From Daejeonella lutea (GTDB lineage: Bacteria > Bacteroidota > Bacteroidia > Sphingobacteriales > Sphingobacteriaceae): a stretch of DNA of 64,000 bases. A model generated the notes under the pieces. It ran no database searches. It was given only the letters and a program-made list of their open reading frames with translations, and had not been told where the DNA came from. How positions within the stretch are numbered: the first letter of the stretch is position 1; each line of letters opens with the position of its first letter. Below, one piece after another: positions 1 to 64,000 of the stretch. A program made the translations under genes and the position numbers. The stretch covers positions 1,424,943 through 1,488,942 of the forward strand of contig NZ_FUYR01000001.1 in NCBI RefSeq assembly GCF_900168015.1, in the 5' to 3' direction.

Positions 1-1117
1 CACTTGGAGTAGCACTTGATTGTGCTAATGCCTCTGCTAAAGTCAGGTAAACTTCAGTGATACGGATAACTGGTGAGTTATCAGCATTGGTAACCGCATC
101 CGGAAACTTAGTTGTAAAAGTTTTAGATAAACCATCAGCAGCGGTACCCGTTCTCTTCAAAGCAAAACGCTTGTCAGCTGGCTCTGCATTATAAGCAGCA
201 GTCAGATTAACAGAGAAAGGAGCATCACCACGACCACCAACGGCTGTTGGGCTATAGTAAGCAGCCCAGCCACCTGAACCTGTCCGTCCGTTATCTGTTG
301 CAGAGTTTTGGATTGTGAAAACATCTTCCGCAGTATTCTTATCCCAGAACGTATAATCAGTTGCACGAGCGTACGGACCAGCTATTGCAGCTCTTGCAGC
401 AGTAATTGCACCAGCCCAATCTTCACGATAAAGGTTTAATCTCGCTAAAAGTGCGTTTGCAGCGCCTTTAGTTGCACGGCCAACACCATCAGGATGCGTG
501 GCACCAAGCGCAGCTGCAGATTCTGTCAAATCCTTCTTGATTTGTGCATGAACATCATTCACTGTAGCTCTAGCCGGGTATGTAATATTCCCAGTAAAAT
601 CTTCCAGAACCAATGGAACACCAAGATTTGTACCACCACTAACCTGGAAAGGCTGTGCAAACATATTAACCAACTGGAAGTATGCAAGGGCACGCATAAA
701 TTTCGCTTCACCTAAGTAAAGATCTTTATCTGCCTGTGATAAACCTGGGACACCAGGAACCTTTGCAATAATTTTGTTTGCTCTGGTGATAACCTGATAG
801 TGAACCTGCCATAATCCCGAAACATTAGAATTAGTTGAAATCGTTGAGAAAAGATAGATCTCGGTCAGTGTAGGGAATGAACCTACCCAATCCACGTTAT
901 CACCCATGTACTCGTCGATAACAGCTGGAAGACTTCCTGAAAACTCAAGTGTCTGAGCTGTATTGTATAATCCTAACACCGCGCTTTTAGTGGTCGCAGC
1001 GTTATTGAAAATAACCTCTTCGGTCAAATCCTGCTCTGGTGTCAGCGCTAGCTTATCTTCACAAGAATTTAGTGAAAGCGTAAGCGCTGAGATTGCCAAT
1101 ATATATTTAATCTTCAT
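1..1117 (-). CDS. SusD/RagB-family nutrient-binding lipoprotein (3' end beyond window)
   Basis: Surface lipoprotein that caps a SusC channel and binds a glycan or other nutrient outside the cell. The 372 residues visible start with a lipoprotein signal ending in LNSC (Cys19). The SusD-like helical (TPR-type) pattern follows, including a segment of the type GEAKFMRALAYFQLVNMF. The start is the ATG at 1115-1117, 11 bases after the SusC stop, so the two genes form the usual susC-susD operon. The C-terminus lies left of base 1. The substrate cannot be told from this fragment, because no glycosidase, sulfatase, peptidase or anti-sigma gene is visible on this side. Confidence 0.93.
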   Translation of the reverse strand, partial: MKIKYILAISALTLSLNSCEDKLALTPEQDLTEEVIFNNAATTKSAVLGLYNTAQTLEFSGSLPAVIDEYMGDNVDWVGSFPTLTEIYLFSTISTNSNVSGLWQVHYQVITRANKIIAKVPGVPGLSQADKDLYLGEAKFMRALAYFQLVNMFAQPFQVSGGTNLGVPLVLEDFTGNITYPARATVNDVHAQIKKDLTESAAALGATHPDGVGRATKGAANALLARLNLYREDWAGAITAARAAIAGPYARATDYTFWDKNTAEDVFTIQNSATDNGRTGSGGWAAYYSPTAVGGRGDAPFSVNLTAAYNAEPADKRFALKRTGTAADGLSKTFTTKFPDAVTNADNSPVIRITEVYLTLAEALAQSSATPS

Positions 1118-1128
1118 TATTTCTTTTA

Positions 1129-4107
1129 TTAAAATCCTAAGTTAACACCGAATGTGAACGATTTAGATTGAGGTGCAGCGAAGAAAGACTCTCCCATTAC
1201 CAGGTTACTTGCTCCGTTAGCAGATACTTCCGGATCTGGTCCTCTGAAATCTTTAGCCGTTATGATAAATAGATTCTGACCCAAACCGTAGATCCTTGCT
1301 GACTTGATAACTTTGCTTTTAGCCAATAATGAGGCCGGCAGGTTATATCCTAAAGTCACAGCTTTAAGTCTGGCATATGATCCATCTTGCAATTGACTAG
1401 TAGACAATTGGTTAAAAGTAGTACGAGTAGGACTGTTCAAACGAGGTGCAAAAGCTTCCTGACCAGCTGTTTTCCAGTAATCAAGTAGATCTGTACTCTT
1501 GTTGTATGAACCAGTAGCGAAGTTCTCAGTAAAACGAAGACCATCGATCAGTACTTTACCTCCGTATGCGAAGTTAAAGAATGCACTTAAGTCAAAAGCT
1601 TTGTATCTGAAATTGTTAGTGAAACCACCCTGGAAATCAGGATTAGCATGACCAACAACAACCCGATCAGCAGCAGTTGGAGCTGTAGTAGCTGTACCGT
1701 CTTTCTTCAACCATTCAGCATCACCCGTTGCAGGGTTGATACCTTTGTAGCGGATCAGGTAGAAGCTATTTCTAGACTCACCAACAATCGCTCTCTGAGC
1801 CGTTGAGCCAGAAAGGAAGTTTCTTCCTTCAGGATCTTTATTCTCAGGTAATGACAATACAGTGTTCTTGTTGAAACCTACATTGAAGCTAGTGCTCCAA
1901 GAGAAGTTTGTTGTTTTAACGTTCTCGCTGCCGATAGTTAAATCAACACCTCTGTTACGCATTTCACCAACGTTCTGAGTTGCACTTGCGAAACCAGTTG
2001 TGTATGGATAAGGCACACCAGCTAATAAACCAGTAGTAAGTTTGTTGTAGTAGTTAACCTGAAGGTCGATCGCATTGAACAATCTGGTTGTAACACCTAA
2101 ATCCAATTGTGCAGTTTCTTCCCAGCTTAAGTTTGGATTAGCAACACGGTTTGGAGCAGATGCAGAAGCATCATTGTATGCACCACCAGCTGCGAAAGTA
2201 CCCAGGTAGTTGAAGTAACCGATCTGGTCGTTACCAGCAGTACCGTAACTAGCTGTTAATTTCAGGAACTGAGCAATCTTGCTGTCTTTGTTGAAGAAAC
2301 TTTCGTTAGAAAGGATCCAGCCTGCAGATGCAGCATAGAATACACCATATTTCTTATTCTGACCAAAACGTGAAGAACCATCTCTTCTTACTGTTCCTTC
2401 AAAAAGGTATTTATCATTGTAAGTGTAACCTAAACGAGCAAACTGTGATTCAAGAGCCCATTCTGCAACAGTTTCAGAAGCAGTAAGAGGAGTTGAAGCA
2501 GAAGCAAGGTTAGGAAGATCATCACTTGCAAAACCTTGTCCTTCAAATAATCCAGAAGTTGCTTTAGCAGTCTCAAAAGAGTAACCAGCTAATGCGCTAA
2601 CAGAATGTTTCTGTCCGAAGATTTTGTTGTAGTTTAATGTATTTTGAGTTAACCATTTGTTATCACCACTTCTTGAGATGTAACCGTAGCCACCTGGTGT
2701 GAACACGTCAACTTCACGATATTTCTCATCGAAAAGAACATTATCAATACCCCAGTCAGTTTTGAAGGTTAAACCGCTAGTGATATCAAGCTCAGCAAAT
2801 GCATTACCTGTATTACGGTTAGAGTTAAGTTTGTTGAAACCAGTAGCTTCAAGACCTAACACGTTTTGAACGAAACCAGTATTTACAAAATTACCTGCTG
2901 CATCATACGGCATTACATATGGCAATTGAAGGTACGCAGCAGTTAATGGTGCATAGGTGCTGTTTTCAGCTCCTACACGGTCAGAGTTAACACGAGCAAT
3001 ATTGTAGTTAAGGCCGAAACGTAACTTATTGCTTACGTTGTGCTGGAAGTTAAAACGACCAGAAAGACGCTCTAAATCATTTCCGATAGTGTAACCAGAC
3101 TCATCAGAGAATGTACCACCTACGAAATATTTAGTTTTGTCATCACCACCTGAAGCATTTGCATTGAAGTTATTAACGATACCAGTTCTGATAACAGCGT
3201 CAGCCCAATCAAAACTTGTAGTTGGATAAGCAGGAACAGCTGTACCATTAGCAGTTAAATATTCCTTACGGAAATTACGCCACTGATCAGCAGTCATGTA
3301 CTTTAAGATGTCGGTTGGTTTTGAAGTACCAGTGAAATAATCAACATTGATCTTAGTTGCTGTATTGTTAGCACCAGATTTAGTTTTGATCAAAACAACA
3401 CCGTTAGAACCCCGTGAACCGTAGATAGAAACAGCAGCAGCATCTTTAAGAACTGTCATGCTTTCGATATCGTTAGCATTGATATTCAATAATGGATTCA
3501 AACCAGATGAACCACCTTGAGCCTGAGTATAATCTCCAGTGTTCAAAGGAACACCATCAACAACGTACAATGGCTGACCACCAGCACTAAGAGAAGAACC
3601 ACCACGAACAGTGATACTGGAAGCTGCTCCAAGCAAACCTGATGAATTCACCATGTTAACACCTGCAGCCTGTCCCTGAAGAACTTGCTGAGGACTTTGG
3701 ATAACCTGATTCTTGAAAGACTCAGCAGTTACAGTTGAAACCGCCTGAGTACTCAATGCACGGCTCTGAGCACCGTAACCAACAACAACAACCTCTGAAA
3801 GTTGCTTAGCATCAGTTGCTAAACGCACGTCAACACGATTAGAAGAACCAATACTTACTTCCTGAGTAACAAAACCTATGTAAGTAAAGGTAAGTGCAGA
3901 AGCGTTCGATGGTGCAGTAAGGGAATAATTTCCATCTGCACCTGTACTAGTACCGGCAGTTCCGCCTTTCACACGTACAGATACACCAGGTAAAGGAAGG
4001 CCATCGTCCGCGCCCACTACTCTACCAGTGATTGTCTTATTCTGAGCCATTGCACTAGTAATTGCAAACAACCCTAACAATAAGAAAGCTAGTAATTTTC
4101 TTTTCAT
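1129..4107 (-). CDS. SusC/RagA-family TonB-dependent outer-membrane transporter
   Basis: TonB-dependent channel for uptake of large nutrients across the outer membrane, working with the SusD protein encoded downstream. The 992 residues comprise a signal peptide (1-21, ending SAMA), a carboxypeptidase-regulatory-like beta domain (about 24-100), a TonB-box-like EVVVVGYG (105-112), a plug domain (about 120-240) and a 22-strand-type barrel to the end. The length is normal for the family. There is no N-terminal extension of the FecA-signalling type, so anti-sigma-coupled regulation is not indicated. No clear TAnnTTTG promoter was found in the 400 bp upstream. The substrate is unknown. Confidence 0.96.
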   Translation of the reverse strand: MKRKLLAFLLLGLFAITSAMAQNKTITGRVVGADDGLPLPGVSVRVKGGTAGTSTGADGNYSLTAPSNASALTFTYIGFVTQEVSIGSSNRVDVRLATDAKQLSEVVVVGYGAQSRALSTQAVSTVTAESFKNQVIQSPQQVLQGQAAGVNMVNSSGLLGAASSITVRGGSSLSAGGQPLYVVDGVPLNTGDYTQAQGGSSGLNPLLNINANDIESMTVLKDAAAVSIYGSRGSNGVVLIKTKSGANNTATKINVDYFTGTSKPTDILKYMTADQWRNFRKEYLTANGTAVPAYPTTSFDWADAVIRTGIVNNFNANASGGDDKTKYFVGGTFSDESGYTIGNDLERLSGRFNFQHNVSNKLRFGLNYNIARVNSDRVGAENSTYAPLTAAYLQLPYVMPYDAAGNFVNTGFVQNVLGLEATGFNKLNSNRNTGNAFAELDITSGLTFKTDWGIDNVLFDEKYREVDVFTPGGYGYISRSGDNKWLTQNTLNYNKIFGQKHSVSALAGYSFETAKATSGLFEGQGFASDDLPNLASASTPLTASETVAEWALESQFARLGYTYNDKYLFEGTVRRDGSSRFGQNKKYGVFYAASAGWILSNESFFNKDSKIAQFLKLTASYGTAGNDQIGYFNYLGTFAAGGAYNDASASAPNRVANPNLSWEETAQLDLGVTTRLFNAIDLQVNYYNKLTTGLLAGVPYPYTTGFASATQNVGEMRNRGVDLTIGSENVKTTNFSWSTSFNVGFNKNTVLSLPENKDPEGRNFLSGSTAQRAIVGESRNSFYLIRYKGINPATGDAEWLKKDGTATTAPTAADRVVVGHANPDFQGGFTNNFRYKAFDLSAFFNFAYGGKVLIDGLRFTENFATGSYNKSTDLLDYWKTAGQEAFAPRLNSPTRTTFNQLSTSQLQDGSYARLKAVTLGYNLPASLLAKSKVIKSARIYGLGQNLFIITAKDFRGPDPEVSANGASNLVMGESFFAAPQSKSFTFGVNLGF

Positions 4108-4507
4108 TTGAATATAGTTTAATTAATTAATTGGTTATGACACCCCGCAAATAGGGTATTAATTTGCAAGAATAGCTGTTTTCGCACATAATTGTGTATT
4201 TGACGTGTAACAATAGCGTAACAAAAGTGTTGCAAATAGAGATATTTTAAAAAACAAATACACTTCTATGTATATTACTTGTTTTTCCAAATTAGTGACT
4301 TTTAAGTAGTTAGAGCCTTCCCCGATTAGAAGCCTTAAATCACCCCCTAGTCATCGAAACAAAGTTGTTGCACAAATATCCGATGACAAAAGTACCCAGA
4401 AGTCGAATTTAACAAGCCTACATGATCACGGTTAGTAATTTGCTAATTGCTACCTTTGAGCATAATCGGGAGATGTGTTTGACCCCTGGATACTCAAAAA
4501 CATTTAT
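4108..4507. other. 400-bp divergent gap upstream of susC and hydroxyacyl-CoA dehydrogenase
   Basis: AT-rich leader between two divergent genes. It holds the TACCTTTG -7 element for the rightward gene at 4451-4458. No open reading frame, hairpin terminator or repeat array was recognised. The susC promoter and any long 5' leader must lie here, but I could not place them. Confidence 0.5.
4451..4458 (+). promoter_or_regulatory. Bacteroidota -7 element (TACCTTTG)
   Basis: Matches the TAnnTTTG consensus, 49 bp before the ATG at 4508. No TTG -33 element is seen at the usual 19-21 bp spacing. Confidence 0.4.
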
Positions 4508-5395
4508 ATGAAACTTATTGCAGTAATTGGCTCAGGTACGATGGGAAACGGCATTGCGCATACCTTTGCTCAGGCAGGATACAGAGTAAACCTGATAGAC
4601 CTCAATCAGGAGCGGTTAAACGCTGCATTGCTTACCATAGAAAAAAATCTTGACCGGCAGATATCGAAAGGACTAATCCTTGCTGATCAAAAAAGCGATG
4701 TGTTGCAGAATATTCAAAGTTTCACGCAATTGAACGAAGGGGTCAGCGATGCCGAGCTGGTTATTGAAGCAGCTACTGAGGACGTGGCCATTAAACTAAA
4801 GATATTCGAAGACCTGGATAAGTTTTGCAAGGCAGATACCATCCTCGCCTCTAATACATCCTCTATCTCGATAACTAAAATTGCCGGGGTGACACGTCGG
4901 CCGGACAAAATAATAGGCATGCACTTCATGAACCCAGTGCCGGTGATGAAGCTTGTTGAAGTCATCAGGGGGTTTAGCACTTCCGATGAGACAACCAAGA
5001 CGATCATGAATCTTTCTGCACAGATAAACAAAGTGCCTGTTGAAGTGCACGACTACCCCGGATTTGTCGCAAACAGAATATTGATGCCGATGATCAATGA
5101 AGCTATCCAGTGCCTGCATGAGAGTGTAGCAGGGGTGCATGAAATCGATACGGTAATGAAGTTAGGTATGTCCCATCCGATGGGGCCCCTGCAACTTGCA
5201 GACTTTATTGGTCTCGACGTATGTCTGGCTATTCTGAATGTACTCTACCAGGGCTTCGGCAATCCCAAGTACGCACCTTCTCCCTTGCTGGTTAATATGG
5301 TGGCATCGGGGCAGTTAGGGGTTAAATCGGGATCGGGATTTTATGATTACACCGGAGGCACAAAGGAACTGGTGGTTTCAAAGAGATGGGGTTGA
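4508..5395 (+). CDS. 3-hydroxybutyryl-CoA / 3-hydroxyacyl-CoA dehydrogenase
   Basis: NAD-dependent oxidation of 3-hydroxyacyl-CoA to 3-oxoacyl-CoA in fatty-acid or butanoate metabolism. The 295-residue protein has the Rossmann GSGTMG loop (8-13), an IEAATED stretch (86-92), SNTSS (115-119) and the catalytic-region HFMNPVP (139-145). A C-terminal dimerisation domain follows. The size fits the single-domain HBD (PaaH/Hbd) type rather than fused FadB. The ATG at 4508 is preferred over an upstream GTG at 4475, because the Rossmann strand begins at once. The stop codon (5393-5395) lies inside a heptamer repeat array that fills part of the gap to argS. An enoyl-CoA hydratase at 19956 could act in the same pathway but is not linked. 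Confidence 0.94.
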   Translation: MKLIAVIGSGTMGNGIAHTFAQAGYRVNLIDLNQERLNAALLTIEKNLDRQISKGLILADQKSDVLQNIQSFTQLNEGVSDAELVIEAATEDVAIKLKIFEDLDKFCKADTILASNTSSISITKIAGVTRRPDKIIGMHFMNPVPVMKLVEVIRGFSTSDETTKTIMNLSAQINKVPVEVHDYPGFVANRILMPMINEAIQCLHESVAGVHEIDTVMKLGMSHPMGPLQLADFIGLDVCLAILNVLYQGFGNPKYAPSPLLVNMVASGQLGVKSGSGFYDYTGGTKELVVSKRWG

Positions 5396-5437
5396 CGGTT
5401 GACGGTTGACAGTTGACAGTTGACGGTTGACAGTTGG
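5391..5437 (+). repeat. Heptamer array, GTTGACR family
   Basis: Six units of 7 bp (GTTGACG or GTTGACA) then GTTGGAG. The array starts inside the stop codon of the dehydrogenase gene. The same word occurs reverse-complemented at 45181-45243 and 55466-55493. Confidence 0.85.
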
Positions 5438-5480
5438 AGCCGTACCTGATCGGAAAGCTTGTACCTGTGAATGCCCTTAT

Positions 5481-5543
5481 TTATTACTGCTTACTGATTA
5501 CTGATCACTGATTGCTGATTACTGATCACTGATTACTGATTAC
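5481..5543 (+). repeat. Heptamer array, TGATTAC family
   Basis: Nine consecutive 7-bp units close to TGATTAC (variants TGATCAC, TGATTGC, TGCTTAC). It lies 14 bp from the argS stop, between convergent genes. A shorter copy lies at 37522-37542. Confidence 0.85.
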
Positions 5544-5557
5544 CAATCACCACTTCC

Positions 5558-7336
5558 CTACATCCGATCAGGCACTGAAATACCAAGAAGTCCCATGCCT
5601 TTGTTGATGACGGATGCTGTAGCTGATGCAAGGTCAAGCCGGAAGTTTCTTACATCCGCATCTTCGGCTTTCAGAATGCTTTCTTCGTGGTAGAACTTGT
5701 TAAACAGTTTGGCGAGCTCAAATACATAATTTGCGATTTGTGCGGGACTGTACTCGCTGGCCGAGGCTGCGATAACATCGGGATATTTGGAAAGGTTAAC
5801 AATAAGGTCTTTCTCCAAAGGGGTAAGCACCAGTGAATAGCTCTCAGTCAATTTACCGGAATACCCTGCCTTCGCGAGCACCGAACGGATTCGTGCGTGG
5901 GTATATTGAATAAATGGACCGGTATGCCCTTGAAAGTCTATGGATTCATTCGGATCAAATAACAAACGCTTTTTAGGTTCTACTTTCAAAAGGAAGAACT
6001 TAAGGGCACCCATGCCGATTATTTCGTAGAGCTTATTCTTTTCCTCTTCGGTAAATCCTTCAACCTTTCCAAGCTCTTCGGTCCTCTCCTTCGCAGTACG
6101 GATCATCTCATCCATCAGGTCGTCGGCATCTACAACAGTACCCTCCCGCGATTTCATTTTACCAGATGGTAGGTCAACCATGCCATACGAAAGATGGAAC
6201 AGCCCCTTTGCCCAGGTCTTGCCGAGCTTCTCGAGAATCAGGAAAAGAACCTTGAAGTGATAATCCTGTTCATTTCCAACTACGTAAATAGACTTATCCA
6301 TTTTGAAATCGTCGTATTTAAGCTGGGCAGTTCCCAGATCCTGGGTTATATATACCGAGGTGCCGTCGGCACGGAGGACCAGCTTTTGGTCGAGTCCGTC
6401 TTCGGTAAGATCGATCCATACAGAGCCATCCTCTTTTTTAAAGAAAACACCTTTCTGCAAACCTTCTTCAATCGTGTCTTTACCCAGCAAGTAGGTGTCC
6501 GACTCGTAATAGTATTTTTTAAAATCAACGCCCAGCTTCTTATAGGTTTCTCCAAAACCCTCGTAAACCCAGCCGTTCATTTTTGACCAGAGTTCTTTAA
6601 CAGCGGGATCATCCGATTCCCATTTAAGAAGCATTTCCTGAGCTTGCTTTATAACCGGGGCATTCTTCTTCGCCTCGTCTTCAGTTTGACCGCCAGCAAC
6701 CAATTCAGAGATCTGCTTCTTATATTCCTTGTCGAAAATTACATAGTATTTCCCCACCAGATGATCGCCTTTCAATCCGGTGCTTGCAGGAGTTTCGTTA
6801 TTTCCAAACTGCTGCCATGCCAGCATCGATTTACAGATATGAATACCTCTGTCGTTAACCAGGTTCGCCTTGATCACATCGTAACCATTTGCGGATAAGA
6901 TTTGAGCCACAGAATAACCCAACAGATTATTCCTGACATGCCCCAGGTGCAGCGGCTTATTTGTATTTGGCGAAGAGTACTCGACCATTACCTTTTCTCC
7001 GTTGGGCTTGAACTGGCCATAGTCTGCACTAAGGACATTTGATATCAGACAATTTGTCCAGTACTGTTCGGATATAGTCAGATTCAGAAATCCTTTTATC
7101 ACATTAAAATCCGTAACATCCTCAACGTTGGCTTTCAGATACTCGCCAATATCGGCGCCAGTTTGCTCAGGAGTCTTTTTTGATAATCTTGTGAACGGAA
7201 AGGTGACCACGGTAATCTGTCCTTCAAACTCCTTGCGGGTTTCCTGAATTACGATCTTATCGGCTTCTACAGCTGTACCGTAAAGCTTTTGTACAGCTTC
7301 AATAATATTCTGAACTATTTTATTTTCTATGTCCAT
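5558..7336 (-). CDS. argS: Arginyl-tRNA synthetase
   Basis: Charges tRNA-Arg with arginine. The 592-residue class I synthetase has the HIGH-type motif in PLHLGHVRN (H130, H133), a KMKSREG sequence as the KMSKS equivalent, the N-terminal tRNA-recognition domain (1-110) and the C-terminal DALR helix bundle. The length is normal. It follows the arginase gene by 27 bp on the same strand, so the two are probably co-transcribed. This links arginine charging to arginine breakdown. The downstream gap carries two heptamer arrays and no classical terminator. Confidence 0.98.
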   Translation of the reverse strand: MDIENKIVQNIIEAVQKLYGTAVEADKIVIQETRKEFEGQITVVTFPFTRLSKKTPEQTGADIGEYLKANVEDVTDFNVIKGFLNLTISEQYWTNCLISNVLSADYGQFKPNGEKVMVEYSSPNTNKPLHLGHVRNNLLGYSVAQILSANGYDVIKANLVNDRGIHICKSMLAWQQFGNNETPASTGLKGDHLVGKYYVIFDKEYKKQISELVAGGQTEDEAKKNAPVIKQAQEMLLKWESDDPAVKELWSKMNGWVYEGFGETYKKLGVDFKKYYYESDTYLLGKDTIEEGLQKGVFFKKEDGSVWIDLTEDGLDQKLVLRADGTSVYITQDLGTAQLKYDDFKMDKSIYVVGNEQDYHFKVLFLILEKLGKTWAKGLFHLSYGMVDLPSGKMKSREGTVVDADDLMDEMIRTAKERTEELGKVEGFTEEEKNKLYEIIGMGALKFFLLKVEPKKRLLFDPNESIDFQGHTGPFIQYTHARIRSVLAKAGYSGKLTESYSLVLTPLEKDLIVNLSKYPDVIAASASEYSPAQIANYVFELAKLFNKFYHEESILKAEDADVRNFRLDLASATASVINKGMGLLGISVPDRM

Positions 7337-7363
7337 ATTGTCCGGGCGATGCCCTATCCTATT

Positions 7364-8311
7364 CTAAACAGTAAGTATTGTGTCGCTGGCATGCCGCAAG
7401 ATCTCAAATGCATTTTCCGACATCAGGTTATCCTTGTCGAGAGTCGGATTAACTTCCGCGATCTCAAAACAGCAAACCTTTTTATCGCTCACGAGCCTCA
7501 CTACAAGCTCCTCAGCTTCTTTTTTTGTCATGCCACCCGGGACTGGTGTTCCGGTCCCTTTGAGATGCGATGGGTCCAGCGAATCCACGTCGAAAGAGAC
7601 ATAAATGAGATCACAATGATCCAGGTATTTTAACGTCGCATCTGCAATCTTTTCCACACCGTCCTTGCGGATAGCTGATATCGGAAAGATCTTTACCTTA
7701 TTCTTATCAAGCAGATACTTTTCTTCCTTCTCAAAATCCCTTAGAGCGATGTAAACCAGATCAGAATAGGTGATCTTCGGGGCGATATTCCCTATATTTT
7801 TTAACTGATACCAGTAATTAAGCGTTTCCTGATCCGGGGTATTTACCCGGCAATCTAAATTATCTTCATCCAGGAGTACTGCAATTGGCATTCCATGCAT
7901 ATTACCCGACGGAGTTGTGTAAGGCGAATGAATATCCGAATGGGCATCCACCCAGATCACGCCGACCTTCAATTTCGGAAATGCCTTTCTTATGCCGGAT
8001 ACCGTTCCAGCTGAACAGCTATGATCGCCCGAGAGCACTACAGGGAATTCTTTATTCTGAAGTGTTTTACATACTTCATCGGAGATGCGTTCCGTCATGG
8101 TAAGCACACCTGAAATCCGCTTCGCATGTGCATTGCCTGAGGACTCAAGCAGCAGGTGGTTCTCATTAGGAATCTCGGTAAGCTTATGCTGTTTGAAAAA
8201 GCGGCTGCCAAAGTCGAGCGCTGCAATTTTTATAGCATCACTGCCCAGGCTGGAACCACGCGTCCCTGCACCGATTTCAGACTTGACCTCTATGATTCTT
8301 AATTCCCGCAT
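7364..8311 (-). CDS. rocF: Arginase (ureohydrolase family)
   Basis: Hydrolyses arginine to ornithine and urea at a binuclear manganese site. Metal-ligand motifs are GDHS (95-98), VDAHSD (121-126) and SFDVDSLDP near residue 240. SGNMHGMP (135-142) is the arginase version of the substrate loop, which favours arginase over agmatinase or formimidoylglutamase. The ATG at 8311 places IIEVKSEIGAGTRG close to the N-terminus as in related proteins. An in-frame ATG at 8329 would add six residues. The gene lies upstream of argS and is divergent from arginine decarboxylase, so two competing fates of arginine start from one 80-100-bp intergenic region. Confidence 0.9.
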   Translation of the reverse strand: MRELRIIEVKSEIGAGTRGSSLGSDAIKIAALDFGSRFFKQHKLTEIPNENHLLLESSGNAHAKRISGVLTMTERISDEVCKTLQNKEFPVVLSGDHSCSAGTVSGIRKAFPKLKVGVIWVDAHSDIHSPYTTPSGNMHGMPIAVLLDEDNLDCRVNTPDQETLNYWYQLKNIGNIAPKITYSDLVYIALRDFEKEEKYLLDKNKVKIFPISAIRKDGVEKIADATLKYLDHCDLIYVSFDVDSLDPSHLKGTGTPVPGGMTKKEAEELVVRLVSDKKVCCFEIAEVNPTLDKDNLMSENAFEILRHASDTILTV

Positions 8312-8385
8312 TATCTGTTGTGATAGCATAAAGGCAGACTTAAACTTTTACACGCTGGTGTATGTTCTATGCTATATGCTTTTTA

Positions 8386-8393
8386 TATCTTTG
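8386..8393 (+). promoter_or_regulatory. -7 element (TATCTTTG) for arginine decarboxylase
   Basis: Exact TAnnTTTG, 16 bp before the ATG at 8410. It lies inside the upstream in-frame extension that begins at 8362, which supports the later ATG. Confidence 0.55.
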
Positions 8394-8409
8394 CCAAAAT
8401 TATAAAAAA

Positions 8410-9792
8410 ATGCAGAGTTACGCGGAGTTTCTTGATTTAAGCGTTGGCTTCCCACAGGAAGGTTTTGATATCATCGATGATGAGCTGTACTTCCATGATC
8501 TAAACCTCATGGAAATGATAGAAACCTACGGTTCGCCGTTAAGGTTCACCTACCTTCCGATCATCAGCAAGAAGATCCAGCAGGCAAAACTTCTATTTCA
8601 GGGAGCAATTGTAAAGAATAACTACCGGGGTAGTTATAAATATTGCTACTGCACAAAAAGCTCGCATTTCAGGCATATTGTCGAAGAAGCGCTAAAGAAC
8701 GACATCCACCTGGAAACATCATCCGCATTCGATATGCCGATGATTGACGCTCTTGAGAAAAAAGGATCGTTAAATAAGGATATCACAGTTATCTGCAATG
8801 GATTTAAAACCTTCCAGTACAAACAGTATATCATTGATATGCTGCATGACGGGTTTAAAAACATCGTGCCGGTACTTGATAACAAAGAAGAATTCAATAT
8901 TTATGATGATGAGCTGGACATCCCCTGCAGCCTTGGTATACGTATTGCGGCAGAGGAACAACCAGACTCACAATTTTACACTTCGCGGCTTGGAATTCGT
9001 CTTGAGGATGTAATCGACTTTTACAATCATAAGATTGCCCAGAACCCTAACTTCAAAGTTAAGCTGCTCCACTTCTTTATCAACTCCGGAATTTCTGATA
9101 CTCCGTATTACTGGAATGAGCTTGAAAAATATGTAACGCTATACTGTAAGTTCAAGAAAGTGAATCCTGATCTGGATACGCTGGATATCGGCGGCGGGAT
9201 GCCTTTCAAAGACTCCCTGGTTTTCGATTTCGACTATGAGTACATGGTAAACGAGATTGTCAAACGAATTAAAGAGATCTGTGCTGAGCATGACGTAATT
9301 GAGCCGGATATAATCACTGAATTCGGTAAATACACTGTGGCAGAAGCTTCAGGCATATTATATAAAGTATTAGGACGGAAACAGCAGAACGACCGGGAAA
9401 AATGGCTGATGCTTGACGGCTCATTTATTACTAACCTTCCGGATGTCTGGGCACTTAACCAAAAATACATCCTGGCACCTGTGAATAACTGGGATTCTGA
9501 ATATGAGCGGGTTAACCTTGGGGGCATAACCTGCGACGGGCAGGATTATTACAGCCAGGAAGCCCATATGAATAACGTCTTCATGCCTAAAACGCGAAAG
9601 GTGCAATATCTTGGATTTTTCCATACAGGAGCGTACCAGGAAGTCCTCAGCGGTTATGGCGGTATCCATCATTGCCTGTTACCTTCACCAAAGCACGTAA
9701 TCATCAGAAGAAACCGGGATGAGACGTTTAACTTCGAGGTATTTGGTGAGGAGCAGAATAGTAAGCAGGTTCTGAAGATATTGGGTTACTAA
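8410..9792 (+). CDS. speA: Arginine decarboxylase (PLP, alanine-racemase fold)
   Basis: Decarboxylates arginine to agmatine for polyamine synthesis. The 460-residue protein has the PLP lysine in YCTKSSH (K83), an IGGGMPF glycine loop for the cofactor phosphate (about 257-263), and a C-terminal CDGQDYY with the cysteine expected of fold-III decarboxylases. This is the compact Bacteroidota form, shorter than the approximately 650-residue E. coli SpeA. The start at 8410 agrees with the -7 element at 8386. It is divergent from arginase and argS. No agmatine deiminase or agmatinase gene was recognised in the window, so the next step must be encoded elsewhere. A related diamine decarboxylase specificity cannot be excluded. 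Confidence 0.85.
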   Translation: MQSYAEFLDLSVGFPQEGFDIIDDELYFHDLNLMEMIETYGSPLRFTYLPIISKKIQQAKLLFQGAIVKNNYRGSYKYCYCTKSSHFRHIVEEALKNDIHLETSSAFDMPMIDALEKKGSLNKDITVICNGFKTFQYKQYIIDMLHDGFKNIVPVLDNKEEFNIYDDELDIPCSLGIRIAAEEQPDSQFYTSRLGIRLEDVIDFYNHKIAQNPNFKVKLLHFFINSGISDTPYYWNELEKYVTLYCKFKKVNPDLDTLDIGGGMPFKDSLVFDFDYEYMVNEIVKRIKEICAEHDVIEPDIITEFGKYTVAEASGILYKVLGRKQQNDREKWLMLDGSFITNLPDVWALNQKYILAPVNNWDSEYERVNLGGITCDGQDYYSQEAHMNNVFMPKTRKVQYLGFFHTGAYQEVLSGYGGIHHCLLPSPKHVIIRRNRDETFNFEVFGEEQNSKQVLKILGY

Positions 9793-9805
9793 CCGGACGG
9801 AGATT

Positions 9806-9930
9806 TTTAACGCAAAGGTCGCAATGGTTTTCGCGATGGCCGCAAAATAGTGTACCGAGCCTAACCAAAAACTTATCATGCTAAGTGCAATCTTTGCGCT
9901 CTTACGTTGTGCTCTACGTTCTTTGCGTTT
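9806..9930. repeat. Intergenic mosaic repeat with inverted CGCAAAG / CTTTGCG words
   Basis: The left part carries CGCAAAGG and CGCAATGG words and the right part carries CTTTGCG, CTTACG and CTACGTT words, so the two halves are imperfect inverted repeats. It resembles the element at 26529-26637. It lies directly upstream of the DUF695 lipoprotein gene. Confidence 0.5.
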
Positions 9931-9947
9931 CAATTTTGCACTATAAA

Positions 9948-10481
9948 ATGAAAAAACTCTACATCCTACTATTCTGCATACTGCCACTTGTCTCTTGCTC
10001 ACAAAGCAATAGCAAAAAAGAAACTGCTGGTACCGAAAAAGCAGCCCCTTCCAAACCAGAAGATGTTTTCACTACCCTGAAGTTCGAGATGGACAGTAAG
10101 CCCGCGGTTGCTGTTATTAATAAGCAATACAAGAACTATAAGAATAAAGCGACATTCCCGCTGTCGTTATTCCTGACGGTAAACACCACGGATAAAGATC
10201 AGAACGGGCATCCTACAGAAAAAGAAGCTGTAATTTTCCACGAGCTGCAATCCCGAATTATTCGAGAACTGAGTAATGCTTTCGTGTACTGCCATGTTGG
10301 AACAACAACAATGAACGGCTATCGTGATATCCTGCTATACATTAACCCTGAAAATCAGGATAAGGCGACAGCGATACTGAATAAGATTAAAGAAGAAAAT
10401 GAGCGGTTCAGCTCTTATACGTTTGAACCTGATCCTGAATGGGAAGCGGTGGCTCCATTTTACGAGGCTGTACCCAATTAA
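9948..10481 (+). CDS. DUF695-like lipoprotein of unknown function
   Basis: 177 residues with a lipoprotein signal (lipobox LVSC, Cys17), then a short charged linker and a globular domain. The domain pattern (a strand LTVNTTDKDQNGHPTEKE, a helix with a conserved Glu, then YCHVGTTTMNGYRDILLY and a closing EPDPEW) resembles the DUF695 family. That assignment is from memory of the family. The function is unknown. The lipidated Cys suggests anchoring in a membrane facing the periplasm. Its stop overlaps the stop of the convergent rluA-type gene within 4 bp (10478-10481), so transcription of the two genes must collide or terminate inside coding sequence. Confidence 0.75.
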   Translation: MKKLYILLFCILPLVSCSQSNSKKETAGTEKAAPSKPEDVFTTLKFEMDSKPAVAVINKQYKNYKNKATFPLSLFLTVNTTDKDQNGHPTEKEAVIFHELQSRIIRELSNAFVYCHVGTTTMNGYRDILLYINPENQDKATAILNKIKEENERFSSYTFEPDPEWEAVAPFYEAVPN

Positions 10482-11197
10482 GCGTCAAACTTATCAAGTA
10501 ATTTGATCAGCGTTGCAAAATCCTTTGGGTAGGGAGCTTCGAAAGACATTTCAGTGTTTTCGTCAATTTTAAAAGTCACCTGCCGTGCATGCAGTGCGAA
10601 ACGTTTCATGATAGGCAGCTCTTCCTGATCCTTACCTAAACGATATCCACGCTTTATCTGAGACAAATACACTGGCAAGCCTCCATACATTTCATCACCG
10701 GCAATATTAGCCCGCTGTGAAGCCAGATGGATCCTGATCTGGTGCATGCGGCCGGTAATTGGCCGGCATTCTACCAGGGTATAATGTTTATAGTATTTAA
10801 GTGAATTGAAGATCGTCTCGGCCGGTTTACCCTCCTGGCGGTTAATTGCAACGTTTTTACCACCCAGGTTTAGAATTGGCAGATCTACATGCAAGTCCTC
10901 AAAAACCTGCGTGCCGTTTATTACCGCATGGTAAACCTTGTTCACTTTACGATGCTCAAATTGCATGGAAATAAAGCGGTAGGTTTCTGGATTCTTGGCA
11001 ATTATCAAAGCCCCAGATGTCTCCCGGTCGAGTCTATGACAAATCTGCGCATCATCCGAATACTGCTTTGCCAACCGCAGCAGGTTGATCTCTCCGCCTT
11101 CACGATCGTCAAGCGAGCTTAGGAACGCGGGTTTGTTAACGACAATGAGATTGGGGTTTTCGAAGAGGATGAGGTCTTTAAATGCAGGGAATTTCAC
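10478..11197 (-). CDS. RluA-family RNA pseudouridine synthase
   Basis: Isomerises specific uridines in rRNA or tRNA to pseudouridine. The 239-residue catalytic domain has the hallmark HRLDRETSG with catalytic Asp57, and the RMHQIRIHLA motif. There is no S4 RNA-binding domain at the N-terminus, so it is a short RluA/RluC-type enzyme and its target position cannot be assigned. The start codon is GTG (11195-11197). A TACCTTTG -7 element lies 16 bp upstream. The gene overlaps the convergent DUF695 gene by 4 bp. Confidence 0.92.
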   Translation of the reverse strand: MKFPAFKDLILFENPNLIVVNKPAFLSSLDDREGGEINLLRLAKQYSDDAQICHRLDRETSGALIIAKNPETYRFISMQFEHRKVNKVYHAVINGTQVFEDLHVDLPILNLGGKNVAINRQEGKPAETIFNSLKYYKHYTLVECRPITGRMHQIRIHLASQRANIAGDEMYGGLPVYLSQIKRGYRLGKDQEELPIMKRFALHARQVTFKIDENTEMSFEAPYPKDFATLIKLLDKFDA

Positions 11198-11213
11198 AGC
11201 TAATGGATTTCCG

Positions 11214-11221
11214 CAAAGGTA
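11214..11221 (-). promoter_or_regulatory. -7 element (TACCTTTG) for the pseudouridine synthase
   Basis: Reverse strand match to TAnnTTTG, 16 bp upstream of the GTG start at 11197. Confidence 0.5.
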
Positions 11222-11249
11222 GGGATTTTTCGGGAAAGGACTGAGAATA

Positions 11250-11367
11250 GGCTTTAGGACTTAGGTATTAGGGACTTGCCAAAGATGTTTAATTCTGAAA
11301 AATTTCAAAATGGATAGGGACCCAGCACCTAAGACCTAAAGCCTAAAGCCTCACACCTAACCCCTAT
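11250..11367. repeat. Inverted heptamer arms, CCTAAAG/TTAGGAC family
   Basis: The left arm 11250-11277 has four 7-bp units (GGCTTTA, GGACTTA, GGTATTA, GGGACTT). The right arm 11326-11367 has six units (CACCTAA, GACCTAA, AGCCTAA, AGCCTCA, CACCTAA, CCCCTAT). The arms are largely complementary around a 48-bp spacer. The TAG stop of the response regulator gene lies in the last unit. Confidence 0.8.
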
Positions 11368-12053
11368 TTCTCCTCAAACTTATACCCCACCCCCTTAACC
11401 GTTGTTACGTAACGGTCGCCCAGCTTCTCGCGTAGTTTGCGGATGTGGACGTCGATTGTACGATTGGTGACTACTACAGATTCCTCCCAGATGTTATTGA
11501 GGATTACGTCGCGGGTATAAACTTTGCCTGGTTTAGAAGCAAGCAGGTATAACAATTCAAATTCTTTTTTCGCAAGGGTAATCCGTTCACCATTCCTGAA
11601 AACAAGAAATGCCTCGCGATCAATGATCAGATCGGCAATTTCAAGCTTATTCTCTTCTTCAGATTCTGCCTGCACATTCCGTCGAAGAATAGCATTTACG
11701 CGGCTGGTAAGCGCCCTTGGCTTAATGGGTTTTGCGATATAATCATCCGCACCAACGTTAAACCCGGCTATTTCAGAATATTCCTCGCTCCTCGCGGTAA
11801 GAAAAACCATGAACGTGTTTTTGAACTCATTCATCGACCGCAGGATCCTGCACGCTTCGATACCATCCATCTTAGGCATCATGATGTCAAGAATGATCAG
11901 ATCTGGGAGTACGCGCTTTGCCTCAGTTACAGCTTCCTGGCCATTGGTAGCGGTATACACCTGATAACCTTCCTTTTTCAAGTTGTATTCTATAAGTTCA
12001 CGGATATCCGGCTCATCATCAACAATAAGGACCTTATGCTTAGCTGTACTCAT
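11364..12053 (-). CDS. OmpR/PhoB-family DNA-binding response regulator
   Basis: Two-component transcription factor of 229 residues. The receiver domain (about 6-122) has the acidic pair in VDDE (11-14), phospho-acceptor Asp56 in ILDIMMP and Lys108 in IAKPIKP. A winged-helix effector domain (about 135-229) ends in VKGVGYKFEEK. The domain order and the RTIDVHIRKLREKLG recognition region are typical of PhoB. No histidine kinase gene is adjacent, so its partner lies elsewhere or it is an orphan. It is a monocistronic leftward gene. Its stop codon lies in an inverted heptamer element. Confidence 0.95.
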   Translation of the reverse strand: MSTAKHKVLIVDDEPDIRELIEYNLKKEGYQVYTATNGQEAVTEAKRVLPDLIILDIMMPKMDGIEACRILRSMNEFKNTFMVFLTARSEEYSEIAGFNVGADDYIAKPIKPRALTSRVNAILRRNVQAESEEENKLEIADLIIDREAFLVFRNGERITLAKKEFELLYLLASKPGKVYTRDVILNNIWEESVVVTNRTIDVHIRKLREKLGDRYVTTVKGVGYKFEEK

Positions 12054-12156
12054 AGATGGATTATTTTTTATAAAAGTAAGCTGTTAATTACACTAAATCG
12101 TTAAGCCAGCATTAAGAAATTGTAAAGACATGCTGCCTGTTAACACTCTGATGTTC

Positions 12157-13254
12157 TTATTTTAATGTCTCAGACAGGAATTTCTCCAGTTCCGGACCCC
12201 TTAAATTCTTAGCTACTATCTTGCCGGTACGGTCGATCATAAATGAAGCTGGAATGCCCTCCACCTTATATAGGGCCGCAATTTCGCTGTCCCAGCGCTT
12301 CAGATCAGATACATGATTCCAGCGGAGGTTATCGTATCGAATTGCACGCATCCAGTCACCTTTGTCGTCGTCCAGTGATACTCCCAGCACGTCGAACCCT
12401 TTCGCAGCAAAAGCCTGATGCTGTTTTACGATATTCGGGTTCTCTTCACGGCAAGGACCACACCAAGATGCCCAGAAATCCAGTAATACATATTTCCCTT
12501 TGTATTCAGATAGTTTTATTGGGATCCCTTCAGGATTATTTAGCGCAAAGTCAGGCGCCATTTGGCCGACCGACACCGTTTTGATGCCTTCCATCTTTTT
12601 GACGAACATCGTCACCGCCTTGTTTTTAGGGAATTTAGGCTTAATCTCTTCAGCATATTTGATGAGTTGCTGCTCATATTTGTTTTGATCGATGGTACCG
12701 GCCGCATAAAAAGCAGCGAGGTTATCCTTGTTCTCCTCGACAAACTTTAAGACTGTCTCGGCATATTTATCCATGTTCGCCTGAAATTCAGGCATTATAA
12801 CTTTGTATATGGAATCCCTTTTTGATGTATCTGCGGAAACCTTGGCAGCATATTCGGCCTGAAGTTTCTGGTAAATCTTTCCAAAATCGCTTTGCATCAT
12901 ATTTACCTCCTGAACCTTTGCAGATTCATCAGAACCTTTAATTGTGTAGGTGTTTGTGGTATCAGAGTAATTAGTATTAAGCTCTATTTCTTCGCCATTC
13001 TTACCAATAACCAGGAAATTCTTTTCACCGATCACCAGCGTATAGAAATTCGGATCTGGTGCTACACGTCTGAATTTGAACTCGCTGTCTTCATTAAGAA
13101 ATGCAGAATCAACCAGTGAGTCGGCTTCATAAAGGAGGATCTTTTTCACTTCACCCGGATTTTCTACTTTTCCGGAGATATTCAACTCATTACTGTTTTT
13201 GCAGGATGCTGCAAAAACGATTGCCGCAAAGGCGCCTATGATTAATTTTTTCAC
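12157..13254 (-). CDS. TlpA-like thioredoxin lipoprotein with N-terminal DUF4369-like domain
   Basis: Periplasm-facing thiol-disulfide reductase anchored by a lipid (lipobox FAASC, Cys18). Residues about 25-110 match the DUF4369 beta domain common in Bacteroidota. A helical linker follows, and residues 235-365 form an AhpC-TSA/TlpA thioredoxin fold with the redox pair WCGPC (264-268) and a cis-Pro loop in GIPASF. The likely role is reduction or isomerisation of extracytoplasmic thiols, possibly in cytochrome c maturation, which is an inference from the family. The start is a GTG that overlaps the gatB stop as GTGA (13251-13254), so translation is probably coupled to gatB although the functions are unrelated. 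Confidence 0.93.
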   Translation of the reverse strand: MKKLIIGAFAAIVFAASCKNSNELNISGKVENPGEVKKILLYEADSLVDSAFLNEDSEFKFRRVAPDPNFYTLVIGEKNFLVIGKNGEEIELNTNYSDTTNTYTIKGSDESAKVQEVNMMQSDFGKIYQKLQAEYAAKVSADTSKRDSIYKVIMPEFQANMDKYAETVLKFVEENKDNLAAFYAAGTIDQNKYEQQLIKYAEEIKPKFPKNKAVTMFVKKMEGIKTVSVGQMAPDFALNNPEGIPIKLSEYKGKYVLLDFWASWCGPCREENPNIVKQHQAFAAKGFDVLGVSLDDDKGDWMRAIRYDNLRWNHVSDLKRWDSEIAALYKVEGIPASFMIDRTGKIVAKNLRGPELEKFLSETLK

Positions 13255-14723
13255 GATCTGTTCTCTAATTTCTCTACTACTAATTTATTTGCAACCTGGG
13301 GATTGATCTTACCCTTCGACTTCTTCATGATATCACCCATGAAAAGCCCCAGCACACCTTTTTTACCGTTTTGGTATTCCTTTACCTTATCGGGATACGA
13401 ACCCAAAACCTCGTCAATAATACTGCTTAATTCGTCACTTGACGTATCAATTAAAACACCCAATGCTTTCGCAGTATACATAGCCGGCAGTTCCGGATTG
13501 GCGATCATTTCAGGGAACACCTTTTGAGCAGCGACCGAGTTATTAATCGATCCGTTATCGATAAGGGTAATTAAATCTGAAAGTGCTGCGGGCTTCACAC
13601 TAAAGTCAGCAATGCTCTTTCCATTGTCATTCAACCAGGACCTAACAGCGCCATTTATCCAGTTCACCCCTGATTTAAAGTTTGTGTTATAAGTGGCAAA
13701 GGTTTCGAAATATGCAGCTGTGTCTTTATCTGACGCTATTGAATCTGCGTCGTACTCTGACAGTCCAAACTCTGCGGTATAACGGTTTATTTTCTGTGCC
13801 GGCAATTCCGGAATGGAAGCGGCTATCTCATTTATATATTCTTCATTAAGTACCAGTGGCTGCAGATCCGGTTCGGGGAAATAACGGTAATCATTTGCCA
13901 TTTCCTTTCTACGCAAAGGACTTGTGGTACCCGTTTCGGCGTCAAAATTGAGCGTATTCTGTTCGACATGCCCTCCAGCTTCAAGAATACCGACCTGGCG
14001 TACAAATTCATGCTCAATTGCTCGCTGCAGGTTTCTCATAGAATTGAGGTTCTTCACTTCACATCGGTTACCGTACTCTTTCGCACCTTTGAGACGGACT
14101 GAGATATTAGCATCACAACGGATACTGCCTTCCTCCATGTTGCCATCGCAGATATCCAGGTATTTCACCAGCTTTCTGATTTCGTTGAGATAGGCCGCAG
14201 CTTCTGCCGCAGAGCGGATATCGGGTTCGGATACCACTTCCAGCAAAGGCACGCCCGCACGATTCAAGTCAATCAGCGAATCGCTGTCGTCCTGATCATG
14301 CATACTCTTGCCCGCATCATCTTCCATGTGAATGCGATGGATCCTGATCCTGGATTTAGCCTGGTTAGCGGTCTGGATATCCAGATATCCTTCTTTGCAA
14401 ATCGGCTCACTGTCCTGCGTGGTCTGGAAGCCCTTGGGAAGATCGGCGTAGAAGTAATGCTTACGATCAAAATGGTTATGCATGTTGATGCCGCAATTTG
14501 TAGCCAACCCCAACTTGATAGCATACTCAACCACTTTTTTATTTAGTCGTGGCAGCGTTCCCGGCAATCCTAGGCTAATGGGACTGATGTTCTCATTCGG
14601 TCCTGCACCAAAACCCGCTGAGTCTGTAGAAAATATTTTGCTCGCCGTTGACAGCTGCACGTGGACCTCAAGGCCAACAACCAGTTCGTACTTATCTTTT
14701 ATACTATCGGGAATTACCGTCAT
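13251..14723 (-). CDS. gatB: Aspartyl/glutamyl-tRNA amidotransferase subunit B
   Basis: Part of the GatCAB complex that converts Glu-tRNA(Gln) and Asp-tRNA(Asn) to the amide forms. The 490 residues include the catalytic cradle with VGLEVHVQL, RKHYFYADLPKGFQ and the DFNRAGVPLLE-type stretch (here DLNRAGVPLLEV), followed by the YqeY-like tail domain ending at about 490. gatC lies far away at 50676 and no gatA is visible, so the complex is encoded at scattered loci. The TACCTTTG -7 element ends only 5 bp before the ATG, which suggests an mRNA with little or no leader. Confidence 0.97.
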   Translation of the reverse strand: MTVIPDSIKDKYELVVGLEVHVQLSTASKIFSTDSAGFGAGPNENISPISLGLPGTLPRLNKKVVEYAIKLGLATNCGINMHNHFDRKHYFYADLPKGFQTTQDSEPICKEGYLDIQTANQAKSRIRIHRIHMEDDAGKSMHDQDDSDSLIDLNRAGVPLLEVVSEPDIRSAAEAAAYLNEIRKLVKYLDICDGNMEEGSIRCDANISVRLKGAKEYGNRCEVKNLNSMRNLQRAIEHEFVRQVGILEAGGHVEQNTLNFDAETGTTSPLRRKEMANDYRYFPEPDLQPLVLNEEYINEIAASIPELPAQKINRYTAEFGLSEYDADSIASDKDTAAYFETFATYNTNFKSGVNWINGAVRSWLNDNGKSIADFSVKPAALSDLITLIDNGSINNSVAAQKVFPEMIANPELPAMYTAKALGVLIDTSSDELSSIIDEVLGSYPDKVKEYQNGKKGVLGLFMGDIMKKSKGKINPQVANKLVVEKLENRS

Positions 14724-14728
14724 TGATG

Positions 14729-14736
14729 CAAAGGTA
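14729..14736 (-). promoter_or_regulatory. -7 element (TACCTTTG) for gatB
   Basis: Reverse-strand TAnnTTTG ending 5 bp before the gatB ATG at 14723. A transcript starting at the usual distance would begin at or next to the start codon. Confidence 0.5.
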
Positions 14737-14749
14737 GTGAATTGAGATT

Positions 14750-14858
14750 TGAGAACTGAAAACTGAAAACTGAAAGTGGAAGTATGACTACACCCTTACT
14801 TACTTTTTTCGCATTCGCCCAGTACGCCTGCTTCAGTTTTCAGCTTTCCCTTTTCAGT
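14750..14858. repeat. Inverted heptamer arms, TGAAAAC family
   Basis: The left arm 14750-14777 is TGAGAAC, TGAAAAC, TGAAAAC, TGAAAGT. The right arm 14831-14858 is CTTCAGT, TTTCAGC, TTTCCCT, TTTCAGT, complementary to the left word. The alaS stop (14854-14856) lies inside the last unit. Bases 14757-14777 are identical to 40428-40448 inside bioA. Confidence 0.85.
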
Positions 14859-17469
14859 TTATAAAAGTTCTCGCCTTAACTAAAGCGGCGTCTATCCCCG
14901 AGGCGTCCTTCCCTCCTGCCGTAGCAAAGAAGGGCTGTCCGCCGCCGCCCCCCTGGATCTCTTTCGCCAGTTCACGTACGATATTTCCGGCATTGAGGTT
15001 TTTTTCCTTTACCAGATTTTCAGAGATCATAACAGTAAGACTAGGCTTGCCATCGGTATCGGCTGCGAGCACCAAGAATACATTATCCAGAAGATCCTTA
15101 ATTGAATAGGCCAGATTTTTAATCGCATCCGCATTCGGCAATTCTACTTTCTGAGCCAGGAAATTCACCCCATTTACATGCTCAGCCAGCTTTACCAGTT
15201 CATGCTTTAATCCGGCAGAACGTTCGAGTGTATTCTTATCGATTTCCTTTTTTAGTCTGGCATTCTCTTCCATCAAGGTTTCCACCGCTTTCTGAAGATC
15301 TTTTGGATTCTTAAGCAATTCCTTTAATCCCGACACCTGGCTAATTTGCTCATTAAGGTATTGCTCAGAACGCTCACCAGTTATAGCCTCTATCCTACGA
15401 ACGCCAGCCGCAACTGCGCTTTCAGAAATGATCTTAAAGTAACCGATCTGTCCGCTTGCCTTGACATGTGTACCTCCACACAGCTCTTTTGAAAAATGAT
15501 CATCAAAGGTGATGACCCTTACAAAATCGCCATACTTCTCACCAAACAATGCGGTGACACCTGACTTGATCGCATCATTATATGGAACCGAGCGCTCTTC
15601 TTTCAACTGAATATTTTCACGCACTTTGGCGTTTACTATCTTTTCAATTTGACCAAGCTCTTCAGCGGTCACCTTTGAAAAATGGGAAAAATCAAATCGC
15701 AGGTAATCGTTGTTGACCAAGGAACCTTTCTGATTAACATGAGTTCCAAGAACCTGCTTTAAAGCAGCGTGAAGCAGGTGAGTTGCCGAGTGATTGTTCT
15801 CGGTATTGGTTCGCTTTGAAGGATCAACCACTGCCCAAAAAGGACCGGTCAATTCAGGGGGCACCGTCTCGAGGTAGTGGACAATCAGCCCGTTTTCTTT
15901 TTTTGTATCGATTACAGGATATTCAAATAAGCGCGATGCATCTTCCAATTTTCCCACATCACCGGCCTGCCCGCCGCTCTCGGCATAGAATGGAGTGATG
16001 TTAAGAACTACCTGGTATTGTTCTTTCCCTTTAGCGGTAACCCTACGGTAGCGCAGAATTCGGCATTCAGTTTCCAGCTCATCGTAGCCAACAAATTCGA
16101 CATTATCACCAGGATTTACCACAATCCAGTCGCTGGTATCAATAGCAGTAGCGGCACGCGAGCGGTCTTTTTGCTGCTGCAGCTCCAGCTCGAAAGCCTG
16201 CATATCCACCGTCCAGCCTTTTTCGCGGGCCATAAGCTCGGTCAAGTCAATCGGGAAGCCGAACGTATCATATAATTCAAAGGCAAAGTCGCCTTTTATC
16301 ATTTTATCAGATGTATCAAATCGTTCGAATCGCTGGATGCCAGTTGCCAGGGTTCTCAGGAAGGAATTTTCTTCTTCCAACACTACCTTCTGTACAAAAT
16401 CCTGCTGCTGTTTCAACTCGGGGAAGACGCCATCAAACTGATCAGCCAGGATCGGAACCAGCTGGTTCAGGAATGGCTCTTTAAAATTGAGGAATGTAAA
16501 GGAGTAACGAACGGCACGTCGAAGGATCCTGCGGATCACATAACCAGCCTTATTATTCGAGGGCAAAGTGCCATCCGCGATACAGAAACAGATCGCGCGA
16601 ATATGGTCTGCCATAACCCGCATGGCAATATCCGTCTTCTCTTCCTTACCATAAGCAATACCCGACTTTTGGGCAATATACTGGATCAAAGGCTGGAATA
16701 CATCCGTGTCGTAATTAGAAGCCTTTTGCTGTATCACACGCACAAGACGTTCCAATCCCATCCCTGTATCAACATGCTGGTTAGGAAGCTTCTCGAGGGA
16801 GCCATTCTTTAGACGATTAAACTGCATGAATACATTATTCCAGATCTCAATAACCTGGGGATCATCGTTATTCACGAGGGTTTTGCCATCAATTCGCCGG
16901 CGTTCGGCTTCAGGGCGCATATCAACGTGGATTTCTGAACATGGACCGCATGGACCTGTCTCGCCCATTTCCCAGAAATTATCTTTCTTGTTTCCCAGAA
17001 TGATCCGTTCTTCGGCTATATACTGTTTCCAGATATCATATGCTTCCTGGTCTTTCGCCAGACCTTCTTTTTCATCCCCTTCAAAGACAGAAACATACAG
17101 CTGATCTTTAGGTATCTGGTATACTTCGGTGAGCAGTTCCCAGCTCCAGGCAATTGCTTCTTTTTTAAAGTAATCGCCAAAGCTCCAATTGCCCAGCATT
17201 TCGAACATGGTATGGTGGTAAGTATCTATTCCCACTTCTTCAAGATCATTATGCTTACCCGACACGCGCAGGCATCGCTGAGTATCGGCTACACGAGGAT
17301 GTTTTATTGGCGCTTCACCAAGAAATAAGTCCTTAAACTGGTTCATGCCCGCATTGGTAAACATCAATGTCGGATCATTCTTTACTACAATAGGTGCGGA
17401 AGGAACGATCTGGTGGCCTTTTGATTTGAAGAAGTCTAAAAATGACTGGCGTATTTCTTTGGTGGTCAT
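14854..17469 (-). CDS. alaS: Alanyl-tRNA synthetase
   Basis: Charges tRNA-Ala and hydrolyses mischarged Ser/Gly-tRNA. The 871-residue protein has the class II core (1-about 460, beginning with RQSFLDFFKSKGH and containing TGPCGPCSEIH), the editing domain with the zinc motif HSATHLLH and CGGTHV, a coiled-coil region (about 720-770) and the C-Ala DHHA1 domain with GGGGGQPFFATAGG. The length is normal. A TATATTTG -7 element ends 5 bp before the ATG, so the transcript is probably leaderless or nearly so. The gene is divergent from the MerR regulator across a heptamer repeat element. Confidence 0.98.
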   Translation of the reverse strand: MTTKEIRQSFLDFFKSKGHQIVPSAPIVVKNDPTLMFTNAGMNQFKDLFLGEAPIKHPRVADTQRCLRVSGKHNDLEEVGIDTYHHTMFEMLGNWSFGDYFKKEAIAWSWELLTEVYQIPKDQLYVSVFEGDEKEGLAKDQEAYDIWKQYIAEERIILGNKKDNFWEMGETGPCGPCSEIHVDMRPEAERRRIDGKTLVNNDDPQVIEIWNNVFMQFNRLKNGSLEKLPNQHVDTGMGLERLVRVIQQKASNYDTDVFQPLIQYIAQKSGIAYGKEEKTDIAMRVMADHIRAICFCIADGTLPSNNKAGYVIRRILRRAVRYSFTFLNFKEPFLNQLVPILADQFDGVFPELKQQQDFVQKVVLEEENSFLRTLATGIQRFERFDTSDKMIKGDFAFELYDTFGFPIDLTELMAREKGWTVDMQAFELELQQQKDRSRAATAIDTSDWIVVNPGDNVEFVGYDELETECRILRYRRVTAKGKEQYQVVLNITPFYAESGGQAGDVGKLEDASRLFEYPVIDTKKENGLIVHYLETVPPELTGPFWAVVDPSKRTNTENNHSATHLLHAALKQVLGTHVNQKGSLVNNDYLRFDFSHFSKVTAEELGQIEKIVNAKVRENIQLKEERSVPYNDAIKSGVTALFGEKYGDFVRVITFDDHFSKELCGGTHVKASGQIGYFKIISESAVAAGVRRIEAITGERSEQYLNEQISQVSGLKELLKNPKDLQKAVETLMEENARLKKEIDKNTLERSAGLKHELVKLAEHVNGVNFLAQKVELPNADAIKNLAYSIKDLLDNVFLVLAADTDGKPSLTVMISENLVKEKNLNAGNIVRELAKEIQGGGGGQPFFATAGGKDASGIDAALVKARTFIN

Positions 17470-17474
17470 GGCGG

Positions 17475-17482
17475 CAAATATA
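17475..17482 (-). promoter_or_regulatory. -7 element (TATATTTG) for alaS
   Basis: Exact TAnnTTTG on the reverse strand, 5 bp from the alaS ATG at 17469. The inverted heptamer element begins 1 bp further upstream, where a -33 element would be expected. Confidence 0.55.
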
Positions 17483-17483
17483 A

Positions 17484-17585
17484 GGAGATGAGGCGAGATA
17501 CGAGAAGCGAGATGCGAGATTTAACCCATCTCCCAACTCGTATCTGGATTCTCGTTTTTCGATTCTTGTTTCTCATTTCCATTTC
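17484..17585. repeat. Inverted heptamer arms, ATACGAG/CTCGTTT family
   Basis: The left arm 17484-17518 has five units (GGAGATG, AGGCGAG, ATACGAG, AAGCGAG, ATGCGAG). The right arm 17530-17585 has eight units (such as CTCGTAT, CTCGTTT, TTCGATT, CTTGTTT). It fills most of the gap between the divergent alaS and MerR genes. The same family lies at 46563-46738. Confidence 0.85.
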
Positions 17586-17622
17586 CCAAATAAACCTTAC
17601 TTTTATACCGCAAACCACCACC

Positions 17623-17958
17623 ATGCCATACAAAGAACGCGACATAAACAAACTCTACTACACCATGGGTGAAGTAACGGAGATGTTTGACGTAAATGCG
17701 TCGCAGATCAGGTTCTATGAGCGGGAGTTTGAGATCCTTCAACCCAAGAAGAATAAAAAAGGGAACCGGCTATTCACGCCAGACGATGTTGAGAACCTAA
17801 AGATCATTTTTAATCTTGTTAAGGAGAAAGGCTTTACCCTTCAGGGTGCTAAAGATTATATCCGGAATAATAAAGGCGAGGTTAAGGAAAACCAAAAGGT
17901 GATTGATTCGTTAGAGAAGCTGAAGCAGTTTCTCCTTGAAGTCAAAGAGCAGCTTTAA
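17623..17958 (+). CDS. MerR-family transcriptional regulator
   Basis: 111-residue regulator with the MerR winged helix-turn-helix at the N-terminus (YYTMGEVTEMFDVNAS, then QIRFYEREF) and a short helical dimerisation tail (about 78-111). There is no C-terminal ligand domain and no cysteine set for metal sensing. The ATG at 17623 is chosen because translation from upstream starts would read through the heptamer repeat. The lipid kinase follows after 3 bp, so the two are an operon. The target promoters are not evident. Confidence 0.9.
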   Translation: MPYKERDINKLYYTMGEVTEMFDVNASQIRFYEREFEILQPKKNKKGNRLFTPDDVENLKIIFNLVKEKGFTLQGAKDYIRNNKGEVKENQKVIDSLEKLKQFLLEVKEQL

Positions 17959-17961
17959 ACC

Positions 17962-18891
17962 ATGAAGCAAGCACTAAAAACTGCAAAAAGCCGTACCAAA
18001 GTCTTATTTGTAATCAACCCCAAATCCGGGTCAGCACAGGATGATACCCTTAAAGACCTTATATCGGAACAAGCCGAAACACAAAACTTCGATTTCCAGA
18101 TCTATAATATGACCGGGAATGACGAGGCACGGATCAGCACAGAAATTAAAAGGTTCCGCCCCTCAATTGTTGCCGCAGCAGGCGGCGATGGTACGGTGAA
18201 GATGGTTGCAGGCATCCTGGCTAATACCAAAATTACCCTCGCTATCATCCCCTATGGTTCAGCTAATGGCATGGCAAAAGAGCTTTATATCAGCGATATC
18301 GATTTTGCGCTCGAGCTCCTGTCAGCAGGAAAAGTTAAGCCGATTGATCTTATTAATATCAATAAGGAGATCTGTATACACCTGGCGGATGTTGGATTGA
18401 ATGCAAGGGTAGTTAAACGCTTTGAAAAAGACCCTAAGCGCGGCAAGTTAATCTATGCTAAGCACCTTTTCGGCGAGATGTTCTTTTTGAAAAGCTACCG
18501 CTTCCAAATCAAGCATGATGATGAGGAGATCTCCCGCAAAGGAGTTTCTATCACCTTCGCCAATGCCATGCGATATGGTACCGGAGCCATAATAAACCCC
18601 CACGGCATATTGGACGACGGCAAATTTGAATTAGTGATCGTAAAGCCATTCCCACGTGTACAGTTGATGTCCATTGCCTGGAAAATGTTCAGAGGGAAAT
18701 TGCATACATCCGATTATGTTGAGATCATTTCCTGCGAGGAAGCTACGATCATTAGCAGCCGGAAGACGACCCTGCAAGTTGACGGCGAAGTCATAGGAAA
18801 GGTGAAGGAGATCAAGCTTTCTATCATGCCAAAAGCGCTCAGTGTACTTGTACCAAAGGATTTTAAGACAGAGGCTGTTCGTAAACCATAG
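17962..18891 (+). CDS. Diacylglycerol kinase-family lipid kinase (LCB5/DagK type)
   Basis: Probably phosphorylates diacylglycerol or a long-chain base. The 309-residue protein has the nucleotide-binding GGDGT (74-78), an upstream NPKSGSA loop (19-25) and PYGSANGMA in place of the usual GTGNDFA. The C-terminal beta-sandwich domain is present. It may recycle diacylglycerol released in envelope synthesis, or act on sphingolipid bases, which Sphingobacteriaceae make. The choice between these is inference. It is co-transcribed with the MerR gene. Its last 29 bp overlap the convergent phosphoesterase gene. Confidence 0.9.
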   Translation: MKQALKTAKSRTKVLFVINPKSGSAQDDTLKDLISEQAETQNFDFQIYNMTGNDEARISTEIKRFRPSIVAAAGGDGTVKMVAGILANTKITLAIIPYGSANGMAKELYISDIDFALELLSAGKVKPIDLININKEICIHLADVGLNARVVKRFEKDPKRGKLIYAKHLFGEMFFLKSYRFQIKHDDEEISRKGVSITFANAMRYGTGAIINPHGILDDGKFELVIVKPFPRVQLMSIAWKMFRGKLHTSDYVEIISCEEATIISSRKTTLQVDGEVIGKVKEIKLSIMPKALSVLVPKDFKTEAVRKP

Positions 18892-19918
18892 TTCCCTTAT
18901 CTGATACCGGATCAACAACCCAGGCCGAGAGGACAGCTGTTCCGTCAGTATCGAACCGGATCTTAAAGAAGCCTTTAGCTTTCATTCCAAATTTAAGGTT
19001 CTTGCCTTCCTGCAGCACATACTTCAGCTTTGAGCCCGCTCCGCTTACCACATAGTGATTATCATCCTTGGTTATATGCTGCAAATTATGCTCATGCCCG
19101 GCAGCGTAGATGAGGCCCTTATGTGATTTAAAGATCTGGATGAGGCGCTTTCGCATTAAGCGATAACGCGGATGCGCAATATCTTCCTTTGCCCCAAAGT
19201 ACTTGCGGTAAATCGGCAGCAGGGAACCAATAAAAGGGAGTGGAACGTATGCTTTTTTATGGTAAACTGTAAAAGGAAAAAGATGATGACGCAACTTATA
19301 ACGCCCTCCATGAATAGCATAACTATAAACTGGGGCATGACCAGCAATGATAATCCGCTTGCCCTTATTATTGTCAAGGATCTTTTGCAGGTGTTCAAAA
19401 AATTCATTTTCTGAATTCACACGGCAGCCGCAGCTTTGCCCTATCGGCCGAAATCCAGATTGAAGCCACCACTGCGTATTGATCAGGACCATGGTGACAT
19501 TAGGGTTTACATTAATTTCTGTAGGGCCCGGACAACCGCCTGACGGGAGCATAACATTACTACCAAAGAGCTTCTCCAGATACTTCTCCTGGCGCAGGAT
19601 ATATTCATACCCATCCTTGCGGCCCTTGTTCCAATCGTGGTTCCCTGAAATAAAAAGAACCTTGCCATGATAATCCTTTATTGCTTCATAATGAGCTTTT
19701 AGAGCATCTTCGGCGTCTTTGTAAAGAATATTGGATTTAGGGGGTAGGCCGCGAGGGTAAATATTGTCGCCCAGGAAAACCACCGCCGAATGCTGGTTTT
19801 TATCAAAATGGCATTTCAGCGTTTCCATCACCGGGTCTGGCTTATGCCTGTTGATGTTCCCGGTATCCCCGATCAGGAACACTTCGTATGGCTTATTTTC
19901 GCTTTTTTTGGCTCGCAT
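18863..19918 (-). CDS. Calcineurin-like metallophosphoesterase
   Basis: 351-residue phosphohydrolase with all five metal-binding blocks in order: GDTG (17-20), GDNIY, GNHDWN, AGHAP and GHEH. There is no signal peptide or membrane segment, so it is probably cytoplasmic or loosely bound. The substrate is unknown. Candidates include nucleotides or phospholipid head groups. It is the last gene of the leftward series starting at 25678 (38 bp after the enoyl-CoA hydratase). Its 3' end overlaps the convergent lipid kinase by 29 bp. Confidence 0.9.
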   Translation of the reverse strand: MRAKKSENKPYEVFLIGDTGNINRHKPDPVMETLKCHFDKNQHSAVVFLGDNIYPRGLPPKSNILYKDAEDALKAHYEAIKDYHGKVLFISGNHDWNKGRKDGYEYILRQEKYLEKLFGSNVMLPSGGCPGPTEINVNPNVTMVLINTQWWLQSGFRPIGQSCGCRVNSENEFFEHLQKILDNNKGKRIIIAGHAPVYSYAIHGGRYKLRHHLFPFTVYHKKAYVPLPFIGSLLPIYRKYFGAKEDIAHPRYRLMRKRLIQIFKSHKGLIYAAGHEHNLQHITKDDNHYVVSGAGSKLKYVLQEGKNLKFGMKAKGFFKIRFDTDGTAVLSAWVVDPVSDKGTMVYEQPLS

Positions 19919-19955
19919 CCCTATATCTAACCCTGTAAATGCGATCCTGTTTTTA

Positions 19956-20753
19956 TTACCAACCCAATTTCTCCTTATTTAAAAAGGAAGCAATGCCTTT
20001 TTTACAGTCTTCTGAAGAGCGGGTCTGGACATTCAATTTAATAGCGGCTTCGAGACTCTCTTCAAGGTTCAGGTTCTGGGCAGTATGAAGGAGTTGTTTG
20101 GTAAGTGCTACTGACTGACCTGAAGCACTGACTGCCATACGTTCAGCATAATTTCGAACTGAGGAAGCAATCTCACTTTTTTCGGTGACAAAATTTATCA
20201 GTCCGTACGACGATGCCGTAGCTGCATCAATCAGATCGCCGCTTAATAATAATTCTTTCGCACGGCCCTCCCCCAGCTTACGCACCAGGAAACAGGAAAC
20301 CAATGCTGGTATAAAACCAATACGGACCTCGGTATAACCGAACTTACTTTCAGGGACAGCATAAACAACATCACATACCGCCGCCAATCCGCATCCGCCA
20401 GCAATAGCGTGGCCTTCCACCTGGGCGACAACCAGTTTTGGCAAAGTGTAAATATTCCAGAGTAACTCTTTAATTGCAATAGTGTCTTCAAGATCATCCT
20501 GCGAGGAATTATTCTGCAGCTGCTGGAGGTATTCGAGATCCGCACCGGCGCTGAAAACCTCACCGGCTGCCTTAAGCACTACTACTTTTGCATCATTGTC
20601 GTGCCCGGCCCGCAAAAACTGGTCGGTAAGTTCTTCAACGAGCGCCGGATTTAGAGCGTTGCGCTTTTCAGGACGGTTTATAGTAATGTATGCTACGCGG
20701 TTTTCTGTTGAATATTTTGTTAGTTCTGTCAAAGCTTGTCGTGTTGTAATCAA
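19956..20753 (-). CDS. Enoyl-CoA hydratase/isomerase family protein
   Basis: Crotonase-fold enzyme of 265 residues, hydrating 2-enoyl-CoA in beta-oxidation or a related route. The signature ITINRPEKRNALN, the oxyanion-hole sequences AGADLEYL and IAGGCGLAAVCD, and a Glu in GYTEVRIGF are present. No in-frame ATG precedes the fold. The only upstream start options are TTG codons, with 20751-20753 the longest. The gene starts 15 bp after comEC, so it may be translated by re-initiation. Its link to the comEC group is positional only. Confidence 0.9.
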   Translation of the reverse strand: MITTRQALTELTKYSTENRVAYITINRPEKRNALNPALVEELTDQFLRAGHDNDAKVVVLKAAGEVFSAGADLEYLQQLQNNSSQDDLEDTIAIKELLWNIYTLPKLVVAQVEGHAIAGGCGLAAVCDVVYAVPESKFGYTEVRIGFIPALVSCFLVRKLGEGRAKELLLSGDLIDAATASSYGLINFVTEKSEIASSVRNYAERMAVSASGQSVALTKQLLHTAQNLNLEESLEAAIKLNVQTRSSEDCKKGIASFLNKEKLGW

Positions 20754-20768
20754 AAATACCTGAAAAAT

Positions 20769-22865
20769 TTAAAGGTTCAGGACTAATGCCGGGTTTTTCT
20801 TCAATACGTAATATTTATAACCATGCTTATTCGCCTCAGCGATCCAACGCTTTATTTTATAATCCGGATTAGTCGCATCAATTACGATCTTCTTAAAAGT
20901 CAGATATGAAGCGATTTGATTTAAACTAATATTCGGATTATTGCTTATCAGCACAATATCGGCAGCCAGGCCATGTGAAAAACTTCTACCATCAAAATTC
21001 TTATCCCATTTAATAATCCTGATACGACCGAACTGGTAAAAGTTTGAAGTGCCGAAATAGTCGTGAGTTGAAAAGGATTCTGATTCGTTATAAAATCTTT
21101 CCTGGCCGGAGCCAAAACTTTTTACCGCAGGCAACAATGAAAAGTTCAGAAGCTTCTCGCCCGGATTTATATCACTTATTATTATGCTTCGACTTCGTGT
21201 GACAAATGCGATACCACTTTTCTTCTTAAGATTATAGAAGATAATGCGTTGCTGAGTGAAATTGCTGATCGATTCCCTGCAGATGTTTAAAGTGAGAACG
21301 AGCAATAACAGAGCTATTGGCAGATTCATATTTCGAACGTTAAGCGATAATCGAATGCTGATCAAGATAAGTAAAAGGCAAATCAGAAAACATTCTGTTG
21401 CCGTTATCCAAATTCCATCAAGACTCGAAAATGGAAGATTCTCAATATAATAAAGGATCTCGTTGGTAAAATTTATGAGTAAACTGAGAATTTTTCCAGC
21501 ATAAATTAATACTACAGAGTTGGGGATGAACATGAAAAGTATACCCGAATACATGATAATGGCTATCGGCAAAACGATCAACAGATTGCTTAGCAGAAAA
21601 TAAACCGGGAATTGATGAAAGTAATATACACTAATCGGGAACGTAGCTATTTGAGCTGCTAACGACAAGGCGCTGTAACTCCAGATATAGTCTAGGGCTT
21701 TTGTTTTTATCTCAAACAGCTGATAGATTTTGGGGTGAAAGTACACGATTCCTGCCACCGCCAGGTATGAGAGCTGGAAACCTGCATCCACTAAATAAAA
21801 AGGATTATAAATCAGCAAGAAAAATGCAGAGATCGCAATAAGATTATAGGTGTTTTGACTCTTATTCAGGGCTTTACCAATGACGACGAAACTTAGCATT
21901 ACAGCTGCACGGGAAGCCGGCGCCGAAAAACCAGTGATAAGAGCATAAAACCAAATAACGGTTATAATCAAAAACGCACGAATCAAACGGGTGGTTTGTG
22001 TTTTACTCATAAACCGGAGGGCGACCGACAACACCATAAAAACAATTCCAACGTGCATCCCGGAAACCGACAATACATGCATGGTTCCGGTTTTAGAATA
22101 TGCTTCTATTATTTCACTGCTAAGTTCTGCCCGGTAACCTAGAATCAACGTCGAAGCAAAAGCAGCTGCATTTTGATCGGGCAAATACCTATAGAATTTG
22201 TCTACCAGATGTTTTCGCAAGTCAAGTGCAAATGATATCAATGGATTGCCCTGGCTATGATTAACTAAATAATATTCATCCCCCTGAAGAAACAACTGTT
22301 GATGAATTTGCCTGTCAGCGAGGTACCCTCTGTAATCAAATTCACCCGGATTGTAAGGCGGATCAATGCTGTCTAAAGCAGCAGGAATCAACAGCAGGTC
22401 GCCATACTTGAGGGTTCTTTCCTGCTTATTGCCGGCCTTTATTGACACCATCACTTTTCCAGTTGCGGCACGGTATTCATTTTGACCTAAGCTGAAGAGC
22501 ACACGCGCTTCAAACCTCGATACCGCGCCAGTTATCTTAGGTTCATTTTTCACTTCAACCACGTATGCATCCGCAGAATGAAGAGTAAAATAATTTGCAG
22601 AATACTTTTCGGACGCCCGGACTGTTAGCCAGTAAGCCGCGATTATGATCAAAATGTGGACGGTTAAGCCCAATAGCCACTTGTAACGGTACAATGCCAG
22701 CATCTTGTAATAAACTATGAGTATGAGCAACAGCAAAAACACAGCAAGAGCCAGAATGGGAGAAACATAGAAAGTAAGGGCGCCGGTAAAGCGGTATGCT
22801 ATTAGTATACCGATGATCAAGGGTATGATAAGCCTGACGAACGGTATTTCACCCTTATAAAACAT
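20769..22865 (-). CDS. comEC: ComEC/Rec2-family DNA-uptake channel protein
   Basis: Inner-membrane channel that passes single-stranded DNA into the cytoplasm in natural transformation. The 698 residues have an N-terminal membrane hairpin plus OB-like DUF4131 domain (about 1-200), then the polytopic Competence domain (about 220-490) with the VSGMHVGIVFMVL signature. The C-terminal region (about 540-698) looks like a shortened metallo-beta-lactamase remnant (ADIVLISNNPNISL), but the HxHxDH metal motif is absent. This fits the reduced ComEC form. The start codon lies 1 bp after the stop of the helix-hairpin-helix barrel gene, so tight co-translation is likely. Confidence 0.94.
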   Translation of the reverse strand: MFYKGEIPFVRLIIPLIIGILIAYRFTGALTFYVSPILALAVFLLLLILIVYYKMLALYRYKWLLGLTVHILIIIAAYWLTVRASEKYSANYFTLHSADAYVVEVKNEPKITGAVSRFEARVLFSLGQNEYRAATGKVMVSIKAGNKQERTLKYGDLLLIPAALDSIDPPYNPGEFDYRGYLADRQIHQQLFLQGDEYYLVNHSQGNPLISFALDLRKHLVDKFYRYLPDQNAAAFASTLILGYRAELSSEIIEAYSKTGTMHVLSVSGMHVGIVFMVLSVALRFMSKTQTTRLIRAFLIITVIWFYALITGFSAPASRAAVMLSFVVIGKALNKSQNTYNLIAISAFFLLIYNPFYLVDAGFQLSYLAVAGIVYFHPKIYQLFEIKTKALDYIWSYSALSLAAQIATFPISVYYFHQFPVYFLLSNLLIVLPIAIIMYSGILFMFIPNSVVLIYAGKILSLLINFTNEILYYIENLPFSSLDGIWITATECFLICLLLILISIRLSLNVRNMNLPIALLLLVLTLNICRESISNFTQQRIIFYNLKKKSGIAFVTRSRSIIISDINPGEKLLNFSLLPAVKSFGSGQERFYNESESFSTHDYFGTSNFYQFGRIRIIKWDKNFDGRSFSHGLAADIVLISNNPNISLNQIASYLTFKKIVIDATNPDYKIKRWIAEANKHGYKYYVLKKNPALVLNL

Positions 22866-22866
22866 A

Positions 22867-24897
22867 TCAAAATTGAAGCCTCAGTTGCAACTTAAGGTCT
22901 GATTTGCTGTTACCAGAAATCTTATCGTTTCCTGAGCCAACCTCATCCTGACCCAGAAAACTTGAGATAGCATATCTGATCCAAACGTCCACACCACGGT
23001 TTATTGAATACCTTCCATTAAAGTAGGTTCTTAAACCCTTCCCCTGATAGGCAGGAACAGAATAGCCGTACAACACATCATTTTCATAAGCGTAAATTCG
23101 CGAATTGAAACTTCCAGTTTCGAACATTGCGAACCGAATATTACCGGCAAACTTTGAGCTTAATGGTTTGTAAATAATGTCCTGGTAACTTAGAACCCCA
23201 AACTCTCGCCTGGTGATTCCCTTTTTAAATGATGATATCTCTAGGCGACTTCTAGCCGAGAAGCGGTCATTCAGCTTGTAAGCCAGTTCGATCCGATAGC
23301 TTTGCTTCTCAACATTTTCGAGGCCGCCAAAAACGCTGGCCTCGTCGGCATTTTCTTCCTTTTGCTGGAACTTAAATCTCCCGGAAATTTTGAACTTCTT
23401 ACTTATATTATGGCTTAGCTGAGCGAGCATCTCATGTCCCTGTGAAGGAGCATCTACTTGAAACTTAAGCCAGGGAAACCTAAAGAGATCGAAATAGCTT
23501 ACAAATTCGGTTTTAGGATTAAATTTTATAGTTAAGCCAGCATATATACCACGTTCATTTGTGGCTTTGGTAGATTCAGACAATCCCTGGTTGAACAGGG
23601 AATGGTAGTCTCTTGCATAGTTGCGATAAAGTAATAGCCCGGAAACCTTGCCCGACAAACTTGCCAGAACTCCAGTCAGAAATGCCGATCCGGATAAGAG
23701 ACCTTTGGCCGCTTCACCAAAAAAGTATGCATTTTTAAAACTGTATGCATAATACAAGCCGACATTAGTAAGCGAGCGACCCGTGAAATCGTACTTCTTG
23801 TATAAAATATCGCTATTGCCGAATGGCTTGCTAAAATGGCTTCTATAACCGGAAAGCCCAAAAAGCAAGCCCTGACGCAAGTATTGAGCATTTGCACCGT
23901 AAACAAGTTGGGATATCAAATTTTTATTCTGCAGCTCAGAAGGTGTTCTGTGTAATCCGCTAATGCTGATCGAACTAATCGCATTACTCCCCGTTAACAC
24001 GGCATCTACCCTATTATAAGAGATGAATGGTGTTATTGACAACGACTTCGAACCAATAGTTAATGCAGTACCTCGTAAGAAAGAAGATTCGTTTACGGAA
24101 CTATACGGGCTGAGCCCGTGGCCCTGTTTTACGACAGTTGTTAGCCCAGCACCTTTACCAAACCCCAAACCCGACCACAAAGCCAGTCCCTGCCCGAACT
24201 GCAGGGAATAATCCCCAACTACCAATTTCTTCACCAGGCGCTTACCCCTGAAAAAGATGTTTGCCGAATAAAAATCAAACCCCCTGCCCCCGTTTCCCAA
24301 AAAACGTTCCCCAGCATCTTTTTCCATATTTAAGGAGACAGCAATTTTGCTTGAATAATTAAATCTGTATCGTGCAAAAATCCTTTCGGGAGATCCAGAA
24401 TATTTCGCGTTCGATGAGTCTGAAGAAACGAAACCGATCTGTTTTTCCATCACTGTTCCTACCCTGAGGATAAGGTCATGTTCGCCACGAGAAATTGCCC
24501 GATTAAGGGAGATGCCAGAGAATAATTCAGGAGGATTTAAGACCAAAAAATTTGCAAGCCAGCGCGCAATTTCAACACTAAATCCATCGATACTCTGTAA
24601 TTCCAGAATATCATGAAATGTGCCGCTTTCATCGCGGTGCTGAATAAACTTTTCAATCTGAAGAGGCGATAGAAATATCAATTCCTGAAGTTGCGAACTC
24701 GTAAGCAGGTTGATGTTCAATGGATGCTTTTTATAATAGTTTAATCGTTCAGTAATTTCGGAGTAGTCCCGATCCTCGGGTGAATTATCTGCTATATACT
24801 CAATCACCTCCTGGACCGGATCCTCATGATCAGCTTGAGCGATACACAGGAGAGGTATGAACATTAGTAATATCACGGACGGGAACCTAAAACTCAT
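22867..24897 (-). CDS. Helix-hairpin-helix (ComEA-like) protein with C-terminal outer-membrane barrel-like region
   Basis: 676 residues from the ATG at 24897. A signal peptide ends near LLCIAQ. It is followed at about 50-125 by two helix-hairpin-helix repeats of the ComEA type (HPLNINLLTSSQLQELI, then a second with FHDILELQSIDGF). The remaining 500 residues have the alternating aromatic strand pattern and terminal Phe of an outer-membrane beta-barrel (ends LKLQLRLQF). ComEA is the periplasmic DNA receptor of transformation. Here that domain seems fused to a barrel and placed directly before comEC, so a role in DNA binding or entry at the outer membrane is a reasonable inference. The ATG overlaps the end of the upstream gene by 11 bp. 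The function is untested. Confidence 0.8.
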   Translation of the reverse strand: MSFRFPSVILLMFIPLLCIAQADHEDPVQEVIEYIADNSPEDRDYSEITERLNYYKKHPLNINLLTSSQLQELIFLSPLQIEKFIQHRDESGTFHDILELQSIDGFSVEIARWLANFLVLNPPELFSGISLNRAISRGEHDLILRVGTVMEKQIGFVSSDSSNAKYSGSPERIFARYRFNYSSKIAVSLNMEKDAGERFLGNGGRGFDFYSANIFFRGKRLVKKLVVGDYSLQFGQGLALWSGLGFGKGAGLTTVVKQGHGLSPYSSVNESSFLRGTALTIGSKSLSITPFISYNRVDAVLTGSNAISSISISGLHRTPSELQNKNLISQLVYGANAQYLRQGLLFGLSGYRSHFSKPFGNSDILYKKYDFTGRSLTNVGLYYAYSFKNAYFFGEAAKGLLSGSAFLTGVLASLSGKVSGLLLYRNYARDYHSLFNQGLSESTKATNERGIYAGLTIKFNPKTEFVSYFDLFRFPWLKFQVDAPSQGHEMLAQLSHNISKKFKISGRFKFQQKEENADEASVFGGLENVEKQSYRIELAYKLNDRFSARSRLEISSFKKGITRREFGVLSYQDIIYKPLSSKFAGNIRFAMFETGSFNSRIYAYENDVLYGYSVPAYQGKGLRTYFNGRYSINRGVDVWIRYAISSFLGQDEVGSGNDKISGNSKSDLKLQLRLQF

Positions 24898-25678
24898 ATC
24901 CCAAAGCAATTTGAGGCGTATAGCCAAGGTTTTGGTGGGATGTCACTGCGACATCCACATGAATTCTTTTGTGATTTATACCGAAGCCTGTGTATTGCTT
25001 GAAGGGATTGGCTGAGACCCCGCCCCGTAATGAAAACCAATCCACCAAATTGTATTGTATTCCTGCCATCCCATCCAGGGGATCAGTTAAGACCTTGCGA
25101 ACATCCAGGGACATCAATATTCTATCACTAATTATGTATGAGGCGCCAAAAGAGAGCTTAACCGGTAACCCGGGATCTGTTTCAATAGTATACCGGCTTC
25201 GGTTCGGGTTAGAAAGATGACTTGCAATTGTGAGATTATCGGTAAGTTTTAGCTGAAAGCCCAGCTCTACAGTGTAAGCCTTGGCGGAACCATAATTTTT
25301 GATATTTAGCTGGTGAAATCTGGCACCGACCGCCATAGTAAATGAATCGCCAAAACCTTTAGCGTAGAATAAGCCGGTCTGTATTTCCTTGTACTCACTA
25401 AAGCCATACGAATCGAAGCTAGCTCCGATCACGCCTTGTGAAAAGGGAGCAGCAAACAAAGCAGTCTGAGTACTTAACTCTTCATCCAAAAAGCGCTGCT
25501 CATACGCCATCGTGAGATGCGCCCGCCTCAGTCTGGCAATACCCGCAGGGTTTTGCTGTAGAGACCAGATACCGGACACCGCTGTGCCACCTGATCCCAT
25601 TGCGGAAAGTATTGGTCCCGGGTTTTGCGCCTTTACGTCGGCACATAATAGCATGAATAAAAAAAGAAGAAACTTCAT
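24887..25678 (-). CDS. PorV/PorQ-like outer-membrane beta-barrel protein
   Basis: 263 residues with a signal peptide (ending VKAQ, about residue 18). The following pattern, a Gly-rich start then SLQQNPAGIARLRRAHLTMAY, matches the N-terminus of the FadL-like PorV/PorQ barrels of Bacteroidota, and the protein ends in Phe. In that group PorV shuttles type IX secretion substrates, but many paralogues have no known role. It is the first gene of the leftward run towards comEC. Its partial overlap with the helix-hairpin-helix barrel gene suggests that the two barrels work together. The assignment to the broad family is fair and the function is unknown. Confidence 0.72.
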   Translation of the reverse strand: MKFLLFLFMLLCADVKAQNPGPILSAMGSGGTAVSGIWSLQQNPAGIARLRRAHLTMAYEQRFLDEELSTQTALFAAPFSQGVIGASFDSYGFSEYKEIQTGLFYAKGFGDSFTMAVGARFHQLNIKNYGSAKAYTVELGFQLKLTDNLTIASHLSNPNRSRYTIETDPGLPVKLSFGASYIISDRILMSLDVRKVLTDPLDGMAGIQYNLVDWFSLRGGVSANPFKQYTGFGINHKRIHVDVAVTSHQNLGYTPQIALGYEF

Positions 25679-25841
25679 ACCTGAAATTATTGAAGCACTT
25701 CAGAGTAGGAAAATGGAATTATTTAACGGCAAGCGTAACAATAGCGGATAATATAAGTCTGTTTTGTAAGTTTTACTATATTACATTTATAAAGGCCGGG
25801 ATTAAGTTTATGGCCCTAACCAAACAAAAACTAAAAAACTA

Positions 25842-26513
25842 ATGAAAAGATTGATTTTTACCGCCGCTGTACTGCTTTTGGGAGCAGGAGCATTTGCACA
25901 AGGGCCGAAAAAGGTAACAGAAGGAACACTGACTTATGGAGTAGAATGGAATTTGCCTGAGCAGATGAAAGCTATGGCAAGCAATTTCCCTACTGAGATA
26001 AAGGTACATTTCAAAGGAGATTCTTCCAGCCTGAAGACTGGCTCGCAGATGTACAGCAGCACGAACATCACGAATTTGAGCAAGGAATATGAGCGTTTAT
26101 TGCTGGAAATACCTATGATGAACAAGAAATATTCGGTGATCTTTACCCCTGCCGATCAGGATAAAATTGCTGCGAATGCCCCTGATCTGGCAATCAAAGC
26201 CAGCACTGAAACAAAAACAGTTGCCGGTTATAATGCTACAAAATATGATGTGACTGAAAAGAAAAGCAATGCCACTTCTACCGCATGGTTTACCAAAGAT
26301 GTTGAGGTGAGCACTCAAAACCCATTAACCCGCTATTTTGACAAAGGTCTTGGCTTTCCGGTTGAATTTACCTCGTATATGAACGGGCTAAGCGTTAAAG
26401 CTACATTGAAAGATGTTAAAGCAGAATCTGTGCCTGCAGGAACTTTTGGTGCGAGCAAAGATTTCGAAGAGATCACTTTTGATCAGCTGATGCAAATGCA
26501 AGGGGGCAGGTAA
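25842..26513 (+). CDS. Secreted DUF4412-like protein of unknown function
   Basis: 223 residues with a signal peptide (about 1-19, AGAFAQ). The mature protein starts with VTEGTLTYGVEW and contains repeated strands plus ETKTVAGYNATKYDV and a late PAGTFGASKDFEEI. This pattern, where a modifiable GYNATKY element is followed by an acidic strand, resembles DUF4412 periplasmic proteins. No catalytic residues are evident. The gene is monocistronic and is divergent from the PorV-like gene over 163 bp. Confidence 0.7.
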   Translation: MKRLIFTAAVLLLGAGAFAQGPKKVTEGTLTYGVEWNLPEQMKAMASNFPTEIKVHFKGDSSSLKTGSQMYSSTNITNLSKEYERLLLEIPMMNKKYSVIFTPADQDKIAANAPDLAIKASTETKTVAGYNATKYDVTEKKSNATSTAWFTKDVEVSTQNPLTRYFDKGLGFPVEFTSYMNGLSVKATLKDVKAESVPAGTFGASKDFEEITFDQLMQMQGGR

Positions 26514-26528
26514 ACTGAACAATAATCA

Positions 26529-26637
26529 TTTTAACCGCAGAGACCGAAAAGGTTTCGCAGAGTGCGCAGAGTTGCACAGCGAATTATTTTCATCTTTGCG
26601 CTCTCTGCGTAAAACTCTGCGTTCTCCGCGGTAAAAC
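26529..26637. repeat. Intergenic inverted repeat of CGCAGAG / CTCTGCG words
   Basis: The left side has AACCGCAGAG, CGCAGAG and GCGCAGAG. The right side has CTCTCTGCG, CTCTGCG and CTCCGCGGT. The halves are imperfectly complementary and can fold into one long hairpin. It lies between two rightward genes and could end the first transcript. Similar elements are common between genes of many bacteria, from general knowledge. Confidence 0.7.
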
Positions 26638-26707
26638 CTATGGGTACGCTTCCCTTAACACAATCTTTAAAGCTTTTTAACATTCGGCGAAATTCATAAC
26701 TTGCCCT

Positions 26708-28570
26708 ATGTTAAAAAGCTTCTTCGTTTTTTTCCGGTTTTACCTCTTCTGGATCCTGTTCTTTGCACTCGACAGGTTAGTTTTTCTACTTTTTTTTACT
26801 GATCAATTAGGGAATGTAAGTTTCGGCGAAAAGGCAGCAACTTTCTGGTATGCACTACGGCTGGATTCAGCAATGGTGGCTTATATTTCAGCAATTCCGC
26901 TGATATTTTATACTATCCAACTCTTTCTCAAAAGAAGCTTTCTACCCCAATGGGCAGGGAAAGCTTATGTCATATTCCTGTTGGTGGTGTTTGTTTTTGT
27001 GGGTGGATTTAACTGGAACCTGTACCGCGAATGGGGATCGAAGATCAATTACCGTGCAGTGGATATGGCTTTCAATTCAACGAAAGAAGCCATGGCATCC
27101 AGCGCTTCACAACCGATCTTCCTTTCGGCCTGCGTAGTTTTCGTACTTTTCGTGACGGGGCTTCTGCTGGCATGGCTGCTGATTGACTTCAGGGTTGCCG
27201 ATAGGGGGAAACCAATATTTTACAAGATAGCGGGGAGTTTTACAGCTATTGTCGTGCTGGTACTGATGGCCAGAGGTGGCTGGCAGTTGACGCCGGTAAA
27301 TCAGAGCATGGCATATTTCTCGAACAAAACTATACTCAACCATGCCGCAGTTAATACAGAATGGAATCTATTGCAAGATATCATCAATAATAAGTTCGCG
27401 ACTAAAAACCCCTATAAATACTATTCGGCAGAGGAATCTGCAAAGATCGTCGCCGAGTTATTTCCCAAGCCGGTAACAGAAACCGATCTAATACTCACTA
27501 CACCAAAACCAAACGTCGTCCTGATCATCGTGGAAAGTTTTACCGCTGCCCTGATCGAAAATCTGGGCGGTGAAAAAGGTATTGCTCCTAATATGGCTGA
27601 ACTGAGTAAACAAGGACTGTTGTTTACTGATATTTACGCTGCCGGCGGGCGCACTGACAAAGGCGTGGTTGCGACACTGAGTGCATTCCCCTCGCAGGCG
27701 ATCCGCACCATAATGAAACAGAATGATAAGCAGGAAAAGCTGCCGGCAATTGCGCAGGACCTGCGGAAGAATGGCTATGCTACTTCATTCTACTATGGCG
27801 GCGAAAGCGAGTTCTTCAACATGAAATCTTATATCCTGGGGCACGATTATGAGCGGCTGGTGGATGAGCACTCTTTCGATAAAAAAGACATGAATTCGAA
27901 GTGGGGTACCTATGATCATATGGTATTCAGGAAGAATGCTGCGGATCTCGACAAGGAAAAACAGCCCTTCTTTTCGACGATCTTAACCTTGACGAACCAC
28001 GAGCCTTTCGAAGTGCCGGGCACACCGAAGTTTAAGGGTGATGATGTCGATAATAAGTACCGGAGCACTTTCTTTTATACGGATTCATGCATTGGCGCGT
28101 ACGTTAAGGAGGCTAAAACTAAAGCGTGGTATAAGAACACGCTATTCATTGTGATAGCTGATCACAGTCACAGGCTACCGGGAACGATTTCAGAATACGA
28201 AGCCAAACGCTACCATATACCTTTGCTGTTTTTCGGGGATGTGCTGAAACCTGAAGTACGCGGAAAAACTATCGACCGCACAGGCAGCCAGACCGACCTT
28301 GCTGCTACCCTGCTCAGCCAGCTTAGAATTGGTGCTTCACGTTATACCTGGAGCAAAGACCTGCTGAACCCGGGAACAAAAGAATTCGCGTTTTTTAACT
28401 GGGATAATGGGTTTGGGTTTGCCAATAAGGATCAGGTAATCTCCTTCGACAATGTCGGGAAAAGCATTATCCTGCGCAGCGACTCAACAAATGTGAAGCA
28501 TGATGCTGAGTTGACACGGTATGGTAAGGCGTATATGCAGAAGGTGTTTCAGGAGTATTTGGATTATTGA
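26708..28570 (+). CDS. LTA synthase-like membrane sulfatase/phosphotransferase
   Basis: 620 residues: about five membrane helices (1-205) followed by an extracytoplasmic alkaline-phosphatase-superfamily domain (about 260-600). Metal-site features are VVLIIVESF (Glu), the candidate nucleophile Thr in AAGGRTDKGVV, and DHSHRLPG near the end. This is the LtaS/MdoB architecture. In a Gram-negative host it probably transfers phosphoglycerol or phosphoethanolamine to a periplasmic glucan or lipid head group. The exact acceptor is unknown. The stop codon lies in a heptamer array (28566-28608). Confidence 0.92.
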   Translation: MLKSFFVFFRFYLFWILFFALDRLVFLLFFTDQLGNVSFGEKAATFWYALRLDSAMVAYISAIPLIFYTIQLFLKRSFLPQWAGKAYVIFLLVVFVFVGGFNWNLYREWGSKINYRAVDMAFNSTKEAMASSASQPIFLSACVVFVLFVTGLLLAWLLIDFRVADRGKPIFYKIAGSFTAIVVLVLMARGGWQLTPVNQSMAYFSNKTILNHAAVNTEWNLLQDIINNKFATKNPYKYYSAEESAKIVAELFPKPVTETDLILTTPKPNVVLIIVESFTAALIENLGGEKGIAPNMAELSKQGLLFTDIYAAGGRTDKGVVATLSAFPSQAIRTIMKQNDKQEKLPAIAQDLRKNGYATSFYYGGESEFFNMKSYILGHDYERLVDEHSFDKKDMNSKWGTYDHMVFRKNAADLDKEKQPFFSTILTLTNHEPFEVPGTPKFKGDDVDNKYRSTFFYTDSCIGAYVKEAKTKAWYKNTLFIVIADHSHRLPGTISEYEAKRYHIPLLFFGDVLKPEVRGKTIDRTGSQTDLAATLLSQLRIGASRYTWSKDLLNPGTKEFAFFNWDNGFGFANKDQVISFDNVGKSIILRSDSTNVKHDAELTRYGKAYMQKVFQEYLDY

Positions 28571-28608
28571 TTTGAGTATCAAGAATCAAGTATCAGGAAT
28601 CAAGATTA
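28566..28608 (+). repeat. Heptamer array, CAAGAAT/AAGTATC family
   Basis: Six 7-bp units (ATTGATT, TGAGTAT, CAAGAAT, CAAGTAT, CAGGAAT, CAAGATT). The stop codon of the LTA-synthase-like gene is in the first. Confidence 0.7.
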
Positions 28609-28721
28609 GCGCAGTTAATGTGAAACGGGTGTTAACGATTAAGTGGATACCTTCGGTTATAACACGATTGGGGTTTACCGTTTTTATTTGGGATATTGGA
28701 AAAGCCAAAGCTGGCGGAGGC

Positions 28722-28796
28722 ATGAAAAAAATCACTATTTTCTTTATTCTGTTGTCGATTGCTGCGTGCGTTCAGGCTCAATTTTTAAGTGATTGA
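28722..28796 (+). CDS. 24-codon signal-peptide-only reading frame
   Basis: Encodes a good signal peptide (MKKITIFFILLSIAACVQAQ) followed by only four residues and a TGA. This looks like the 5' end of a lost secreted-protein gene, or a leader peptide for the membrane-protein gene that starts 1 bp later. No Shine-Dalgarno site is evident. Either reading is tentative. Confidence 0.3.
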   Translation: MKKITIFFILLSIAACVQAQFLSD

Positions 28797-28797
28797 A

Positions 28798-29196
28798 ATG
28801 GGCAAGGATAGAGCGGCATTAAAGTACCCGGAACTCATGATAATATCACTCGTAATCATGGCATTATTGTCTTTTTTTACGGGTATTCAGACCAATAAGG
28901 GCTATTGGTCTTTGTTCAGGTGGGAATTTGAGTCCCTCGCTTACATGAGTGATCTAGAAGGCAGTATATTGGTTAGAACCGTCATATTGTCCTTGTTAGT
29001 TATACTATCGCACATAGGTGTTTTATCGCTGATATTACTGACCAAATACAGATATTTTGAGCATTTATTGTTTTTTCTGCCGCTTGCTTACATGACTTTT
29101 TTCGCGCTTTTGATGCCTGTGGCTGTCTTACTTCTGATACCATTTATGCTCACGTGGGCTGTAGCCATTGGGATTGTAGCGATTAAAGTCAAATAG
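28798..29196 (+). CDS. Small multi-pass membrane protein of unknown function
   Basis: 132 residues with about four hydrophobic stretches (about 14-32, 62-88, 92-115, 115-130). There are no charged residues within them and no recognisable motif. The ATG at 28798 is preferred over a GTG at 28789. It sits between the LTA-synthase-like gene and an alcohol dehydrogenase. Not recognised as any named family. Confidence 0.55.
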   Translation: MGKDRAALKYPELMIISLVIMALLSFFTGIQTNKGYWSLFRWEFESLAYMSDLEGSILVRTVILSLLVILSHIGVLSLILLTKYRYFEHLLFFLPLAYMTFFALLMPVAVLLLIPFMLTWAVAIGIVAIKVK

Positions 29197-29220
29197 ATTT
29201 AAATTTAGACACTGCCAATG

Positions 29221-29275
29221 GAGGTCGCGGCTTTCGTCGGGATGACAGGGTTCATTGTGGGGGCTGGAAGGAAGC
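29221..29275 (+). repeat. Dispersed intergenic repeat (GGGATGACA type)
   Basis: A CGCGGCTTTCGTCGGGATGACA segment shares its layout, GGGATGACA followed about 15 bp later by GTGGGG and a GGAAG word, with 38716-38765. A weaker relative at 45025-45085 shares the GGGGCTGGAA word. Confidence 0.45.
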
Positions 29276-29418
29276 AATTTGCCATCCTATTGCTATCGGA
29301 TTTCGACAAAGCCCGTCTGCTGGGCATACACCCTGGAAGCTCGAGTCGTTGCAGCATTAATCTAAAATATGACGAAATTTATGTCAAACTTTATTAGCAC
29401 ATTTAAGGTACTTATATC

Positions 29419-30477
29419 ATGGAAAAATTCGAAGTAAAAGCATATGGAGCCGCATCAACAACGGCTGATCTGAAAGAAATAAATATAAGCCGCAGACAGG
29501 CTACTGATGAAGATGTGGAAATTGACATCCTGTTTTGCGGGGTGTGTCACTCCGATCTGCATACTGTACGGAATGACTGGGGCGGAAGTATCTACCCTTC
29601 AGTTCCTGGGCATGAAATAATAGGCCGGGTGACTAAGGTTGGCAGTGCCGTTAGCAAATTCAAGGTCGGTGATCTTGCTGGTGTTGGCTGTATGGTCGAT
29701 TCATGTGGTATTTGCCCAAGCTGTAAAAAAGACCTGGAACAATACTGTGAACCAGGATTTACCGGCACTTATAATGGCAAGGATAAGCACCTTGGAGGTC
29801 ATACTTTCGGTGGGTATTCAGAGAAGGTGGTAGTTAAAGAAAGCTTTGTTCTGCGTGTACCAGAAAACCTTGATCCGGCAGCTGCTGCTCCCCTATTGTG
29901 TGCTGGTATAACAACCTGGTCGCCGCTTAGGCATTGGAATGTAAAAGAAGGCGATAATGTTGCGGTGGTTGGCCTAGGTGGCTTGGGTCACATGGCGATA
30001 AAACTTGCAAAAGCAATGGGTGCTAATGTAACGCTGTTCTCCAGATCTCCTGAAAAAGAAAAAGACGCTAAAGAACTGGGCGCTGACGCCATAGTTATTT
30101 CGACCGATAAGCAGCAAATGGCAGGTGCAAAAAATAAATTTGACCTGATCATTGATACAGTCCCTTATGTTCATGATGTGAATGAATATATCCCAACACT
30201 TACCATCAGCGGAACAATTGTTCTGGTAGGTTACCTTGGGCCGCTTGAACCCATGCTCAACACGGTGCCCATGATCCTCGGCAGAAAGTCTGTTGCCGGT
30301 TCTGTGATCGGCGGTATTGCAGAAACCCAGGAAATGCTGGATTTCTGTGGCAAGCATGGTATTGTTTCAGAAATTGAAATCATCAAGATGCAGGAAATCA
30401 ACGAAGCATATGAGCGAATGCTGAAGAGTGATGTGCGGTATCGGTTTGTGATTGATATGGGAACTTTGAAAGGTTAG
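29419..30477 (+). CDS. Zinc-dependent NAD(P)H alcohol dehydrogenase (cinnamyl-alcohol/YahK-like)
   Basis: Medium-chain dehydrogenase of 352 residues, reducing aldehydes or oxidising alcohols. Catalytic zinc ligands are in CGVCHSD (39-45) and PGHEI (His with Glu). The structural zinc loop is the four-cysteine segment from about 93 to 107 (DSCGICPSCKKDLEQYC). The Rossmann loop is VGLGGLGHMAI and is followed by FSRSPEK, which suggests NADP preference. The upstream gap has a dispersed repeat. A degenerate copy of its last 63 codons lies at 32004-32201, downstream of the copper and DUF305 genes. Confidence 0.95.
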   Translation: MEKFEVKAYGAASTTADLKEINISRRQATDEDVEIDILFCGVCHSDLHTVRNDWGGSIYPSVPGHEIIGRVTKVGSAVSKFKVGDLAGVGCMVDSCGICPSCKKDLEQYCEPGFTGTYNGKDKHLGGHTFGGYSEKVVVKESFVLRVPENLDPAAAAPLLCAGITTWSPLRHWNVKEGDNVAVVGLGGLGHMAIKLAKAMGANVTLFSRSPEKEKDAKELGADAIVISTDKQQMAGAKNKFDLIIDTVPYVHDVNEYIPTLTISGTIVLVGYLGPLEPMLNTVPMILGRKSVAGSVIGGIAETQEMLDFCGKHGIVSEIEIIKMQEINEAYERMLKSDVRYRFVIDMGTLKG

Positions 30478-30823
30478 CGGGTGTTTGGCTTTAGTGATAC
30501 GTATTTGTTAATTCGATTATGTCTGTGAAATCCCAGCTTCCGCTTTGATGACAAACAATGTTGGGGGAAATAGGGGTAAGCATTTGGCAGCTGCGGTCAG
30601 CCCTATGCTTACCCCCTTTTTTGCAATGGCTCATTATCATAATGTTGCTCAAAGTCATGCATTAGATCTGCTGCCAATCGCCGTATACCAAACGGAAAAC
30701 CACCTTCTTATCTATGCTAAGGTTTGTTGCTCTGCGTATCTGAGCAGCCCGACCAGCAACTTATATTCTCTATGATCAAATTATGGTCGCTAGAATATTT
30801 TAGTGCAAGCTATTGAGGGGATA
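30478..30823. other. 346-bp gap after alcohol dehydrogenase
   Basis: Holds the hairpin at 30573-30622. The rest shows no convincing gene. A 76-codon open frame across the hairpin has no family resemblance and is regarded as chance. A GTTGCT ... AGCAAC inverted repeat also lies here, at about 30724-30760. Confidence 0.5.
30573..30622 (+). terminator. Hairpin with 11-bp perfect stem and T run
   Basis: GGGGTAAGCAT (30573-30583) pairs with ATGCTTACCCC (30605-30615) across a 21-nt loop and is followed by CTTTTTT. It fits a factor-independent terminator for the alcohol dehydrogenase transcript. The loop is long for the type. Confidence 0.65.
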
Positions 30824-31168
30824 CTAAGCAGCCCTTGCCATTTGCACACACGCTTCAGCACATCTGCGGCATGCTTCAGCACATTCTCTGCAATGATCCA
30901 TACCCATCGACGCGTGTTTTTCGCATTCCTCCGCACAGGCATTACATGCGTCCGCACATATTTTGCACAGTTGAGAGCTGTACTCACTACCAAGGCTCAT
31001 GACTTCCGCAGCGGAGCGGCAAATAGCAGCACATTCCATGTCTAGCTGAATGCATCGACGCATCATTTTAACCTCTTCTTCTTTTAAACATTCCGTGGCA
31101 CAATGACTACACGCTATTGCACATGCTACACAAACATCTATACAGTCCTGAAATTTTTGATGTGACAT
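30824..31168 (-). CDS. Four-helix-bundle copper-binding protein (Csp/DUF326 type)
   Basis: 114-residue cytoplasmic copper-storage protein. It has no signal peptide and 17 Cys residues, mostly in CxxxC or CxxC pairs down the helices (for example CVACAIACSHCATEC, CNACAEECEKH, CRECAEACRRCAEAC), which is the Csp3-like pattern for binding many Cu(I) ions inside a bundle. It lies 26 bp from the DUF305 lipoprotein gene on the same strand and downstream of it, so the two probably form a metal-handling operon. Confidence 0.93.
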   Translation of the reverse strand: MSHQKFQDCIDVCVACAIACSHCATECLKEEEVKMMRRCIQLDMECAAICRSAAEVMSLGSEYSSQLCKICADACNACAEECEKHASMGMDHCRECAEACRRCAEACVQMARAA

Positions 31169-31194
31169 AATTTTATTGATTGAAGTGTATAACT

Positions 31195-31854
31195 TTATTC
31201 AGTCCAATTTTTAAACTGCTCAATTTCCTTTTTCTGATCGGCTATCATTTTTTTAGCCATTGAAATCAAAACAGCGTCTTTTCCAAACTGTACAAATCCT
31301 TCTGCCATCTGCACAGCACCCTCGTGGTGAGGAATCATCATTTGTACATAGTGTTTGTCTGTAGACGAGGTACTATCCATTTTAGGCATATCCATCATCA
31401 TCGTCATGTTCTGATCCATCATCTTGGCAAACCCCTGATCTTTCATGGCAGGATCATAATTCTTTTCAGGATTTTTATGCTTATCAAGGAAAGCCTGTAA
31501 ATCATTAATTTCCTTTTTTTGCGCATCTATAATATTTTGCGCCATTTTCTTTACCTCCTCATCTTTACCTGACTCAAGTTCGGCCTGTGACATATCAACA
31601 GCAGCTTGGTGATGACTTTTCATCATCATGGCAAAATCATAATCTACATTTCCAGTCATTTTCATTTGATGCATATCAGTCATCATTTTGTCCATAGCCT
31701 GCTGCATACCTGAATTCATAGGCATTGCCCCCACTTCCATGTCATGGGTATCTATTGTAGAATCATGTGTATCAGACGTCGATGTATTGTTTTGACAAGA
31801 GGAAAAAACTAGTGCCGTCGCAAAAGCTGCCATCTTTATAGTGCTTATTTTCAT
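31195..31854 (-). CDS. DUF305 lipoprotein (tandem ferritin-like domains)
   Basis: 219 residues from the ATG at 31854. A lipoprotein signal (ALVFSSC) is followed by a His/Met/Asp-rich linker and two copies of the DUF305 helical motif (AMMMKSHHQAAVDM and VQMMIPHHEGAVQM). The family is often encoded next to copper or silver efflux genes and is Met-rich here, so a role in periplasmic or outer-membrane copper binding is a fair inference. It is the first gene of a two-gene operon with the Csp-type protein. An in-frame start at 31878 is less likely, since it would precede the signal peptide. Confidence 0.9.
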   Translation of the reverse strand: MKISTIKMAAFATALVFSSCQNNTSTSDTHDSTIDTHDMEVGAMPMNSGMQQAMDKMMTDMHQMKMTGNVDYDFAMMMKSHHQAAVDMSQAELESGKDEEVKKMAQNIIDAQKKEINDLQAFLDKHKNPEKNYDPAMKDQGFAKMMDQNMTMMMDMPKMDSTSSTDKHYVQMMIPHHEGAVQMAEGFVQFGKDAVLISMAKKMIADQKKEIEQFKNWTE

Positions 31855-31959
31855 ACTAAGAATTGTTAAATAAATCAATCTGAACTATACATATAAGTGA
31901 CAGTTAAGAAAGTATTTTGTTGGTTTTTTTTGACAATAGCAGTTTTTAAGAATGCAAAA

Positions 31960-32201
31960 TCATGCTCATCGGAGGGTTCACGGGAAGATAGTCAACGACT
32001 ACAAGCGGAAAATTTGTTGCCGGTTCGGTGATCGATGGTATTCCTCAAACACAGGAAATGCTGGATTTCTGCGGTGAGCATAATATCGTTTTGGAATTTG
32101 AGGTAATTAGGATGCAGGGGATTAACGAAGCTTATGCATGGATGCTGAAAAGTGATGTGCGGTATCGGTTTGTGATTGATATGGGGACATTGAAGGTGTA
32201 A
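31960..32201 (+). pseudogene. Remnant of an alcohol dehydrogenase gene (C-terminal end only)
   Basis: Codons from 32004 to the TAA at 32199-32201 translate to a 65-residue tail (FVAGSVIDGIPQTQEMLDF ... YRFVIDMGTLKV) that matches the last part of the intact dehydrogenase ending at 30477 almost residue by residue. Upstream bases 31960-32003 contain a stop and only a weak match (LIGGFTGR), so the frame is broken. No start or catalytic half exists. It points to a former duplicate of the dehydrogenase, with the copper/DUF305 pair now lying between the intact and dead copies. Confidence 0.9.
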
Positions 32202-32340
32202 AGGGTAATGAGCATTGGGATTTGGGCTGTTAACTAGGAGCTATAGGCTTGGCTTATGTGAGATCGGTTACCCTGCTTCATCAAGGACATGGATTAAAGG
32301 TATAACATGGTAGGCTGCTTGGGCAGACTTGTGTGAACCT

Positions 32341-32724
32341 TTATTCCTTTTGAAGAACCGATAGAAAATTACCGTCTGGATCCTTGAACCACGCGATCAT
32401 CTTCGGGCCCCTATCGCCTCTTAGAATTCCTTTTTCATCTGTTTTAAACTCGTCATAATTATACTGCTCAAAAGAAATTCCTTTAGAAGTGAGGAGATCA
32501 ACAGTTTTTTCAAGGTCCTTTACGATAAAATTAAGTACAGTAAACGTGGCGGGCTGATGATCCGATTTTGGATATATGAATACATCATGGCCACCAGTCA
32601 GCTTCAATGCGAGTCCTTCTGGTTGTTTATCAACATCCAACTGTAAAGTTTCACCATAAAATTTCTCCGCGGCTTCAATGTCATTTACAGAAAAGCTGCT
32701 GAATACATTTGATTCTCTGAGCAT
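32341..32724 (-). CDS. Glyoxalase/bleomycin-resistance (VOC) family protein
   Basis: 127-residue single-module VOC protein. It has a strand-helix start (VFSSFSVNDIEAAEKFYG), a middle His/Asp region (GHDVFIYPKSDHQ) and the closing AWFKDPDGNFLSVLQ typical of the fold. Metal-binding residues would be in the GHDVF and PDGN regions. The substrate cannot be assigned. The gene is alone on the minus strand between the dehydrogenase remnant and egtD. Confidence 0.85.
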   Translation of the reverse strand: MLRESNVFSSFSVNDIEAAEKFYGETLQLDVDKQPEGLALKLTGGHDVFIYPKSDHQPATFTVLNFIVKDLEKTVDLLTSKGISFEQYNYDEFKTDEKGILRGDRGPKMIAWFKDPDGNFLSVLQKE

Positions 32725-32997
32725 ACGTTATCGCTTTATGATAGAAATACAATTCAGCTACTTTAATGTTTAGTGATAATCACAGAATTAATTAAAACAT
32801 AGATCCTATATCTAAGGTTAATAAGCGGACAGATTGGTCGGACGGCGGAATTTATTCCGAAAAACAGGCTGATGGTTGATACCCAAATAGTAAACAAACA
32901 TCCACTATGGACCAAATCATATTGGCGCATGAATTGATGGAGACTGATTCAGGCACTGGCAAAATAGTAATACTTACCTGACCTACCTATCCATAAA

Positions 32998-33984
32998 ATG
33001 AATACAGAATTACACACAAATTCAAACATACAAACTGATTCTTCCCTACTTGAGAAATTGAAACAGGAAGCTGTTGATGGCCTTTTGGGAATCAGCAAAA
33101 CCCTGCCGTCCAAATATCTTTATGATGAGGCCGGTGATCGCCTCTTCCAGGACATCATGAAAATGCCTGAGTACTACCTCACTGACTGCGAGCTCGATAT
33201 ATTTAAAAATCGAACTGCCGAACTCTCGGACATTATTATTCAGGATGGTCAGCCATTTGATTTAATCGAACTGGGTGCGGGTGACGCTATGAAATCGTCC
33301 TTCCTTTTAAAACACCTCGTGAATGAAGGTATAAAATTTACTTATCGCCCGATTGATATTTCCGGTCATATTTTAAATGAACTGGAAGATAGATTAGGGA
33401 AGGAAATCCCAGAACTTAAAATTGATCCTTTAGCGGGGGAATATTTTGAAATGCTTGGAGAAGCTACATCATTATCAGCCCGGCGGAAGGTCGTATTGTT
33501 CCTGGGCGGTAATATCGGCAATATGGAATGGAAGGAGATTGAGAAATTTTGCCTGGAGTTAAACCAAAGTCTTTCACAAGGGGACATGGTGCTAATCGGT
33601 TTCGATCTTCGAAAAAATCCTCATACCATTCTGAATGCCTACAATGACAAAGCAGGCATTACGGCAGCATTCAACCTAAATATGCTCACGCGGTTAAACC
33701 GGGAACTTGGAGCAGATTTCGACACTGAACAGTTTCAGCACTACCAAACATACGATCCGGTTAGTGGAGCATGCCGCAGCTATCTGGTGAGCTTGAAAGA
33801 TCAAAATGTGGCGATCGGTGGTACTACCATCCCTTTTCTACAAAATGAATTTATCAATATTGAAGTATCCCAAAAGTTTTCCCTAACGGAAATCGCTGAC
33901 TTAGCAGAACGTTCTGGTTTTAAACTATTAAAGAACATACAGGATTCTAGAGGCTGGTTCGTGGATTCGGCTTGGAAAAAGTAA
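32998..33984 (+). CDS. egtD: L-histidine N(alpha)-methyltransferase (ergothioneine step 1)
   Basis: Trimethylates histidine to hercynine using S-adenosylmethionine. The 328 residues include SKYLYDEAGDRLF, the SAM-binding ELGAGDA (91-97), GGNIGNM (170-176) and the C-terminal IEVSQKF, with Glu289 and Ser291 placed like the catalytic-site pair of characterised EgtD enzymes. The length is normal. It starts the egtD-egtB-lyase operon. Its stop is 11 bp before the egtB ATG. Confidence 0.95.
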   Translation: MNTELHTNSNIQTDSSLLEKLKQEAVDGLLGISKTLPSKYLYDEAGDRLFQDIMKMPEYYLTDCELDIFKNRTAELSDIIIQDGQPFDLIELGAGDAMKSSFLLKHLVNEGIKFTYRPIDISGHILNELEDRLGKEIPELKIDPLAGEYFEMLGEATSLSARRKVVLFLGGNIGNMEWKEIEKFCLELNQSLSQGDMVLIGFDLRKNPHTILNAYNDKAGITAAFNLNMLTRLNRELGADFDTEQFQHYQTYDPVSGACRSYLVSLKDQNVAIGGTTIPFLQNEFINIEVSQKFSLTEIADLAERSGFKLLKNIQDSRGWFVDSAWKK

Positions 33985-33995
33985 ATTCAACTGCA

Positions 33996-35189
33996 ATGAT
34001 AGAGACTATTAGCATCTCCGAACTTAAACCAGAATTATTGACACGATATTTGGAGGTTAGAAAACATTCAGAAGACATCTGCGCTCCATTGCAGACAGAG
34101 GATTATGTCGTGCAGCCGATTGCGGATGTAAGTCCCCCAAAATGGCATTTAGGCCATACCACCTGGTTTTTCGAAACTTTTATTTTGCTGCCTAATTTCC
34201 CTGGCTACACGGTATTCGATTCACAATACAATTTTGTATTTAACAGCTACTATGAGACTGTTGGAGCGAGGGTAATCCGAACAGACCGTGGAAACCTCAG
34301 CCGGCCTTCTGTCGACGATGTTTACCGTTACCGCGAATATGTTGATCAGAAAATGCAGGAGTTTTTAACTAGCGGCCTAGTTGCCGGGCCAATTGCAACC
34401 TTGCTGGAACTGGGACTCAACCACGAGCAGCAGCACCAGGAGCTACTCTACACCGACATTAAATATATCCTGGGCCATAACCCACTTTTTCCGCTATATA
34501 GTGGCGATTATAAAACTCTGATTAATAATTCTGAAGAACGCAAAATAGTCAGAATTCCTGAAGGGGTTTATGAAATCGGGCACACTGGTGATGGTTTTTC
34601 ATTTGACAATGAACTGGGCCGGCACCGGGTTTACCTTGATGCTTATGAAATTTCAAATCAGCTGGTCACCAACGGGGAATATCTTGATTTTATTACGAGC
34701 GGTGGCTATACAGATTTCCGTCACTGGCACGCCGAAGGTTGGGACTGGGCTAAAGAAAGTGCTAAAGCTCCGCTTTACTGGCACCAGATAGATGGGAGGT
34801 GGATGAATTATACCTTTGAGGGTCTACAGGTGCTCGACCTTGATGCTCCAGTTTGCCACATTAACTTTTATGAAGCTTCGGCCTATGCATCATGGAAGGG
34901 AAAACGATTACCAACAGAGGCCGAATGGGAAGTTGCCTCGAATCAATTCAATTGGGGACAGCGTTGGGAATGGACTGGAAGTGCGTACCTGCCCTATCCA
35001 GGCTTCAAAAAGGAACCGGGCGCAGTCGGCGAATACAATGGCAAATTTATGGTAAACCAAATGGTATTAAGGGGTGCGTCAGAGGCCACCCCCAAGGGAC
35101 ATAGCAGAAATACATATCGTAATTTCTTTCATGCACATCACCAATGGCAGCTCACGGGAATCAGGCTGGCTGATGGCATAAGCAGATGA
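33996..35189 (+). CDS. egtB: Ergothioneine synthase EgtB (sulfoxide-forming, non-heme iron)
   Basis: Joins hercynine with a thiol and oxidises the product to a sulfoxide. The 397 residues are a DinB-like iron domain (1-about 160) with the HX3HXE motif in NHEQQHQE (H143, H147, E149) plus the third histidine H51 in KWHLGH, followed by the formylglycine-enzyme-like domain (about 185-395, ending RNTYRNFFHAHHQWQ then TGIRLADG). EgtB enzymes use either gamma-glutamylcysteine or cysteine. No egtA or egtC gene is visible here, which favours the cysteine-using type. That is inference. The ATG at 33996 is preferred over the TTG at 33972. Confidence 0.95.
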   Translation: MIETISISELKPELLTRYLEVRKHSEDICAPLQTEDYVVQPIADVSPPKWHLGHTTWFFETFILLPNFPGYTVFDSQYNFVFNSYYETVGARVIRTDRGNLSRPSVDDVYRYREYVDQKMQEFLTSGLVAGPIATLLELGLNHEQQHQELLYTDIKYILGHNPLFPLYSGDYKTLINNSEERKIVRIPEGVYEIGHTGDGFSFDNELGRHRVYLDAYEISNQLVTNGEYLDFITSGGYTDFRHWHAEGWDWAKESAKAPLYWHQIDGRWMNYTFEGLQVLDLDAPVCHINFYEASAYASWKGKRLPTEAEWEVASNQFNWGQRWEWTGSAYLPYPGFKKEPGAVGEYNGKFMVNQMVLRGASEATPKGHSRNTYRNFFHAHHQWQLTGIRLADGISR

Positions 35190-35201
35190 AAAAAGCGAAG
35201 A

Positions 35202-36353
35202 ATGAAGTACAATTTTGATGAAGTACAGGCCAGAAGAGGCACGCATTCCATAAAATGGGATACTGCTGACGCGGATGAAATCTTACCAATGTGGATTGCG
35301 GATATGGACTTCAGGACATTTCCTCCCATTGTTGATGCGCTGACAAGAACTACCGCGCAAGGACATTACGGTTATAATATAGTCCCCAGTGAATATTATG
35401 AGGCAATTATGCTTTGGTGGCAGAAACGCCATGGATATAAGATAAAAAAAGACTCAATACTCCCTTCAACAGGTGTCGTAGCTGGCATATCAGCCATCTT
35501 TTCAGTCCTGACTAAACCTGGAGACGAGGTTATTATTCAGACACCTGCTTACAATCATTTCTACAATGTTATAAAGGGTGCAGGCTGCACACCAGTGGAA
35601 AATGAGCTGTTTTATGAAGATGGTGTATACAAGGTTGATTTCGACGATCTTGAAACTAAAGCAAGGTCTGGCAAGGCCAAAATTCTGTTGCTCTGCAATC
35701 CTCATAACCCTGTGGGCCGCGCATGGAACGAACATGAGCTGCAATCGATAGCGTCCATTTGCACACGGCATGACGTTTACGTGGTATCCGATGAGATCCA
35801 TTCTGACCTCCTTGCTCCTGGAAAACAACATGTTTCCTTCCTGTCAGTTACAGCCGCTCAGCACCAGGCAATAGTCTGCAGCGCCGCCAGTAAGACTTTC
35901 AATCTTTCAGGCTTGCATGCAGCATATCTATTTGTTGATAACGAGGCCATCAGGAAAGAAATTGAAGTACAACTTTGGGCCCAGGGAGCCGCGGCACCAA
36001 GCCTGTTGGCCTGCGAAGCGTTAAAAGTCGCTTACACAAAGGGGGATGAATGGCTAAATGAACTTAATAATTATCTCCACGGAAACTACCAGTTTCTTAA
36101 AGAATTTATCAGCACAAATATGAACAATATCAAGGTTTTGACGCTTGAAGCAACTTACCTTGTTTGGCTGGACTGTAAGCAAACTGGAATGAAGTCGAAA
36201 GAACTCGCAGACCACCTAATAAAAAACGAAAATTTGTGGGTTAATCCCGGAGATATGTATGGAGCAGCTGGTGAGGGCTTTTTACGGATAAACATTGCGT
36301 GCCCACGACAAACCCTGATCGACGGGTTAAATCGTCTTAAAAATATCCTGTAG
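35202..36353 (+). CDS. MalY/PatB-family PLP C-S lyase, candidate hercynylcysteine sulfoxide lyase
   Basis: 383-residue fold-I PLP enzyme. The lysine lies in SAASKTFNLSGLH and cofactor-binding SDEIHSDL precedes it. The N-terminal RRGTHSIKWD and MWIADMDF are PatB/cystathionine beta-lyase signatures. The family cleaves C-S bonds in cysteine conjugates. Being 12 bp after egtB, it is a good candidate for the last ergothioneine step (EgtE role), cutting hercynylcysteine sulfoxide to ergothioneine. A general cystathionine or cysteine-conjugate beta-lyase role is the alternative. Confidence 0.88.
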   Translation: MKYNFDEVQARRGTHSIKWDTADADEILPMWIADMDFRTFPPIVDALTRTTAQGHYGYNIVPSEYYEAIMLWWQKRHGYKIKKDSILPSTGVVAGISAIFSVLTKPGDEVIIQTPAYNHFYNVIKGAGCTPVENELFYEDGVYKVDFDDLETKARSGKAKILLLCNPHNPVGRAWNEHELQSIASICTRHDVYVVSDEIHSDLLAPGKQHVSFLSVTAAQHQAIVCSAASKTFNLSGLHAAYLFVDNEAIRKEIEVQLWAQGAAAPSLLACEALKVAYTKGDEWLNELNNYLHGNYQFLKEFISTNMNNIKVLTLEATYLVWLDCKQTGMKSKELADHLIKNENLWVNPGDMYGAAGEGFLRINIACPRQTLIDGLNRLKNIL

Positions 36354-36570
36354 GTTCTACATCGATTCTGTATTTAATTTCTAACCTACCACTTCAATTT
36401 TATTGGACCTTACCTTGTGGCGGTTCGTCAACGCATTGCCGATGACTTGCTTTTGTTAACGAAGAGAATGATGATCATCCCTTCCCGATAAGTTCGCTCG
36501 AAAACAAAAATCACGCAGAATTTCTACCCATTTTCTTTACAAATCTCAAAATAAAGCGAATTCTTCATTA

Positions 36571-36661
36571 CGAATTTCATAATTCCTCAAGTGCCGGGCT
36601 TGCGAATTTCATAATTCGTCAAGTTCCGACGTTGCGGATTTCATAATTGCGAGTTAACCGG
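36571..36661 (+). repeat. 32-bp tandem repeat, about 2.8 copies
   Basis: Copies at 36571-36602 and 36603-36634 differ at only a few positions. A third copy from 36635 is diverged after 17 bp. Each contains CGAATTTCATAATT or CGGATTTCATAATT. A partial inverted copy follows at about 36661-36690. Confidence 0.85.
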
Positions 36662-36729
36662 CATTATGAATCTCGCAAAAGTGACTTGACGGGGTTCAGG
36701 AGCGGATTTTGTGCGTAAATTAAGGGGAA

Positions 36730-36771
36730 GGACGGAGGTTTGAGGTCAGAGGCCTGAAGTCGGAGGCCGGA
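36730..36771 (+). repeat. Heptamer array, GGTCAGA/AGTCGGA family
   Basis: Six units: GGACGGA, GGTTTGA, GGTCAGA, GGCCTGA, AGTCGGA, GGCCGGA. More degenerate 7-bp units continue to about 36925, including TGAAAGC, TGAAAGT and GGAAAAG at 36865-36885. Confidence 0.8.
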
Positions 36772-36979
36772 CGTGGCAGGTAGTTTTATGAGGAAGGTTT
36801 GGAGTCGAAGCAGCAGGTACGAGGAATGAAGCAGGAAAAAGGACACTGGAGCAGGAAAATTAGTTGAAAGCTGAAAGTGGAAAAGCTGAAATAAGTTGGA
36901 GAGCTGGGACGGATTGGGATGCGATGCAGAAACCTGCAGCTTTTGACTCAAATTGACTCCATTTTGATGATTAGGGCTT

Positions 36980-37023
36980 CACCCTGTTTAAGCACTGAGA
37001 TCACACTGTCTAAGCACTGAGAT
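36980..37023 (+). repeat. 22-bp tandem duplication
   Basis: Copies 36980-37001 and 37002-37023 share TAAGCACTGAGAT and differ at two positions. A third partial copy begins at 37024. Confidence 0.8.
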
Positions 37024-37118
37024 CACCCTTAGATAAAACGACAGGAATTGGTGCGTGGATGTGCGGTTTTGGAGGGCATGACGGACAGGGTTGCGGGTTT
37101 TAGCGGGAAGTGAAACGA

Positions 37119-37174
37119 GGTTTGAAGTCGGAGGGCTGAAGTCGGAAGGCGGAGGTCGGAGGTCAGAAGTCTGA
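37119..37174 (+). repeat. Heptamer array, AGTCGGA family (8 units)
   Basis: Units are GGTTTGA, AGTCGGA, GGGCTGA, AGTCGGA, AGGCGGA, GGTCGGA, GGTCAGA, AGTCTGA, all in register. Confidence 0.85.
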
Positions 37175-37336
37175 GCTGGATGGGTAGCTATGGGAGAGGC
37201 ATAAGATGAACGTAGAGTCAGGCAGGGATTGGCGTGAGATGAACGTATGATGGGGCCTGAGAGGATTGTACCGGTATGAGTATTAAATATAAACCATTTA
37301 AATTATTGCGTATGGGAAAGGAAGAATGAAACATAA

Positions 37337-37385
37337 GGTATGAAGAAGGAAGTCTGAAGTCGGAAGTCTGAGGTCAGAAGTCTGA
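37337..37385 (+). repeat. Heptamer array, AGTCTGA family (7 units)
   Basis: Units are GGTATGA, AGAAGGA, AGTCTGA, AGTCGGA, AGTCTGA, GGTCAGA, AGTCTGA. Confidence 0.85.
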
Positions 37386-37503
37386 GAGGGGCGACTGGAG
37401 TATGTGGCCACGTACTGTTTGGAAATCTTCCTGGGCTTGAGGCGGGTTTTCGGGAAAGGGTAAGAGCGGATGGGCTCTCTACCCAGACCAGATCCAATTA
37501 GCC

Positions 37504-37521
37504 GCCTGCCGTCAGGCAGGC
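37504..37521. repeat. Perfect 7-bp inverted repeat with GTCA loop
   Basis: GCCTGCC, then GTCA, then GGCAGGC. A relative, CCTGCCTG with a CGGG loop, lies at 38976-38995. Confidence 0.7.
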
Positions 37522-37542
37522 CGATTACTGATTATTGACTAC
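37522..37542 (+). repeat. Short heptamer array, TGATTAC family
   Basis: Units are CGATTAC, TGATTAT, TGACTAC. Same word as 5481-5543. Confidence 0.6.
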
Positions 37543-37730
37543 CATTAAAACGGCAAAGAAAGACCTGCCTTACGGTCAATAGCTTACTGTTGCTTTAAAC
37601 ACAAACACTGGTGCATTACAGTTATTGGGTTCTAATCCCGAATGGTGCCGTTAGTATGGTGAGGTCCGAACCGGCGGAAGTACACTGAACGCGAAAGAGG
37701 CGGTAAGTATGAAGACTCTGCTAAAAGTAA

Positions 37731-37785
37731 AGTCTGATGTCGGAGGTCGGAAGTCTGATGAATTTCCGACCTCTGATTTCAGACT
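37731..37785. repeat. Inverted heptamer arms, AGTCTGA family
   Basis: The left arm 37731-37758 is AGTCTGA, TGTCGGA, GGTCGGA, AGTCTGA. The right arm 37765-37785 is TCCGACC, TCTGATT, TCAGACT. The spacer is 6 bp, so a hairpin can form. Confidence 0.85.
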
Positions 37786-37871
37786 ATTTGAAAGATGTGG
37801 TCTGTAACACAACAGGGAATTGTATGTGTCATGTAACACAAAGACTTAAGTGCGCGTAGGGACTATTACCT

Positions 37872-38654
37872 ATGCAAGACAAAACCTTACGCGAAATCTT
37901 CTATAATCATGATGGAAGGCTTATCCACAAATGGGATCACTATTTTGAGATTTATGAAAAGTTTTTCTCAAAATACAAAGGCAGGAAGCTGAACATGCTG
38001 GAGATCGGTATTTCTCAGGGTGGCTCGCTTGACCTGTGGAAGAATTACTTCGGGGATGAGATAAACCTCTATGCCATCGACATAAATCCGCTCTGCAAGC
38101 AGTTTGAAGACCCAAAGACAAAGATCTTTATCGGCTCACAAAGCGACAAGCAATTTCTATCGGATGTAATCGCCCAACTGCCTGATCTGGATATTGTGCT
38201 TGACGATGGCGGACATACCATGGAGCAACAGATCGTGTCCTTCGAAATGCTCTATCCGAAAGTTAAGGAAGGCGGATTATTTATTGTGGAGGATACCCAC
38301 ACCTCCTATTGGTACGAGTTTCATGGCGGACTAAAGAAACCGGGTTCGTTTATTGAGTACTCCAAAGACCTCGTAGATTCCCTGTATGAGGATCATGTAC
38401 AATATAAGGATTCTATTGTAAGGGACGAAAGAACCCGGCATATCAATTCGGTTGCCTTTTACGACAGTATCGTGGTTTTTGAGAAGCTTAAACGCCCAAA
38501 GGCATTTCATACTAGGCGAGGCGAAGAAAGTATTGCAAGTTATGTACCTACTGAATTAAAGAAGCAGACATTCTTTATGCGGCTACGGAAGAGCTTATTT
38601 GGGAAGAAGAGGGTGCATACGTTTAGTAAGAATGATAAGGGAATTGGGAATTGA
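37872..38654 (+). CDS. Class I SAM-dependent methyltransferase (CmcI/macrocin O-methyltransferase-like)
   Basis: 260 residues with the SAM loop MLEIGISQGGSLDLW, an acidic second strand (YAIDINPL) and DIVLDDGGHTMEQQI, the metal or substrate-binding stretch seen in CmcI, MycE and related O-methyltransferases that act on sugars or natural products. It ends in a basic tail. The gene stands alone between two gene-free repeat regions, so its substrate cannot be inferred from neighbours. It has no signal peptide. The stop overlaps a GGGAATT heptamer pair (38639-38652). Confidence 0.85.
   Translation: MQDKTLREIFYNHDGRLIHKWDHYFEIYEKFFSKYKGRKLNMLEIGISQGGSLDLWKNYFGDEINLYAIDINPLCKQFEDPKTKIFIGSQSDKQFLSDVIAQLPDLDIVLDDGGHTMEQQIVSFEMLYPKVKEGGLFIVEDTHTSYWYEFHGGLKKPGSFIEYSKDLVDSLYEDHVQYKDSIVRDERTRHINSVAFYDSIVVFEKLKRPKAFHTRRGEESIASYVPTELKKQTFFMRLRKSLFGKKRVHTFSKNDKGIGN
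38639..38652 (+). repeat. Heptamer pair GGGAATT at a stop codon
   Basis: Two exact GGGAATT units. The TGA of the methyltransferase is at 38652-38654. Complementary AATTCCC words recur at 38939-38946 and 39048-39055, so it may be the left arm of a long inverted element. Confidence 0.55.
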
Positions 38655-38715
38655 AACAATTAAGGTGGTTGCAGCATTAGCTTGAAAGATGGGAATTTTG
38701 GGCCGTCGAGAAGTT

Positions 38716-38731
38716 CCCGGCCTTCGCCGGG
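38716..38731. repeat. Hairpin CCCGGC-CTTC-GCCGGG of the GGGATGACA repeat
   Basis: Perfect 6-bp stem with a 4-nt loop, followed by GATGACATGG. The flanking sequence to about 38765 resembles 29221-29275. Confidence 0.6.
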
Positions 38732-38755
38732 ATGACATGGTGTGTTGTGGGGATT

Positions 38756-38798
38756 GAGGGAAGAATTGGGCTGCTGCGGGCAGCCCAATTCTTCCCTC
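38756..38798. terminator. Perfect 18-bp hairpin followed by a T-rich tract
   Basis: Bases 38756-38773 pair perfectly with 38781-38798 around the loop CTGCGGG. A CTCTTTTT-T-AAAAAGAG palindrome follows at once. It fits a terminator for the methyltransferase transcript, and the palindrome makes it usable from both strands. Confidence 0.65.
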
Positions 38799-38823
38799 TC
38801 TTTTTTAAAAAGAGGACCTGTCA

Positions 38824-38841
38824 TTCCTGCGAAAGCAGGAA
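38824..38841. repeat. Hairpin TTCCTGC-GAAA-GCAGGAA
   Basis: Perfect 7-bp stem with a GAAA loop, preceded by GTCA. This GTCATTCC type of short dispersed repeat is known from many bacteria (general knowledge). Confidence 0.6.
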
Positions 38842-39079
38842 CCTCCGATGCCCTCTCTTTTAACCCTACACTGTCATCCGATAGTTCTTGGCTCTTTGGG
38901 CTCTAACATACACACCGGCAGCTTCCACCACTAAACCAATTCCCAAATTACCAATCCACACTTGGTTCCTGACCCCCTGCCTGCGGGCAGGCAGGTTGGT
39001 TCTTAGCTATTTTGGGCACTAGCGTACAAACCGATCTCTTTCACTAAAAATCAAATTCCCAAATCACCCAGCCCAGGTC

Positions 39080-39142
39080 CTTACTCTTTATTCTTTGTTC
39101 CTTGTTCCTAACTCTTTGTTCCTTGCTCCTTGTTCCCTATAA
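39080..39142 (-). repeat. Heptamer array, CTTGTTC family (9 units)
   Basis: Units are CTTACTC, TTTATTC, TTTGTTC, CTTGTTC, CTAACTC, TTTGTTC, CTTGCTC, CTTGTTC, CCTATAA. The stop codon of the ferritin-like gene (39137-39139) lies in the last unit. Confidence 0.85.
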
Positions 39143-39745
39143 AACTTCCCTCTCCAACCCCACCAACCACTTCCCAAACAAATCCGTCTCAAACTCAACC
39201 GCCTTATCCGCGTGCCGCTGCCAGTCGGCTGAGAAGTTTTTCAGCTGGACAAGCATTTCTTCGAGGTGGCCTTCTTCTTCAAGAATAATGGATTTGACAT
39301 TAACCTTGCTCCTGTTGGTATCTAATACGTCCTGGTAAACAGGATAAAGTTCATCTGCGCGGACTTCAATGGCGTATGTTACCAGGAGGTACGCCGCGAA
39401 TTTGAGTTCGTTGCCGGACAGGTTCAGTTCTGATTTGAGGTACTTGCATACGTGTACATCAAGCATGTTGAGGTAGTATCGACTATCGTGGGTAGCTAAG
39501 AGATACTGATCGGAATAGTCCGGGCATAAGCTAGCGCCCAGCTTGGAGATCTGTTTTTTGAGATAAAAAGCGTGACGGTGCTCTTCTGCAGCATGCTTTA
39601 ATATAATAAGGGTGACATCAGTTTTGTGTTCGCTGGCGGAGATCTTGCGTGCGCCGGTATTCTCCATCAGGGATAAGGTATTAAGCCATTTGGCGTGTTT
39701 TTCGTGATCGGCTACTATTGCGTTAAGGAGATGCTGGAAGTCCAT
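39137..39745 (-). CDS. Ferritin-like (diiron-type) protein encoded beside bioA
   Basis: 202-residue all-helical protein. Candidate di-metal ligands are the ExxH motifs EEHRH (about residue 55) and EEEGH (about residue 158), with further Glu at about 19-30 and 130 (AIEVRADELY). This is a ferritin-like four-helix pattern. I do not recognise a named family, and tRNA hydroxylase MiaE has different motifs. It starts 1 bp after the bioA stop, so the two genes are almost certainly one operon. That suggests a role in biotin metabolism, perhaps an oxidative step or iron-sulfur supply for biotin synthase. This is inference. Confidence 0.75.
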   Translation of the reverse strand: MDFQHLLNAIVADHEKHAKWLNTLSLMENTGARKISASEHKTDVTLIILKHAAEEHRHAFYLKKQISKLGASLCPDYSDQYLLATHDSRYYLNMLDVHVCKYLKSELNLSGNELKFAAYLLVTYAIEVRADELYPVYQDVLDTNRSKVNVKSIILEEEGHLEEMLVQLKNFSADWQRHADKAVEFETDLFGKWLVGLEREVL

Positions 39746-39746
39746 T

Positions 39747-41021
39747 TTAAAATTGATCTAAGGCTTGCTCTATTTTTTTGTAAATATACTCCAGCTCATC
39801 ATTTGTGATGCAATATGGAGCCATTATGTAAATGATGTTACCCAGCGGGCGTAAAAGTATACCCTCGCCGAGGAAGAAGTTATATAGCTGGTCGCGGAGT
39901 GTATTGAAGTACGATGTACTGTCGCCTGTCTCCCACTCCATCGCCAGGATAGTGCCCGTTTGCCGGATAGTCCTGACCTTGCGGTGCGCTGATACGCGTG
40001 CGGCAAACTGCTTGTGCTGCTCTTCAATACGGCTGATATTGGCTAGGGTTTCTGGCATCAACAGGAGGTCGAGACTAGCGAGTGCCGCTGAGCAGGTTAC
40101 CGGATTGGCAGTAAAAGAATGGCCATGGAACAGGGTTTTCAGTTTATCATCTGATAAAAAAGCATCGTAGATCTTAGCGGTGCAGGTTGTAAGGCCAAGA
40201 GCCATCGTACCGCCCGTTATTCCTTTTGAGAAGCACATCAGGTCGGGCTGTTCGGTTAAATGTTCTGAGGCAAACAGCCTTCCTGTCCGGCCAAAACCCG
40301 TCATCACCTCATCAGCAATGGTGAGAATCCCCTCTGTTTTACAATGGGCCAGCAGATCGTCCAGGTATTTCGCCTCATACATATTCATTCCTCCGGCTCC
40401 CTGAACAAGTGGTTCGAAGATGAAAGCTGAAAACTGAAAACTGAAAGTTGAAATATGCTCCCTAAGGCGGGAAATGTTATCCGCGTTAGGAAGGTCTATG
40501 AACTCCACATCGAACAACAGCTGATCGAATGGTTTGGTGAATGCACTGCGGGCGCTTACGGCCATTGCGCCAAAGGTATCACCATGGTATGAATTGTGAA
40601 AGGCGAGGACTTTTGTGCGGGGCTGCCCTTTATTGCTCCAGTACTGGAAGCACATTTTGAGGGCGACTTCAACGGCAGTGGATCCATTGTCTGAATAAAA
40701 GACACGCTTTTGATTATCCGGCAGGATGTCCAGTAAACGCTCAGCCAGCTCTACAGCTGTCGGGTGTGTGAAGCCGGCAAATATAACGTGCTCGAGTGTA
40801 CGCAGTTGTTCAGCGACCTTCTCTGCAATGTAAGGGTGCGCATGTCCATGGATGTTAACCCACCAGGAAGATACGGCATCGATATATTTGGTACCATCTT
40901 CAGCAATAAGATGAACGCCATCCCCCCTAACTATGGGAATGGGTGCAGCAGCCGTTTGCATCTGGGTATAAGGATGCCAGATAACAGCCTGGTCGCGCTC
41001 TGCTAGTGATCTTGTAGCCAT
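39747..41021 (-). CDS. bioA: Adenosylmethionine-8-amino-7-oxononanoate aminotransferase
   Basis: PLP transaminase that makes 7,8-diaminopelargonate in biotin synthesis. The 424 residues start with DQAVIWHPYTQMQ, contain WWVNIHGHAHP, HNSYHGDTFGAM, EPLVQGAGGMNMYE, ADEVMTGFGRTG and a lysine in CFSKGITGG. An unusual feature is that residues about 189-201 (HISTFSFQFSAF) are encoded by five in-register TGAAAAC-family heptamers (40421-40455). This is a repeat within the reading frame at the loop before EPLVQGAGG, where family members normally have a helix. The start overlaps the Nudix gene by 19 bp. No other biotin gene is in the window. Confidence 0.96.
   Translation of the reverse strand: MATRSLAERDQAVIWHPYTQMQTAAAPIPIVRGDGVHLIAEDGTKYIDAVSSWWVNIHGHAHPYIAEKVAEQLRTLEHVIFAGFTHPTAVELAERLLDILPDNQKRVFYSDNGSTAVEVALKMCFQYWSNKGQPRTKVLAFHNSYHGDTFGAMAVSARSAFTKPFDQLLFDVEFIDLPNADNISRLREHISTFSFQFSAFIFEPLVQGAGGMNMYEAKYLDDLLAHCKTEGILTIADEVMTGFGRTGRLFASEHLTEQPDLMCFSKGITGGTMALGLTTCTAKIYDAFLSDDKLKTLFHGHSFTANPVTCSAALASLDLLLMPETLANISRIEEQHKQFAARVSAHRKVRTIRQTGTILAMEWETGDSTSYFNTLRDQLYNFFLGEGILLRPLGNIIYIMAPYCITNDELEYIYKKIEQALDQF
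40421..40455 (-). repeat. Heptamer array inside the bioA coding sequence
   Basis: Five units on the plus strand: TGAAAGC, TGAAAAC, TGAAAAC, TGAAAGT, TGAAATA. Three units repeat exactly the sequence at 14757-14777. Because 7 bp is not a multiple of 3, the repeat is read as a changing peptide (ISTFSFQFSAF). Confidence 0.85.
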
Positions 41022-41455
41022 CTCTCCTTTAATAGTTCTATAACCCGTTGATCTGTTGGAAATGTGACGTCTTCGATACGGAGTTCGTTAATATTTTTCC
41101 ATCGGAATGCCTGCAGAATATCGCCTTCTCCATCGAAATCAAAGATCTTGTCTTTAAAGCACAGCTGAAGGTCAGCCAGCGGTCTGACGATATAGTACAC
41201 ACTTATGATCTGGCTGTCGTTGAAAGCAGACTGTATGAAAAAATCGGTCGTATAAAAGTGCTCCAGGACTTCAACTTCGGTATTGCATTCTTCCACGAAT
41301 TCCCGCTTCAGCGCATCGATCAGTCCTTCACCGTATTCGAGCCCTCCACCCGGGAATTTAGAAAAGCGGAAGCCATACTCCTCCTCATCGCTGAGCAGTA
41401 CCTGATTGTTCTCGTTGATGAGCAGGCCATAAACCCTGACATTAAATTTATACAT
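41003..41455 (-). CDS. Nudix hydrolase
   Basis: 150-residue Nudix-fold hydrolase. The Nudix box GGGLEYGEGLIDALKREFVEE (about residues 36-56) keeps the REFVEE metal-binding glutamates, with Cys-Asn where the consensus has Gly-Leu/Val. The substrate is probably a nucleoside diphosphate derivative and is not predictable. It overlaps bioA by 19 bp and the upstream cation-efflux gene by 8 bp, so the efflux, Nudix, bioA and ferritin-like genes form one leftward operon. Confidence 0.92.
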   Translation of the reverse strand: MYKFNVRVYGLLINENNQVLLSDEEEYGFRFSKFPGGGLEYGEGLIDALKREFVEECNTEVEVLEHFYTTDFFIQSAFNDSQIISVYYIVRPLADLQLCFKDKIFDFDGEGDILQAFRWKNINELRIEDVTFPTDQRVIELLKERWLQDH

Positions 41456-42431
41456 CGCCAGAAAAATGTTTCATATTACGGGTAACATTCTCAATCGTCC
41501 AGATCACATCCTTGCTTTTCGGTTCCGATCTTACAGGGCAGGAATCCATCCTGCAATAGTGGCAGCATTCGGGCACACAGGGATCGGCATGAATAAAAAA
41601 CTCGATGGATGAACTAACCTGACTGTTCATCATTGCATCCACTTCGGACACCTCTTCGTGGACCTTATTGAGATCGAAATAATATGGCAGGGTGAGGTGA
41701 CAGTCTATGTGGATATCTGCGCCATAGCGCTGAGTCCTGAGATTGTGCATGTCAATCCAGCTATCTTTACGGCATGAGTTTAGCAAGGTTATAACTTCCT
41801 CGGCCGTGTCAATATCAGACTCATCCATCAGGCCCGAAACCGAGCGCCTGACCAGCTTGTAGCCGCTGTAAATTATAAAAAATCCAATGGCGATTGAGAG
41901 TACGCTATCGAGATAGTTCAATCCCGTCAGGTAAATGAGGAGGAGTCCGGCGACAAGCCCGGCACTTGTATAGGCATCGGTCTGCAGGTGCTTACCATCC
42001 GCGAAAAGCGTAATAGAGTTAAGCGTTTTGCTCTGGCTGATGAGATAGTAACCAAGTATGAAGTTGATCAATCCTGTTCCAGCTATAATGATGGAACCGG
42101 CTATAAGCTCATCAATCTCGTGCGGATAGACCAGGTTGTAAGCTGATTTAAAGATGATGAGGATACCTGCAATAATGATCAGGCTGCCTTCAATAAACAC
42201 AGAAAAGAACTCTACCTTACCATGACCATAAGGATGATTGGTATCACGGGGCTGTGCGGCAACATAAATACTATAAAATGCAAAGGCACTCGCCAGAACG
42301 TTGACGATACTTTCAGCAGCATCTGTAAGAATTGAATTTGAGCTTGTGATGAAATACGCTGTGAACTTGGCCAGCATCAATAAGATACCGGTACCAAGTG
42401 AAATCAGGATTACTTTTTTTTGACTTTGCAA
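41448..42431 (-). CDS. Cation diffusion facilitator (metal efflux) with Cys-rich tail
   Basis: 327-residue CDF transporter exporting Zn, Fe, Co or Mn by proton antiport. Six membrane helices occupy about residues 5-200, with the metal-site Asp residues in LTDAAESIVN and ADGKHLQTDAYTS. A cytoplasmic ferredoxin-like domain follows. The last 45 residues carry an unusual cysteine cluster (DPCVPECCHYCRMDSCPV), which could bind metal. The start is TTG, because a stop codon lies just upstream. A TAAATTTG -7 element 19 bp upstream supports it. It is the first gene of the operon leading to bioA. Confidence 0.9.
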   Translation of the reverse strand: MQSQKKVILISLGTGILLMLAKFTAYFITSSNSILTDAAESIVNVLASAFAFYSIYVAAQPRDTNHPYGHGKVEFFSVFIEGSLIIIAGILIIFKSAYNLVYPHEIDELIAGSIIIAGTGLINFILGYYLISQSKTLNSITLFADGKHLQTDAYTSAGLVAGLLLIYLTGLNYLDSVLSIAIGFFIIYSGYKLVRRSVSGLMDESDIDTAEEVITLLNSCRKDSWIDMHNLRTQRYGADIHIDCHLTLPYYFDLNKVHEEVSEVDAMMNSQVSSSIEFFIHADPCVPECCHYCRMDSCPVRSEPKSKDVIWTIENVTRNMKHFSGDV

Positions 42432-42450
42432 ACCGGGGGCTTATTTAGGG

Positions 42451-42458
42451 CAAATTTA
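42451..42458 (-). promoter_or_regulatory. -7 element (TAAATTTG) for the cation-efflux/bioA operon
   Basis: Reverse-strand TAnnTTTG, 19 bp before the TTG start at 42431. No -33 element at consensus spacing. Confidence 0.5.
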
Positions 42459-42518
42459 GACAATACAAGAGGGAGTTTTTTAACAAAATGGAAATTATAG
42501 GCTCATTTCTCTTTAATT

Positions 42519-42549
42519 TTTGCATTGCCTTATCAGGTTTCTATATTTG
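42519..42549 (+). promoter_or_regulatory. Full Bacteroidota promoter (TTTG, N19, TATATTTG)
   Basis: TTTG at 42519-42522, 19-bp spacer, TATATTTG at 42542-42549, then ATG at 42558. This is the only promoter in the window with both elements at consensus spacing. The 8-bp gap to the ATG implies an almost leaderless transcript. Confidence 0.8.
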
Positions 42550-42557
42550 CCTTAATT

Positions 42558-43754
42558 ATGAACACATTATCAAACAGAATTAACTATTTATCCGAGTCAG
42601 CCACCATTAAAATGGCAAAAATGGGCCGGGAATTAGCTGCAAAAGGCGTTGATGTTATCAGCCTCAGTCTAGGAGAAACAGATTTTTACACTCCTGACTT
42701 TGTCAAACAGGCAGCTAAAGAAGCTATTGACCAGAATTTTTCCTACTACACTCCTGTTCCGGGATATCCTGAACTGCGAAAGGCGATTGCCGCTAAGTTA
42801 AAGCGCGAGAATAACCTTGACTATGATTTCGATCAGATAGTGGTATCAACAGGGGCAAAACAATCACTGGCCAATGCAATTCTGTGTGTCGTTAACCCGG
42901 GTGATGAGGTTGTGATACCTACACCTTATTGGGTTTCCTATTCTGAACTTGTTAAATTAGCAGACGGCGAGTCTGTATTCATCAATACTACCCTGGAGAG
43001 TGATTTCAAGATCACCCCGGAACAGCTTGAAGCGGCTATTACACCGAAGACAAAGCTTTTCATGTTCTCATCGCCAAACAATCCTACAGGAACGGTTTAT
43101 ACGCGTGATGAACTTGCTGCATTGGTTAAAGTGTTTGAGAAATATCCGCAGATCTATATCATTTCGGATGAGATCTATGAGCACATCAATTTCCTGAATG
43201 AGCACGAATCTATTGCACAGTTCGAAAGTGTTAAAGACCGTGTGATCATTATCAACGGGCTCTCTAAAGCTTACGCGATGACTGGCTGGAGAATTGGTTA
43301 TTCTGCTACCAGCAAAGAACTTGCTGCCGCATGCGATAAGCTTCAAAGCCAGATCACTTCCGGTACTTCCTCTATCACTCAAAAAGCGGGAATTGCTGCT
43401 TACGAAGGTGGATTAGATACCATCAAGGAAATGAAGGCGGTTTTCAAAGAACGCCGCGACCTGGTTTACGGCTTGCTAAAAGACATCCCGGGGCTAAAAG
43501 TAAATTTACCGGGCGGGGCGTTTTATTTCTTCCCTGATGTAAGTTCTTTCTTCGGTAAAACTGCTCCGGATGGTTCAACGATTAAGAATGCAGAAGATGT
43601 TTCTTTATATCTGCTGAACACCGGCCATGTGGCTACAGTAAGTGGTGATTCTTTCGGCGATCCAAACTCTATACGTCTCTCATACGCAGCAGCGAATGAA
43701 AAGCTGATCGAAGCGATGAAGCGGATTAAGGAGGCATTGGGAGCGCTAAAATAG
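42558..43754 (+). CDS. aspC: Class I pyridoxal-phosphate aminotransferase (aspartate type)
   Basis: 398-residue transaminase, probably converting aspartate and 2-oxoglutarate to oxaloacetate and glutamate. PLP-binding features are STGAKQSL, the SSPNNPTG loop, IISDEIYEH, the catalytic lysine in NGLSKAYAMTGWRIGY, and RLSYAAA with substrate-binding Arg at the end. The ATG at 42558 fits the strong promoter just upstream. An upstream frame from 42525 would read through the -7 box and is rejected. Its stop codon abuts the heptamer element 43754-44001. Confidence 0.93.
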   Translation: MNTLSNRINYLSESATIKMAKMGRELAAKGVDVISLSLGETDFYTPDFVKQAAKEAIDQNFSYYTPVPGYPELRKAIAAKLKRENNLDYDFDQIVVSTGAKQSLANAILCVVNPGDEVVIPTPYWVSYSELVKLADGESVFINTTLESDFKITPEQLEAAITPKTKLFMFSSPNNPTGTVYTRDELAALVKVFEKYPQIYIISDEIYEHINFLNEHESIAQFESVKDRVIIINGLSKAYAMTGWRIGYSATSKELAAACDKLQSQITSGTSSITQKAGIAAYEGGLDTIKEMKAVFKERRDLVYGLLKDIPGLKVNLPGGAFYFFPDVSSFFGKTAPDGSTIKNAEDVSLYLLNTGHVATVSGDSFGDPNSIRLSYAAANEKLIEAMKRIKEALGALK

Positions 43755-44001
43755 TTATACGTTGTACGTTGTACGTTGTACGTCTAGGCGGATAAGTTTG
43801 ATTAATGAGCAATAGGTAACATAAGTATTAAACTAAAGTTTAGTACGAGAGGTTATGCGTTTTGCACGTATATCTTATAACGTGGCCTGGGCGGATAAGG
43901 TAGATTAATAAGCAATAGGCAACCTAAAAGTAGTAAACAATAAGTTTTGTACGTGAGGTTATGCGGTTTGCACGTATAACGTACAACGTATAACGTATAA
44001 C
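43754..44001. repeat. Composite element: inverted GTTGTAC heptamer arms around a 100-bp duplication
   Basis: The left arm 43754-43781 is GTTATAC then three GTTGTAC. The right arm 43974-44001 is GTATAAC, GTACAAC, GTATAAC, GTATAAC, its reverse complement family. Between them are two imperfect direct copies of about 100 bp (43787-43889 and 43890-43980), each starting GGCGGATAAG and containing AGCAATAGG, GAGGTTATGCG and TTTGCACGTATA. The element fills the whole gap between two rightward genes. Confidence 0.88.
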
Positions 44002-44005
44002 TCAA

Positions 44006-44983
44006 ATGACTGGCATCTTCGAAAAATTCAACACCCTCAACATCCTCGTCATCGGGGATGTAATGATGGACAGTTATGTTTGGGGCAGAATCGATCGCGT
44101 ATCACCTGAAGCTCCGGTGCCGGTGGTGCAGGTGACGAAAAAGGAGAACCGCCTGGGTGGTGCAGCAAACGTAGCTTTGAATATTCAGTCGCTGGGCGCC
44201 AAACCGATTATCTGCGCCGTTATCGGCGATGACCAGGAAGGAACAGATTTGCTGAGCCTTATGGATGGAGCTAAGCTTTCGAGGGAGGGCATAATTACAG
44301 TTAAAAACCGGCAAACGACCGTCAAGACGCGCATTATTGCCCATAATCAGCATATTGTTCGTGTAGATGCAGAGACAGATACGGATATTCCGGACGATTC
44401 AAGCCGTGAGGTGCAGGAACGAATCGCGGAGATTATCGCTTCTCAAAATATCGACGCCATCATCTTTGAAGATTACGATAAAGGGCTCATTTCTGAAGAG
44501 CTGATCACCTTTACTGTCAGCCTTGCGAATCAAAAAGGGATTCTGACTATCGTTGATCCGAAGAAGAGGAATTTCCATTTCTATAAGAATGTAAGCATGT
44601 TCAAACCTAATCTGAAGGAGCTTAAAGAAGGGCTTAAAACGGAAATAGATCCCGTAAGTGTAACCCAGATCGAAGCTGCTGTTGATCAGATTAAAGAGCA
44701 GTTAAATGCAAAAAGTGTGATGCTGACCTTATCAGAGCACGGAGTTTTCATCAGCACGGCAAAAGATCAGAAAATGATGCAGGCGCATCCGAGAAATGTT
44801 ACAGATGTTTCAGGTGCAGGAGATACAGTCGTCGCTACCGCCGCGCTCTGTATGGCTTCCGGCCTTGACGAATATCAAAGTGCGGCGATTGCCAACCTTG
44901 CTGGCGGACTTGTGTGTGAGCATGTGGGAGTAGTTCCTATTGATAAAGAGGTGTTGTTGAAGGAAGTGTTATTGTTGAAGTAA
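44006..44983 (+). CDS. rfaE1: PfkB-family kinase, D-glycero-beta-D-manno-heptose-7-phosphate kinase type
   Basis: 325-residue ribokinase-like enzyme. It corresponds to the N-terminal domain of HldE (RfaE domain I), with IGDVMMDSYVWGRIDRVSPE, RLGGAANVALN, DYDKGL, IVDPKKRNF and the catalytic NVTDVSGAGDTVVA. The cytidylyltransferase domain of HldE is not fused here, so this is the split form and the partner would be encoded elsewhere. It serves ADP-heptose synthesis for lipopolysaccharide core, together with kdsB at 53538. The heptose identity is inferred from similarity to HldE, and a broader PfkB sugar-kinase role is the alternative. Confidence 0.88.
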   Translation: MTGIFEKFNTLNILVIGDVMMDSYVWGRIDRVSPEAPVPVVQVTKKENRLGGAANVALNIQSLGAKPIICAVIGDDQEGTDLLSLMDGAKLSREGIITVKNRQTTVKTRIIAHNQHIVRVDAETDTDIPDDSSREVQERIAEIIASQNIDAIIFEDYDKGLISEELITFTVSLANQKGILTIVDPKKRNFHFYKNVSMFKPNLKELKEGLKTEIDPVSVTQIEAAVDQIKEQLNAKSVMLTLSEHGVFISTAKDQKMMQAHPRNVTDVSGAGDTVVATAALCMASGLDEYQSAAIANLAGGLVCEHVGVVPIDKEVLLKEVLLLK

Positions 44984-45180
44984 CACCGAAATTAATTTCC
45001 AATCAATACATATGCGACCACCTTCGGGGTCGGGAAATCACAACATGGTTTTCAATAAATACGTGATCCTTTTTAGGGGCTGGAAAACTTTGAAAAGCTA
45101 AGAGGTTCCAGCCTACTGGATCCGATAGCTAACGGATCGAAGTGGGCAAATTTTGTCTTATGGTACGGTTGCAGGTCACT

Positions 45181-45243
<63 letters not shown>

Positions 45244-45248
45244 GAATA

Positions 45249-46496
45249 CTATTTACTCCTAATCGCTTCCACCGGATCAAGCCTTGATGCCATGAAGGCC
45301 GGAATAAATCCTGAGATCAAACCGATTGCTGTGGAAAGAATAATGGTAAGTATGACCTTACTGATATCGACGACAATGGTCACATCAGCGACGGTTTTGG
45401 CGACGAAAGCCAGCAGGAATACAATTCCAAGTCCGATAGCCCCGCCCATAAGGCATAACAAGACCGATTCGATCAAGAACTGCAGCATGATGAAGTAATT
45501 CTTCGCGCCAAGCGATTTCTGGATTCCAATAATATTTGTTCGCTCCTTTACAGATACGAACATAATGTTGGCGATACCAAAGCCTCCCACGAGGATGGAA
45601 AAGCCTCCAATGAATGCTCCGGCGAAATCAATGATACCAAAAAGCTGATCGAGCTGGGCGGTAAGAATGGTAGTTTTATTCAGTGAGAAATCGTCATCAT
45701 CACGCGGGCCGAGTCTGTGAATAGACCTCAAAGTGCCCTTCAGTTCAGCTTCCAATTCTTCTACGCTTACGTTTTCACGCCCTTTTACCGTGATTTGGGG
45801 GCCATATCGTTCGTCTTCCACCTTTATAACTCCTTTTGCGAAATTTAGCGGTACAAGGACGGTTTTATCAGCGGATACGCCAAGCATATCTTCACCTTCT
45901 TCTTTGAATACACCTACAATAGTGACTTTTCGTCCCAGGACTGTAATTACTTTCCCGATGGGATCAATATTTGGAAACAGGCCTTCTGCAATCTGAAATC
46001 CAATGATCGCCAATGGCCTGCCTGCTTTAGATTCACTTTCAGTAAAATAACGGCCTCCCTCGAAATCAAATTTCCAAACTTTATAGTAGTCGTGCGCCGC
46101 TGCGGATATTTGCGCACCTTCAATACTGTTATTTTTGAATTTTATGGTGCGATTGCCAATACCCAGTTCGTATGAGATTCCTTCCGCTCCCTGCAAGCGA
46201 TCGCTCAGTTTTGCATAATCACGCAATGATGGCTGCGGTCTGCTGATGTATTTCCACCAGGGAAAATCCGGACCGCCGGTCCATGGCCATTTCTGGATAT
46301 ATATGGTATTGCTTCCTAATTTCTCCACGCTGCTTTGGATATTATTCCGCAGGGTATCTACTGCAGAAAAAACGCTGACGATGGTCATGATACCGATTGT
46401 TATACCTAACAAGGATAAAATGGTGCGTAGCTTATTTTGCCTGAGAGCCTCAAAAGCGAAAAGAAAGCTTTCTTTAAGAAGTTTAAGAAATATCAT
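45249..46496 (-). CDS. MacB/FtsX-type ABC transporter permease
   Basis: 415-residue permease. One N-terminal membrane helix (about 17-45, RTILSLLGITIGIMTIVS) is followed by a large periplasmic MacB core domain and three C-terminal helices (about 285-305, 340-370, 380-400). The TIGI and DPVEAIRSK signatures are typical. The partner ATPase is not adjacent, and the LolD-like ATPase at 49863 is the nearest candidate. Probable roles are lipoprotein trafficking or export of an unknown substrate. A TAAATTTG -7 element lies 13 bp upstream. Confidence 0.92.
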   Translation of the reverse strand: MIFLKLLKESFLFAFEALRQNKLRTILSLLGITIGIMTIVSVFSAVDTLRNNIQSSVEKLGSNTIYIQKWPWTGGPDFPWWKYISRPQPSLRDYAKLSDRLQGAEGISYELGIGNRTIKFKNNSIEGAQISAAAHDYYKVWKFDFEGGRYFTESESKAGRPLAIIGFQIAEGLFPNIDPIGKVITVLGRKVTIVGVFKEEGEDMLGVSADKTVLVPLNFAKGVIKVEDERYGPQITVKGRENVSVEELEAELKGTLRSIHRLGPRDDDDFSLNKTTILTAQLDQLFGIIDFAGAFIGGFSILVGGFGIANIMFVSVKERTNIIGIQKSLGAKNYFIMLQFLIESVLLCLMGGAIGLGIVFLLAFVAKTVADVTIVVDISKVILTIILSTAIGLISGFIPAFMASRLDPVEAIRSK

Positions 46497-46509
46497 ATTG
46501 CGTTTAGAC

Positions 46510-46517
46510 CAAATTTA
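46510..46517 (-). promoter_or_regulatory. -7 element (TAAATTTG) for the MacB-like permease
   Basis: Reverse-strand TAnnTTTG, 13 bp before the ATG at 46496. Confidence 0.5.
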
Positions 46518-46562
46518 ATTAAAAAGGTTACACGGGGAACAGGATTTGGGAATTATATTTAG

Positions 46563-46738
46563 GTACGAGAAACGAGAAGCGAGAAACGAGCTCCGGACAA
46601 ACTGCCTAATTTTCAGAAACAACGCCTATCAAGCCGCGGGAAAGGAATTTGAGAAGATCGAATCAGTAATCTAAAGGTCATTACCCCTTAATCTATCTCG
46701 ATTCTCGTTTCTCGATTCTCGTTTGCCGTTTCCCTTTT
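46563..46738. repeat. Inverted heptamer arms, AAACGAG/CTCGTTT family
   Basis: The left arm 46563-46590 is GTACGAG, AAACGAG, AAGCGAG, AAACGAG. The right arm 46697-46738 is CTCGATT, CTCGTTT, CTCGATT, CTCGTTT, GCCGTTT, CCCTTTT. The 106-bp spacer shows nothing recognisable. The element lies between the -7 boxes of two divergent genes. Confidence 0.88.
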
Positions 46739-46753
46739 CCCGATTTATTTTCC

Positions 46754-46761
46754 TAAATTTG
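46754..46761 (+). promoter_or_regulatory. -7 element (TAAATTTG) for queA
   Basis: TAnnTTTG, 26 bp before the queA ATG at 46788 and 15 bp after the heptamer element. Confidence 0.5.
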
Positions 46762-46787
46762 CGCCCTGAAATCACATAATATAAAAT

Positions 46788-47837
46788 ATGAAATTATCCC
46801 AGTTCAAATTTGATTTACCCGAGTCGCTAATAGCTCATAATCCATCAGAACAACGCGACGAAGCCCGTTTGATGGTTTTAGACAGAAAGACCGGTGCTAT
46901 CGAGCATAAAATATTTAAGGATGTTTTGGGATATTTTGGTGATAAAGATGTGATGATCCTTAACAACACAAAGGTTTTTCCTGCGCGTTTGTACGGTAAC
47001 AAAGAAAAAACCGGTGCTACTATCGAGGTTTTTCTACTTCGTGAATTGAACCGCGAGCTTCGCCTTTGGGATGTGCTTGTTGATCCGGCTCGTAAGATCC
47101 GTGTTGGAAATAAACTTTATTTCGGTGATGATGACCTGCTGGTTGCAGAGGTTGTTGATAATACTACTTCACGCGGTCGTACAATACGTTTCCTTTTTGA
47201 TGGAACGGATGAGGAATTCCGCCGTAATATTGAGATCCTTGGCGAAACTCCACTACCTAAGTATATCAAGCGCAAAGCAACTGCAGAAGACAAAGAACGG
47301 TATCAAACCATATTTGCAAAGAAGGAAGGCGCTGTTGCCGCGCCAACTGCAGGCTTACACTTTAGCCGGGAGCTAATGAAGCGGCTTGAACTTAAAGGCG
47401 TTGATTTTGCAGAGGTTACCCTTCACGTAGGATTAGGAACTTTCCGTGCGGTGGAGGTTGAAGATCTTACCAAGCACAAAATGGATTCTGAGCAATTTAT
47501 TATTGAGCAGAAATCTGTGAATATTGTGAACAAAGCTATTGAGAACAAGCAGAAAGTTTGTGCCGTTGGGACAACTTCTATGCGTGCAATTGAATCGGCT
47601 GTTTCGGCTGGCAGAGAATTAAAGGCTGCTAACGACTGGACCAGTAAATTCATTTTTCCTCCATACGAATTCAGCATTGCAAATTCGATGATCACTAATT
47701 TCCACACCCCGGAATCTACTCTGTTGATGATGGTTGCTGCGTTTGGTGGTTATGATCATGTGATGAAGGCTTATGAAGTTGCTGTAAAAGAGAAATACCG
47801 CTTCTACAGTTATGGCGATGCCATGCTGATCATCTAA
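46788..47837 (+). CDS. queA: S-adenosylmethionine:tRNA ribosyltransferase-isomerase
   Basis: Adds the ribosyl moiety of SAM to 7-aminomethyl-7-deazaguanine in tRNA, making epoxyqueuosine. The 349-residue protein begins [19 protein letters not shown] and contains [49 protein letters not shown] and the closing [12 protein letters not shown]. All are family signatures. The length is normal. ispD follows after 53 bp. Confidence 0.97.
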
Positions 47838-47890
47838 GCAAACCTTCTTAAACCGGTTTTTAATATACTTATAACCAGAAGATCTAAAAA

Positions 47891-48562
47891 ATGCCTGGTG
47901 TGAAATATTATGCAATAATTGTTGGCGGCGGCTCGGGAAGCCGAATGCAATCGGATATACCAAAGCAATTCTTGCTATTGAATAACCGACCGGTACTTAT
48001 GCATACTATCGAAGCTTTTCATTCTTCGGCTGTAAGCCCGGCGATCATCCTGGTTTTGAGTAAGGATTTCCATCAATACTGGAAAGATCTCTGTTCAGTA
48101 CATAAATTCACTATCCCGCATTTATTGATCAGCGGAGGTCAGCAGCGCTTTCATTCAGTAAAAAATGGACTGCAGGCTATAACCGAACCAGGTATCGTGG
48201 CGGTCCACGACGCTGTCCGTCCGTGCATATCCCAGAAGGTAATAGCATCGGCATATAAACAGGCTGAAGAAGTTGGAAATGCGGTTGTTGCGGTAAAAAG
48301 CAGAGATTCTGTACGACAAGTAACCGATACCGGCACCGTTAGTCTCAACCGTGAGGAAATCTATCTGATCCAGACACCACAGGTCTTTAGAAGTGAAATA
48401 TTAAGTAAAGCTTATGAGCAGGAATATCGGAGTGAGTTTACTGATGATGCATCCGTTGTTGAACGTTCCGGGGTGGAGATCCGCCTGATTGAAGGCGACA
48501 CAAAGAATTTGAAGATAACCTATCCGGAGGATATTCAGGTGGCGCAAGCCTACCTATCATAA
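47891..48562 (+). CDS. ispD: 2-C-methyl-D-erythritol 4-phosphate cytidylyltransferase
   Basis: Third step of the non-mevalonate isoprenoid pathway. The 223 residues have the nucleotide-binding IIVGGGSGSRMQSDIPKQF with Gly in place of the usual Ala, VHDAVRPCIS and QTPQVFRSE, then the closing TYPEDIQVAQAYL. The length is normal. It is co-directional with queA and ends in a clear hairpin terminator at 48564-48597. Confidence 0.95.
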   Translation: MPGVKYYAIIVGGGSGSRMQSDIPKQFLLLNNRPVLMHTIEAFHSSAVSPAIILVLSKDFHQYWKDLCSVHKFTIPHLLISGGQQRFHSVKNGLQAITEPGIVAVHDAVRPCISQKVIASAYKQAEEVGNAVVAVKSRDSVRQVTDTGTVSLNREEIYLIQTPQVFRSEILSKAYEQEYRSEFTDDASVVERSGVEIRLIEGDTKNLKITYPEDIQVAQAYLS

Positions 48563-48563
48563 A

Positions 48564-48597
48564 AAAGCACCCGCTTAAATAAATAAACGGGTGCTTT
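48564..48597 (+). terminator. Factor-independent terminator after ispD
   Basis: AAAGCACCCG pairs with CGGGTGCTTT around a 14-nt A/T loop, followed by AATTTTATTT. It starts 1 bp after the ispD stop. Confidence 0.88.
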
Positions 48598-48608
48598 AAT
48601 TTTATTTC

Positions 48609-48764
48609 TTAGACGGTACCGCCTCTGATGACGCGAAGTAAGATCGCGATGATAGCGATTACAAGAAGAATGTGGATTAAATTACCACCCATCGGTGAAA
48701 TGAAGGCTCCAAAGATCCAGAAAATGATTAAAATAACTGCGATCAAATAAAGTAGATTACCCAT
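48609..48764 (-). CDS. Small two-helix membrane protein (lmo0937-like)
   Basis: 51-residue protein starting MGNLLYLIAVILIIFWIFGAF, with a second hydrophobic stretch from HILLVIAIIAILLRVI and a short basic tail RGGTV. The turn SPMGGNL sits between the two. This layout matches the lmo0937-type family of tiny membrane proteins, common in Bacteroidota. The function is unknown. The start is the ATG at 48762-48764. Confidence 0.8.
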   Translation of the reverse strand: MGNLLYLIAVILIIFWIFGAFISPMGGNLIHILLVIAIIAILLRVIRGGTV

Positions 48765-48867
48765 AGTTTTAGTGTTTAGTTAATTAATAGCTGATTAAGT
48801 TTCATACCATTAATGCTAAAATCGTACCGATTGTTTTACTTGTGTAAAAAAATGGTGCAGGTATACC

Positions 48868-48893
48868 AAAAAAAAATCCCGCATGAGCGGGAT
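48868..48893 (-). terminator. Factor-independent terminator after the DUF2795 gene
   Basis: On the minus strand ATCCCGC-TCAT-GCGGGAT is followed by a run of eight T. It lies 7 bp beyond the stop of the gene ending at 48900. Confidence 0.85.
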
Positions 48894-48899
48894 AAATGT

Positions 48900-49121
48900 C
48901 TAATATTCGTCTTCGTTAAAGAAGAAATCGTCCTTAGTAGGATAATCAGGCCATATTTCTTCGATGTTTTCATACGGCTCACCGTCATCTTCAAGCGCCT
49001 GAAGATTTTCAATAACTTCTACAGGGGCACCTGAACGGATCGCGTAATCTATAAGTTCATCCTTTGTAGCCGGCCATGGCGCGTCCTCTAAATGCGACGC
49101 TAATTCTAATGTCCAATACAT
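48900..49121 (-). CDS. DUF2795 family protein
   Basis: 73 residues from the ATG at 49121 (MYWTLELASHLEDAPW), with PATKDELIDYAIRSGAP and a very acidic C-terminus (DDFFFNEDEY). The pattern of a short helical domain with an acidic tail is typical of the DUF2795 proteins of Sphingobacteriales. The function is unknown. An in-frame ATG at 49154 is less likely, since it would add a basic 11-residue extension. A TACTTTTG -7-like box lies at 49152-49159. Isolated gene with its own terminator. Confidence 0.88.
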   Translation of the reverse strand: MYWTLELASHLEDAPWPATKDELIDYAIRSGAPVEVIENLQALEDDGEPYENIEEIWPDYPTKDDFFFNEDEY

Positions 49122-49151
49122 ATTCTTAGAATTTGATTTATACTTTTTGTG

Positions 49152-49159
49152 CAAAAGTA
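49152..49159 (-). promoter_or_regulatory. -7 element (TACTTTTG) for the DUF2795 gene
   Basis: Reverse-strand TAnnTTTG, 30 bp before the ATG at 49121. It would overlap the start of the longer frame, which supports the shorter one. Confidence 0.45.
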
Positions 49160-49202
49160 TAATAATTTAAATAAGATTATTAATTAATTTTTAACATGTT
49201 AC

Positions 49203-49751
49203 TTAAACCCTCGGAAGCCATTTATTTTCCGGCAAGTTTCTGTCGAAACATAGCTTACGGGCAAGCACGAAAAGGAAATCGCTCAAGCGGTTTAAATATA
49301 TAATTACCTTTTCGTCAACGAAACTGTCCTGTTTAAGATGCACCGTGATACGCTCGGCGCGCCTGCATACACATCGAGCGATATGGCAAAATGAAATTGC
49401 CTGGTCGCCACCTGGAAGCACAAAATGTTTCAATTCCGGCAATACTTCATTCATTTCGTCCATCTGCCTTTCCAGCACTTCAATATCTGATAGCTTCAGG
49501 TCGGGTATCTTCATTTTAGACTTTTCAGGATCGGATGCGAGGGCCGCGCCGATTGTGAACAGCCTGTCCTGAACTTCCTTCAGAAATTCATTCTGGTCGG
49601 CCGAAATGTTCTGATCTCGAATCATTCCGATATAGGAATTCAACTCATCGACAGTTCCATAGCTCTCAATCCTGAGATCATACTTTGGAACCCGCGTACC
49701 TCCTATCAGGGATGTGAGGCCAGTATCTCCGGTTTTGGTGTAAATTTTCAT
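49203..49751 (-). CDS. Cob(I)yrinic acid a,c-diamide adenosyltransferase (PduO type)
   Basis: Transfers the 5'-deoxyadenosyl group of ATP to cobalamin to make adenosylcobalamin. 182 residues beginning MKIYTKTGDTGLTSLIGGTR, then YGTVDELNSYIGMIRD, and the C-terminal RCVCRRAERITVHL and YLNRLSDFLFVLAR. These are PduO-family ATP- and cobalamin-binding motifs. It is 111 bp downstream of the ABC ATPase, and that gap is wholly occupied by a heptamer element. Linkage to the ABC-gatC-plsC group is therefore uncertain. Confidence 0.95.
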   Translation of the reverse strand: MKIYTKTGDTGLTSLIGGTRVPKYDLRIESYGTVDELNSYIGMIRDQNISADQNEFLKEVQDRLFTIGAALASDPEKSKMKIPDLKLSDIEVLERQMDEMNEVLPELKHFVLPGGDQAISFCHIARCVCRRAERITVHLKQDSFVDEKVIIYLNRLSDFLFVLARKLCFDRNLPENKWLPRV

Positions 49752-49759
49752 GTAGCAGA

Positions 49760-49862
49760 AGTCAGAAGTCTGAGGTCAGAGGTCTGAGATTATCAGGTTA
49801 ATATTGTTAGGGTGGGATACATCAACGGTTACTTTCGGTACTCTGACATCAGACCTCCGACT
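49760..49862. repeat. Inverted heptamer arms, AGTCTGA/GGTCTGA family
   Basis: The left arm 49760-49787 is AGTCAGA, AGTCTGA, GGTCAGA, GGTCTGA. The right arm 49842-49862 is TCTGACA, TCAGACC, TCCGACT. The spacer is 54 bp. The element fills the gap between two leftward genes and touches the stop codon of the ABC ATPase. Confidence 0.88.
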
Positions 49863-50618
49863 TCATTCAATCTTCTCAAAATCCGAACCCTTCATCTTCT
49901 CGAGGCGTGGGGAAACGGTTTTAATATTTTCGTTCTGGTAATCATTTTCAATCAGGCCATCACGCATACGTACAATACGGTGGGCATGCTGTGCGATGTC
50001 CTCCTCGTGAGTTACCAGGATAATTGTATTTCCTTTGGAGTGGATCTCTTCGAGCAAGCCCATGATCTCCACGGAAGTTTTTGTATCCAGGTTACCGGTA
50101 GGCTCATCGGCAAGTATAATCGAAGGATTATTAACCAGCGCACGCGCTACAGCCACACGCTGGCGCTGACCTCCGGATAATTCATTCGGTTTGTGATGAA
50201 CACGATTTCCGAGGCCTACATTTTCAAGGGTCTGCTGAGCTCTTGATTCTCTTTCACTGCGACCAATTCCCGCATATACTAAGGGTAGGGCAACGTTTTC
50301 AAGGGAAGAAGAACGCGGTAGTAAGTTAAATGTCTGGAAAACAAACCCAATTTCTTTGTTCCTTACCTCTGCCAGATCACTATCTGTCATTTCGCTCACC
50401 TGATTCCCATTAAGAATATAGATACCCTTAGTTGGTGTATCTAAGCAGCCAAGAATATTCATTAGTGTTGACTTCCCAGAGCCCGAAGGTCCCATAAGTG
50501 CTACAAACTCGCCTTTATTAATAGTTAGGGAAACCGACTTTAATGCGTGGATGGTCTCGGCGCCAATGACATATTTTCTACCGATATCTGTTAAGGTAAT
50601 GAGAGACTCTTTCGCCAT
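49863..50618 (-). CDS. ABC transporter ATP-binding protein (LolD/MacB type)
   Basis: 251-residue ATPase with Walker A GPSGSGKS, the signature [10 protein letters not shown], Walker [10 protein letters not shown] and an H-loop histidine in VTHEED. The ATG at 50618 is preferred. An in-frame start at 50654 lies in unrelated sequence. It is of the type that pairs with FtsX-like permeases in lipoprotein release or macrolide export. No permease is adjacent, and the permease at 45249 is the closest candidate. It ends in a heptamer element. Confidence 0.94.
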
Positions 50619-50675
50619 TTGTTTTTTGTTGTTTGACTGCCGTCCTACCTGCATTGTTACAGGGGCGAGATGAAA

Positions 50676-50969
50676 TTACTGTTTATTGATGACTTTCGCG
50701 ACACGGAAATATTTGCCGTCATGCTTTGGCGCATTCTGTAATGCCTGTTCATGGCTGATCACCTGGATCACCTCATCATCTCTCACTACGTTCACTTCAT
50801 CACTCATATAGATAAGGGGCTCAACATTGTCGGTGTTGACTTCATTCAGCTTATCCATAAACGTGAGAATGTTGTTCATATCGTCCAGCAGGCCCTGCTT
50901 ATCTTCGTCTTTCACCTCTAGTCGCGCCAGGTGGGCAACTTTTTCAATCGTATCCAGATCTATCTTCAT
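50676..50969 (-). CDS. gatC: Aspartyl/glutamyl-tRNA amidotransferase subunit C
   Basis: 97-residue subunit stabilising the GatCAB amidotransferase. It starts IDLDTIEKVAHLARLEV and has DDMNNILTFMDKLNEVNTDN, both family signatures. It lies 14 bp after plsC and 57 bp before the ABC ATPase on the same strand. gatB is 36 kb away in this window, so the complex is encoded at separated sites. Confidence 0.95.
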   Translation of the reverse strand: MKIDLDTIEKVAHLARLEVKDEDKQGLLDDMNNILTFMDKLNEVNTDNVEPLIYMSDEVNVVRDDEVIQVISHEQALQNAPKHDGKYFRVAKVINKQ

Positions 50970-50983
50970 CTTATTGGGTAATT

Positions 50984-51730
50984 CTAATTTTTGTCTGAGC
51001 GATAATTGTTGAATCGAGCTTCCATCATATTAAAAACTTCATCTCTCAGGCTTTCTGCGTCTGCTGGCAGCATTCCTGTCGTTACTATCGGAGCATGGAT
51101 GTAAATATCGCAAATCCCGGGCTTACTTCCATACCGCGCCCCATCATCCCACATTAATTCCCAGTTATTATGAATCGTTATGGGCAAGAGGGGCACCCCC
51201 TGATCAATTGCCAGCTTAAAGGGACCATTTTTAAAGGGCTGAAGGATCGGCGGATAATGCTCGCTGATCATCCCCTCGGGGAATATAATGACATGCTTAC
51301 CTTCCTTTATGCTTTCTTCAGCTTTTTTAAATGCTCTGAAGGCCGACATCTTACTTTCGCGGTTTAAGGGAATATCAATTGTGCGGAAATAGATGCCTGT
51401 CACAAAGTTCTTAAGTAGCTCTTCCTTTCCCATGAATACCATATTCTTTTTAACCAGCAGCATCACGGCGGTGATATCAAGATTGGAAGTATGATTGCCG
51501 CATATAATGTAGTTTTTGCTCCAGTCGACTTCCTGCTCAAAAGTAAAGCGGTAGAAGATGCCTGAAAGCGTGGAGCTCACGAAACTGAAGACCCACCGAA
51601 CGGCGTTCATACCTTTGAAATTTACAGGTTTGCGTGAAAACAGGTAGATGAGCGGATACAGAATAATAAAAGCAAACGCAAGCAGTATCAGAAAATAATA
51701 AAGGTGCAGCTTCTTCAGAAATCTTTTCAT
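50984..51730 (-). CDS. plsC: 1-acyl-sn-glycerol-3-phosphate acyltransferase
   Basis: Makes phosphatidic acid from lysophosphatidic acid and an acyl donor. 248 residues: an N-terminal membrane anchor (about 8-32), the catalytic NHTSNLD (HX4D), the acyl-acceptor region FPEGMISE and a C-terminal domain ending RSDKN. The ATG at 51730 is preferred over the frame from 51760, because a TATTTTTG -7 box at 51737-51744 would lie inside the longer frame. It heads a leftward run with gatC and the ABC ATPase and is divergent from trpS. Confidence 0.93.
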   Translation of the reverse strand: MKRFLKKLHLYYFLILLAFAFIILYPLIYLFSRKPVNFKGMNAVRWVFSFVSSTLSGIFYRFTFEQEVDWSKNYIICGNHTSNLDITAVMLLVKKNMVFMGKEELLKNFVTGIYFRTIDIPLNRESKMSAFRAFKKAEESIKEGKHVIIFPEGMISEHYPPILQPFKNGPFKLAIDQGVPLLPITIHNNWELMWDDGARYGSKPGICDIYIHAPIVTTGMLPADAESLRDEVFNMMEARFNNYRSDKN

Positions 51731-51736
51731 TCTTAT

Positions 51737-51744
51737 CAAAAATA
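51737..51744 (-). promoter_or_regulatory. -7 element (TATTTTTG) for plsC
   Basis: Reverse-strand TAnnTTTG, 6 bp before the ATG at 51730. Suggests a nearly leaderless plsC transcript. Confidence 0.5.
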
Positions 51745-51826
51745 GGAAATTCCCAAACAATTGACAGGGACATTAATGGCTGGTTCCGTTGATCCGTTAG
51801 AGAAAAAACCTTACTTTCGCCCCTAT

Positions 51827-52822
51827 ATGGAAACTGTTGTAAGTGGCATCCGGAGCACCGGAAAACTGCATTTGGGGAATTTTTACGGGGCGGTTAAAAA
51901 CTTTGTGCAGATGCAGCACGAATATAATTGTTATTTTTTCATAGCTGACTATCACTCGCTAACCACTCACCCTACTCCAGCTGACTTGCATGGAAATGTC
52001 AGGCAGGTACTTGTGGAATATCTCGCCGCTGGCATCGATCCTGAAAAGGCTACCATATATGTACAGTCGGATGTTCCCGAGATTGCTGAGCTTTACCTAT
52101 ACCTGAATATGAATGCGTATAAAGGGGAGCTCGAAAGAAGCGCTTCCTTCAAAGATAAAGTACGTGCAAATCCTGACAATGTTAATGCTGGCCTGCTCAC
52201 CTATCCGGTGCTGATGGCTGCTGATATCCTGATCCACCGGGCTACCAAAGTTCCTGTCGGTAAAGACCAGGAGCAGCATCTGGAAATGGCAAGAACATTT
52301 GGAAACCGATTTAATAGACTTTATAACAACGATTACTTCCCGGAGCCCTATGCGTTCAGTTTTACCGACAAACTGGTTAAGGTGCCAGGCTTGGATGGAA
52401 AGGGTAAAATGGGAAAATCTGAAGGAGAAGGTAATGCCGTATACCTTTCAGATGAGCCCGAAGTTATCCGTAAAAAGGTTATGCGCGCAGTGAGTGACGC
52501 CGGGCCTACAGAAGAAAACCAGCCAAAAGCTGAACCCATTCAGAACCTGTTTGACCTGCTAAAGGTGGTCTCAGCACCAGATACGTATGCTCATTTTGAC
52601 GAGCTTTATAACAAGTGTCAGATCCGTTACGGCGACTTTAAAAAACAGCTAGCAGAAGACATGATCCTGGCAACTGCACCGATCCGGAAAAAAATCAAGG
52701 AGATCGATGCAGATGACACTTACTTACGGGAAGTAGCTCGGTTTGGGGCAATCAAAGCCCGCGAAAGTGCTGCGAAAACGATCAGGGAAGTACGCGAAAT
52801 CATCGGCTTCAAAAGTTTTTAA
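51827..52822 (+). CDS. trpS: Tryptophanyl-tRNA synthetase
   Basis: Class I synthetase charging tRNA-Trp. The 331 residues from the ATG at 51827 begin METVVSGIRSTGKLHLGNF (HIGH motif as KLHLGN) and hold KMGKSEGE as the KMSKS motif. The upstream in-frame ATG at 51779 would add a 16-residue tail not expected in the family. A TTG-N20-TACTTTCG promoter-like sequence at 51789-51819 also supports the later start. It is divergent from plsC. Confidence 0.95.
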   Translation: METVVSGIRSTGKLHLGNFYGAVKNFVQMQHEYNCYFFIADYHSLTTHPTPADLHGNVRQVLVEYLAAGIDPEKATIYVQSDVPEIAELYLYLNMNAYKGELERSASFKDKVRANPDNVNAGLLTYPVLMAADILIHRATKVPVGKDQEQHLEMARTFGNRFNRLYNNDYFPEPYAFSFTDKLVKVPGLDGKGKMGKSEGEGNAVYLSDEPEVIRKKVMRAVSDAGPTEENQPKAEPIQNLFDLLKVVSAPDTYAHFDELYNKCQIRYGDFKKQLAEDMILATAPIRKKIKEIDADDTYLREVARFGAIKARESAAKTIREVREIIGFKSF

Positions 52823-52903
52823 CGATTTTGCCGGAATAAAAAAACAATTAGTATTTTCAAACTCGCTTTGCGCCTGCCGCTTGGCATTTACCTTATTTAT
52901 ATC

Positions 52904-53518
52904 ATGCATATTGCTATCGTTGGAAACATTGGGGCGGGCAAAACTACCCTTACAGAATTGCTTGCAAAGCATTTGGGGTACGAAGCCCAGTTTGAGGCTG
53001 TTGATAATAACCCTTACCTAGAGGATTTCTACAGTGATATGAAAAGATGGAGCTTTAATCTCCAGATTTACTTCTTAAATAGCAGGTTCCAGCAGATCCT
53101 TGAACTGCAGCGAACAAACAAAAATATTATCCAGGACCGTACTATCTACGAAGACGCTTATATTTTCGCGGAGAACTTACATGACATGGGTTTGATGACC
53201 TCCCGTGATTATGATAACTATACTTCCATTTTCGAAAACATCACATCATTCATCAAACCACCTGACCTTTTAATCTTCCTCAAAGCTTCTGTCCCTACCC
53301 TGGTAAATAATATCCAGAGAAGGGGCCGTGAATATGAAGCGGGAATCAGACTGGATTATCTTTCCAAATTGAATGAGAAGTACAAAAAATGGATTGACTC
53401 GTACACGGCAGGGAAACTGCTTATTCTTGATAAGGATAAGCTCGACTTTGCTAATAACCCGGAAGACCTCGGATTTGTGATCAACAGCATCGAGCGGGAA
53501 ATAAATGGACTTTTTTAG
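52904..53518 (+). CDS. Deoxynucleoside kinase (deoxyadenosine kinase type)
   Basis: Phosphorylates deoxynucleosides for salvage. The 204 residues from the ATG at 52904 start MHIAIVGNIGAGKTTLTELL (P-loop GNIGAGKTT). They also carry RTIYEDAYIF with the ERS/DRT-type catalytic segment and RRGREYEAGIRLDYL, the LID region. The frame from 52868 would put basic extra residues before the P-loop strand and is less likely. The TAG stop is part of a 16-bp palindrome that runs to 53529. kdsB follows 19 bp later. Confidence 0.93.
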   Translation: MHIAIVGNIGAGKTTLTELLAKHLGYEAQFEAVDNNPYLEDFYSDMKRWSFNLQIYFLNSRFQQILELQRTNKNIIQDRTIYEDAYIFAENLHDMGLMTSRDYDNYTSIFENITSFIKPPDLLIFLKASVPTLVNNIQRRGREYEAGIRLDYLSKLNEKYKKWIDSYTAGKLLILDKDKLDFANNPEDLGFVINSIEREINGLF

Positions 53519-53529
53519 TCGCGACTAAA
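53514..53529. promoter_or_regulatory. Perfect 16-bp palindrome TTTAGTCGCGACTAAA
   Basis: Exactly self-complementary, spanning the stop of the deoxynucleoside kinase gene and lying 8 bp before the kdsB ATG. The position suits a regulatory site or a short stem, but no regulator is implied by the sequence. Confidence 0.35.
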
Positions 53530-53537
53530 TCACAAGG

Positions 53538-54284
53538 ATGAAGATACTGGGAATAATACCTGCACGTTTCGCATCCACCCGCTTTCCCGGAAAGCCTTTG
53601 ATAGATGTTGCTGGAAAAAGCATGATCCAGCGGGTTTATGTGCAATGCCTAAAATCAACACAGCTTGATAAGGTTGTTGTTGCTACTGATGATAAACGCA
53701 TTCATGACCATGTTCTTAATTTTGGCGGTGAGGCTGTTATGACCTCCGAAAAACATTCAAGCGGAACTGACCGCTGTAATGAAGTTGCGGGCATGTTTCC
53801 TGACTTTGACATCTGCATTAACATCCAGGGCGATGAGCCAATGATCGACCCGGAACAGATTGATCTGGTATCCGGATGTTTTAAAGATGCGGCCGTAGGG
53901 CTGGCTACTCTTGTTAAGAAGGTAATAGCAACAGACGAACTGTTCAATCCCAATACTCCGAAGGTTATTTTCAACAAAAACATGGAAGCCGTTTATTTCA
54001 GTCGCAACACCATTCCATTTCTTAGAAATTCAAAACAAGAGAATTGGCTGAACGATCATACGTATTATAAACACATTGGGATTTATGGTTATCGTACCAC
54101 TATCCTTTCCGAGATTACCCAGCTCGAAATGTCGGGTCTTGAAAAAGCCGAGTCGCTTGAGCAGCTAAGATGGGTGGAGAATGGTTATAAAATAAAAGTC
54201 GCTATCACGGAGAAAGAGAGTCAGGCGATCGACACACCCGAAGACCTACAAAAAGTCCTTGCTCTCCTAAGCCCTGATACCTGA
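53538..54284 (+). CDS. kdsB: 3-deoxy-D-manno-octulosonate cytidylyltransferase
   Basis: Activates KDO with CTP for lipopolysaccharide synthesis. 248 residues with the N-terminal IIPARFASTRFPGKPL, the CTP-contacting QGDEPMIDPEQID and SRNTIPF, and KHIGIYGYRTTIL, then SLEQLRWVENGYKI. The length is normal. It follows the deoxynucleoside kinase by 19 bp. Its stop lies in a short CCTGATA heptamer pair (54273-54286). Confidence 0.96.
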   Translation: MKILGIIPARFASTRFPGKPLIDVAGKSMIQRVYVQCLKSTQLDKVVVATDDKRIHDHVLNFGGEAVMTSEKHSSGTDRCNEVAGMFPDFDICINIQGDEPMIDPEQIDLVSGCFKDAAVGLATLVKKVIATDELFNPNTPKVIFNKNMEAVYFSRNTIPFLRNSKQENWLNDHTYYKHIGIYGYRTTILSEITQLEMSGLEKAESLEQLRWVENGYKIKVAITEKESQAIDTPEDLQKVLALLSPDT

Positions 54285-54286
54285 TA
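54273..54286 (+). repeat. Heptamer pair CCTGATA at the kdsB stop
   Basis: Two exact CCTGATA units. The TGA stop of kdsB (54282-54284) lies in the second. Short, so chance cannot be excluded. Confidence 0.45.
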
Positions 54287-54316
54287 CCCCAAATCTGACA
54301 CAGCAACACTTTGGCA

Positions 54317-55408
54317 ATGAAAATACTCACTATATCTCTTTCTCTAATCATGCTTAGCCAAACCACACTTGCCCAGCTGGAAAAACGACTCGATTCGGCA
54401 ATTGCAAGCTCCGTCCAATCAGGTGAGCCGGGGATTGCATTGTACGTTGAAAACAATGGAAAGGTGATTTATAAAAATGCCTTTGGCTTAGATAATACGA
54501 ATGGCAAAAAACTTTCTGCAACTACAAACTTCAGAATGGCATCGGTATCCAAGCAATTTACTGCAATGTGCATCCTGCTGCTTGAAAAGGACGGGAAGGT
54601 TTCTTTTGATGATCCAATATCACGTTTCTTTCCTGAAATTCCGGCAGTTGTAGGGAATAAAATCCTTTTACGGCATTTATTAACCCATTCATCAGGAATT
54701 ATCGACTATGAGAACATCATGGATAATTCGAAAACTACCCAGCTTCTGGATGCTGATGTACTTACGCTCCTTTCAAAGCAGGACACGACCTATTTTACCC
54801 CGGGAAGCAAGTTTCGCTACAGTAACTCCGCCTATGCTTTGCTCGCGCTAATAACGGAAAGGGTATCGGGCAAGTCGTTTCCTCAATTTATGAAAGACCG
54901 CATCTTCAAGCCGCTTAAAATGAAAAATTCGCTGATGTATGAGGGCTCTACCCCTATCCCAAATCGGGCTATGGGATTTGCGAGGGACAGGAACAAAATG
55001 CTCTATGCGAACGACCAAAGTTCAACCAGTGCTGTTAAAGGAGATGGAGGGGTTTACACGTCACTAAACGATTATAGCAAATGGACACATGCTTTATGGG
55101 AGGGTAAGTTAGTAGATCTTCCGGCGGTTTTAAAGCGATTGAATTTCCCCATAAAGCAAGTAACCGGAAGTTACTACGGTCCCGGATGGTTTTATTTCGA
55201 TAAAGATCAGCCCTCGCTATTCCATTCGGGAAGTACCTGCGGGTTTAGCACCTTCTCTATCAACATTCCGGGGCAAAAAACATCAATTGTTTATTATTCC
55301 AACATTGCTAATAATTCGGCTCCATGGAAAAAGATCCTGGAAATTTTAGCGAGTGAAGGAATAGCGAACCCCGCGCAAGTGTTTCAACTTCATGAATTAA
55401 CAAGATAA
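54317..55408 (+). CDS. Serine hydrolase of the beta-lactamase/DD-peptidase family
   Basis: 363-residue periplasmic or lipid-anchored serine enzyme with a signal peptide (about 1-19, TTLAQ). It has the class C-type motifs SxxK in ASVSKQFTA (Ser about 78), YSN in FRYSNSAY and HSG in LFHSGSTCG. These belong to the beta-lactamase-related (Pfam Beta-lactamase) group, which includes esterases and D-aminopeptidases as well as class C enzymes. Resistance function is not implied. Monocistronic between kdsB and cysE. Confidence 0.9.
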   Translation: MKILTISLSLIMLSQTTLAQLEKRLDSAIASSVQSGEPGIALYVENNGKVIYKNAFGLDNTNGKKLSATTNFRMASVSKQFTAMCILLLEKDGKVSFDDPISRFFPEIPAVVGNKILLRHLLTHSSGIIDYENIMDNSKTTQLLDADVLTLLSKQDTTYFTPGSKFRYSNSAYALLALITERVSGKSFPQFMKDRIFKPLKMKNSLMYEGSTPIPNRAMGFARDRNKMLYANDQSSTSAVKGDGGVYTSLNDYSKWTHALWEGKLVDLPAVLKRLNFPIKQVTGSYYGPGWFYFDKDQPSLFHSGSTCGFSTFSINIPGQKTSIVYYSNIANNSAPWKKILEILASEGIANPAQVFQLHELTR

Positions 55409-55465
55409 TTTGCAGTTGCTCGTGGAACGTGGGAAGTAACGGTTTGACTCCACATTGTGTGCACT

Positions 55466-55493
55466 GTCAACTCTCAACTTTCAACTGTCAACT
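55466..55493 (-). repeat. Heptamer array, GTCAACT family (4 units)
   Basis: GTCAACT, CTCAACT, TTCAACT, GTCAACT, the same word family as 45181-45243 and the reverse of 5391-5437. It lies in the gap between the serine hydrolase and cysE genes. Confidence 0.75.
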
Positions 55494-55572
55494 CAATAAC
55501 TTTTTACAAATCGCAAACATTCTTTTAGTTAAACTTGCATTGTAAATTACCATTGACGCTACTGTACTAACA

Positions 55573-56388
55573 ATGAACGAGGATTTTTTCAGGCATATTT
55601 TCCAGAAGCAGCAAGATGCAGATGAGGTGCCTTCAAATAAAGAGATTGCAAGATGGGCGACAGATCTAATCCGGCTGATCTTTCCAGAGCAATCTAAACG
55701 TCCAGTTGGTTCGGTAGATGAGCTTAAGATCCAGTTCGGCCAGCTTGAAGTTGAGTTGACCAAAATCATGGCTGCTACTAAGGCTTGCGACCATTGCAGT
55801 CATGCACAATTGTCTAAAGAATTCTTTGCGCAGATTCCCGAAGTATACCGGGTTTTAAATACTGATATCCAGGCTATTTTTGAAGGTGACCCAGCTGCAA
55901 AAAGCGAGTTTGAAGTCATCAGAGCTTATCCCGGTTTTTATGCGATCTCTTTTTACCGCCTGGCCCACACCCTCTCTCTTCTAGACATCCCCCTCCTGCC
56001 GAGGATCCTGACTGAGTATGCGCACTCCAAAACTGGAATAGACATTCACCCGGGGGCAGACATTGATGAATATTTCCATATCGATCATGGCACCGGCGTT
56101 GTGATTGGTGAAACTTGTAAAATCGGCAAGCATGTGAAGCTTTACCAGGGAGTTACCATGGGAGCCTTAAGTGTGGATAAAAGCATGGCCAATACAAAGA
56201 GGCATCCAACGGTTGAAGATCATGTAGTGATTTATTCAGGCGCTACTATTCTCGGTGGAGAGACTATAATTGGTCACCATAGTATTATTGGCGGAAATGT
56301 GTGGCTTACGAAAAGTGTCCCTCCCGGTTCCTCAGTTTATAATACCGCTGATGTGGTTATCTCCACAGGCAGGAAACTAAATATATAA
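55573..56388 (+). CDS. cysE: Serine O-acetyltransferase
   Basis: Makes O-acetylserine from serine and acetyl-CoA for cysteine synthesis. The 271-residue protein has an N-terminal helical domain (about 1-150) and a C-terminal left-handed parallel beta-helix (about 155-265). Catalytic residues lie in GIDIHPGADIDEYFHIDHGTG and in the GVTMGALSVD loop. The gene is tightly linked to cysM, whose ATG overlaps the cysE stop by one base (TAATG). The pair is a complete two-step cysteine biosynthesis unit. Confidence 0.95.
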   Translation: MNEDFFRHIFQKQQDADEVPSNKEIARWATDLIRLIFPEQSKRPVGSVDELKIQFGQLEVELTKIMAATKACDHCSHAQLSKEFFAQIPEVYRVLNTDIQAIFEGDPAAKSEFEVIRAYPGFYAISFYRLAHTLSLLDIPLLPRILTEYAHSKTGIDIHPGADIDEYFHIDHGTGVVIGETCKIGKHVKLYQGVTMGALSVDKSMANTKRHPTVEDHVVIYSGATILGGETIIGHHSIIGGNVWLTKSVPPGSSVYNTADVVISTGRKLNI

Positions 56389-57260
56389 TGGCTGGTATAA
56401 TTGATTTTGTGGGCAATACCCCTCAGGTTGAGATTAAACGTCTTAACCCGAATCCAAATGTCAAGATCTATGCAAAGCTGGAAGGTACCAACCCAGGCGG
56501 GAGTGTCAAGGACCGAGCGGCATTGAACATGATCCAAAGTGCGCTCGAGCGGGGCGATATAAAAAAAGGGATTCCCCTGATTGAAGCAACCAGCGGAAAC
56601 ACTGGAATTGCCCTGGCAATGATGGCTAGACTTTACGATTTAGAAATTGAGCTGGTAATGCCTTCGAATTCTACAAAAGAACGTACGCTGACCATGGAAG
56701 CTTATGGGGCGAAGGTGACCCTGCTTGAAGGTATTGAGGCGTGCCGCGATTACGCCGACGAGAAAGCGGCCTCAGGTAAAAGTTTTATGCTAAATCAGTT
56801 TGCCAACCCTGATAATTACCTGGCACACTACAAAACAACTGCACCGGAGATCTGGAAAGATACTGACGGCAAAATCACCCATTTTGTTAGCTCCATGGGA
56901 ACTACCGGAACAATAATGGGCTGTTCCAAATACTTCAAAGAGCAAAACTCAGATATTACAATTGTAGGATGCCAACCTACAGAGGATTCATCAATCCCGG
57001 GCATACGTCGTTGGCCGGAAGCCTATCTTCCAAAGATATTTGATCCAAGTCGAGTAGATCGTATTATGGACATTTCAGAGCAGGATGCCGTTGCAACAAC
57101 CAGAGAACTTGCACGGACCGAAGCCATATTTGCAGGGATGAGCAGCGGTGGAGCAGCGTCGGCAGCAATAAGACTGGCACATGAACTCGAAAGCGGTGTC
57201 ATTGTGTTTATTGTCTGCGATCGTGGGGACAGGTATTTGTCTAGCGAGCTATTCGGATAA
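56388..57260 (+). CDS. cysM: Cysteine synthase (O-acetylserine sulfhydrylase, CysM type)
   Basis: PLP enzyme replacing the acetyl group of O-acetylserine with sulfide. The 290 residues include the PLP-lysine motif NPGGSVKDRAA, TSGNTGIALA and the GTTGTIMG phosphate-binding loop. The length and LEGTNPGGSVKDRA agree with CysM rather than longer CysK forms, which is a judgement. The ATG overlaps the cysE stop, so the two are translationally coupled. A following 240-bp gap has no gene. Confidence 0.94.
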   Translation: MAGIIDFVGNTPQVEIKRLNPNPNVKIYAKLEGTNPGGSVKDRAALNMIQSALERGDIKKGIPLIEATSGNTGIALAMMARLYDLEIELVMPSNSTKERTLTMEAYGAKVTLLEGIEACRDYADEKAASGKSFMLNQFANPDNYLAHYKTTAPEIWKDTDGKITHFVSSMGTTGTIMGCSKYFKEQNSDITIVGCQPTEDSSIPGIRRWPEAYLPKIFDPSRVDRIMDISEQDAVATTRELARTEAIFAGMSSGGAASAAIRLAHELESGVIVFIVCDRGDRYLSSELFG

Positions 57261-57502
57261 GCAACCGAAATTTTAGCGAAGAGATCGCAGAATTTTGATA
57301 ACGAGTTAACGTTTATGTATTTGCCAGGTTGTTCTCCGTGGGTCCTCGTACTCATGGTGATTAGAAAAAAAGAAGAAGAGCTCTTTTTTCCCGATCTACC
57401 CTCAATTATCACGAACAACCTGCCGTTGCTTGCATAGCGAAGCAATCTCCCTGTCAAGGTGATTAAAAACTTTTGTACCTTGTGTTTCACAAAAACAAAG
57501 CA

Positions 57503-57874
57503 ATGGAAGAATCAAAACCGGGCCAGATTCTATGGCATGACCTAACCGTAGAAAATGCAGAAGAAGTAAGCGATTTTTATCATGGGGTACTCGGTTGGGA
57601 AAAAGAAGGACTTAGCATGGATGACTACGACGACTTCATGATCAAAAGTTCAAAAGATGGCGATGTTGTAGCCGGTGTCTGCCATGCACGCGGAGTTAAT
57701 AAAGCGCTCCCGCCCCAGTGGCTCATGTACGTGAAGGTGGTTAATCTGGATGAGAGTTTGGCAAAATGCGTTGAACTAGGTGGTAAAGTGCTCGGCGACA
57801 AACGCAAAATGGGTGAAGGATATTACAGTCTGATCCAGGATCCGGCAGGTGCCTATATGATGTTGTGTGAGTAA
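57503..57874 (+). CDS. Glyoxalase/bleomycin-resistance (VOC) family protein
   Basis: 123 residues from the ATG at 57503. It has WHDLTVENAEEVSDFYHGVLGW at the N-terminus, a central ARGVNKALPPQWLMYVKV and a closing YSLIQDPAGAYMML. These are VOC-fold elements with a PAGA metal-region loop. The reaction is unknown. The frame from 57473 would add MYLVFHKNKA, which is not expected. Monocistronic. Confidence 0.85.
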   Translation: MEESKPGQILWHDLTVENAEEVSDFYHGVLGWEKEGLSMDDYDDFMIKSSKDGDVVAGVCHARGVNKALPPQWLMYVKVVNLDESLAKCVELGGKVLGDKRKMGEGYYSLIQDPAGAYMMLCE

Positions 57875-57921
57875 GTTGACATAAGAACCTGGAACAAGAC
57901 GAGAAGAAATCGTAGGTTGAC

Positions 57922-58944
57922 TTAGCTAATTTTCTTTAGACCTGCTATTTGTTCACTTGGAATATGATTATCAATAATTCGATTGATAATCGAAGCGGTG
58001 ATATCCGGGTAATTAACATCCACAATTCGATCGTTGGCTAACCAGCTTGCGATTACCATATCATATTTGCTTTTCAAGCTTTTTATTACGGGAACACCCA
58101 TTTCCTTGAGGGCAGCGGCATTCAATTGTTGCTCGTATTGATTCCTCATCGGGATAACGAGAAGTTTCTTTTTCATGAATAACGCTTCGGCAGGCGTTTC
58201 AAAGCCTGCACCGCATAATACTCCCGCGGAGCCAGCCATACTTTTAACGAACTTGTCGTTATGGATTGGCTGAATTGATACGTTCTTGCTTTTGAATGGT
58301 TTGCGGTTGTGCTTAGAAAATACGTCCCACTTCACGTTTCTGAACTGATTGAGCTTTAATAACAGCCGCTTATCATCATAAGATGGCAGATAAACAGCGT
58401 AGTGTTCACCATTTTCAATCACCTGATCTCTAACTTGCTTACGGATAACGGGTGTATAAATATCATCTCCATAAGGCTTGAAATGAAAACCATATTGAAC
58501 AGTGTTCGGGGCGTAGTGTTTGAGGATAAATCTGCCCATCATATCCGTAACATCGGGTACCGGAGCTCCTTCAGCCAATACAGCAGCCTGATGGCTCAGT
58601 CCAATACATGGAACATTTCGGGTGTAGCATGCCCATGCCGAAATAGGTTCAAAATCGTTGATAACGAGATCATATTTCTCGACAGGTAGTTCCCGGACCT
58701 CCTTGATGAGCTTACGGCCATTTGAACGAATCAAGGTATTCCATAAGTCAACACCTCCATTCCTGCCGAAGATAAAGCTTAGCCCACGCAGCTTATACTT
58801 AATTGGGAAAGGAAGAGTTAGGTCACTTTGAATTCCACTAACCACTATATCAACTTCACCATGTTGCATAAGACAAGGAACAACGTCCATAGCTCTGCTT
58901 AAATGGCCATTGCCCGTTCCCTGAATAGCATATAAGATCTTCAT
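57922..58944 (-). CDS. Glycosyltransferase of the GT28/MurG-like superfamily
   Basis: 340-residue GT-B fold enzyme. The N-terminal GTGNGHLSRAM (10-20) is the loop typical of MurG-like and UDP-glucuronosyl transferases. The donor-binding half has AGVLCGAGFETPAEALFMKKKLLVIP. There is no membrane anchor. The acceptor is unknown. Proteins of this length in Bacteroidota are often annotated only as glycosyltransferase family proteins. It stands alone between a VOC gene and tatA. Confidence 0.85.
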   Translation of the reverse strand: MKILYAIQGTGNGHLSRAMDVVPCLMQHGEVDIVVSGIQSDLTLPFPIKYKLRGLSFIFGRNGGVDLWNTLIRSNGRKLIKEVRELPVEKYDLVINDFEPISAWACYTRNVPCIGLSHQAAVLAEGAPVPDVTDMMGRFILKHYAPNTVQYGFHFKPYGDDIYTPVIRKQVRDQVIENGEHYAVYLPSYDDKRLLLKLNQFRNVKWDVFSKHNRKPFKSKNVSIQPIHNDKFVKSMAGSAGVLCGAGFETPAEALFMKKKLLVIPMRNQYEQQLNAAALKEMGVPVIKSLKSKYDMVIASWLANDRIVDVNYPDITASIINRIIDNHIPSEQIAGLKKIS

Positions 58945-59048
58945 CGATATTCCATGCTAAGTTATAAATATCATCACGTATATAACCATTCAACGAAGAA
59001 GATGTTTACAGCAATGAAACTTTATTAACTCAGACGTATATCTGCGGA

Positions 59049-59240
59049 CTAAGAATTATTGCCTGCAGGCTCGCTAACTGGTGCTGGCTTTGCGGTTTCT
59101 TCTATTGTACCATCTTTTGCGTTTTTGAATTCATTAATGCCTTTTCCAAGACCTCGCATTAATTCAGGCAATTTCTTACCCCCAAAAAGGAGTAAAACAA
59201 CTACCCCTATCATAATCAATTCCGGAGCACCTAATCCCAT
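59049..59240 (-). CDS. tatA: Twin-arginine translocase subunit TatA/TatE
   Basis: 63-residue component of the Tat system for folded proteins. One membrane helix ([20 protein letters not shown], 1-20) is followed by the [16 protein letters not shown] amphipathic helix and a short acidic, Pro-rich tail. All are typical of TatA in Bacteroidota. tatC and tatB are not in the window. Monocistronic on the minus strand. Confidence 0.94.
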
Positions 59241-59388
59241 AATTCTTTCTTTTAATTTATTTGTTCATATACGACGAAAAATGAATGCCGGTTTTAGAAT
59301 GTCGATAGACTTTGGAACTAATATTTAATCTTCGATAAATCCAATACCACGTCATCTGCGTAGGTGCTATTACGTCAACGCTAACACT

Positions 59389-60090
59389 ATGGATATTTTA
59401 ATTGAAAACAAAAGAGTAAAAGCCGTTCAGCGGTACATAAAATTTAGCGAAGAAAGGCAAAAAGATCTGCAGGAAATTGTAATGCTTGCGTCGGTCATTT
59501 GCAATACTCCTATTGCGCTAATCACTCTAATGGATTATGATATTCAGTTAATCAAAGCTGCAATCGGTACCCAGCAAAAAATAATGCCCAGAAGTACATC
59601 CTTTTGCACTCATGCGATTGAGAGGGAGGAAGTAATGGTTGTTCAAGATGCGAGCAAAGACGAGCGATTTGCTCATGCACCTGTTGTTGCAAATGATCCG
59701 CATATTCGGTTTTATGCAAGTGCTAATCTGAAGTCGCACGATGGATATAACGTTGGGACATTATGCGTATACGATACACAGCCCAAGGATCTTAGTCAGC
59801 AGCAGCTGGATTGCCTGGCCGCACTGGCTAACCAGGTAAGCCATATTATGGAACTCGATCGTAGCTTAAGGCAATTAAAGAAACAGAATAATGTGCTGAG
59901 AGAAGTCGCCAGAATTGAATCGCATGAGCTCAGACAACCGGTAGCGTCCATAATGGGTCTGATGATCTTACTAAAAGAAAACTCAATTAAGGAGGAACCT
60001 GAATACCTAGAGCTGCTTGACAAATCTGTAAATCAATTGGATGAACGGATCAGGCGAATTGTACGGCATGTAAATAATTACCCCGAATAA
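59389..60090 (+). CDS. GAF-HisKA protein lacking a kinase ATPase domain
   Basis: 233 residues. A GAF domain (about 20-165, with ALITLMDYDIQLIKAAIG and STSFCTHAI) is joined to a HisKA-type helical hairpin whose H-box is RIESHELRQPVASIMGLM (phosphorylatable His about 186). The protein ends at NYPE with no HATPase domain, so it cannot autophosphorylate by the usual route. It may act as a phosphotransfer or dimerisation partner of another histidine kinase, or be a kinase that has lost its C-terminus. Monocistronic, 52 bp upstream of ppnP. Confidence 0.85.
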   Translation: MDILIENKRVKAVQRYIKFSEERQKDLQEIVMLASVICNTPIALITLMDYDIQLIKAAIGTQQKIMPRSTSFCTHAIEREEVMVVQDASKDERFAHAPVVANDPHIRFYASANLKSHDGYNVGTLCVYDTQPKDLSQQQLDCLAALANQVSHIMELDRSLRQLKKQNNVLREVARIESHELRQPVASIMGLMILLKENSIKEEPEYLELLDKSVNQLDERIRRIVRHVNNYPE

Positions 60091-60142
60091 GGCTTCCCGT
60101 TTACCTAAGAATATTTCTATTTTTACGACCTAAACAATAGAA

Positions 60143-60424
60143 ATGATCACAGTTAATGAATATTTTGAAGGGAATGTGAAGTCCCTTGCTTACCAATCCG
60201 CTGATGGAAAATCAACAATTGGAATAATTGAAAAGGGAGTATATCAGTTCGGGACGACCAAGCACGAAACTATGAGGGTGATTGAGGGATCGCTGAAAGC
60301 ACGTTTACCAGGAGAGATCGACTGGAAATTAATTAATGCCGGAGAGTCGTTCGAGATAGATGCGGACTGCACATTTGATGTTCAGGCTGATGCCCAGGTA
60401 TCCTACTTATGTAAATACAAATAG
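60143..60424 (+). CDS. ppnP: Pyrimidine/purine nucleoside phosphorylase
   Basis: 93-residue single-cupin protein of the PpnP (YaiE) family, which splits nucleosides to base and ribose 1-phosphate. VNEYFEGNVKSLAYQS at the start and the late FEIDADCTFDVQADAQVSYLC are characteristic. It has no signal peptide. A strong bidirectional terminator lies just downstream (60446-60475), serving the convergent small membrane-protein gene too. Confidence 0.95.
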   Translation: MITVNEYFEGNVKSLAYQSADGKSTIGIIEKGVYQFGTTKHETMRVIEGSLKARLPGEIDWKLINAGESFEIDADCTFDVQADAQVSYLCKYK

Positions 60425-60445
60425 CTGAAGTAGTTTTGAGGAATA

Positions 60446-60475
60446 AAAAAGGCCGCCTTTTCGGGCGGCCTTTTT
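60446..60475. terminator. Bidirectional factor-independent terminator
   Basis: AAAAAGGCCGCC (60446-60457) pairs with GGCGGCCTTTTT (60464-60475) around TTTTCG. The 12-bp stem has an A run on one side and a T run on the other, fitting both ppnP and the leftward gene ending at 60491. Confidence 0.93.
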
Positions 60476-60490
60476 ATTGTTTTGAATATC

Positions 60491-60799
60491 TTAAAGAATA
60501 AGAATCAAAATTAAAAGAATGATAATGATTGCTCCTACTGAAAGATAAACACCACCGCTCATTGCTTTTGCTTCTTTCTTCATTTCAAGAACTTCGTTAC
60601 GAAGTGCTTTACGTTCTGCACGGCTCAATTCTGATTTGTCCATGCTCCTGATTTCTTCTGCCCTTTTGCTGATTTCAGCTAAACGTACTTTTTGAGTTTC
60701 AGTCATATCTGGTTTAGATTTAGCATCTTTAGCCATAACTGCAGGGGCAGAAAACATTAACATTAATGCTGTTGCCAGGAAGTAAATTTTCTTTTTCAT
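60491..60799 (-). CDS. Small secreted/membrane protein with C-terminal helix
   Basis: 102 residues: an N-terminal signal peptide or membrane helix (1-23, APAVMA), a charged helical central region (about 25-80, with SKRAEEIRSMDKSELSRAERKALRNE) and a C-terminal hydrophobic helix (about 83-102, VYLSVGAIIIILLILILIL). The shape resembles small envelope-stress or coiled-coil membrane proteins. No motif is recognised and no function can be assigned. The preceding gap has no clear promoter. Confidence 0.75.
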   Translation of the reverse strand: MKKKIYFLATALMLMFSAPAVMAKDAKSKPDMTETQKVRLAEISKRAEEIRSMDKSELSRAERKALRNEVLEMKKEAKAMSGGVYLSVGAIIIILLILILIL

Positions 60800-60914
60800 T
60801 TCGATTGTTTTAGGGGTTTTTTGATTAAACAGTAAGTACTATAAAATGTTTAGGAATTATTTAACTGTATGATACAAATATTGTTCCACAGACTTAATTT
60901 AATCAAAAAGCAAG

Positions 60915-62324
60915 TTAATTTCCGTTGGTTCGGGGTTGGATTTCGTAGGTCTGACTATCAAAGTAAATTAGTTTTTGAGGATGCTTAAGCGCATGATTTT
61001 GAATCATGTTCCTGATATAGTCAGTTGAAGGATGTATAGTTAACTGGTCTTTAAGGCTCGATATATTATCAATGTGCTGATCTTCCGGAATGAATCCCAT
61101 TCCATAAAAAATACCCTTTTCCATCAATATACAGCTTTTTTCGGAAAGAGTTCTCCCTTTATCTACGATAGCGAAACTCGGCAGCACGCTATTAAGATGA
61201 TCGATCGACCCAAGAACCCGTGAATTATAGTCCTCTTTTATTTCATGTTGTTCGCATGCACCAAAACAAGAATGATCGTGCATTCCTAAACACTGGTCAT
61301 TATTGCGCTGAATAAAACACAATTTGGGACACAGGTTAAATTCTTTAACCAATTGCTTAATTAAAGCATAACCTTCAAAGATTGAATTGAAGGTGTATAC
61401 CGGTTGCGAAAATTTTCGTCTCTTATCGACTGCCAGCCTGAGGTAGCCATTTTGATCTTCAAATACGTAAAGCCCAAAGGCATGCTCAAAACGTTTAAGC
61501 GCCCGGTTGTGTGCTGGCCAAAGACGCTTGATCTCCACTGCCTCCAGAATAAATGCCATCAATTCTGTCGCACATTCGGCAAATGTAATATGGTGGATGT
61601 CTCGAAGAAAATCCTGTTTCTGACGACCGGGTTTGTTGTTGGCAAAATGGCTGTTAACTCTTTTACGGATGTCTATCGCCTTACCCACATAAACCACCTT
61701 CGCTTTACTGTTGTGAAAATAGTATATCCCGGGAACTGATGGCAGCTTATCGATGTCGTCCTTAGGCAAATGCGGAGGTAGTGACTGCTCCTTAGAACGC
61801 TGGTTAAGGGCTTTTTGAATATGCCCTTCGGTATCTCTTTCGAGAAGCATTGTGAAAAGACATGCTGTCGCCGATGCATCGCCCATTGCGCGGTGGCGAT
61901 CAATTAGATCAATGCCTACCTGTTTGCAGAGCTTTCCGAGGCTGTATGAACTAAACCCCGGCATAATCTTACGACTTAATCTTACGGTACAAACCTTCTT
62001 CGTTTGCAGAACATACCCTGCAGCCGCCAGGTGATAGCGAAGAAATGAAAAGTCAAAGTTTACATTGTGGGCAACGAAGACTTTATCCTGGAGCAAAGAA
62101 TAGATTTCATTCGCAACTTGATTAAAAGTGGGAGCTCGACTTACCATTTCCTCGTCTATTCCGGTCAGCGCCTGAATATAAACCGGAATCGGCATCAACG
62201 GATTAATGAGTGTACTGTACTTTCTGATTATTTCTTTTCCATCGTGGATTAAAATAGCCACCTCAGTAATACCATTTGCGCTGGCATGACCTCCGGTAGT
62301 TTCAATATCGACAATGGCGTACAT
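60915..62324 (-). CDS. Fusion of DnaQ-type 3'-5' exonuclease and GIY-YIG nuclease (Cho/UvrC-like)
   Basis: 469-residue nuclease. The N-terminal DEDD exonuclease domain (about 1-170) has AIVDIETTGG, LTGIDEEMV and AHNVNFDFSFLRYHL. A GIY-YIG endonuclease domain (about 195-275) follows with VPGIYYFHNSKAKVVYVGKA and its late AVEIKRLW. The C-terminal part has the layout seen in UvrC N-terminal and Cho proteins. Similar fusions are annotated in Bacteroidota as exonuclease with UvrC-like nuclease, and repair-linked processing is the likely role. A TATATTTG -7 box lies 22 bp upstream. Confidence 0.92.
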   Translation of the reverse strand: MYAIVDIETTGGHASANGITEVAILIHDGKEIIRKYSTLINPLMPIPVYIQALTGIDEEMVSRAPTFNQVANEIYSLLQDKVFVAHNVNFDFSFLRYHLAAAGYVLQTKKVCTVRLSRKIMPGFSSYSLGKLCKQVGIDLIDRHRAMGDASATACLFTMLLERDTEGHIQKALNQRSKEQSLPPHLPKDDIDKLPSVPGIYYFHNSKAKVVYVGKAIDIRKRVNSHFANNKPGRQKQDFLRDIHHITFAECATELMAFILEAVEIKRLWPAHNRALKRFEHAFGLYVFEDQNGYLRLAVDKRRKFSQPVYTFNSIFEGYALIKQLVKEFNLCPKLCFIQRNNDQCLGMHDHSCFGACEQHEIKEDYNSRVLGSIDHLNSVLPSFAIVDKGRTLSEKSCILMEKGIFYGMGFIPEDQHIDNISSLKDQLTIHPSTDYIRNMIQNHALKHPQKLIYFDSQTYEIQPRTNGN

Positions 62325-62346
62325 ATTTGATTTTTAGATGAGATCT

Positions 62347-62354
62347 CAAATATA
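62347..62354 (-). promoter_or_regulatory. -7 element (TATATTTG) for the exonuclease gene
   Basis: Reverse-strand TAnnTTTG, 22 bp before the ATG at 62324. Confidence 0.5.
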
Positions 62355-62398
62355 AGGCAAAGGATTTAAAACTAATAATTTTAGCAGGAATGTTATTT

Positions 62399-62608
62399 CT
62401 ACTTTTTGAGAGGTTTGAGGAGGTATTCAAGTCCGTTCAGCCTAATCTCATACATGGTAGACAAGAGAACACCGATTTTACCATCCGGAAATCCATTATT
62501 CTCATACCAGACAAGGTAATACTCAGGAATATCGCATATAAGCCTCCCCTTGTATTTGCCATAGGGCATGTAGACGCTGACCAGGTCTTTAAGTATTTGG
62601 GGATTCAT
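62399..62608 (-). CDS. DUF3820-like small protein
   Basis: 69 residues from the ATG at 62608, overlapping the end of the MFS gene by 20 bp. The sequence MPYGKYKGRLICDIPEYYLVWYE is the DUF3820 signature, and LLSTMYEIRLNGLEYLLKPL closes the protein. This small alpha-beta module is often annotated as a putative quorum-sensing-regulated factor or as an exonuclease-associated domain, and neither role is shown. It is co-directional with, and probably translated together with, the upstream MFS gene. It lies 75 bp before the nuclease. Confidence 0.8.
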   Translation of the reverse strand: MNPQILKDLVSVYMPYGKYKGRLICDIPEYYLVWYENNGFPDGKIGVLLSTMYEIRLNGLEYLLKPLKK

Positions 62609-63779
62609 TGAACTTTGCTTTGCGCTTAAATATAAACTGTAGGTAAATGAACGCAAAAAAAGTTAATACTGCTACAATGTAAAACGTTGGGGGGATCATC
62701 TTCACATCGCTGATATACAAGGCCCCGGCGAAGAACGCCCCCAATCCAATGCCTGCTTCAAGTGCGATATACATCGTAGCGACAGCCTTTCCCCGATGGT
62801 CCGGGTGACTCATATCGATAATAAAAGCGGTAAGTGCTGGCGATAGCATGCCCGTTGCGATTCCATAAAGTCCGGCAGCACACATAAGAAAAAGTGGCGA
62901 ATTTGCACTCCCTATCAGTACCAGAGCAACAACAAGCAATAAGAGTGAAAACTTAATTATGCTGACCCTTCCAAGGCGATCAGACATCTTCCCTGATGCA
63001 AATCTAATTATAAGCGAAGACACCGTGAAGACCATATAAAACAACCCTTTATTAGCCACTCCCAAATGTGTTCCCCAATCTGAAACGACTGTGAGGATTG
63101 CCCCATAACTGAGATACGATAAAAATGTTATAAATGCGCCACCTATCACCCTCTTCTCAATGATCTCCCTACTATTTATTTTAAGGAGAGATAGCTTAAA
63201 CCGTTCTTTTTTTACCAAAGTTTCTTTCATGTTCATCAGAATTACGATAGAAAGCAAGGCGAATAAAGAAGAACAATAAAATAGTGCATTAATCGAGAAT
63301 CTTCCTGACAGCTCGCTTCCTATGGCCGGACCGATAGCCAGACCCGTGCTGAAGCATAATCCATGAATCCCCATTGCTTCGCCCCATCTGTTGCCGGGAA
63401 CAATGTCGGCGACGTAGGCCGCCGTAGCAGTTGGTTTGAATCCTGTTGAGAAACCATGAAACAACCTGAGCCACAGAAATCCGGCGATGGAGGTTAGGAG
63501 CGGATACAACAAGCCGCAAATAACACACACTAGGGACCCAACGGCCATAACCGGTACACGCCCGATCTTATCTGTTAATTTACCACTGAAAGGCCTGGAT
63601 ATTCCAGCAGTTAAGGTAAATAGAGCAATTATATAGCCCTTATATTCTGCACCGCCAAGGCTTGCAAGATAGGCAGGAAGCTCAGGAATAAGCATGTTAA
63701 AGCTTGCCGAAAAAAGAAAAGAGCTCATACACAACAACCCAAATTGGAGATTGTAGATAGGATGGCGTTGATAGGGCAT
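62589..63779 (-). CDS. Major facilitator superfamily transporter
   Basis: 396-residue 12-helix transporter with the loop-2 motif GKLTDKIGRVPV after TM2 and its second-half counterpart GKMSDRLGRVSI. The sequence FHGFSTGFKPTATAAYVADIVP in TM4-5 is like drug and sugar-efflux MFS proteins (YhhS/AraJ-type), so export is more likely than import. The substrate is unknown. A TACTTTTG -7 box is 20 bp upstream. It is divergent from the EnvC-like gene. Confidence 0.9.
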   Translation of the reverse strand: MPYQRHPIYNLQFGLLCMSSFLFSASFNMLIPELPAYLASLGGAEYKGYIIALFTLTAGISRPFSGKLTDKIGRVPVMAVGSLVCVICGLLYPLLTSIAGFLWLRLFHGFSTGFKPTATAAYVADIVPGNRWGEAMGIHGLCFSTGLAIGPAIGSELSGRFSINALFYCSSLFALLSIVILMNMKETLVKKERFKLSLLKINSREIIEKRVIGGAFITFLSYLSYGAILTVVSDWGTHLGVANKGLFYMVFTVSSLIIRFASGKMSDRLGRVSIIKFSLLLLVVALVLIGSANSPLFLMCAAGLYGIATGMLSPALTAFIIDMSHPDHRGKAVATMYIALEAGIGLGAFFAGALYISDVKMIPPTFYIVAVLTFFAFIYLQFIFKRKAKFNESPNT

Positions 63780-63799
63780 GAGGGAGCTGCGGTGTGCAG

Positions 63800-63807
63800 C
63801 AAAAGTA
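63800..63807 (-). promoter_or_regulatory. -7 element (TACTTTTG) for the MFS gene
   Basis: Reverse-strand TAnnTTTG, 20 bp before the ATG at 63779. Confidence 0.45.
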
Positions 63808-63850
63808 GAAAAAAGATTAAAAACATGGCCGCGTATTCATCTATTGTTGA

Positions 63851-63858
63851 TAGTTTTG
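63851..63858 (+). promoter_or_regulatory. -7 element (TAGTTTTG) for the EnvC-like gene
   Basis: TAnnTTTG, 17 bp before the ATG at 63876. The box lies inside the longer frame from 63825, which argues for the later start. Confidence 0.5.
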
Positions 63859-63875
63859 CCGCGCACAACAACACT

Positions 63876-64000
63876 ATGCCGCTACTTAGGTTTATAACAT
63901 TTCTTTTGCTCATTCTATCGGTTCAAACATCGTACGGCCAGAGCAGTGCTGAACTCAAGAAAAGAAAGGATGCGATAAACCGGGAAATCGAATCGCTGAA
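63876..64000 (+). CDS. Probable EnvC-like murein hydrolase activator (5' end only)
   Basis: The first 41 codons read MPLLRFITFLLLILSVQTS (signal peptide), then YGQSSAELKKRKDAINREI, a start of coiled coil. A signal peptide followed at once by a coiled coil with a regular K/E pattern is how EnvC/M23 peptidase proteins begin. The catalytic LytM domain would lie beyond the window, so this is a tentative call based on the N-terminus only. Confidence 0.45.
   Translation, partial: MPLLRFITFLLLILSVQTSYGQSSAELKKRKDAINREIESL

What the first reader, a model, noticed from the sequence alone, without database searches (positions are those of the whole stretch)
5391..55493. Many intergenic repeats with one period (7 bp) but unrelated words
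About twenty stretches consist of in-register 7-bp units. The words differ between loci (GTTGACR, TGATTAC, TGAAAAC, AGTCTGA/AGTCGGA, GTTGTAC, AAACGAG, CCTAAAG, CTTGTTC, CAAGAAT), yet the period is always 7 and units are degenerate rather than identical. Chance or simple polymerase slippage would not fix one period for unrelated words. This points to one process that sets the unit length. The best comparator I know is the heptanucleotide STRR sequences of cyanobacteria. I know of no described mechanism for these in Sphingobacteriaceae.
Basis: partly seen in the sequence, partly recalled or inferred. Interest (0 to 1): 0.8.

Follow-up and report, generated by a model that had tools for sequence, protein, structure and literature searches.

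The report
Polar seven-base repeats at gene edges
This bacterium fills many gaps between its genes with tandem seven-base repeats whose words vary but whose direction follows one rule (the G-richer strand nearly always runs away from the adjoining gene), which makes an old puzzle about seven-base repeats in bacteria testable.

Summary
In the window 16 arrays have period 7 and none has period 4-6, 8-13 or 15; in 464 kb of the genome there are 63 against 0-4 at the other periods from 4 to 13. The words are not simply unrelated: they are a recurring vocabulary largely shared within the genus. New is a polarity rule. Within 3-10 bp of a gene, the strand running away from the gene is G-richer in 36 of 37 informative arrays, at stop-codon and start-codon edges alike; the bias is gone beyond 100 bp. 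Gaps therefore read [G-rich arm ->] core [<- G-rich arm]: 40 inward pairs, 1 outward, of 62. The rule repeats in the rest of the genus (20:0 of 25) and in other Bacteroidota (19:2 of 23), and resembles published GGGAATC repeats of Xanthomonas (PMC4692102). Slippage at a passing fork alone should not give opposite polarity at the two edges of one gap. I favour stepwise growth of the 3'-ending strand from retained edges after a break or loss of the gap; this is inferred. Heptamer excess in bacteria is known: new variant of a known kind.

The parts
5390..5436 (+). heptad arm GTTGACR x6.7 at the 3' end of a 3-hydroxyacyl-CoA dehydrogenase gene; holds its TGA stop (strand given = G-richer strand, here and below)
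5437..5483 (+). core between two inward arms; 5438-5466 matches the type I core found 7 times in the genome
5484..5552 (-). heptad arm (AGTAATC on the minus strand), 5 bp from the stop of argS; different word from its partner
11327..11366 (-). TAGGCTT-type array overlapping a stop codon; the orthologous gap is 40-82 bp in four relatives without an array and 264 bp, with arrays, in G017
14739..14775 (+). GAACTGA/AAACTGA array between the start of the gene at 13251-14723 (minus strand) and the end of alaS
17494..17520 (+). CGAGATR array beside the alaS start; counted as inside an over-called ORF by the heuristic
17537..17574 (-). inverted partner array (TCTCGTT-type) of 17494-17520
28575..28605 (.). 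short AGTATCA/AGAATCA array just after a stop codon; G and C nearly balanced
36733..37755 (+). run of GAAGTCT/GAAGTCG arrays (36733-36768, 37123-37175, 37341-37386, 37730-37755) in a 1.5-kb repeated non-coding region
37600..37729 (+). 130-bp conserved repeat core; 12 matches in the genome; followed by different heptad words in different copies
39078..39136 (-). AGGAACA-type array ending at a stop codon
40417..40453 (+). period-7 array inside a conserved gene (AARCTGA); also at the orthologous place in G013; not part of the intergenic class
43754..43783 (+). left arm GTTGTAC x4.3 starting at the stop codon
43784..43971 (.). 188-bp core with a tandemly duplicated module of about 103-106 bp; the gap is 39-54 bp in four relatives
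43972..44001 (-). right arm (GTTATAC on minus strand) ending 4 bp before a start codon
45178..45244 (-). arm GTTGAC/GTTGAG x9.6, 4 bp from a stop codon
46565..46590 (+). left arm ACGAGAA of an inward pair
46696..46741 (-). right arm of the same pair (ACGAGAA on minus strand), upstream of queA
49756..49788 (+). CAGAAGT/CTGAGGT array 4 bp from a start codon
55463..55493 (-). ACTGTCA array; breaks the rule for its nearest edge (a stop codon about 55 bp away)

Best explanation
Each intergenic array is an arm that has grown, in steps of 7 nt and multiples, from the edge of a retained sequence into expendable intergenic space. The strand that grows 5'->3' away from the edge is usually the G-richer one. 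SHOWN: sharp period 7; placement at gene edges, above all after stop codons; G-richer strand outgoing at both edges of a gap; inward pairs; words largely shared within the genus; different words next to the same core; gaps usually longer than in relatives without arrays. INFERRED: the trigger is a break in, or loss of, the gap that leaves two 3' ends facing each other. A polymerase re-priming on its own product, with a footprint-sized ruler of about 7 nt, extends each 3' end with a C-poor repeat, and the ends are then joined, often with copied filler (the cores). Selection keeps only events that spare coding sequence and promoters. Words spread because existing arrays serve as templates or primers. 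No enzyme has been identified.
For: Polarity at both kinds of gene edge in G000 (223 arrays, 18 in ORFs set aside): 3-10 bp, 3' edges 24:1 of 26 and 5' edges 12:0 of 12; 11-40 bp, 12:4 of 17 and 14:1 of 15; beyond 100 bp, 11:12 of 24 and 13:15 of 29. The 3'-edge part was written down first and then met on 20 new stretches: 41:3 of 45, GTTGA-type words sense 23, antisense 3; the reversal at 5' ends (1:18 of 19) was first seen clearly there and was not predicted. Adjacent pairs: 40 inward, 1 outward, 20 same-strand, 1 undecided. Arms of an inward pair often differ (24 of 40 at word distance >=2), as two separate extensions would. In gaps of 40-700 bp in seven array-bearing genomes, arrays sit within 10 bp of 3' gene ends in 37% against 11.6% at random and occur in 3 of 72 divergent, 23 of 174 co-directional and 13 of 61 convergent gaps. 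In gap 43755-44005 the arms reach to 0 and 4 bp of the two genes and the 39-54-bp spacer of four relatives is not recognisable. One 130-bp core carries different words in different copies. Units two apart are identical more often than shuffled (0.219 against 0.161, 0 of 1000). The rule holds in other Bacteroidota, 19:2 of 23, and its edge placement is described for Xanthomonas and Nostoc.
Against: If arms grow at the core side, core-side units should be youngest and most alike; they are not (39 arrays against 31 of 81, p 0.40). Neighbouring units are not identical more often than shuffled ones (0.165 against 0.163), which unit-by-unit growth would predict. Candidate enzymes do not track array density across 20 genomes of the genus: Ku is absent from G017, the richest by density among the larger samples, and present in G001 and G010 whose samples had none; RT, Y1 transposase and Y-family polymerases do not track either. 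Arm words match within a pair more than chance (16 of 40 at distance <=1 against 5.2), which independent extension does not predict. CAAGTATC/AAGAATC words have G and C nearly balanced, so beside some copies of the 130-bp core the rule says nothing or is slightly broken. At 41-100 bp the bias is gone at 3' edges (7:8) though not at 5' edges (19:1). No strain pair shows an arm before and after. Stop codons inside arrays (18 ORFs) are partly an effect of how ORFs are called.
Confidence: 0.35

Rival explanations
1. Plain replication slippage with a preferred 7-nt step (the published polymerase-footprint idea); arrays are neutral and orientation is incidental.
For: Explains one period for many words, intergenic placement and multiples of 7. 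Variants concentrate in a few columns as copied variants would. The published proposal is described in PMC4679880 section 3.
Against: A fork crosses both edges of a gap in the same direction, so by itself it should not make the G-rich strand point inward from both (40:1). It does not explain the vocabulary shared between distant gaps. Neighbouring units are not identical more often than shuffled ones.
Confidence: 0.15
2. Selection on RNA: inward arms are kept because they work as two-way transcription insulators, either Rho-type loading sites (C-rich, little structure, met just before the next gene from either side) or loose hairpins.
For: Geometry fits; arrays avoid divergent gaps and follow stop codons; arrays fold less than column-permuted versions (61 arrays, mean z +0.38, 20% below zero, ties included); arm words match more than chance.
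Against: 24 of 40 pairs do not match well enough for a good hairpin. Several words are not C-rich on the other strand (ACGTTAT, AGTAATC). C-rich sequence just before a start codon in a co-directional gap would be expected to lower expression of that gene (inference). It does not explain the number 7.
Confidence: 0.22
3. Families of small non-autonomous elements (MITE-like) with heptad arms as terminal inverted repeats, moved by an unknown transposase.
For: Conserved linkers on the inner side: GGTACGYTT is followed by an array at 6 of 16 exact sites (20 of 300 with up to one mismatch) and preceded by one at 0; CTARACGCTG is preceded by an array at 15 of 19. Type I core in 7 copies, each between two arrays, 5 of them with an AGTAATC-type array on one side. 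Gaps usually longer than in relatives.
Against: Most pairs share no recognised core; arms of one pair often differ; a similar polarity holds for different words and genera; arrays also flank the 130-bp core on its outside; by eye no target-site duplication in six aligned gaps. The other linker, TGGGCGGATAAG, is weak: its exact form occurs twice in 864 kb and never next to an array, though looser matches lie mostly on the inner side.
Confidence: 0.18
4. Inverted duplication by fold-back or template switching copies one arm to the other side of the gap, on top of ordinary slippage.
For: Arm words match within pairs more than between pairs (16 of 40 against 5.2).
Against: Should give outward pairs as readily as inward ones (1 against 40) and does not predict the polarity of single arms.
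Confidence: 0.1

Closest known systems
G-rich heptameric repeats of Xanthomonas (GGGAATC) and Nostoc (GGGGAYT), PMC4692102
   Same: Unit of 7; mostly intergenic; in both xanthomonads almost always closer to the ORF on the 5' side of the repeat (mean 28 nt against 160 nt), 70 and 75 cases of two repeats in convergent orientation, 7-8% between divergent ORFs; [quoted passage not shown] length and sequence differ between related species; function unknown (sections 10, 11, 16 read).
   Different: There one quadruplex-capable word type per lineage, framed by quadruplexes. Here many words, the common ones without GGG, several per genome, often two different words in one pair. Another phylum. Nostoc has only a few paired repeats, and 68% of its repeats are intergenic.
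Long simple sequence repeats with heptanucleotide excess (Mrazek and co-workers 2007), as described in PMC4679880 and PMC4692102
   Same: Heptamers are the commonest long simple repeats in most bacterial genomes; polymerase-footprint hypothesis.
   Different: Here arrays are degenerate, and polarity, edge placement and word turnover are measured. Original paper not held.
TAACTGA direct repeats of Beggiatoaceae, some cyanobacteria and five Bacteroidetes, PMC4679880
   Same: Intergenic heptamers; long arrays in some Bacteroidetes mixed with other heptamers; relatives with shorter gaps lacking repeats (abstract and sections 3, 8, 10 read).
   Different: One fixed word there, mostly just upstream of start codons in the Beggiatoaceae genome studied, where related words are rarely repeated. 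TAACTGA has one G and one C, so the rule cannot be read from it.
STRR of cyanobacteria (recalled; here seen only as a passage on Calothrix in PMC4692102, and in listings)
   Same: Tandem heptanucleotides.
   Different: Not compared at sequence level here.

Membership tests
Bacterial heptameric long simple sequence repeats | tandem unit of exactly 7 over-represented against neighbouring periods | tested here: met
   63 against 0-4 at the other periods from 4 to 13 in 464 kb
Bacterial heptameric long simple sequence repeats | mainly non-coding | tested here: met
   60 of 63; 205 of 223 in the larger, array-enriched set; ORF heuristic
G-rich heptamers of Xanthomonas/Nostoc | G-rich strand runs away from the nearby ORF; convergent pairs (pairs in Xanthomonas only) | tested here: met
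   against PMC4692102 sections 10 and 16
G-rich heptamers of Xanthomonas/Nostoc | word with runs of 3-4 G | tested here: not met
   common words AGTTGAC, AGTTGAG, AGTAATC, ACGTTAT, AAGTATC have no GGG; a few arrays have units with GGG
Miniature inverted-repeat transposable elements | one terminal inverted repeat shared by the family | tested here: not met
   arms of a pair differ in 24 of 40 (distance >=2), words differ between pairs
Miniature inverted-repeat transposable elements | target-site duplication and clean empty sites | tested here: inconclusive
   six orthologous gaps aligned and read by eye; relatives too distant to place ends
REP/BIME with RAYT (Y1) transposase | Y1 transposase gene in the genome | tested here: not met
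   PF01797 not found at E <= 0.001 in array-rich G000 and G017
Telomerase-like or RT-templated repeats | reverse transcriptase in array-bearing genomes | tested here: not met
   PF00078 in 3 of 20 genomes (G000, G013, G015), absent from G017
Structured RNA family of Rfam | match at gathering score | tested here: not met
   0 in the window; one tRNA in seven 20-kb stretches; only a sub-threshold microRNA match in 36360-37870
TAACTGA repeats of Beggiatoaceae | the word TAACTGA as the array word | tested here: not met
   not among the 31 canonical words of G000's first sample; the word does occur in arrays of other genomes of the genus, e.g. G017

The most novel reading that the evidence does not exclude
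Bacteria of more than one phylum (Bacteroidota here; Xanthomonas and, for edge placement, Nostoc by the published description) extend broken 3' ends with C-poor heptads through a protein-set 7-nt ruler that is independent of the word. It would be a template-poor analogue of de novo telomere addition, whose joined products are the inward arm pairs between genes.
Probability: 0.15. Interest if true: 0.92.

Novelty: new variant of a known kind. Interest (0 to 1): 0.62.

Why it matters
Why heptamers dominate long simple repeats in bacteria has, as far as the papers seen here tell, one untested proposal dating from 2007. A polarity rule that holds for many words, at both kinds of gene edge and in several genera, argues against fork slippage as the whole cause. 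It shows the Xanthomonas geometry without runs of G, and gives a measurable signature that any proposed mechanism must meet. Arrays also reach into gene 3' ends in places, which matters for annotation.

Tried and rejected
Trans-acting candidates: RT, Y1 transposase, Ku and Y-family polymerase do not follow array density. Stop codons as the reason for orientation: outgoing against other strand 34:28, a much poorer descriptor than G-C, 62:6; the TGA excess among in-array stops (11 of 18 against 146 of 683) is expected from GTTGAC words and not used as evidence. Self-folding of words as the driver: arrays fold less than permuted ones. Word spread as single heptamers: none of seven words tested exceeds the maximum of its permuted versions. 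Strict register: not kept. A permissive TRF run for indel counts was swamped by chance arrays and not used. Directional ageing of units: no. GGTACGCTT as a general flank motif looked weak in the first 63 arrays and became clear only as a subset motif with a strand-specific test; TGGGCGGATAAG stayed weak. The type I core has no consensus fold; its model found nothing at E <= 0.01 in 19 relatives, with 150 first-look candidates scored per genome. The new stretches for the polarity test were picked from GTTGACA hits, so they are enriched for that word; rates are quoted only from evenly spaced stretches. ORF calls are a longest-ORF heuristic except where homologues were compared. In the set called other genera, L071 has the contig length of G010's contig and so belongs to the genus, and some MAG loci have no genus name. 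Structure prediction was not used: there is no protein of interest.
Full report
What was checked. The window is part of a 4.03-Mb, 10-contig genome (G000). Its nearest named hits with queA are a Sphingobacteriales MAG, then Pedobacter and Mucilaginibacter. Tandem Repeats Finder and an independent ungapped detector both show period-7 arrays across the stated range and little at other short periods. In 464 kb (window plus 20 evenly spaced 20-kb stretches) there are 63 arrays at period 7, 0-4 at the other periods from 4 to 13, and many at 14 and 21, where heptads also match. Density is uneven: 0 to 7 strong arrays per 20 kb. Elsewhere the peak is lower: 19 in 412 kb and 24 in 538 kb of Bacteroidota loci, and only 12 in 540 kb of other genera of the family, where period 15 reaches 7.

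Words. Consensus words, compared over rotations and strands, repeat far more than letter-permuted words (122 exact pairs against 3). GTTGAC-like words are the largest group (33 of 63 under loose linkage); AAGAATC/AACCAAG, AATCAGT and AACGTAT groups follow. Unique words are shared with other species of the genus more than expected in most comparisons (not G013 with G017), not with other Sphingobacteriaceae loci, and at most weakly with other Bacteroidota. The exact 20-mer GTTGACAGTTGACAGTTGAC occurs in 10 of 151 family genomes, 9 of them in this genus. So the period is widespread and the words are largely local.

Distribution in the genus. In conserved synteny, samples differ sharply: 17 arrays in 50 kb (G017), 8 in 80 kb (G013), 0 in 80 kb (G012 and G001), 0 in 43 kb (G010). 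G012 is not array-free elsewhere: it has GTTGA-type hits (22) and arrays beside a 130-bp core copy. On an argS tree the label (more than 5 per 100 kb) needs 4 changes and all such genomes sit in one 14-genome clade. Several samples are short and the label is rough: G005, labelled without, has 65 GTTGA-type hits genome-wide.

Orthologous gaps. The argS gap holds GTTGAC and AGTAATC arms in G000, AGTAATC and AGTGACC arms in G013, and GAGTATT and other words in G017. In several sister species it holds AGAGTTG/AGAATGG or AGTTGAC arrays beside a different repeat. Nine of 20 genomes show no array in the 420 bp read. Where G000 has arrays, its gap is longer than the orthologous gap in 13 of 17 comparisons with G012, G010 and G001: 162 against 55, 16, 129; 166 against 63, 79, 82; 251 against 51, 39; 265 against 128, 38; 291 against 152, 164; 164 against 115; shorter in 130 against 649, 1682 and 111 against 129, 154.

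Placement and polarity. In seven array-bearing genomes of the genus, in gaps of 40-700 bp, arrays occur in 13 of 61 convergent, 23 of 174 co-directional and 3 of 72 divergent gaps; 37% of distances to a 3' gene end are within 10 bp against 11.6% for random placement, and 12% against 7% for 5' ends. Arrays make up 5.7%, 4.5% and 0.8% of gap bases in these three classes. I then noticed that arrays touching 3' ends are G-rich on the coding strand, wrote that prediction down, fetched 20 new stretches and tested it: 41 G>C against 3 C>G of 45 at 3' ends. The reversal at 5' ends, 1 against 18 of 19, came out of the same test and was not predicted. Put together: the strand that runs away from the gene is G-richer at either kind of edge. 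Over 864 kb and 223 arrays (18 inside ORFs, set aside) the counts are 24:1 (3' edges) and 12:0 (5' edges) at 3-10 bp, 12:4 and 14:1 at 11-40 bp, 7:8 and 19:1 at 41-100 bp, and 11:12 and 13:15 beyond. For arrays that overlap a stop codon the ORF call itself can bias the count (26:1), so the 3-10 bp class is the one to weigh. G minus C describes the rule better (62:6) than purine content (56:14), A minus T (39:25) or stop codons (34:28). The evenly spaced sample alone gives 13:3 and 8:0 at 3-40 bp. Post-stop sequence without arrays shows no such skew (137 against 144 of 302). Elsewhere: rest of the genus 16:0 of 19 and 4:0 of 6; other genera and other Bacteroidota 19:2 of 23. By my reading, 12 of the 13 window arrays that lie within 100 bp of a gene, outside coding sequence, obey; 55463-55493 does not.

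Pairs and cores. Of 62 neighbouring array pairs within 300 bp in G000, 40 point inward, 1 outward, 20 are same-strand and 1 is undecided. Arm words agree (distance <=1) in 16 of the 40 inward pairs against 5.2 when arms are shuffled (at most 14 in 500 shuffles); in 24 they differ. Some cores share ends: GGTACGYTT is followed by an array at 6 of 16 exact sites and preceded by one at 0, and in 30 permuted 9-mers such a neighbour was seen once; CTARACGCTG is preceded by an array at 15 of 19; exact TGGGCGGATAAG occurs twice and never beside an array. The model was trained on these seven; the window copy had been found by an earlier profile that did not include it (E 0.0039).

Same core, different words. 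A 130-bp repeat (window 37600-37729) has 12 matches in G000, 7 in G013 and 1 in G012. I read the flanks of 15 copies. Downstream lie GAAGTCT words (the window copy), CAAGTATC/CAAGAATC words (three copies in G000 and one in G013), CGAGAAR/CGAGCTT units (one copy, by eye, below the detector's score), AGTTGAG words (two in G000, one in G013), or no array. Upstream, some copies keep a common flank and others have a C-rich array. For the GTTGA-type, GAAGTCT and CGAGAA arrays and the upstream C-rich ones, the G-richer strand again runs away from the conserved unit; for CAAGTATC words G and C are nearly balanced, slightly against the rule in one copy.

Mechanism. A fork passes both edges of a gap in one direction, so slippage alone should not make the G-rich strand face inward from both sides. 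Two 3' ends facing each other across a break do have that geometry, and loss of the spacer up to the coding sequence would explain arms that start at stop codons. Divergent gaps would rarely survive such loss. I therefore favour outgrowth from retained edges, at 0.35. Against it stand the lack of directional ageing within arrays (39:31), the absence of extra identity between neighbouring units, matching words within some pairs, and no enzyme that follows the trait. An RNA-level insulator is the strongest rival.

Literature. PMC4692102 (sections 10, 11, 16 and passages) reports for GGGAATC repeats of two xanthomonads: mostly intergenic, nearest ORF on the 5' side at 28 nt against 160 nt, 70 and 75 convergent pairs, 7-8% between divergent ORFs; Nostoc shows the edge preference but few pairs. 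That is similar geometry with a different word. PMC4679880 (abstract, sections 3, 8, 10) covers TAACTGA and summarises the 2007 survey. PMC4060949 was searched for passages only. A general polarity statement across unrelated words was not met in the listings, which cover open-licence papers only.

Noticed in passing
window 36507-37729; L031 1906-3514; 15 stretches L250-L264: A repeated non-coding region of over 1 kb, 76-89% alike between two loci, with a 130-bp core (12 matches in G000, 7 in G013, 1 in G012) that has a GGGTTC...AATCCC stretch and no Rfam match at gathering score; possibly an unknown small RNA or element.
   Followed up: partly
window 30281-30470 and 32005-32194: Two copies of a 190-bp sequence, 82% identical, about 1.7 kb apart.
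   Followed up: no
window 40417-40453; L153 5667-5707: A period-7 DNA array inside a conserved coding gene, kept at the orthologous place in G013.
   Followed up: no
window 32998-36353: Histidine-specific methyltransferase, FGE-sulfatase/DinB-type protein and aminotransferase in a row: looks like an ergothioneine-type or related cluster (Pfam names; pathway recalled).
   Followed up: no
window 37500-37520; L044 near 9415; L045 near 12680: Short palindromes (CCCGATAGCTATCGGG; CCTGCCGTCAGGCAGG-like) recur between genes, in places beside heptad arrays.
   Followed up: no
L058-L063, just after argS: In sister species the argS gap carries a sequence beginning ACCGTCATTTCGAAC with an inverted end further on, with heptad arrays beside it in some.
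   Followed up: no
L155 17970-18900: In G017 the argS gap holds about 0.9 kb of nested heptad arrays repeated as larger units, with words changing in register along one array.
   Followed up: no
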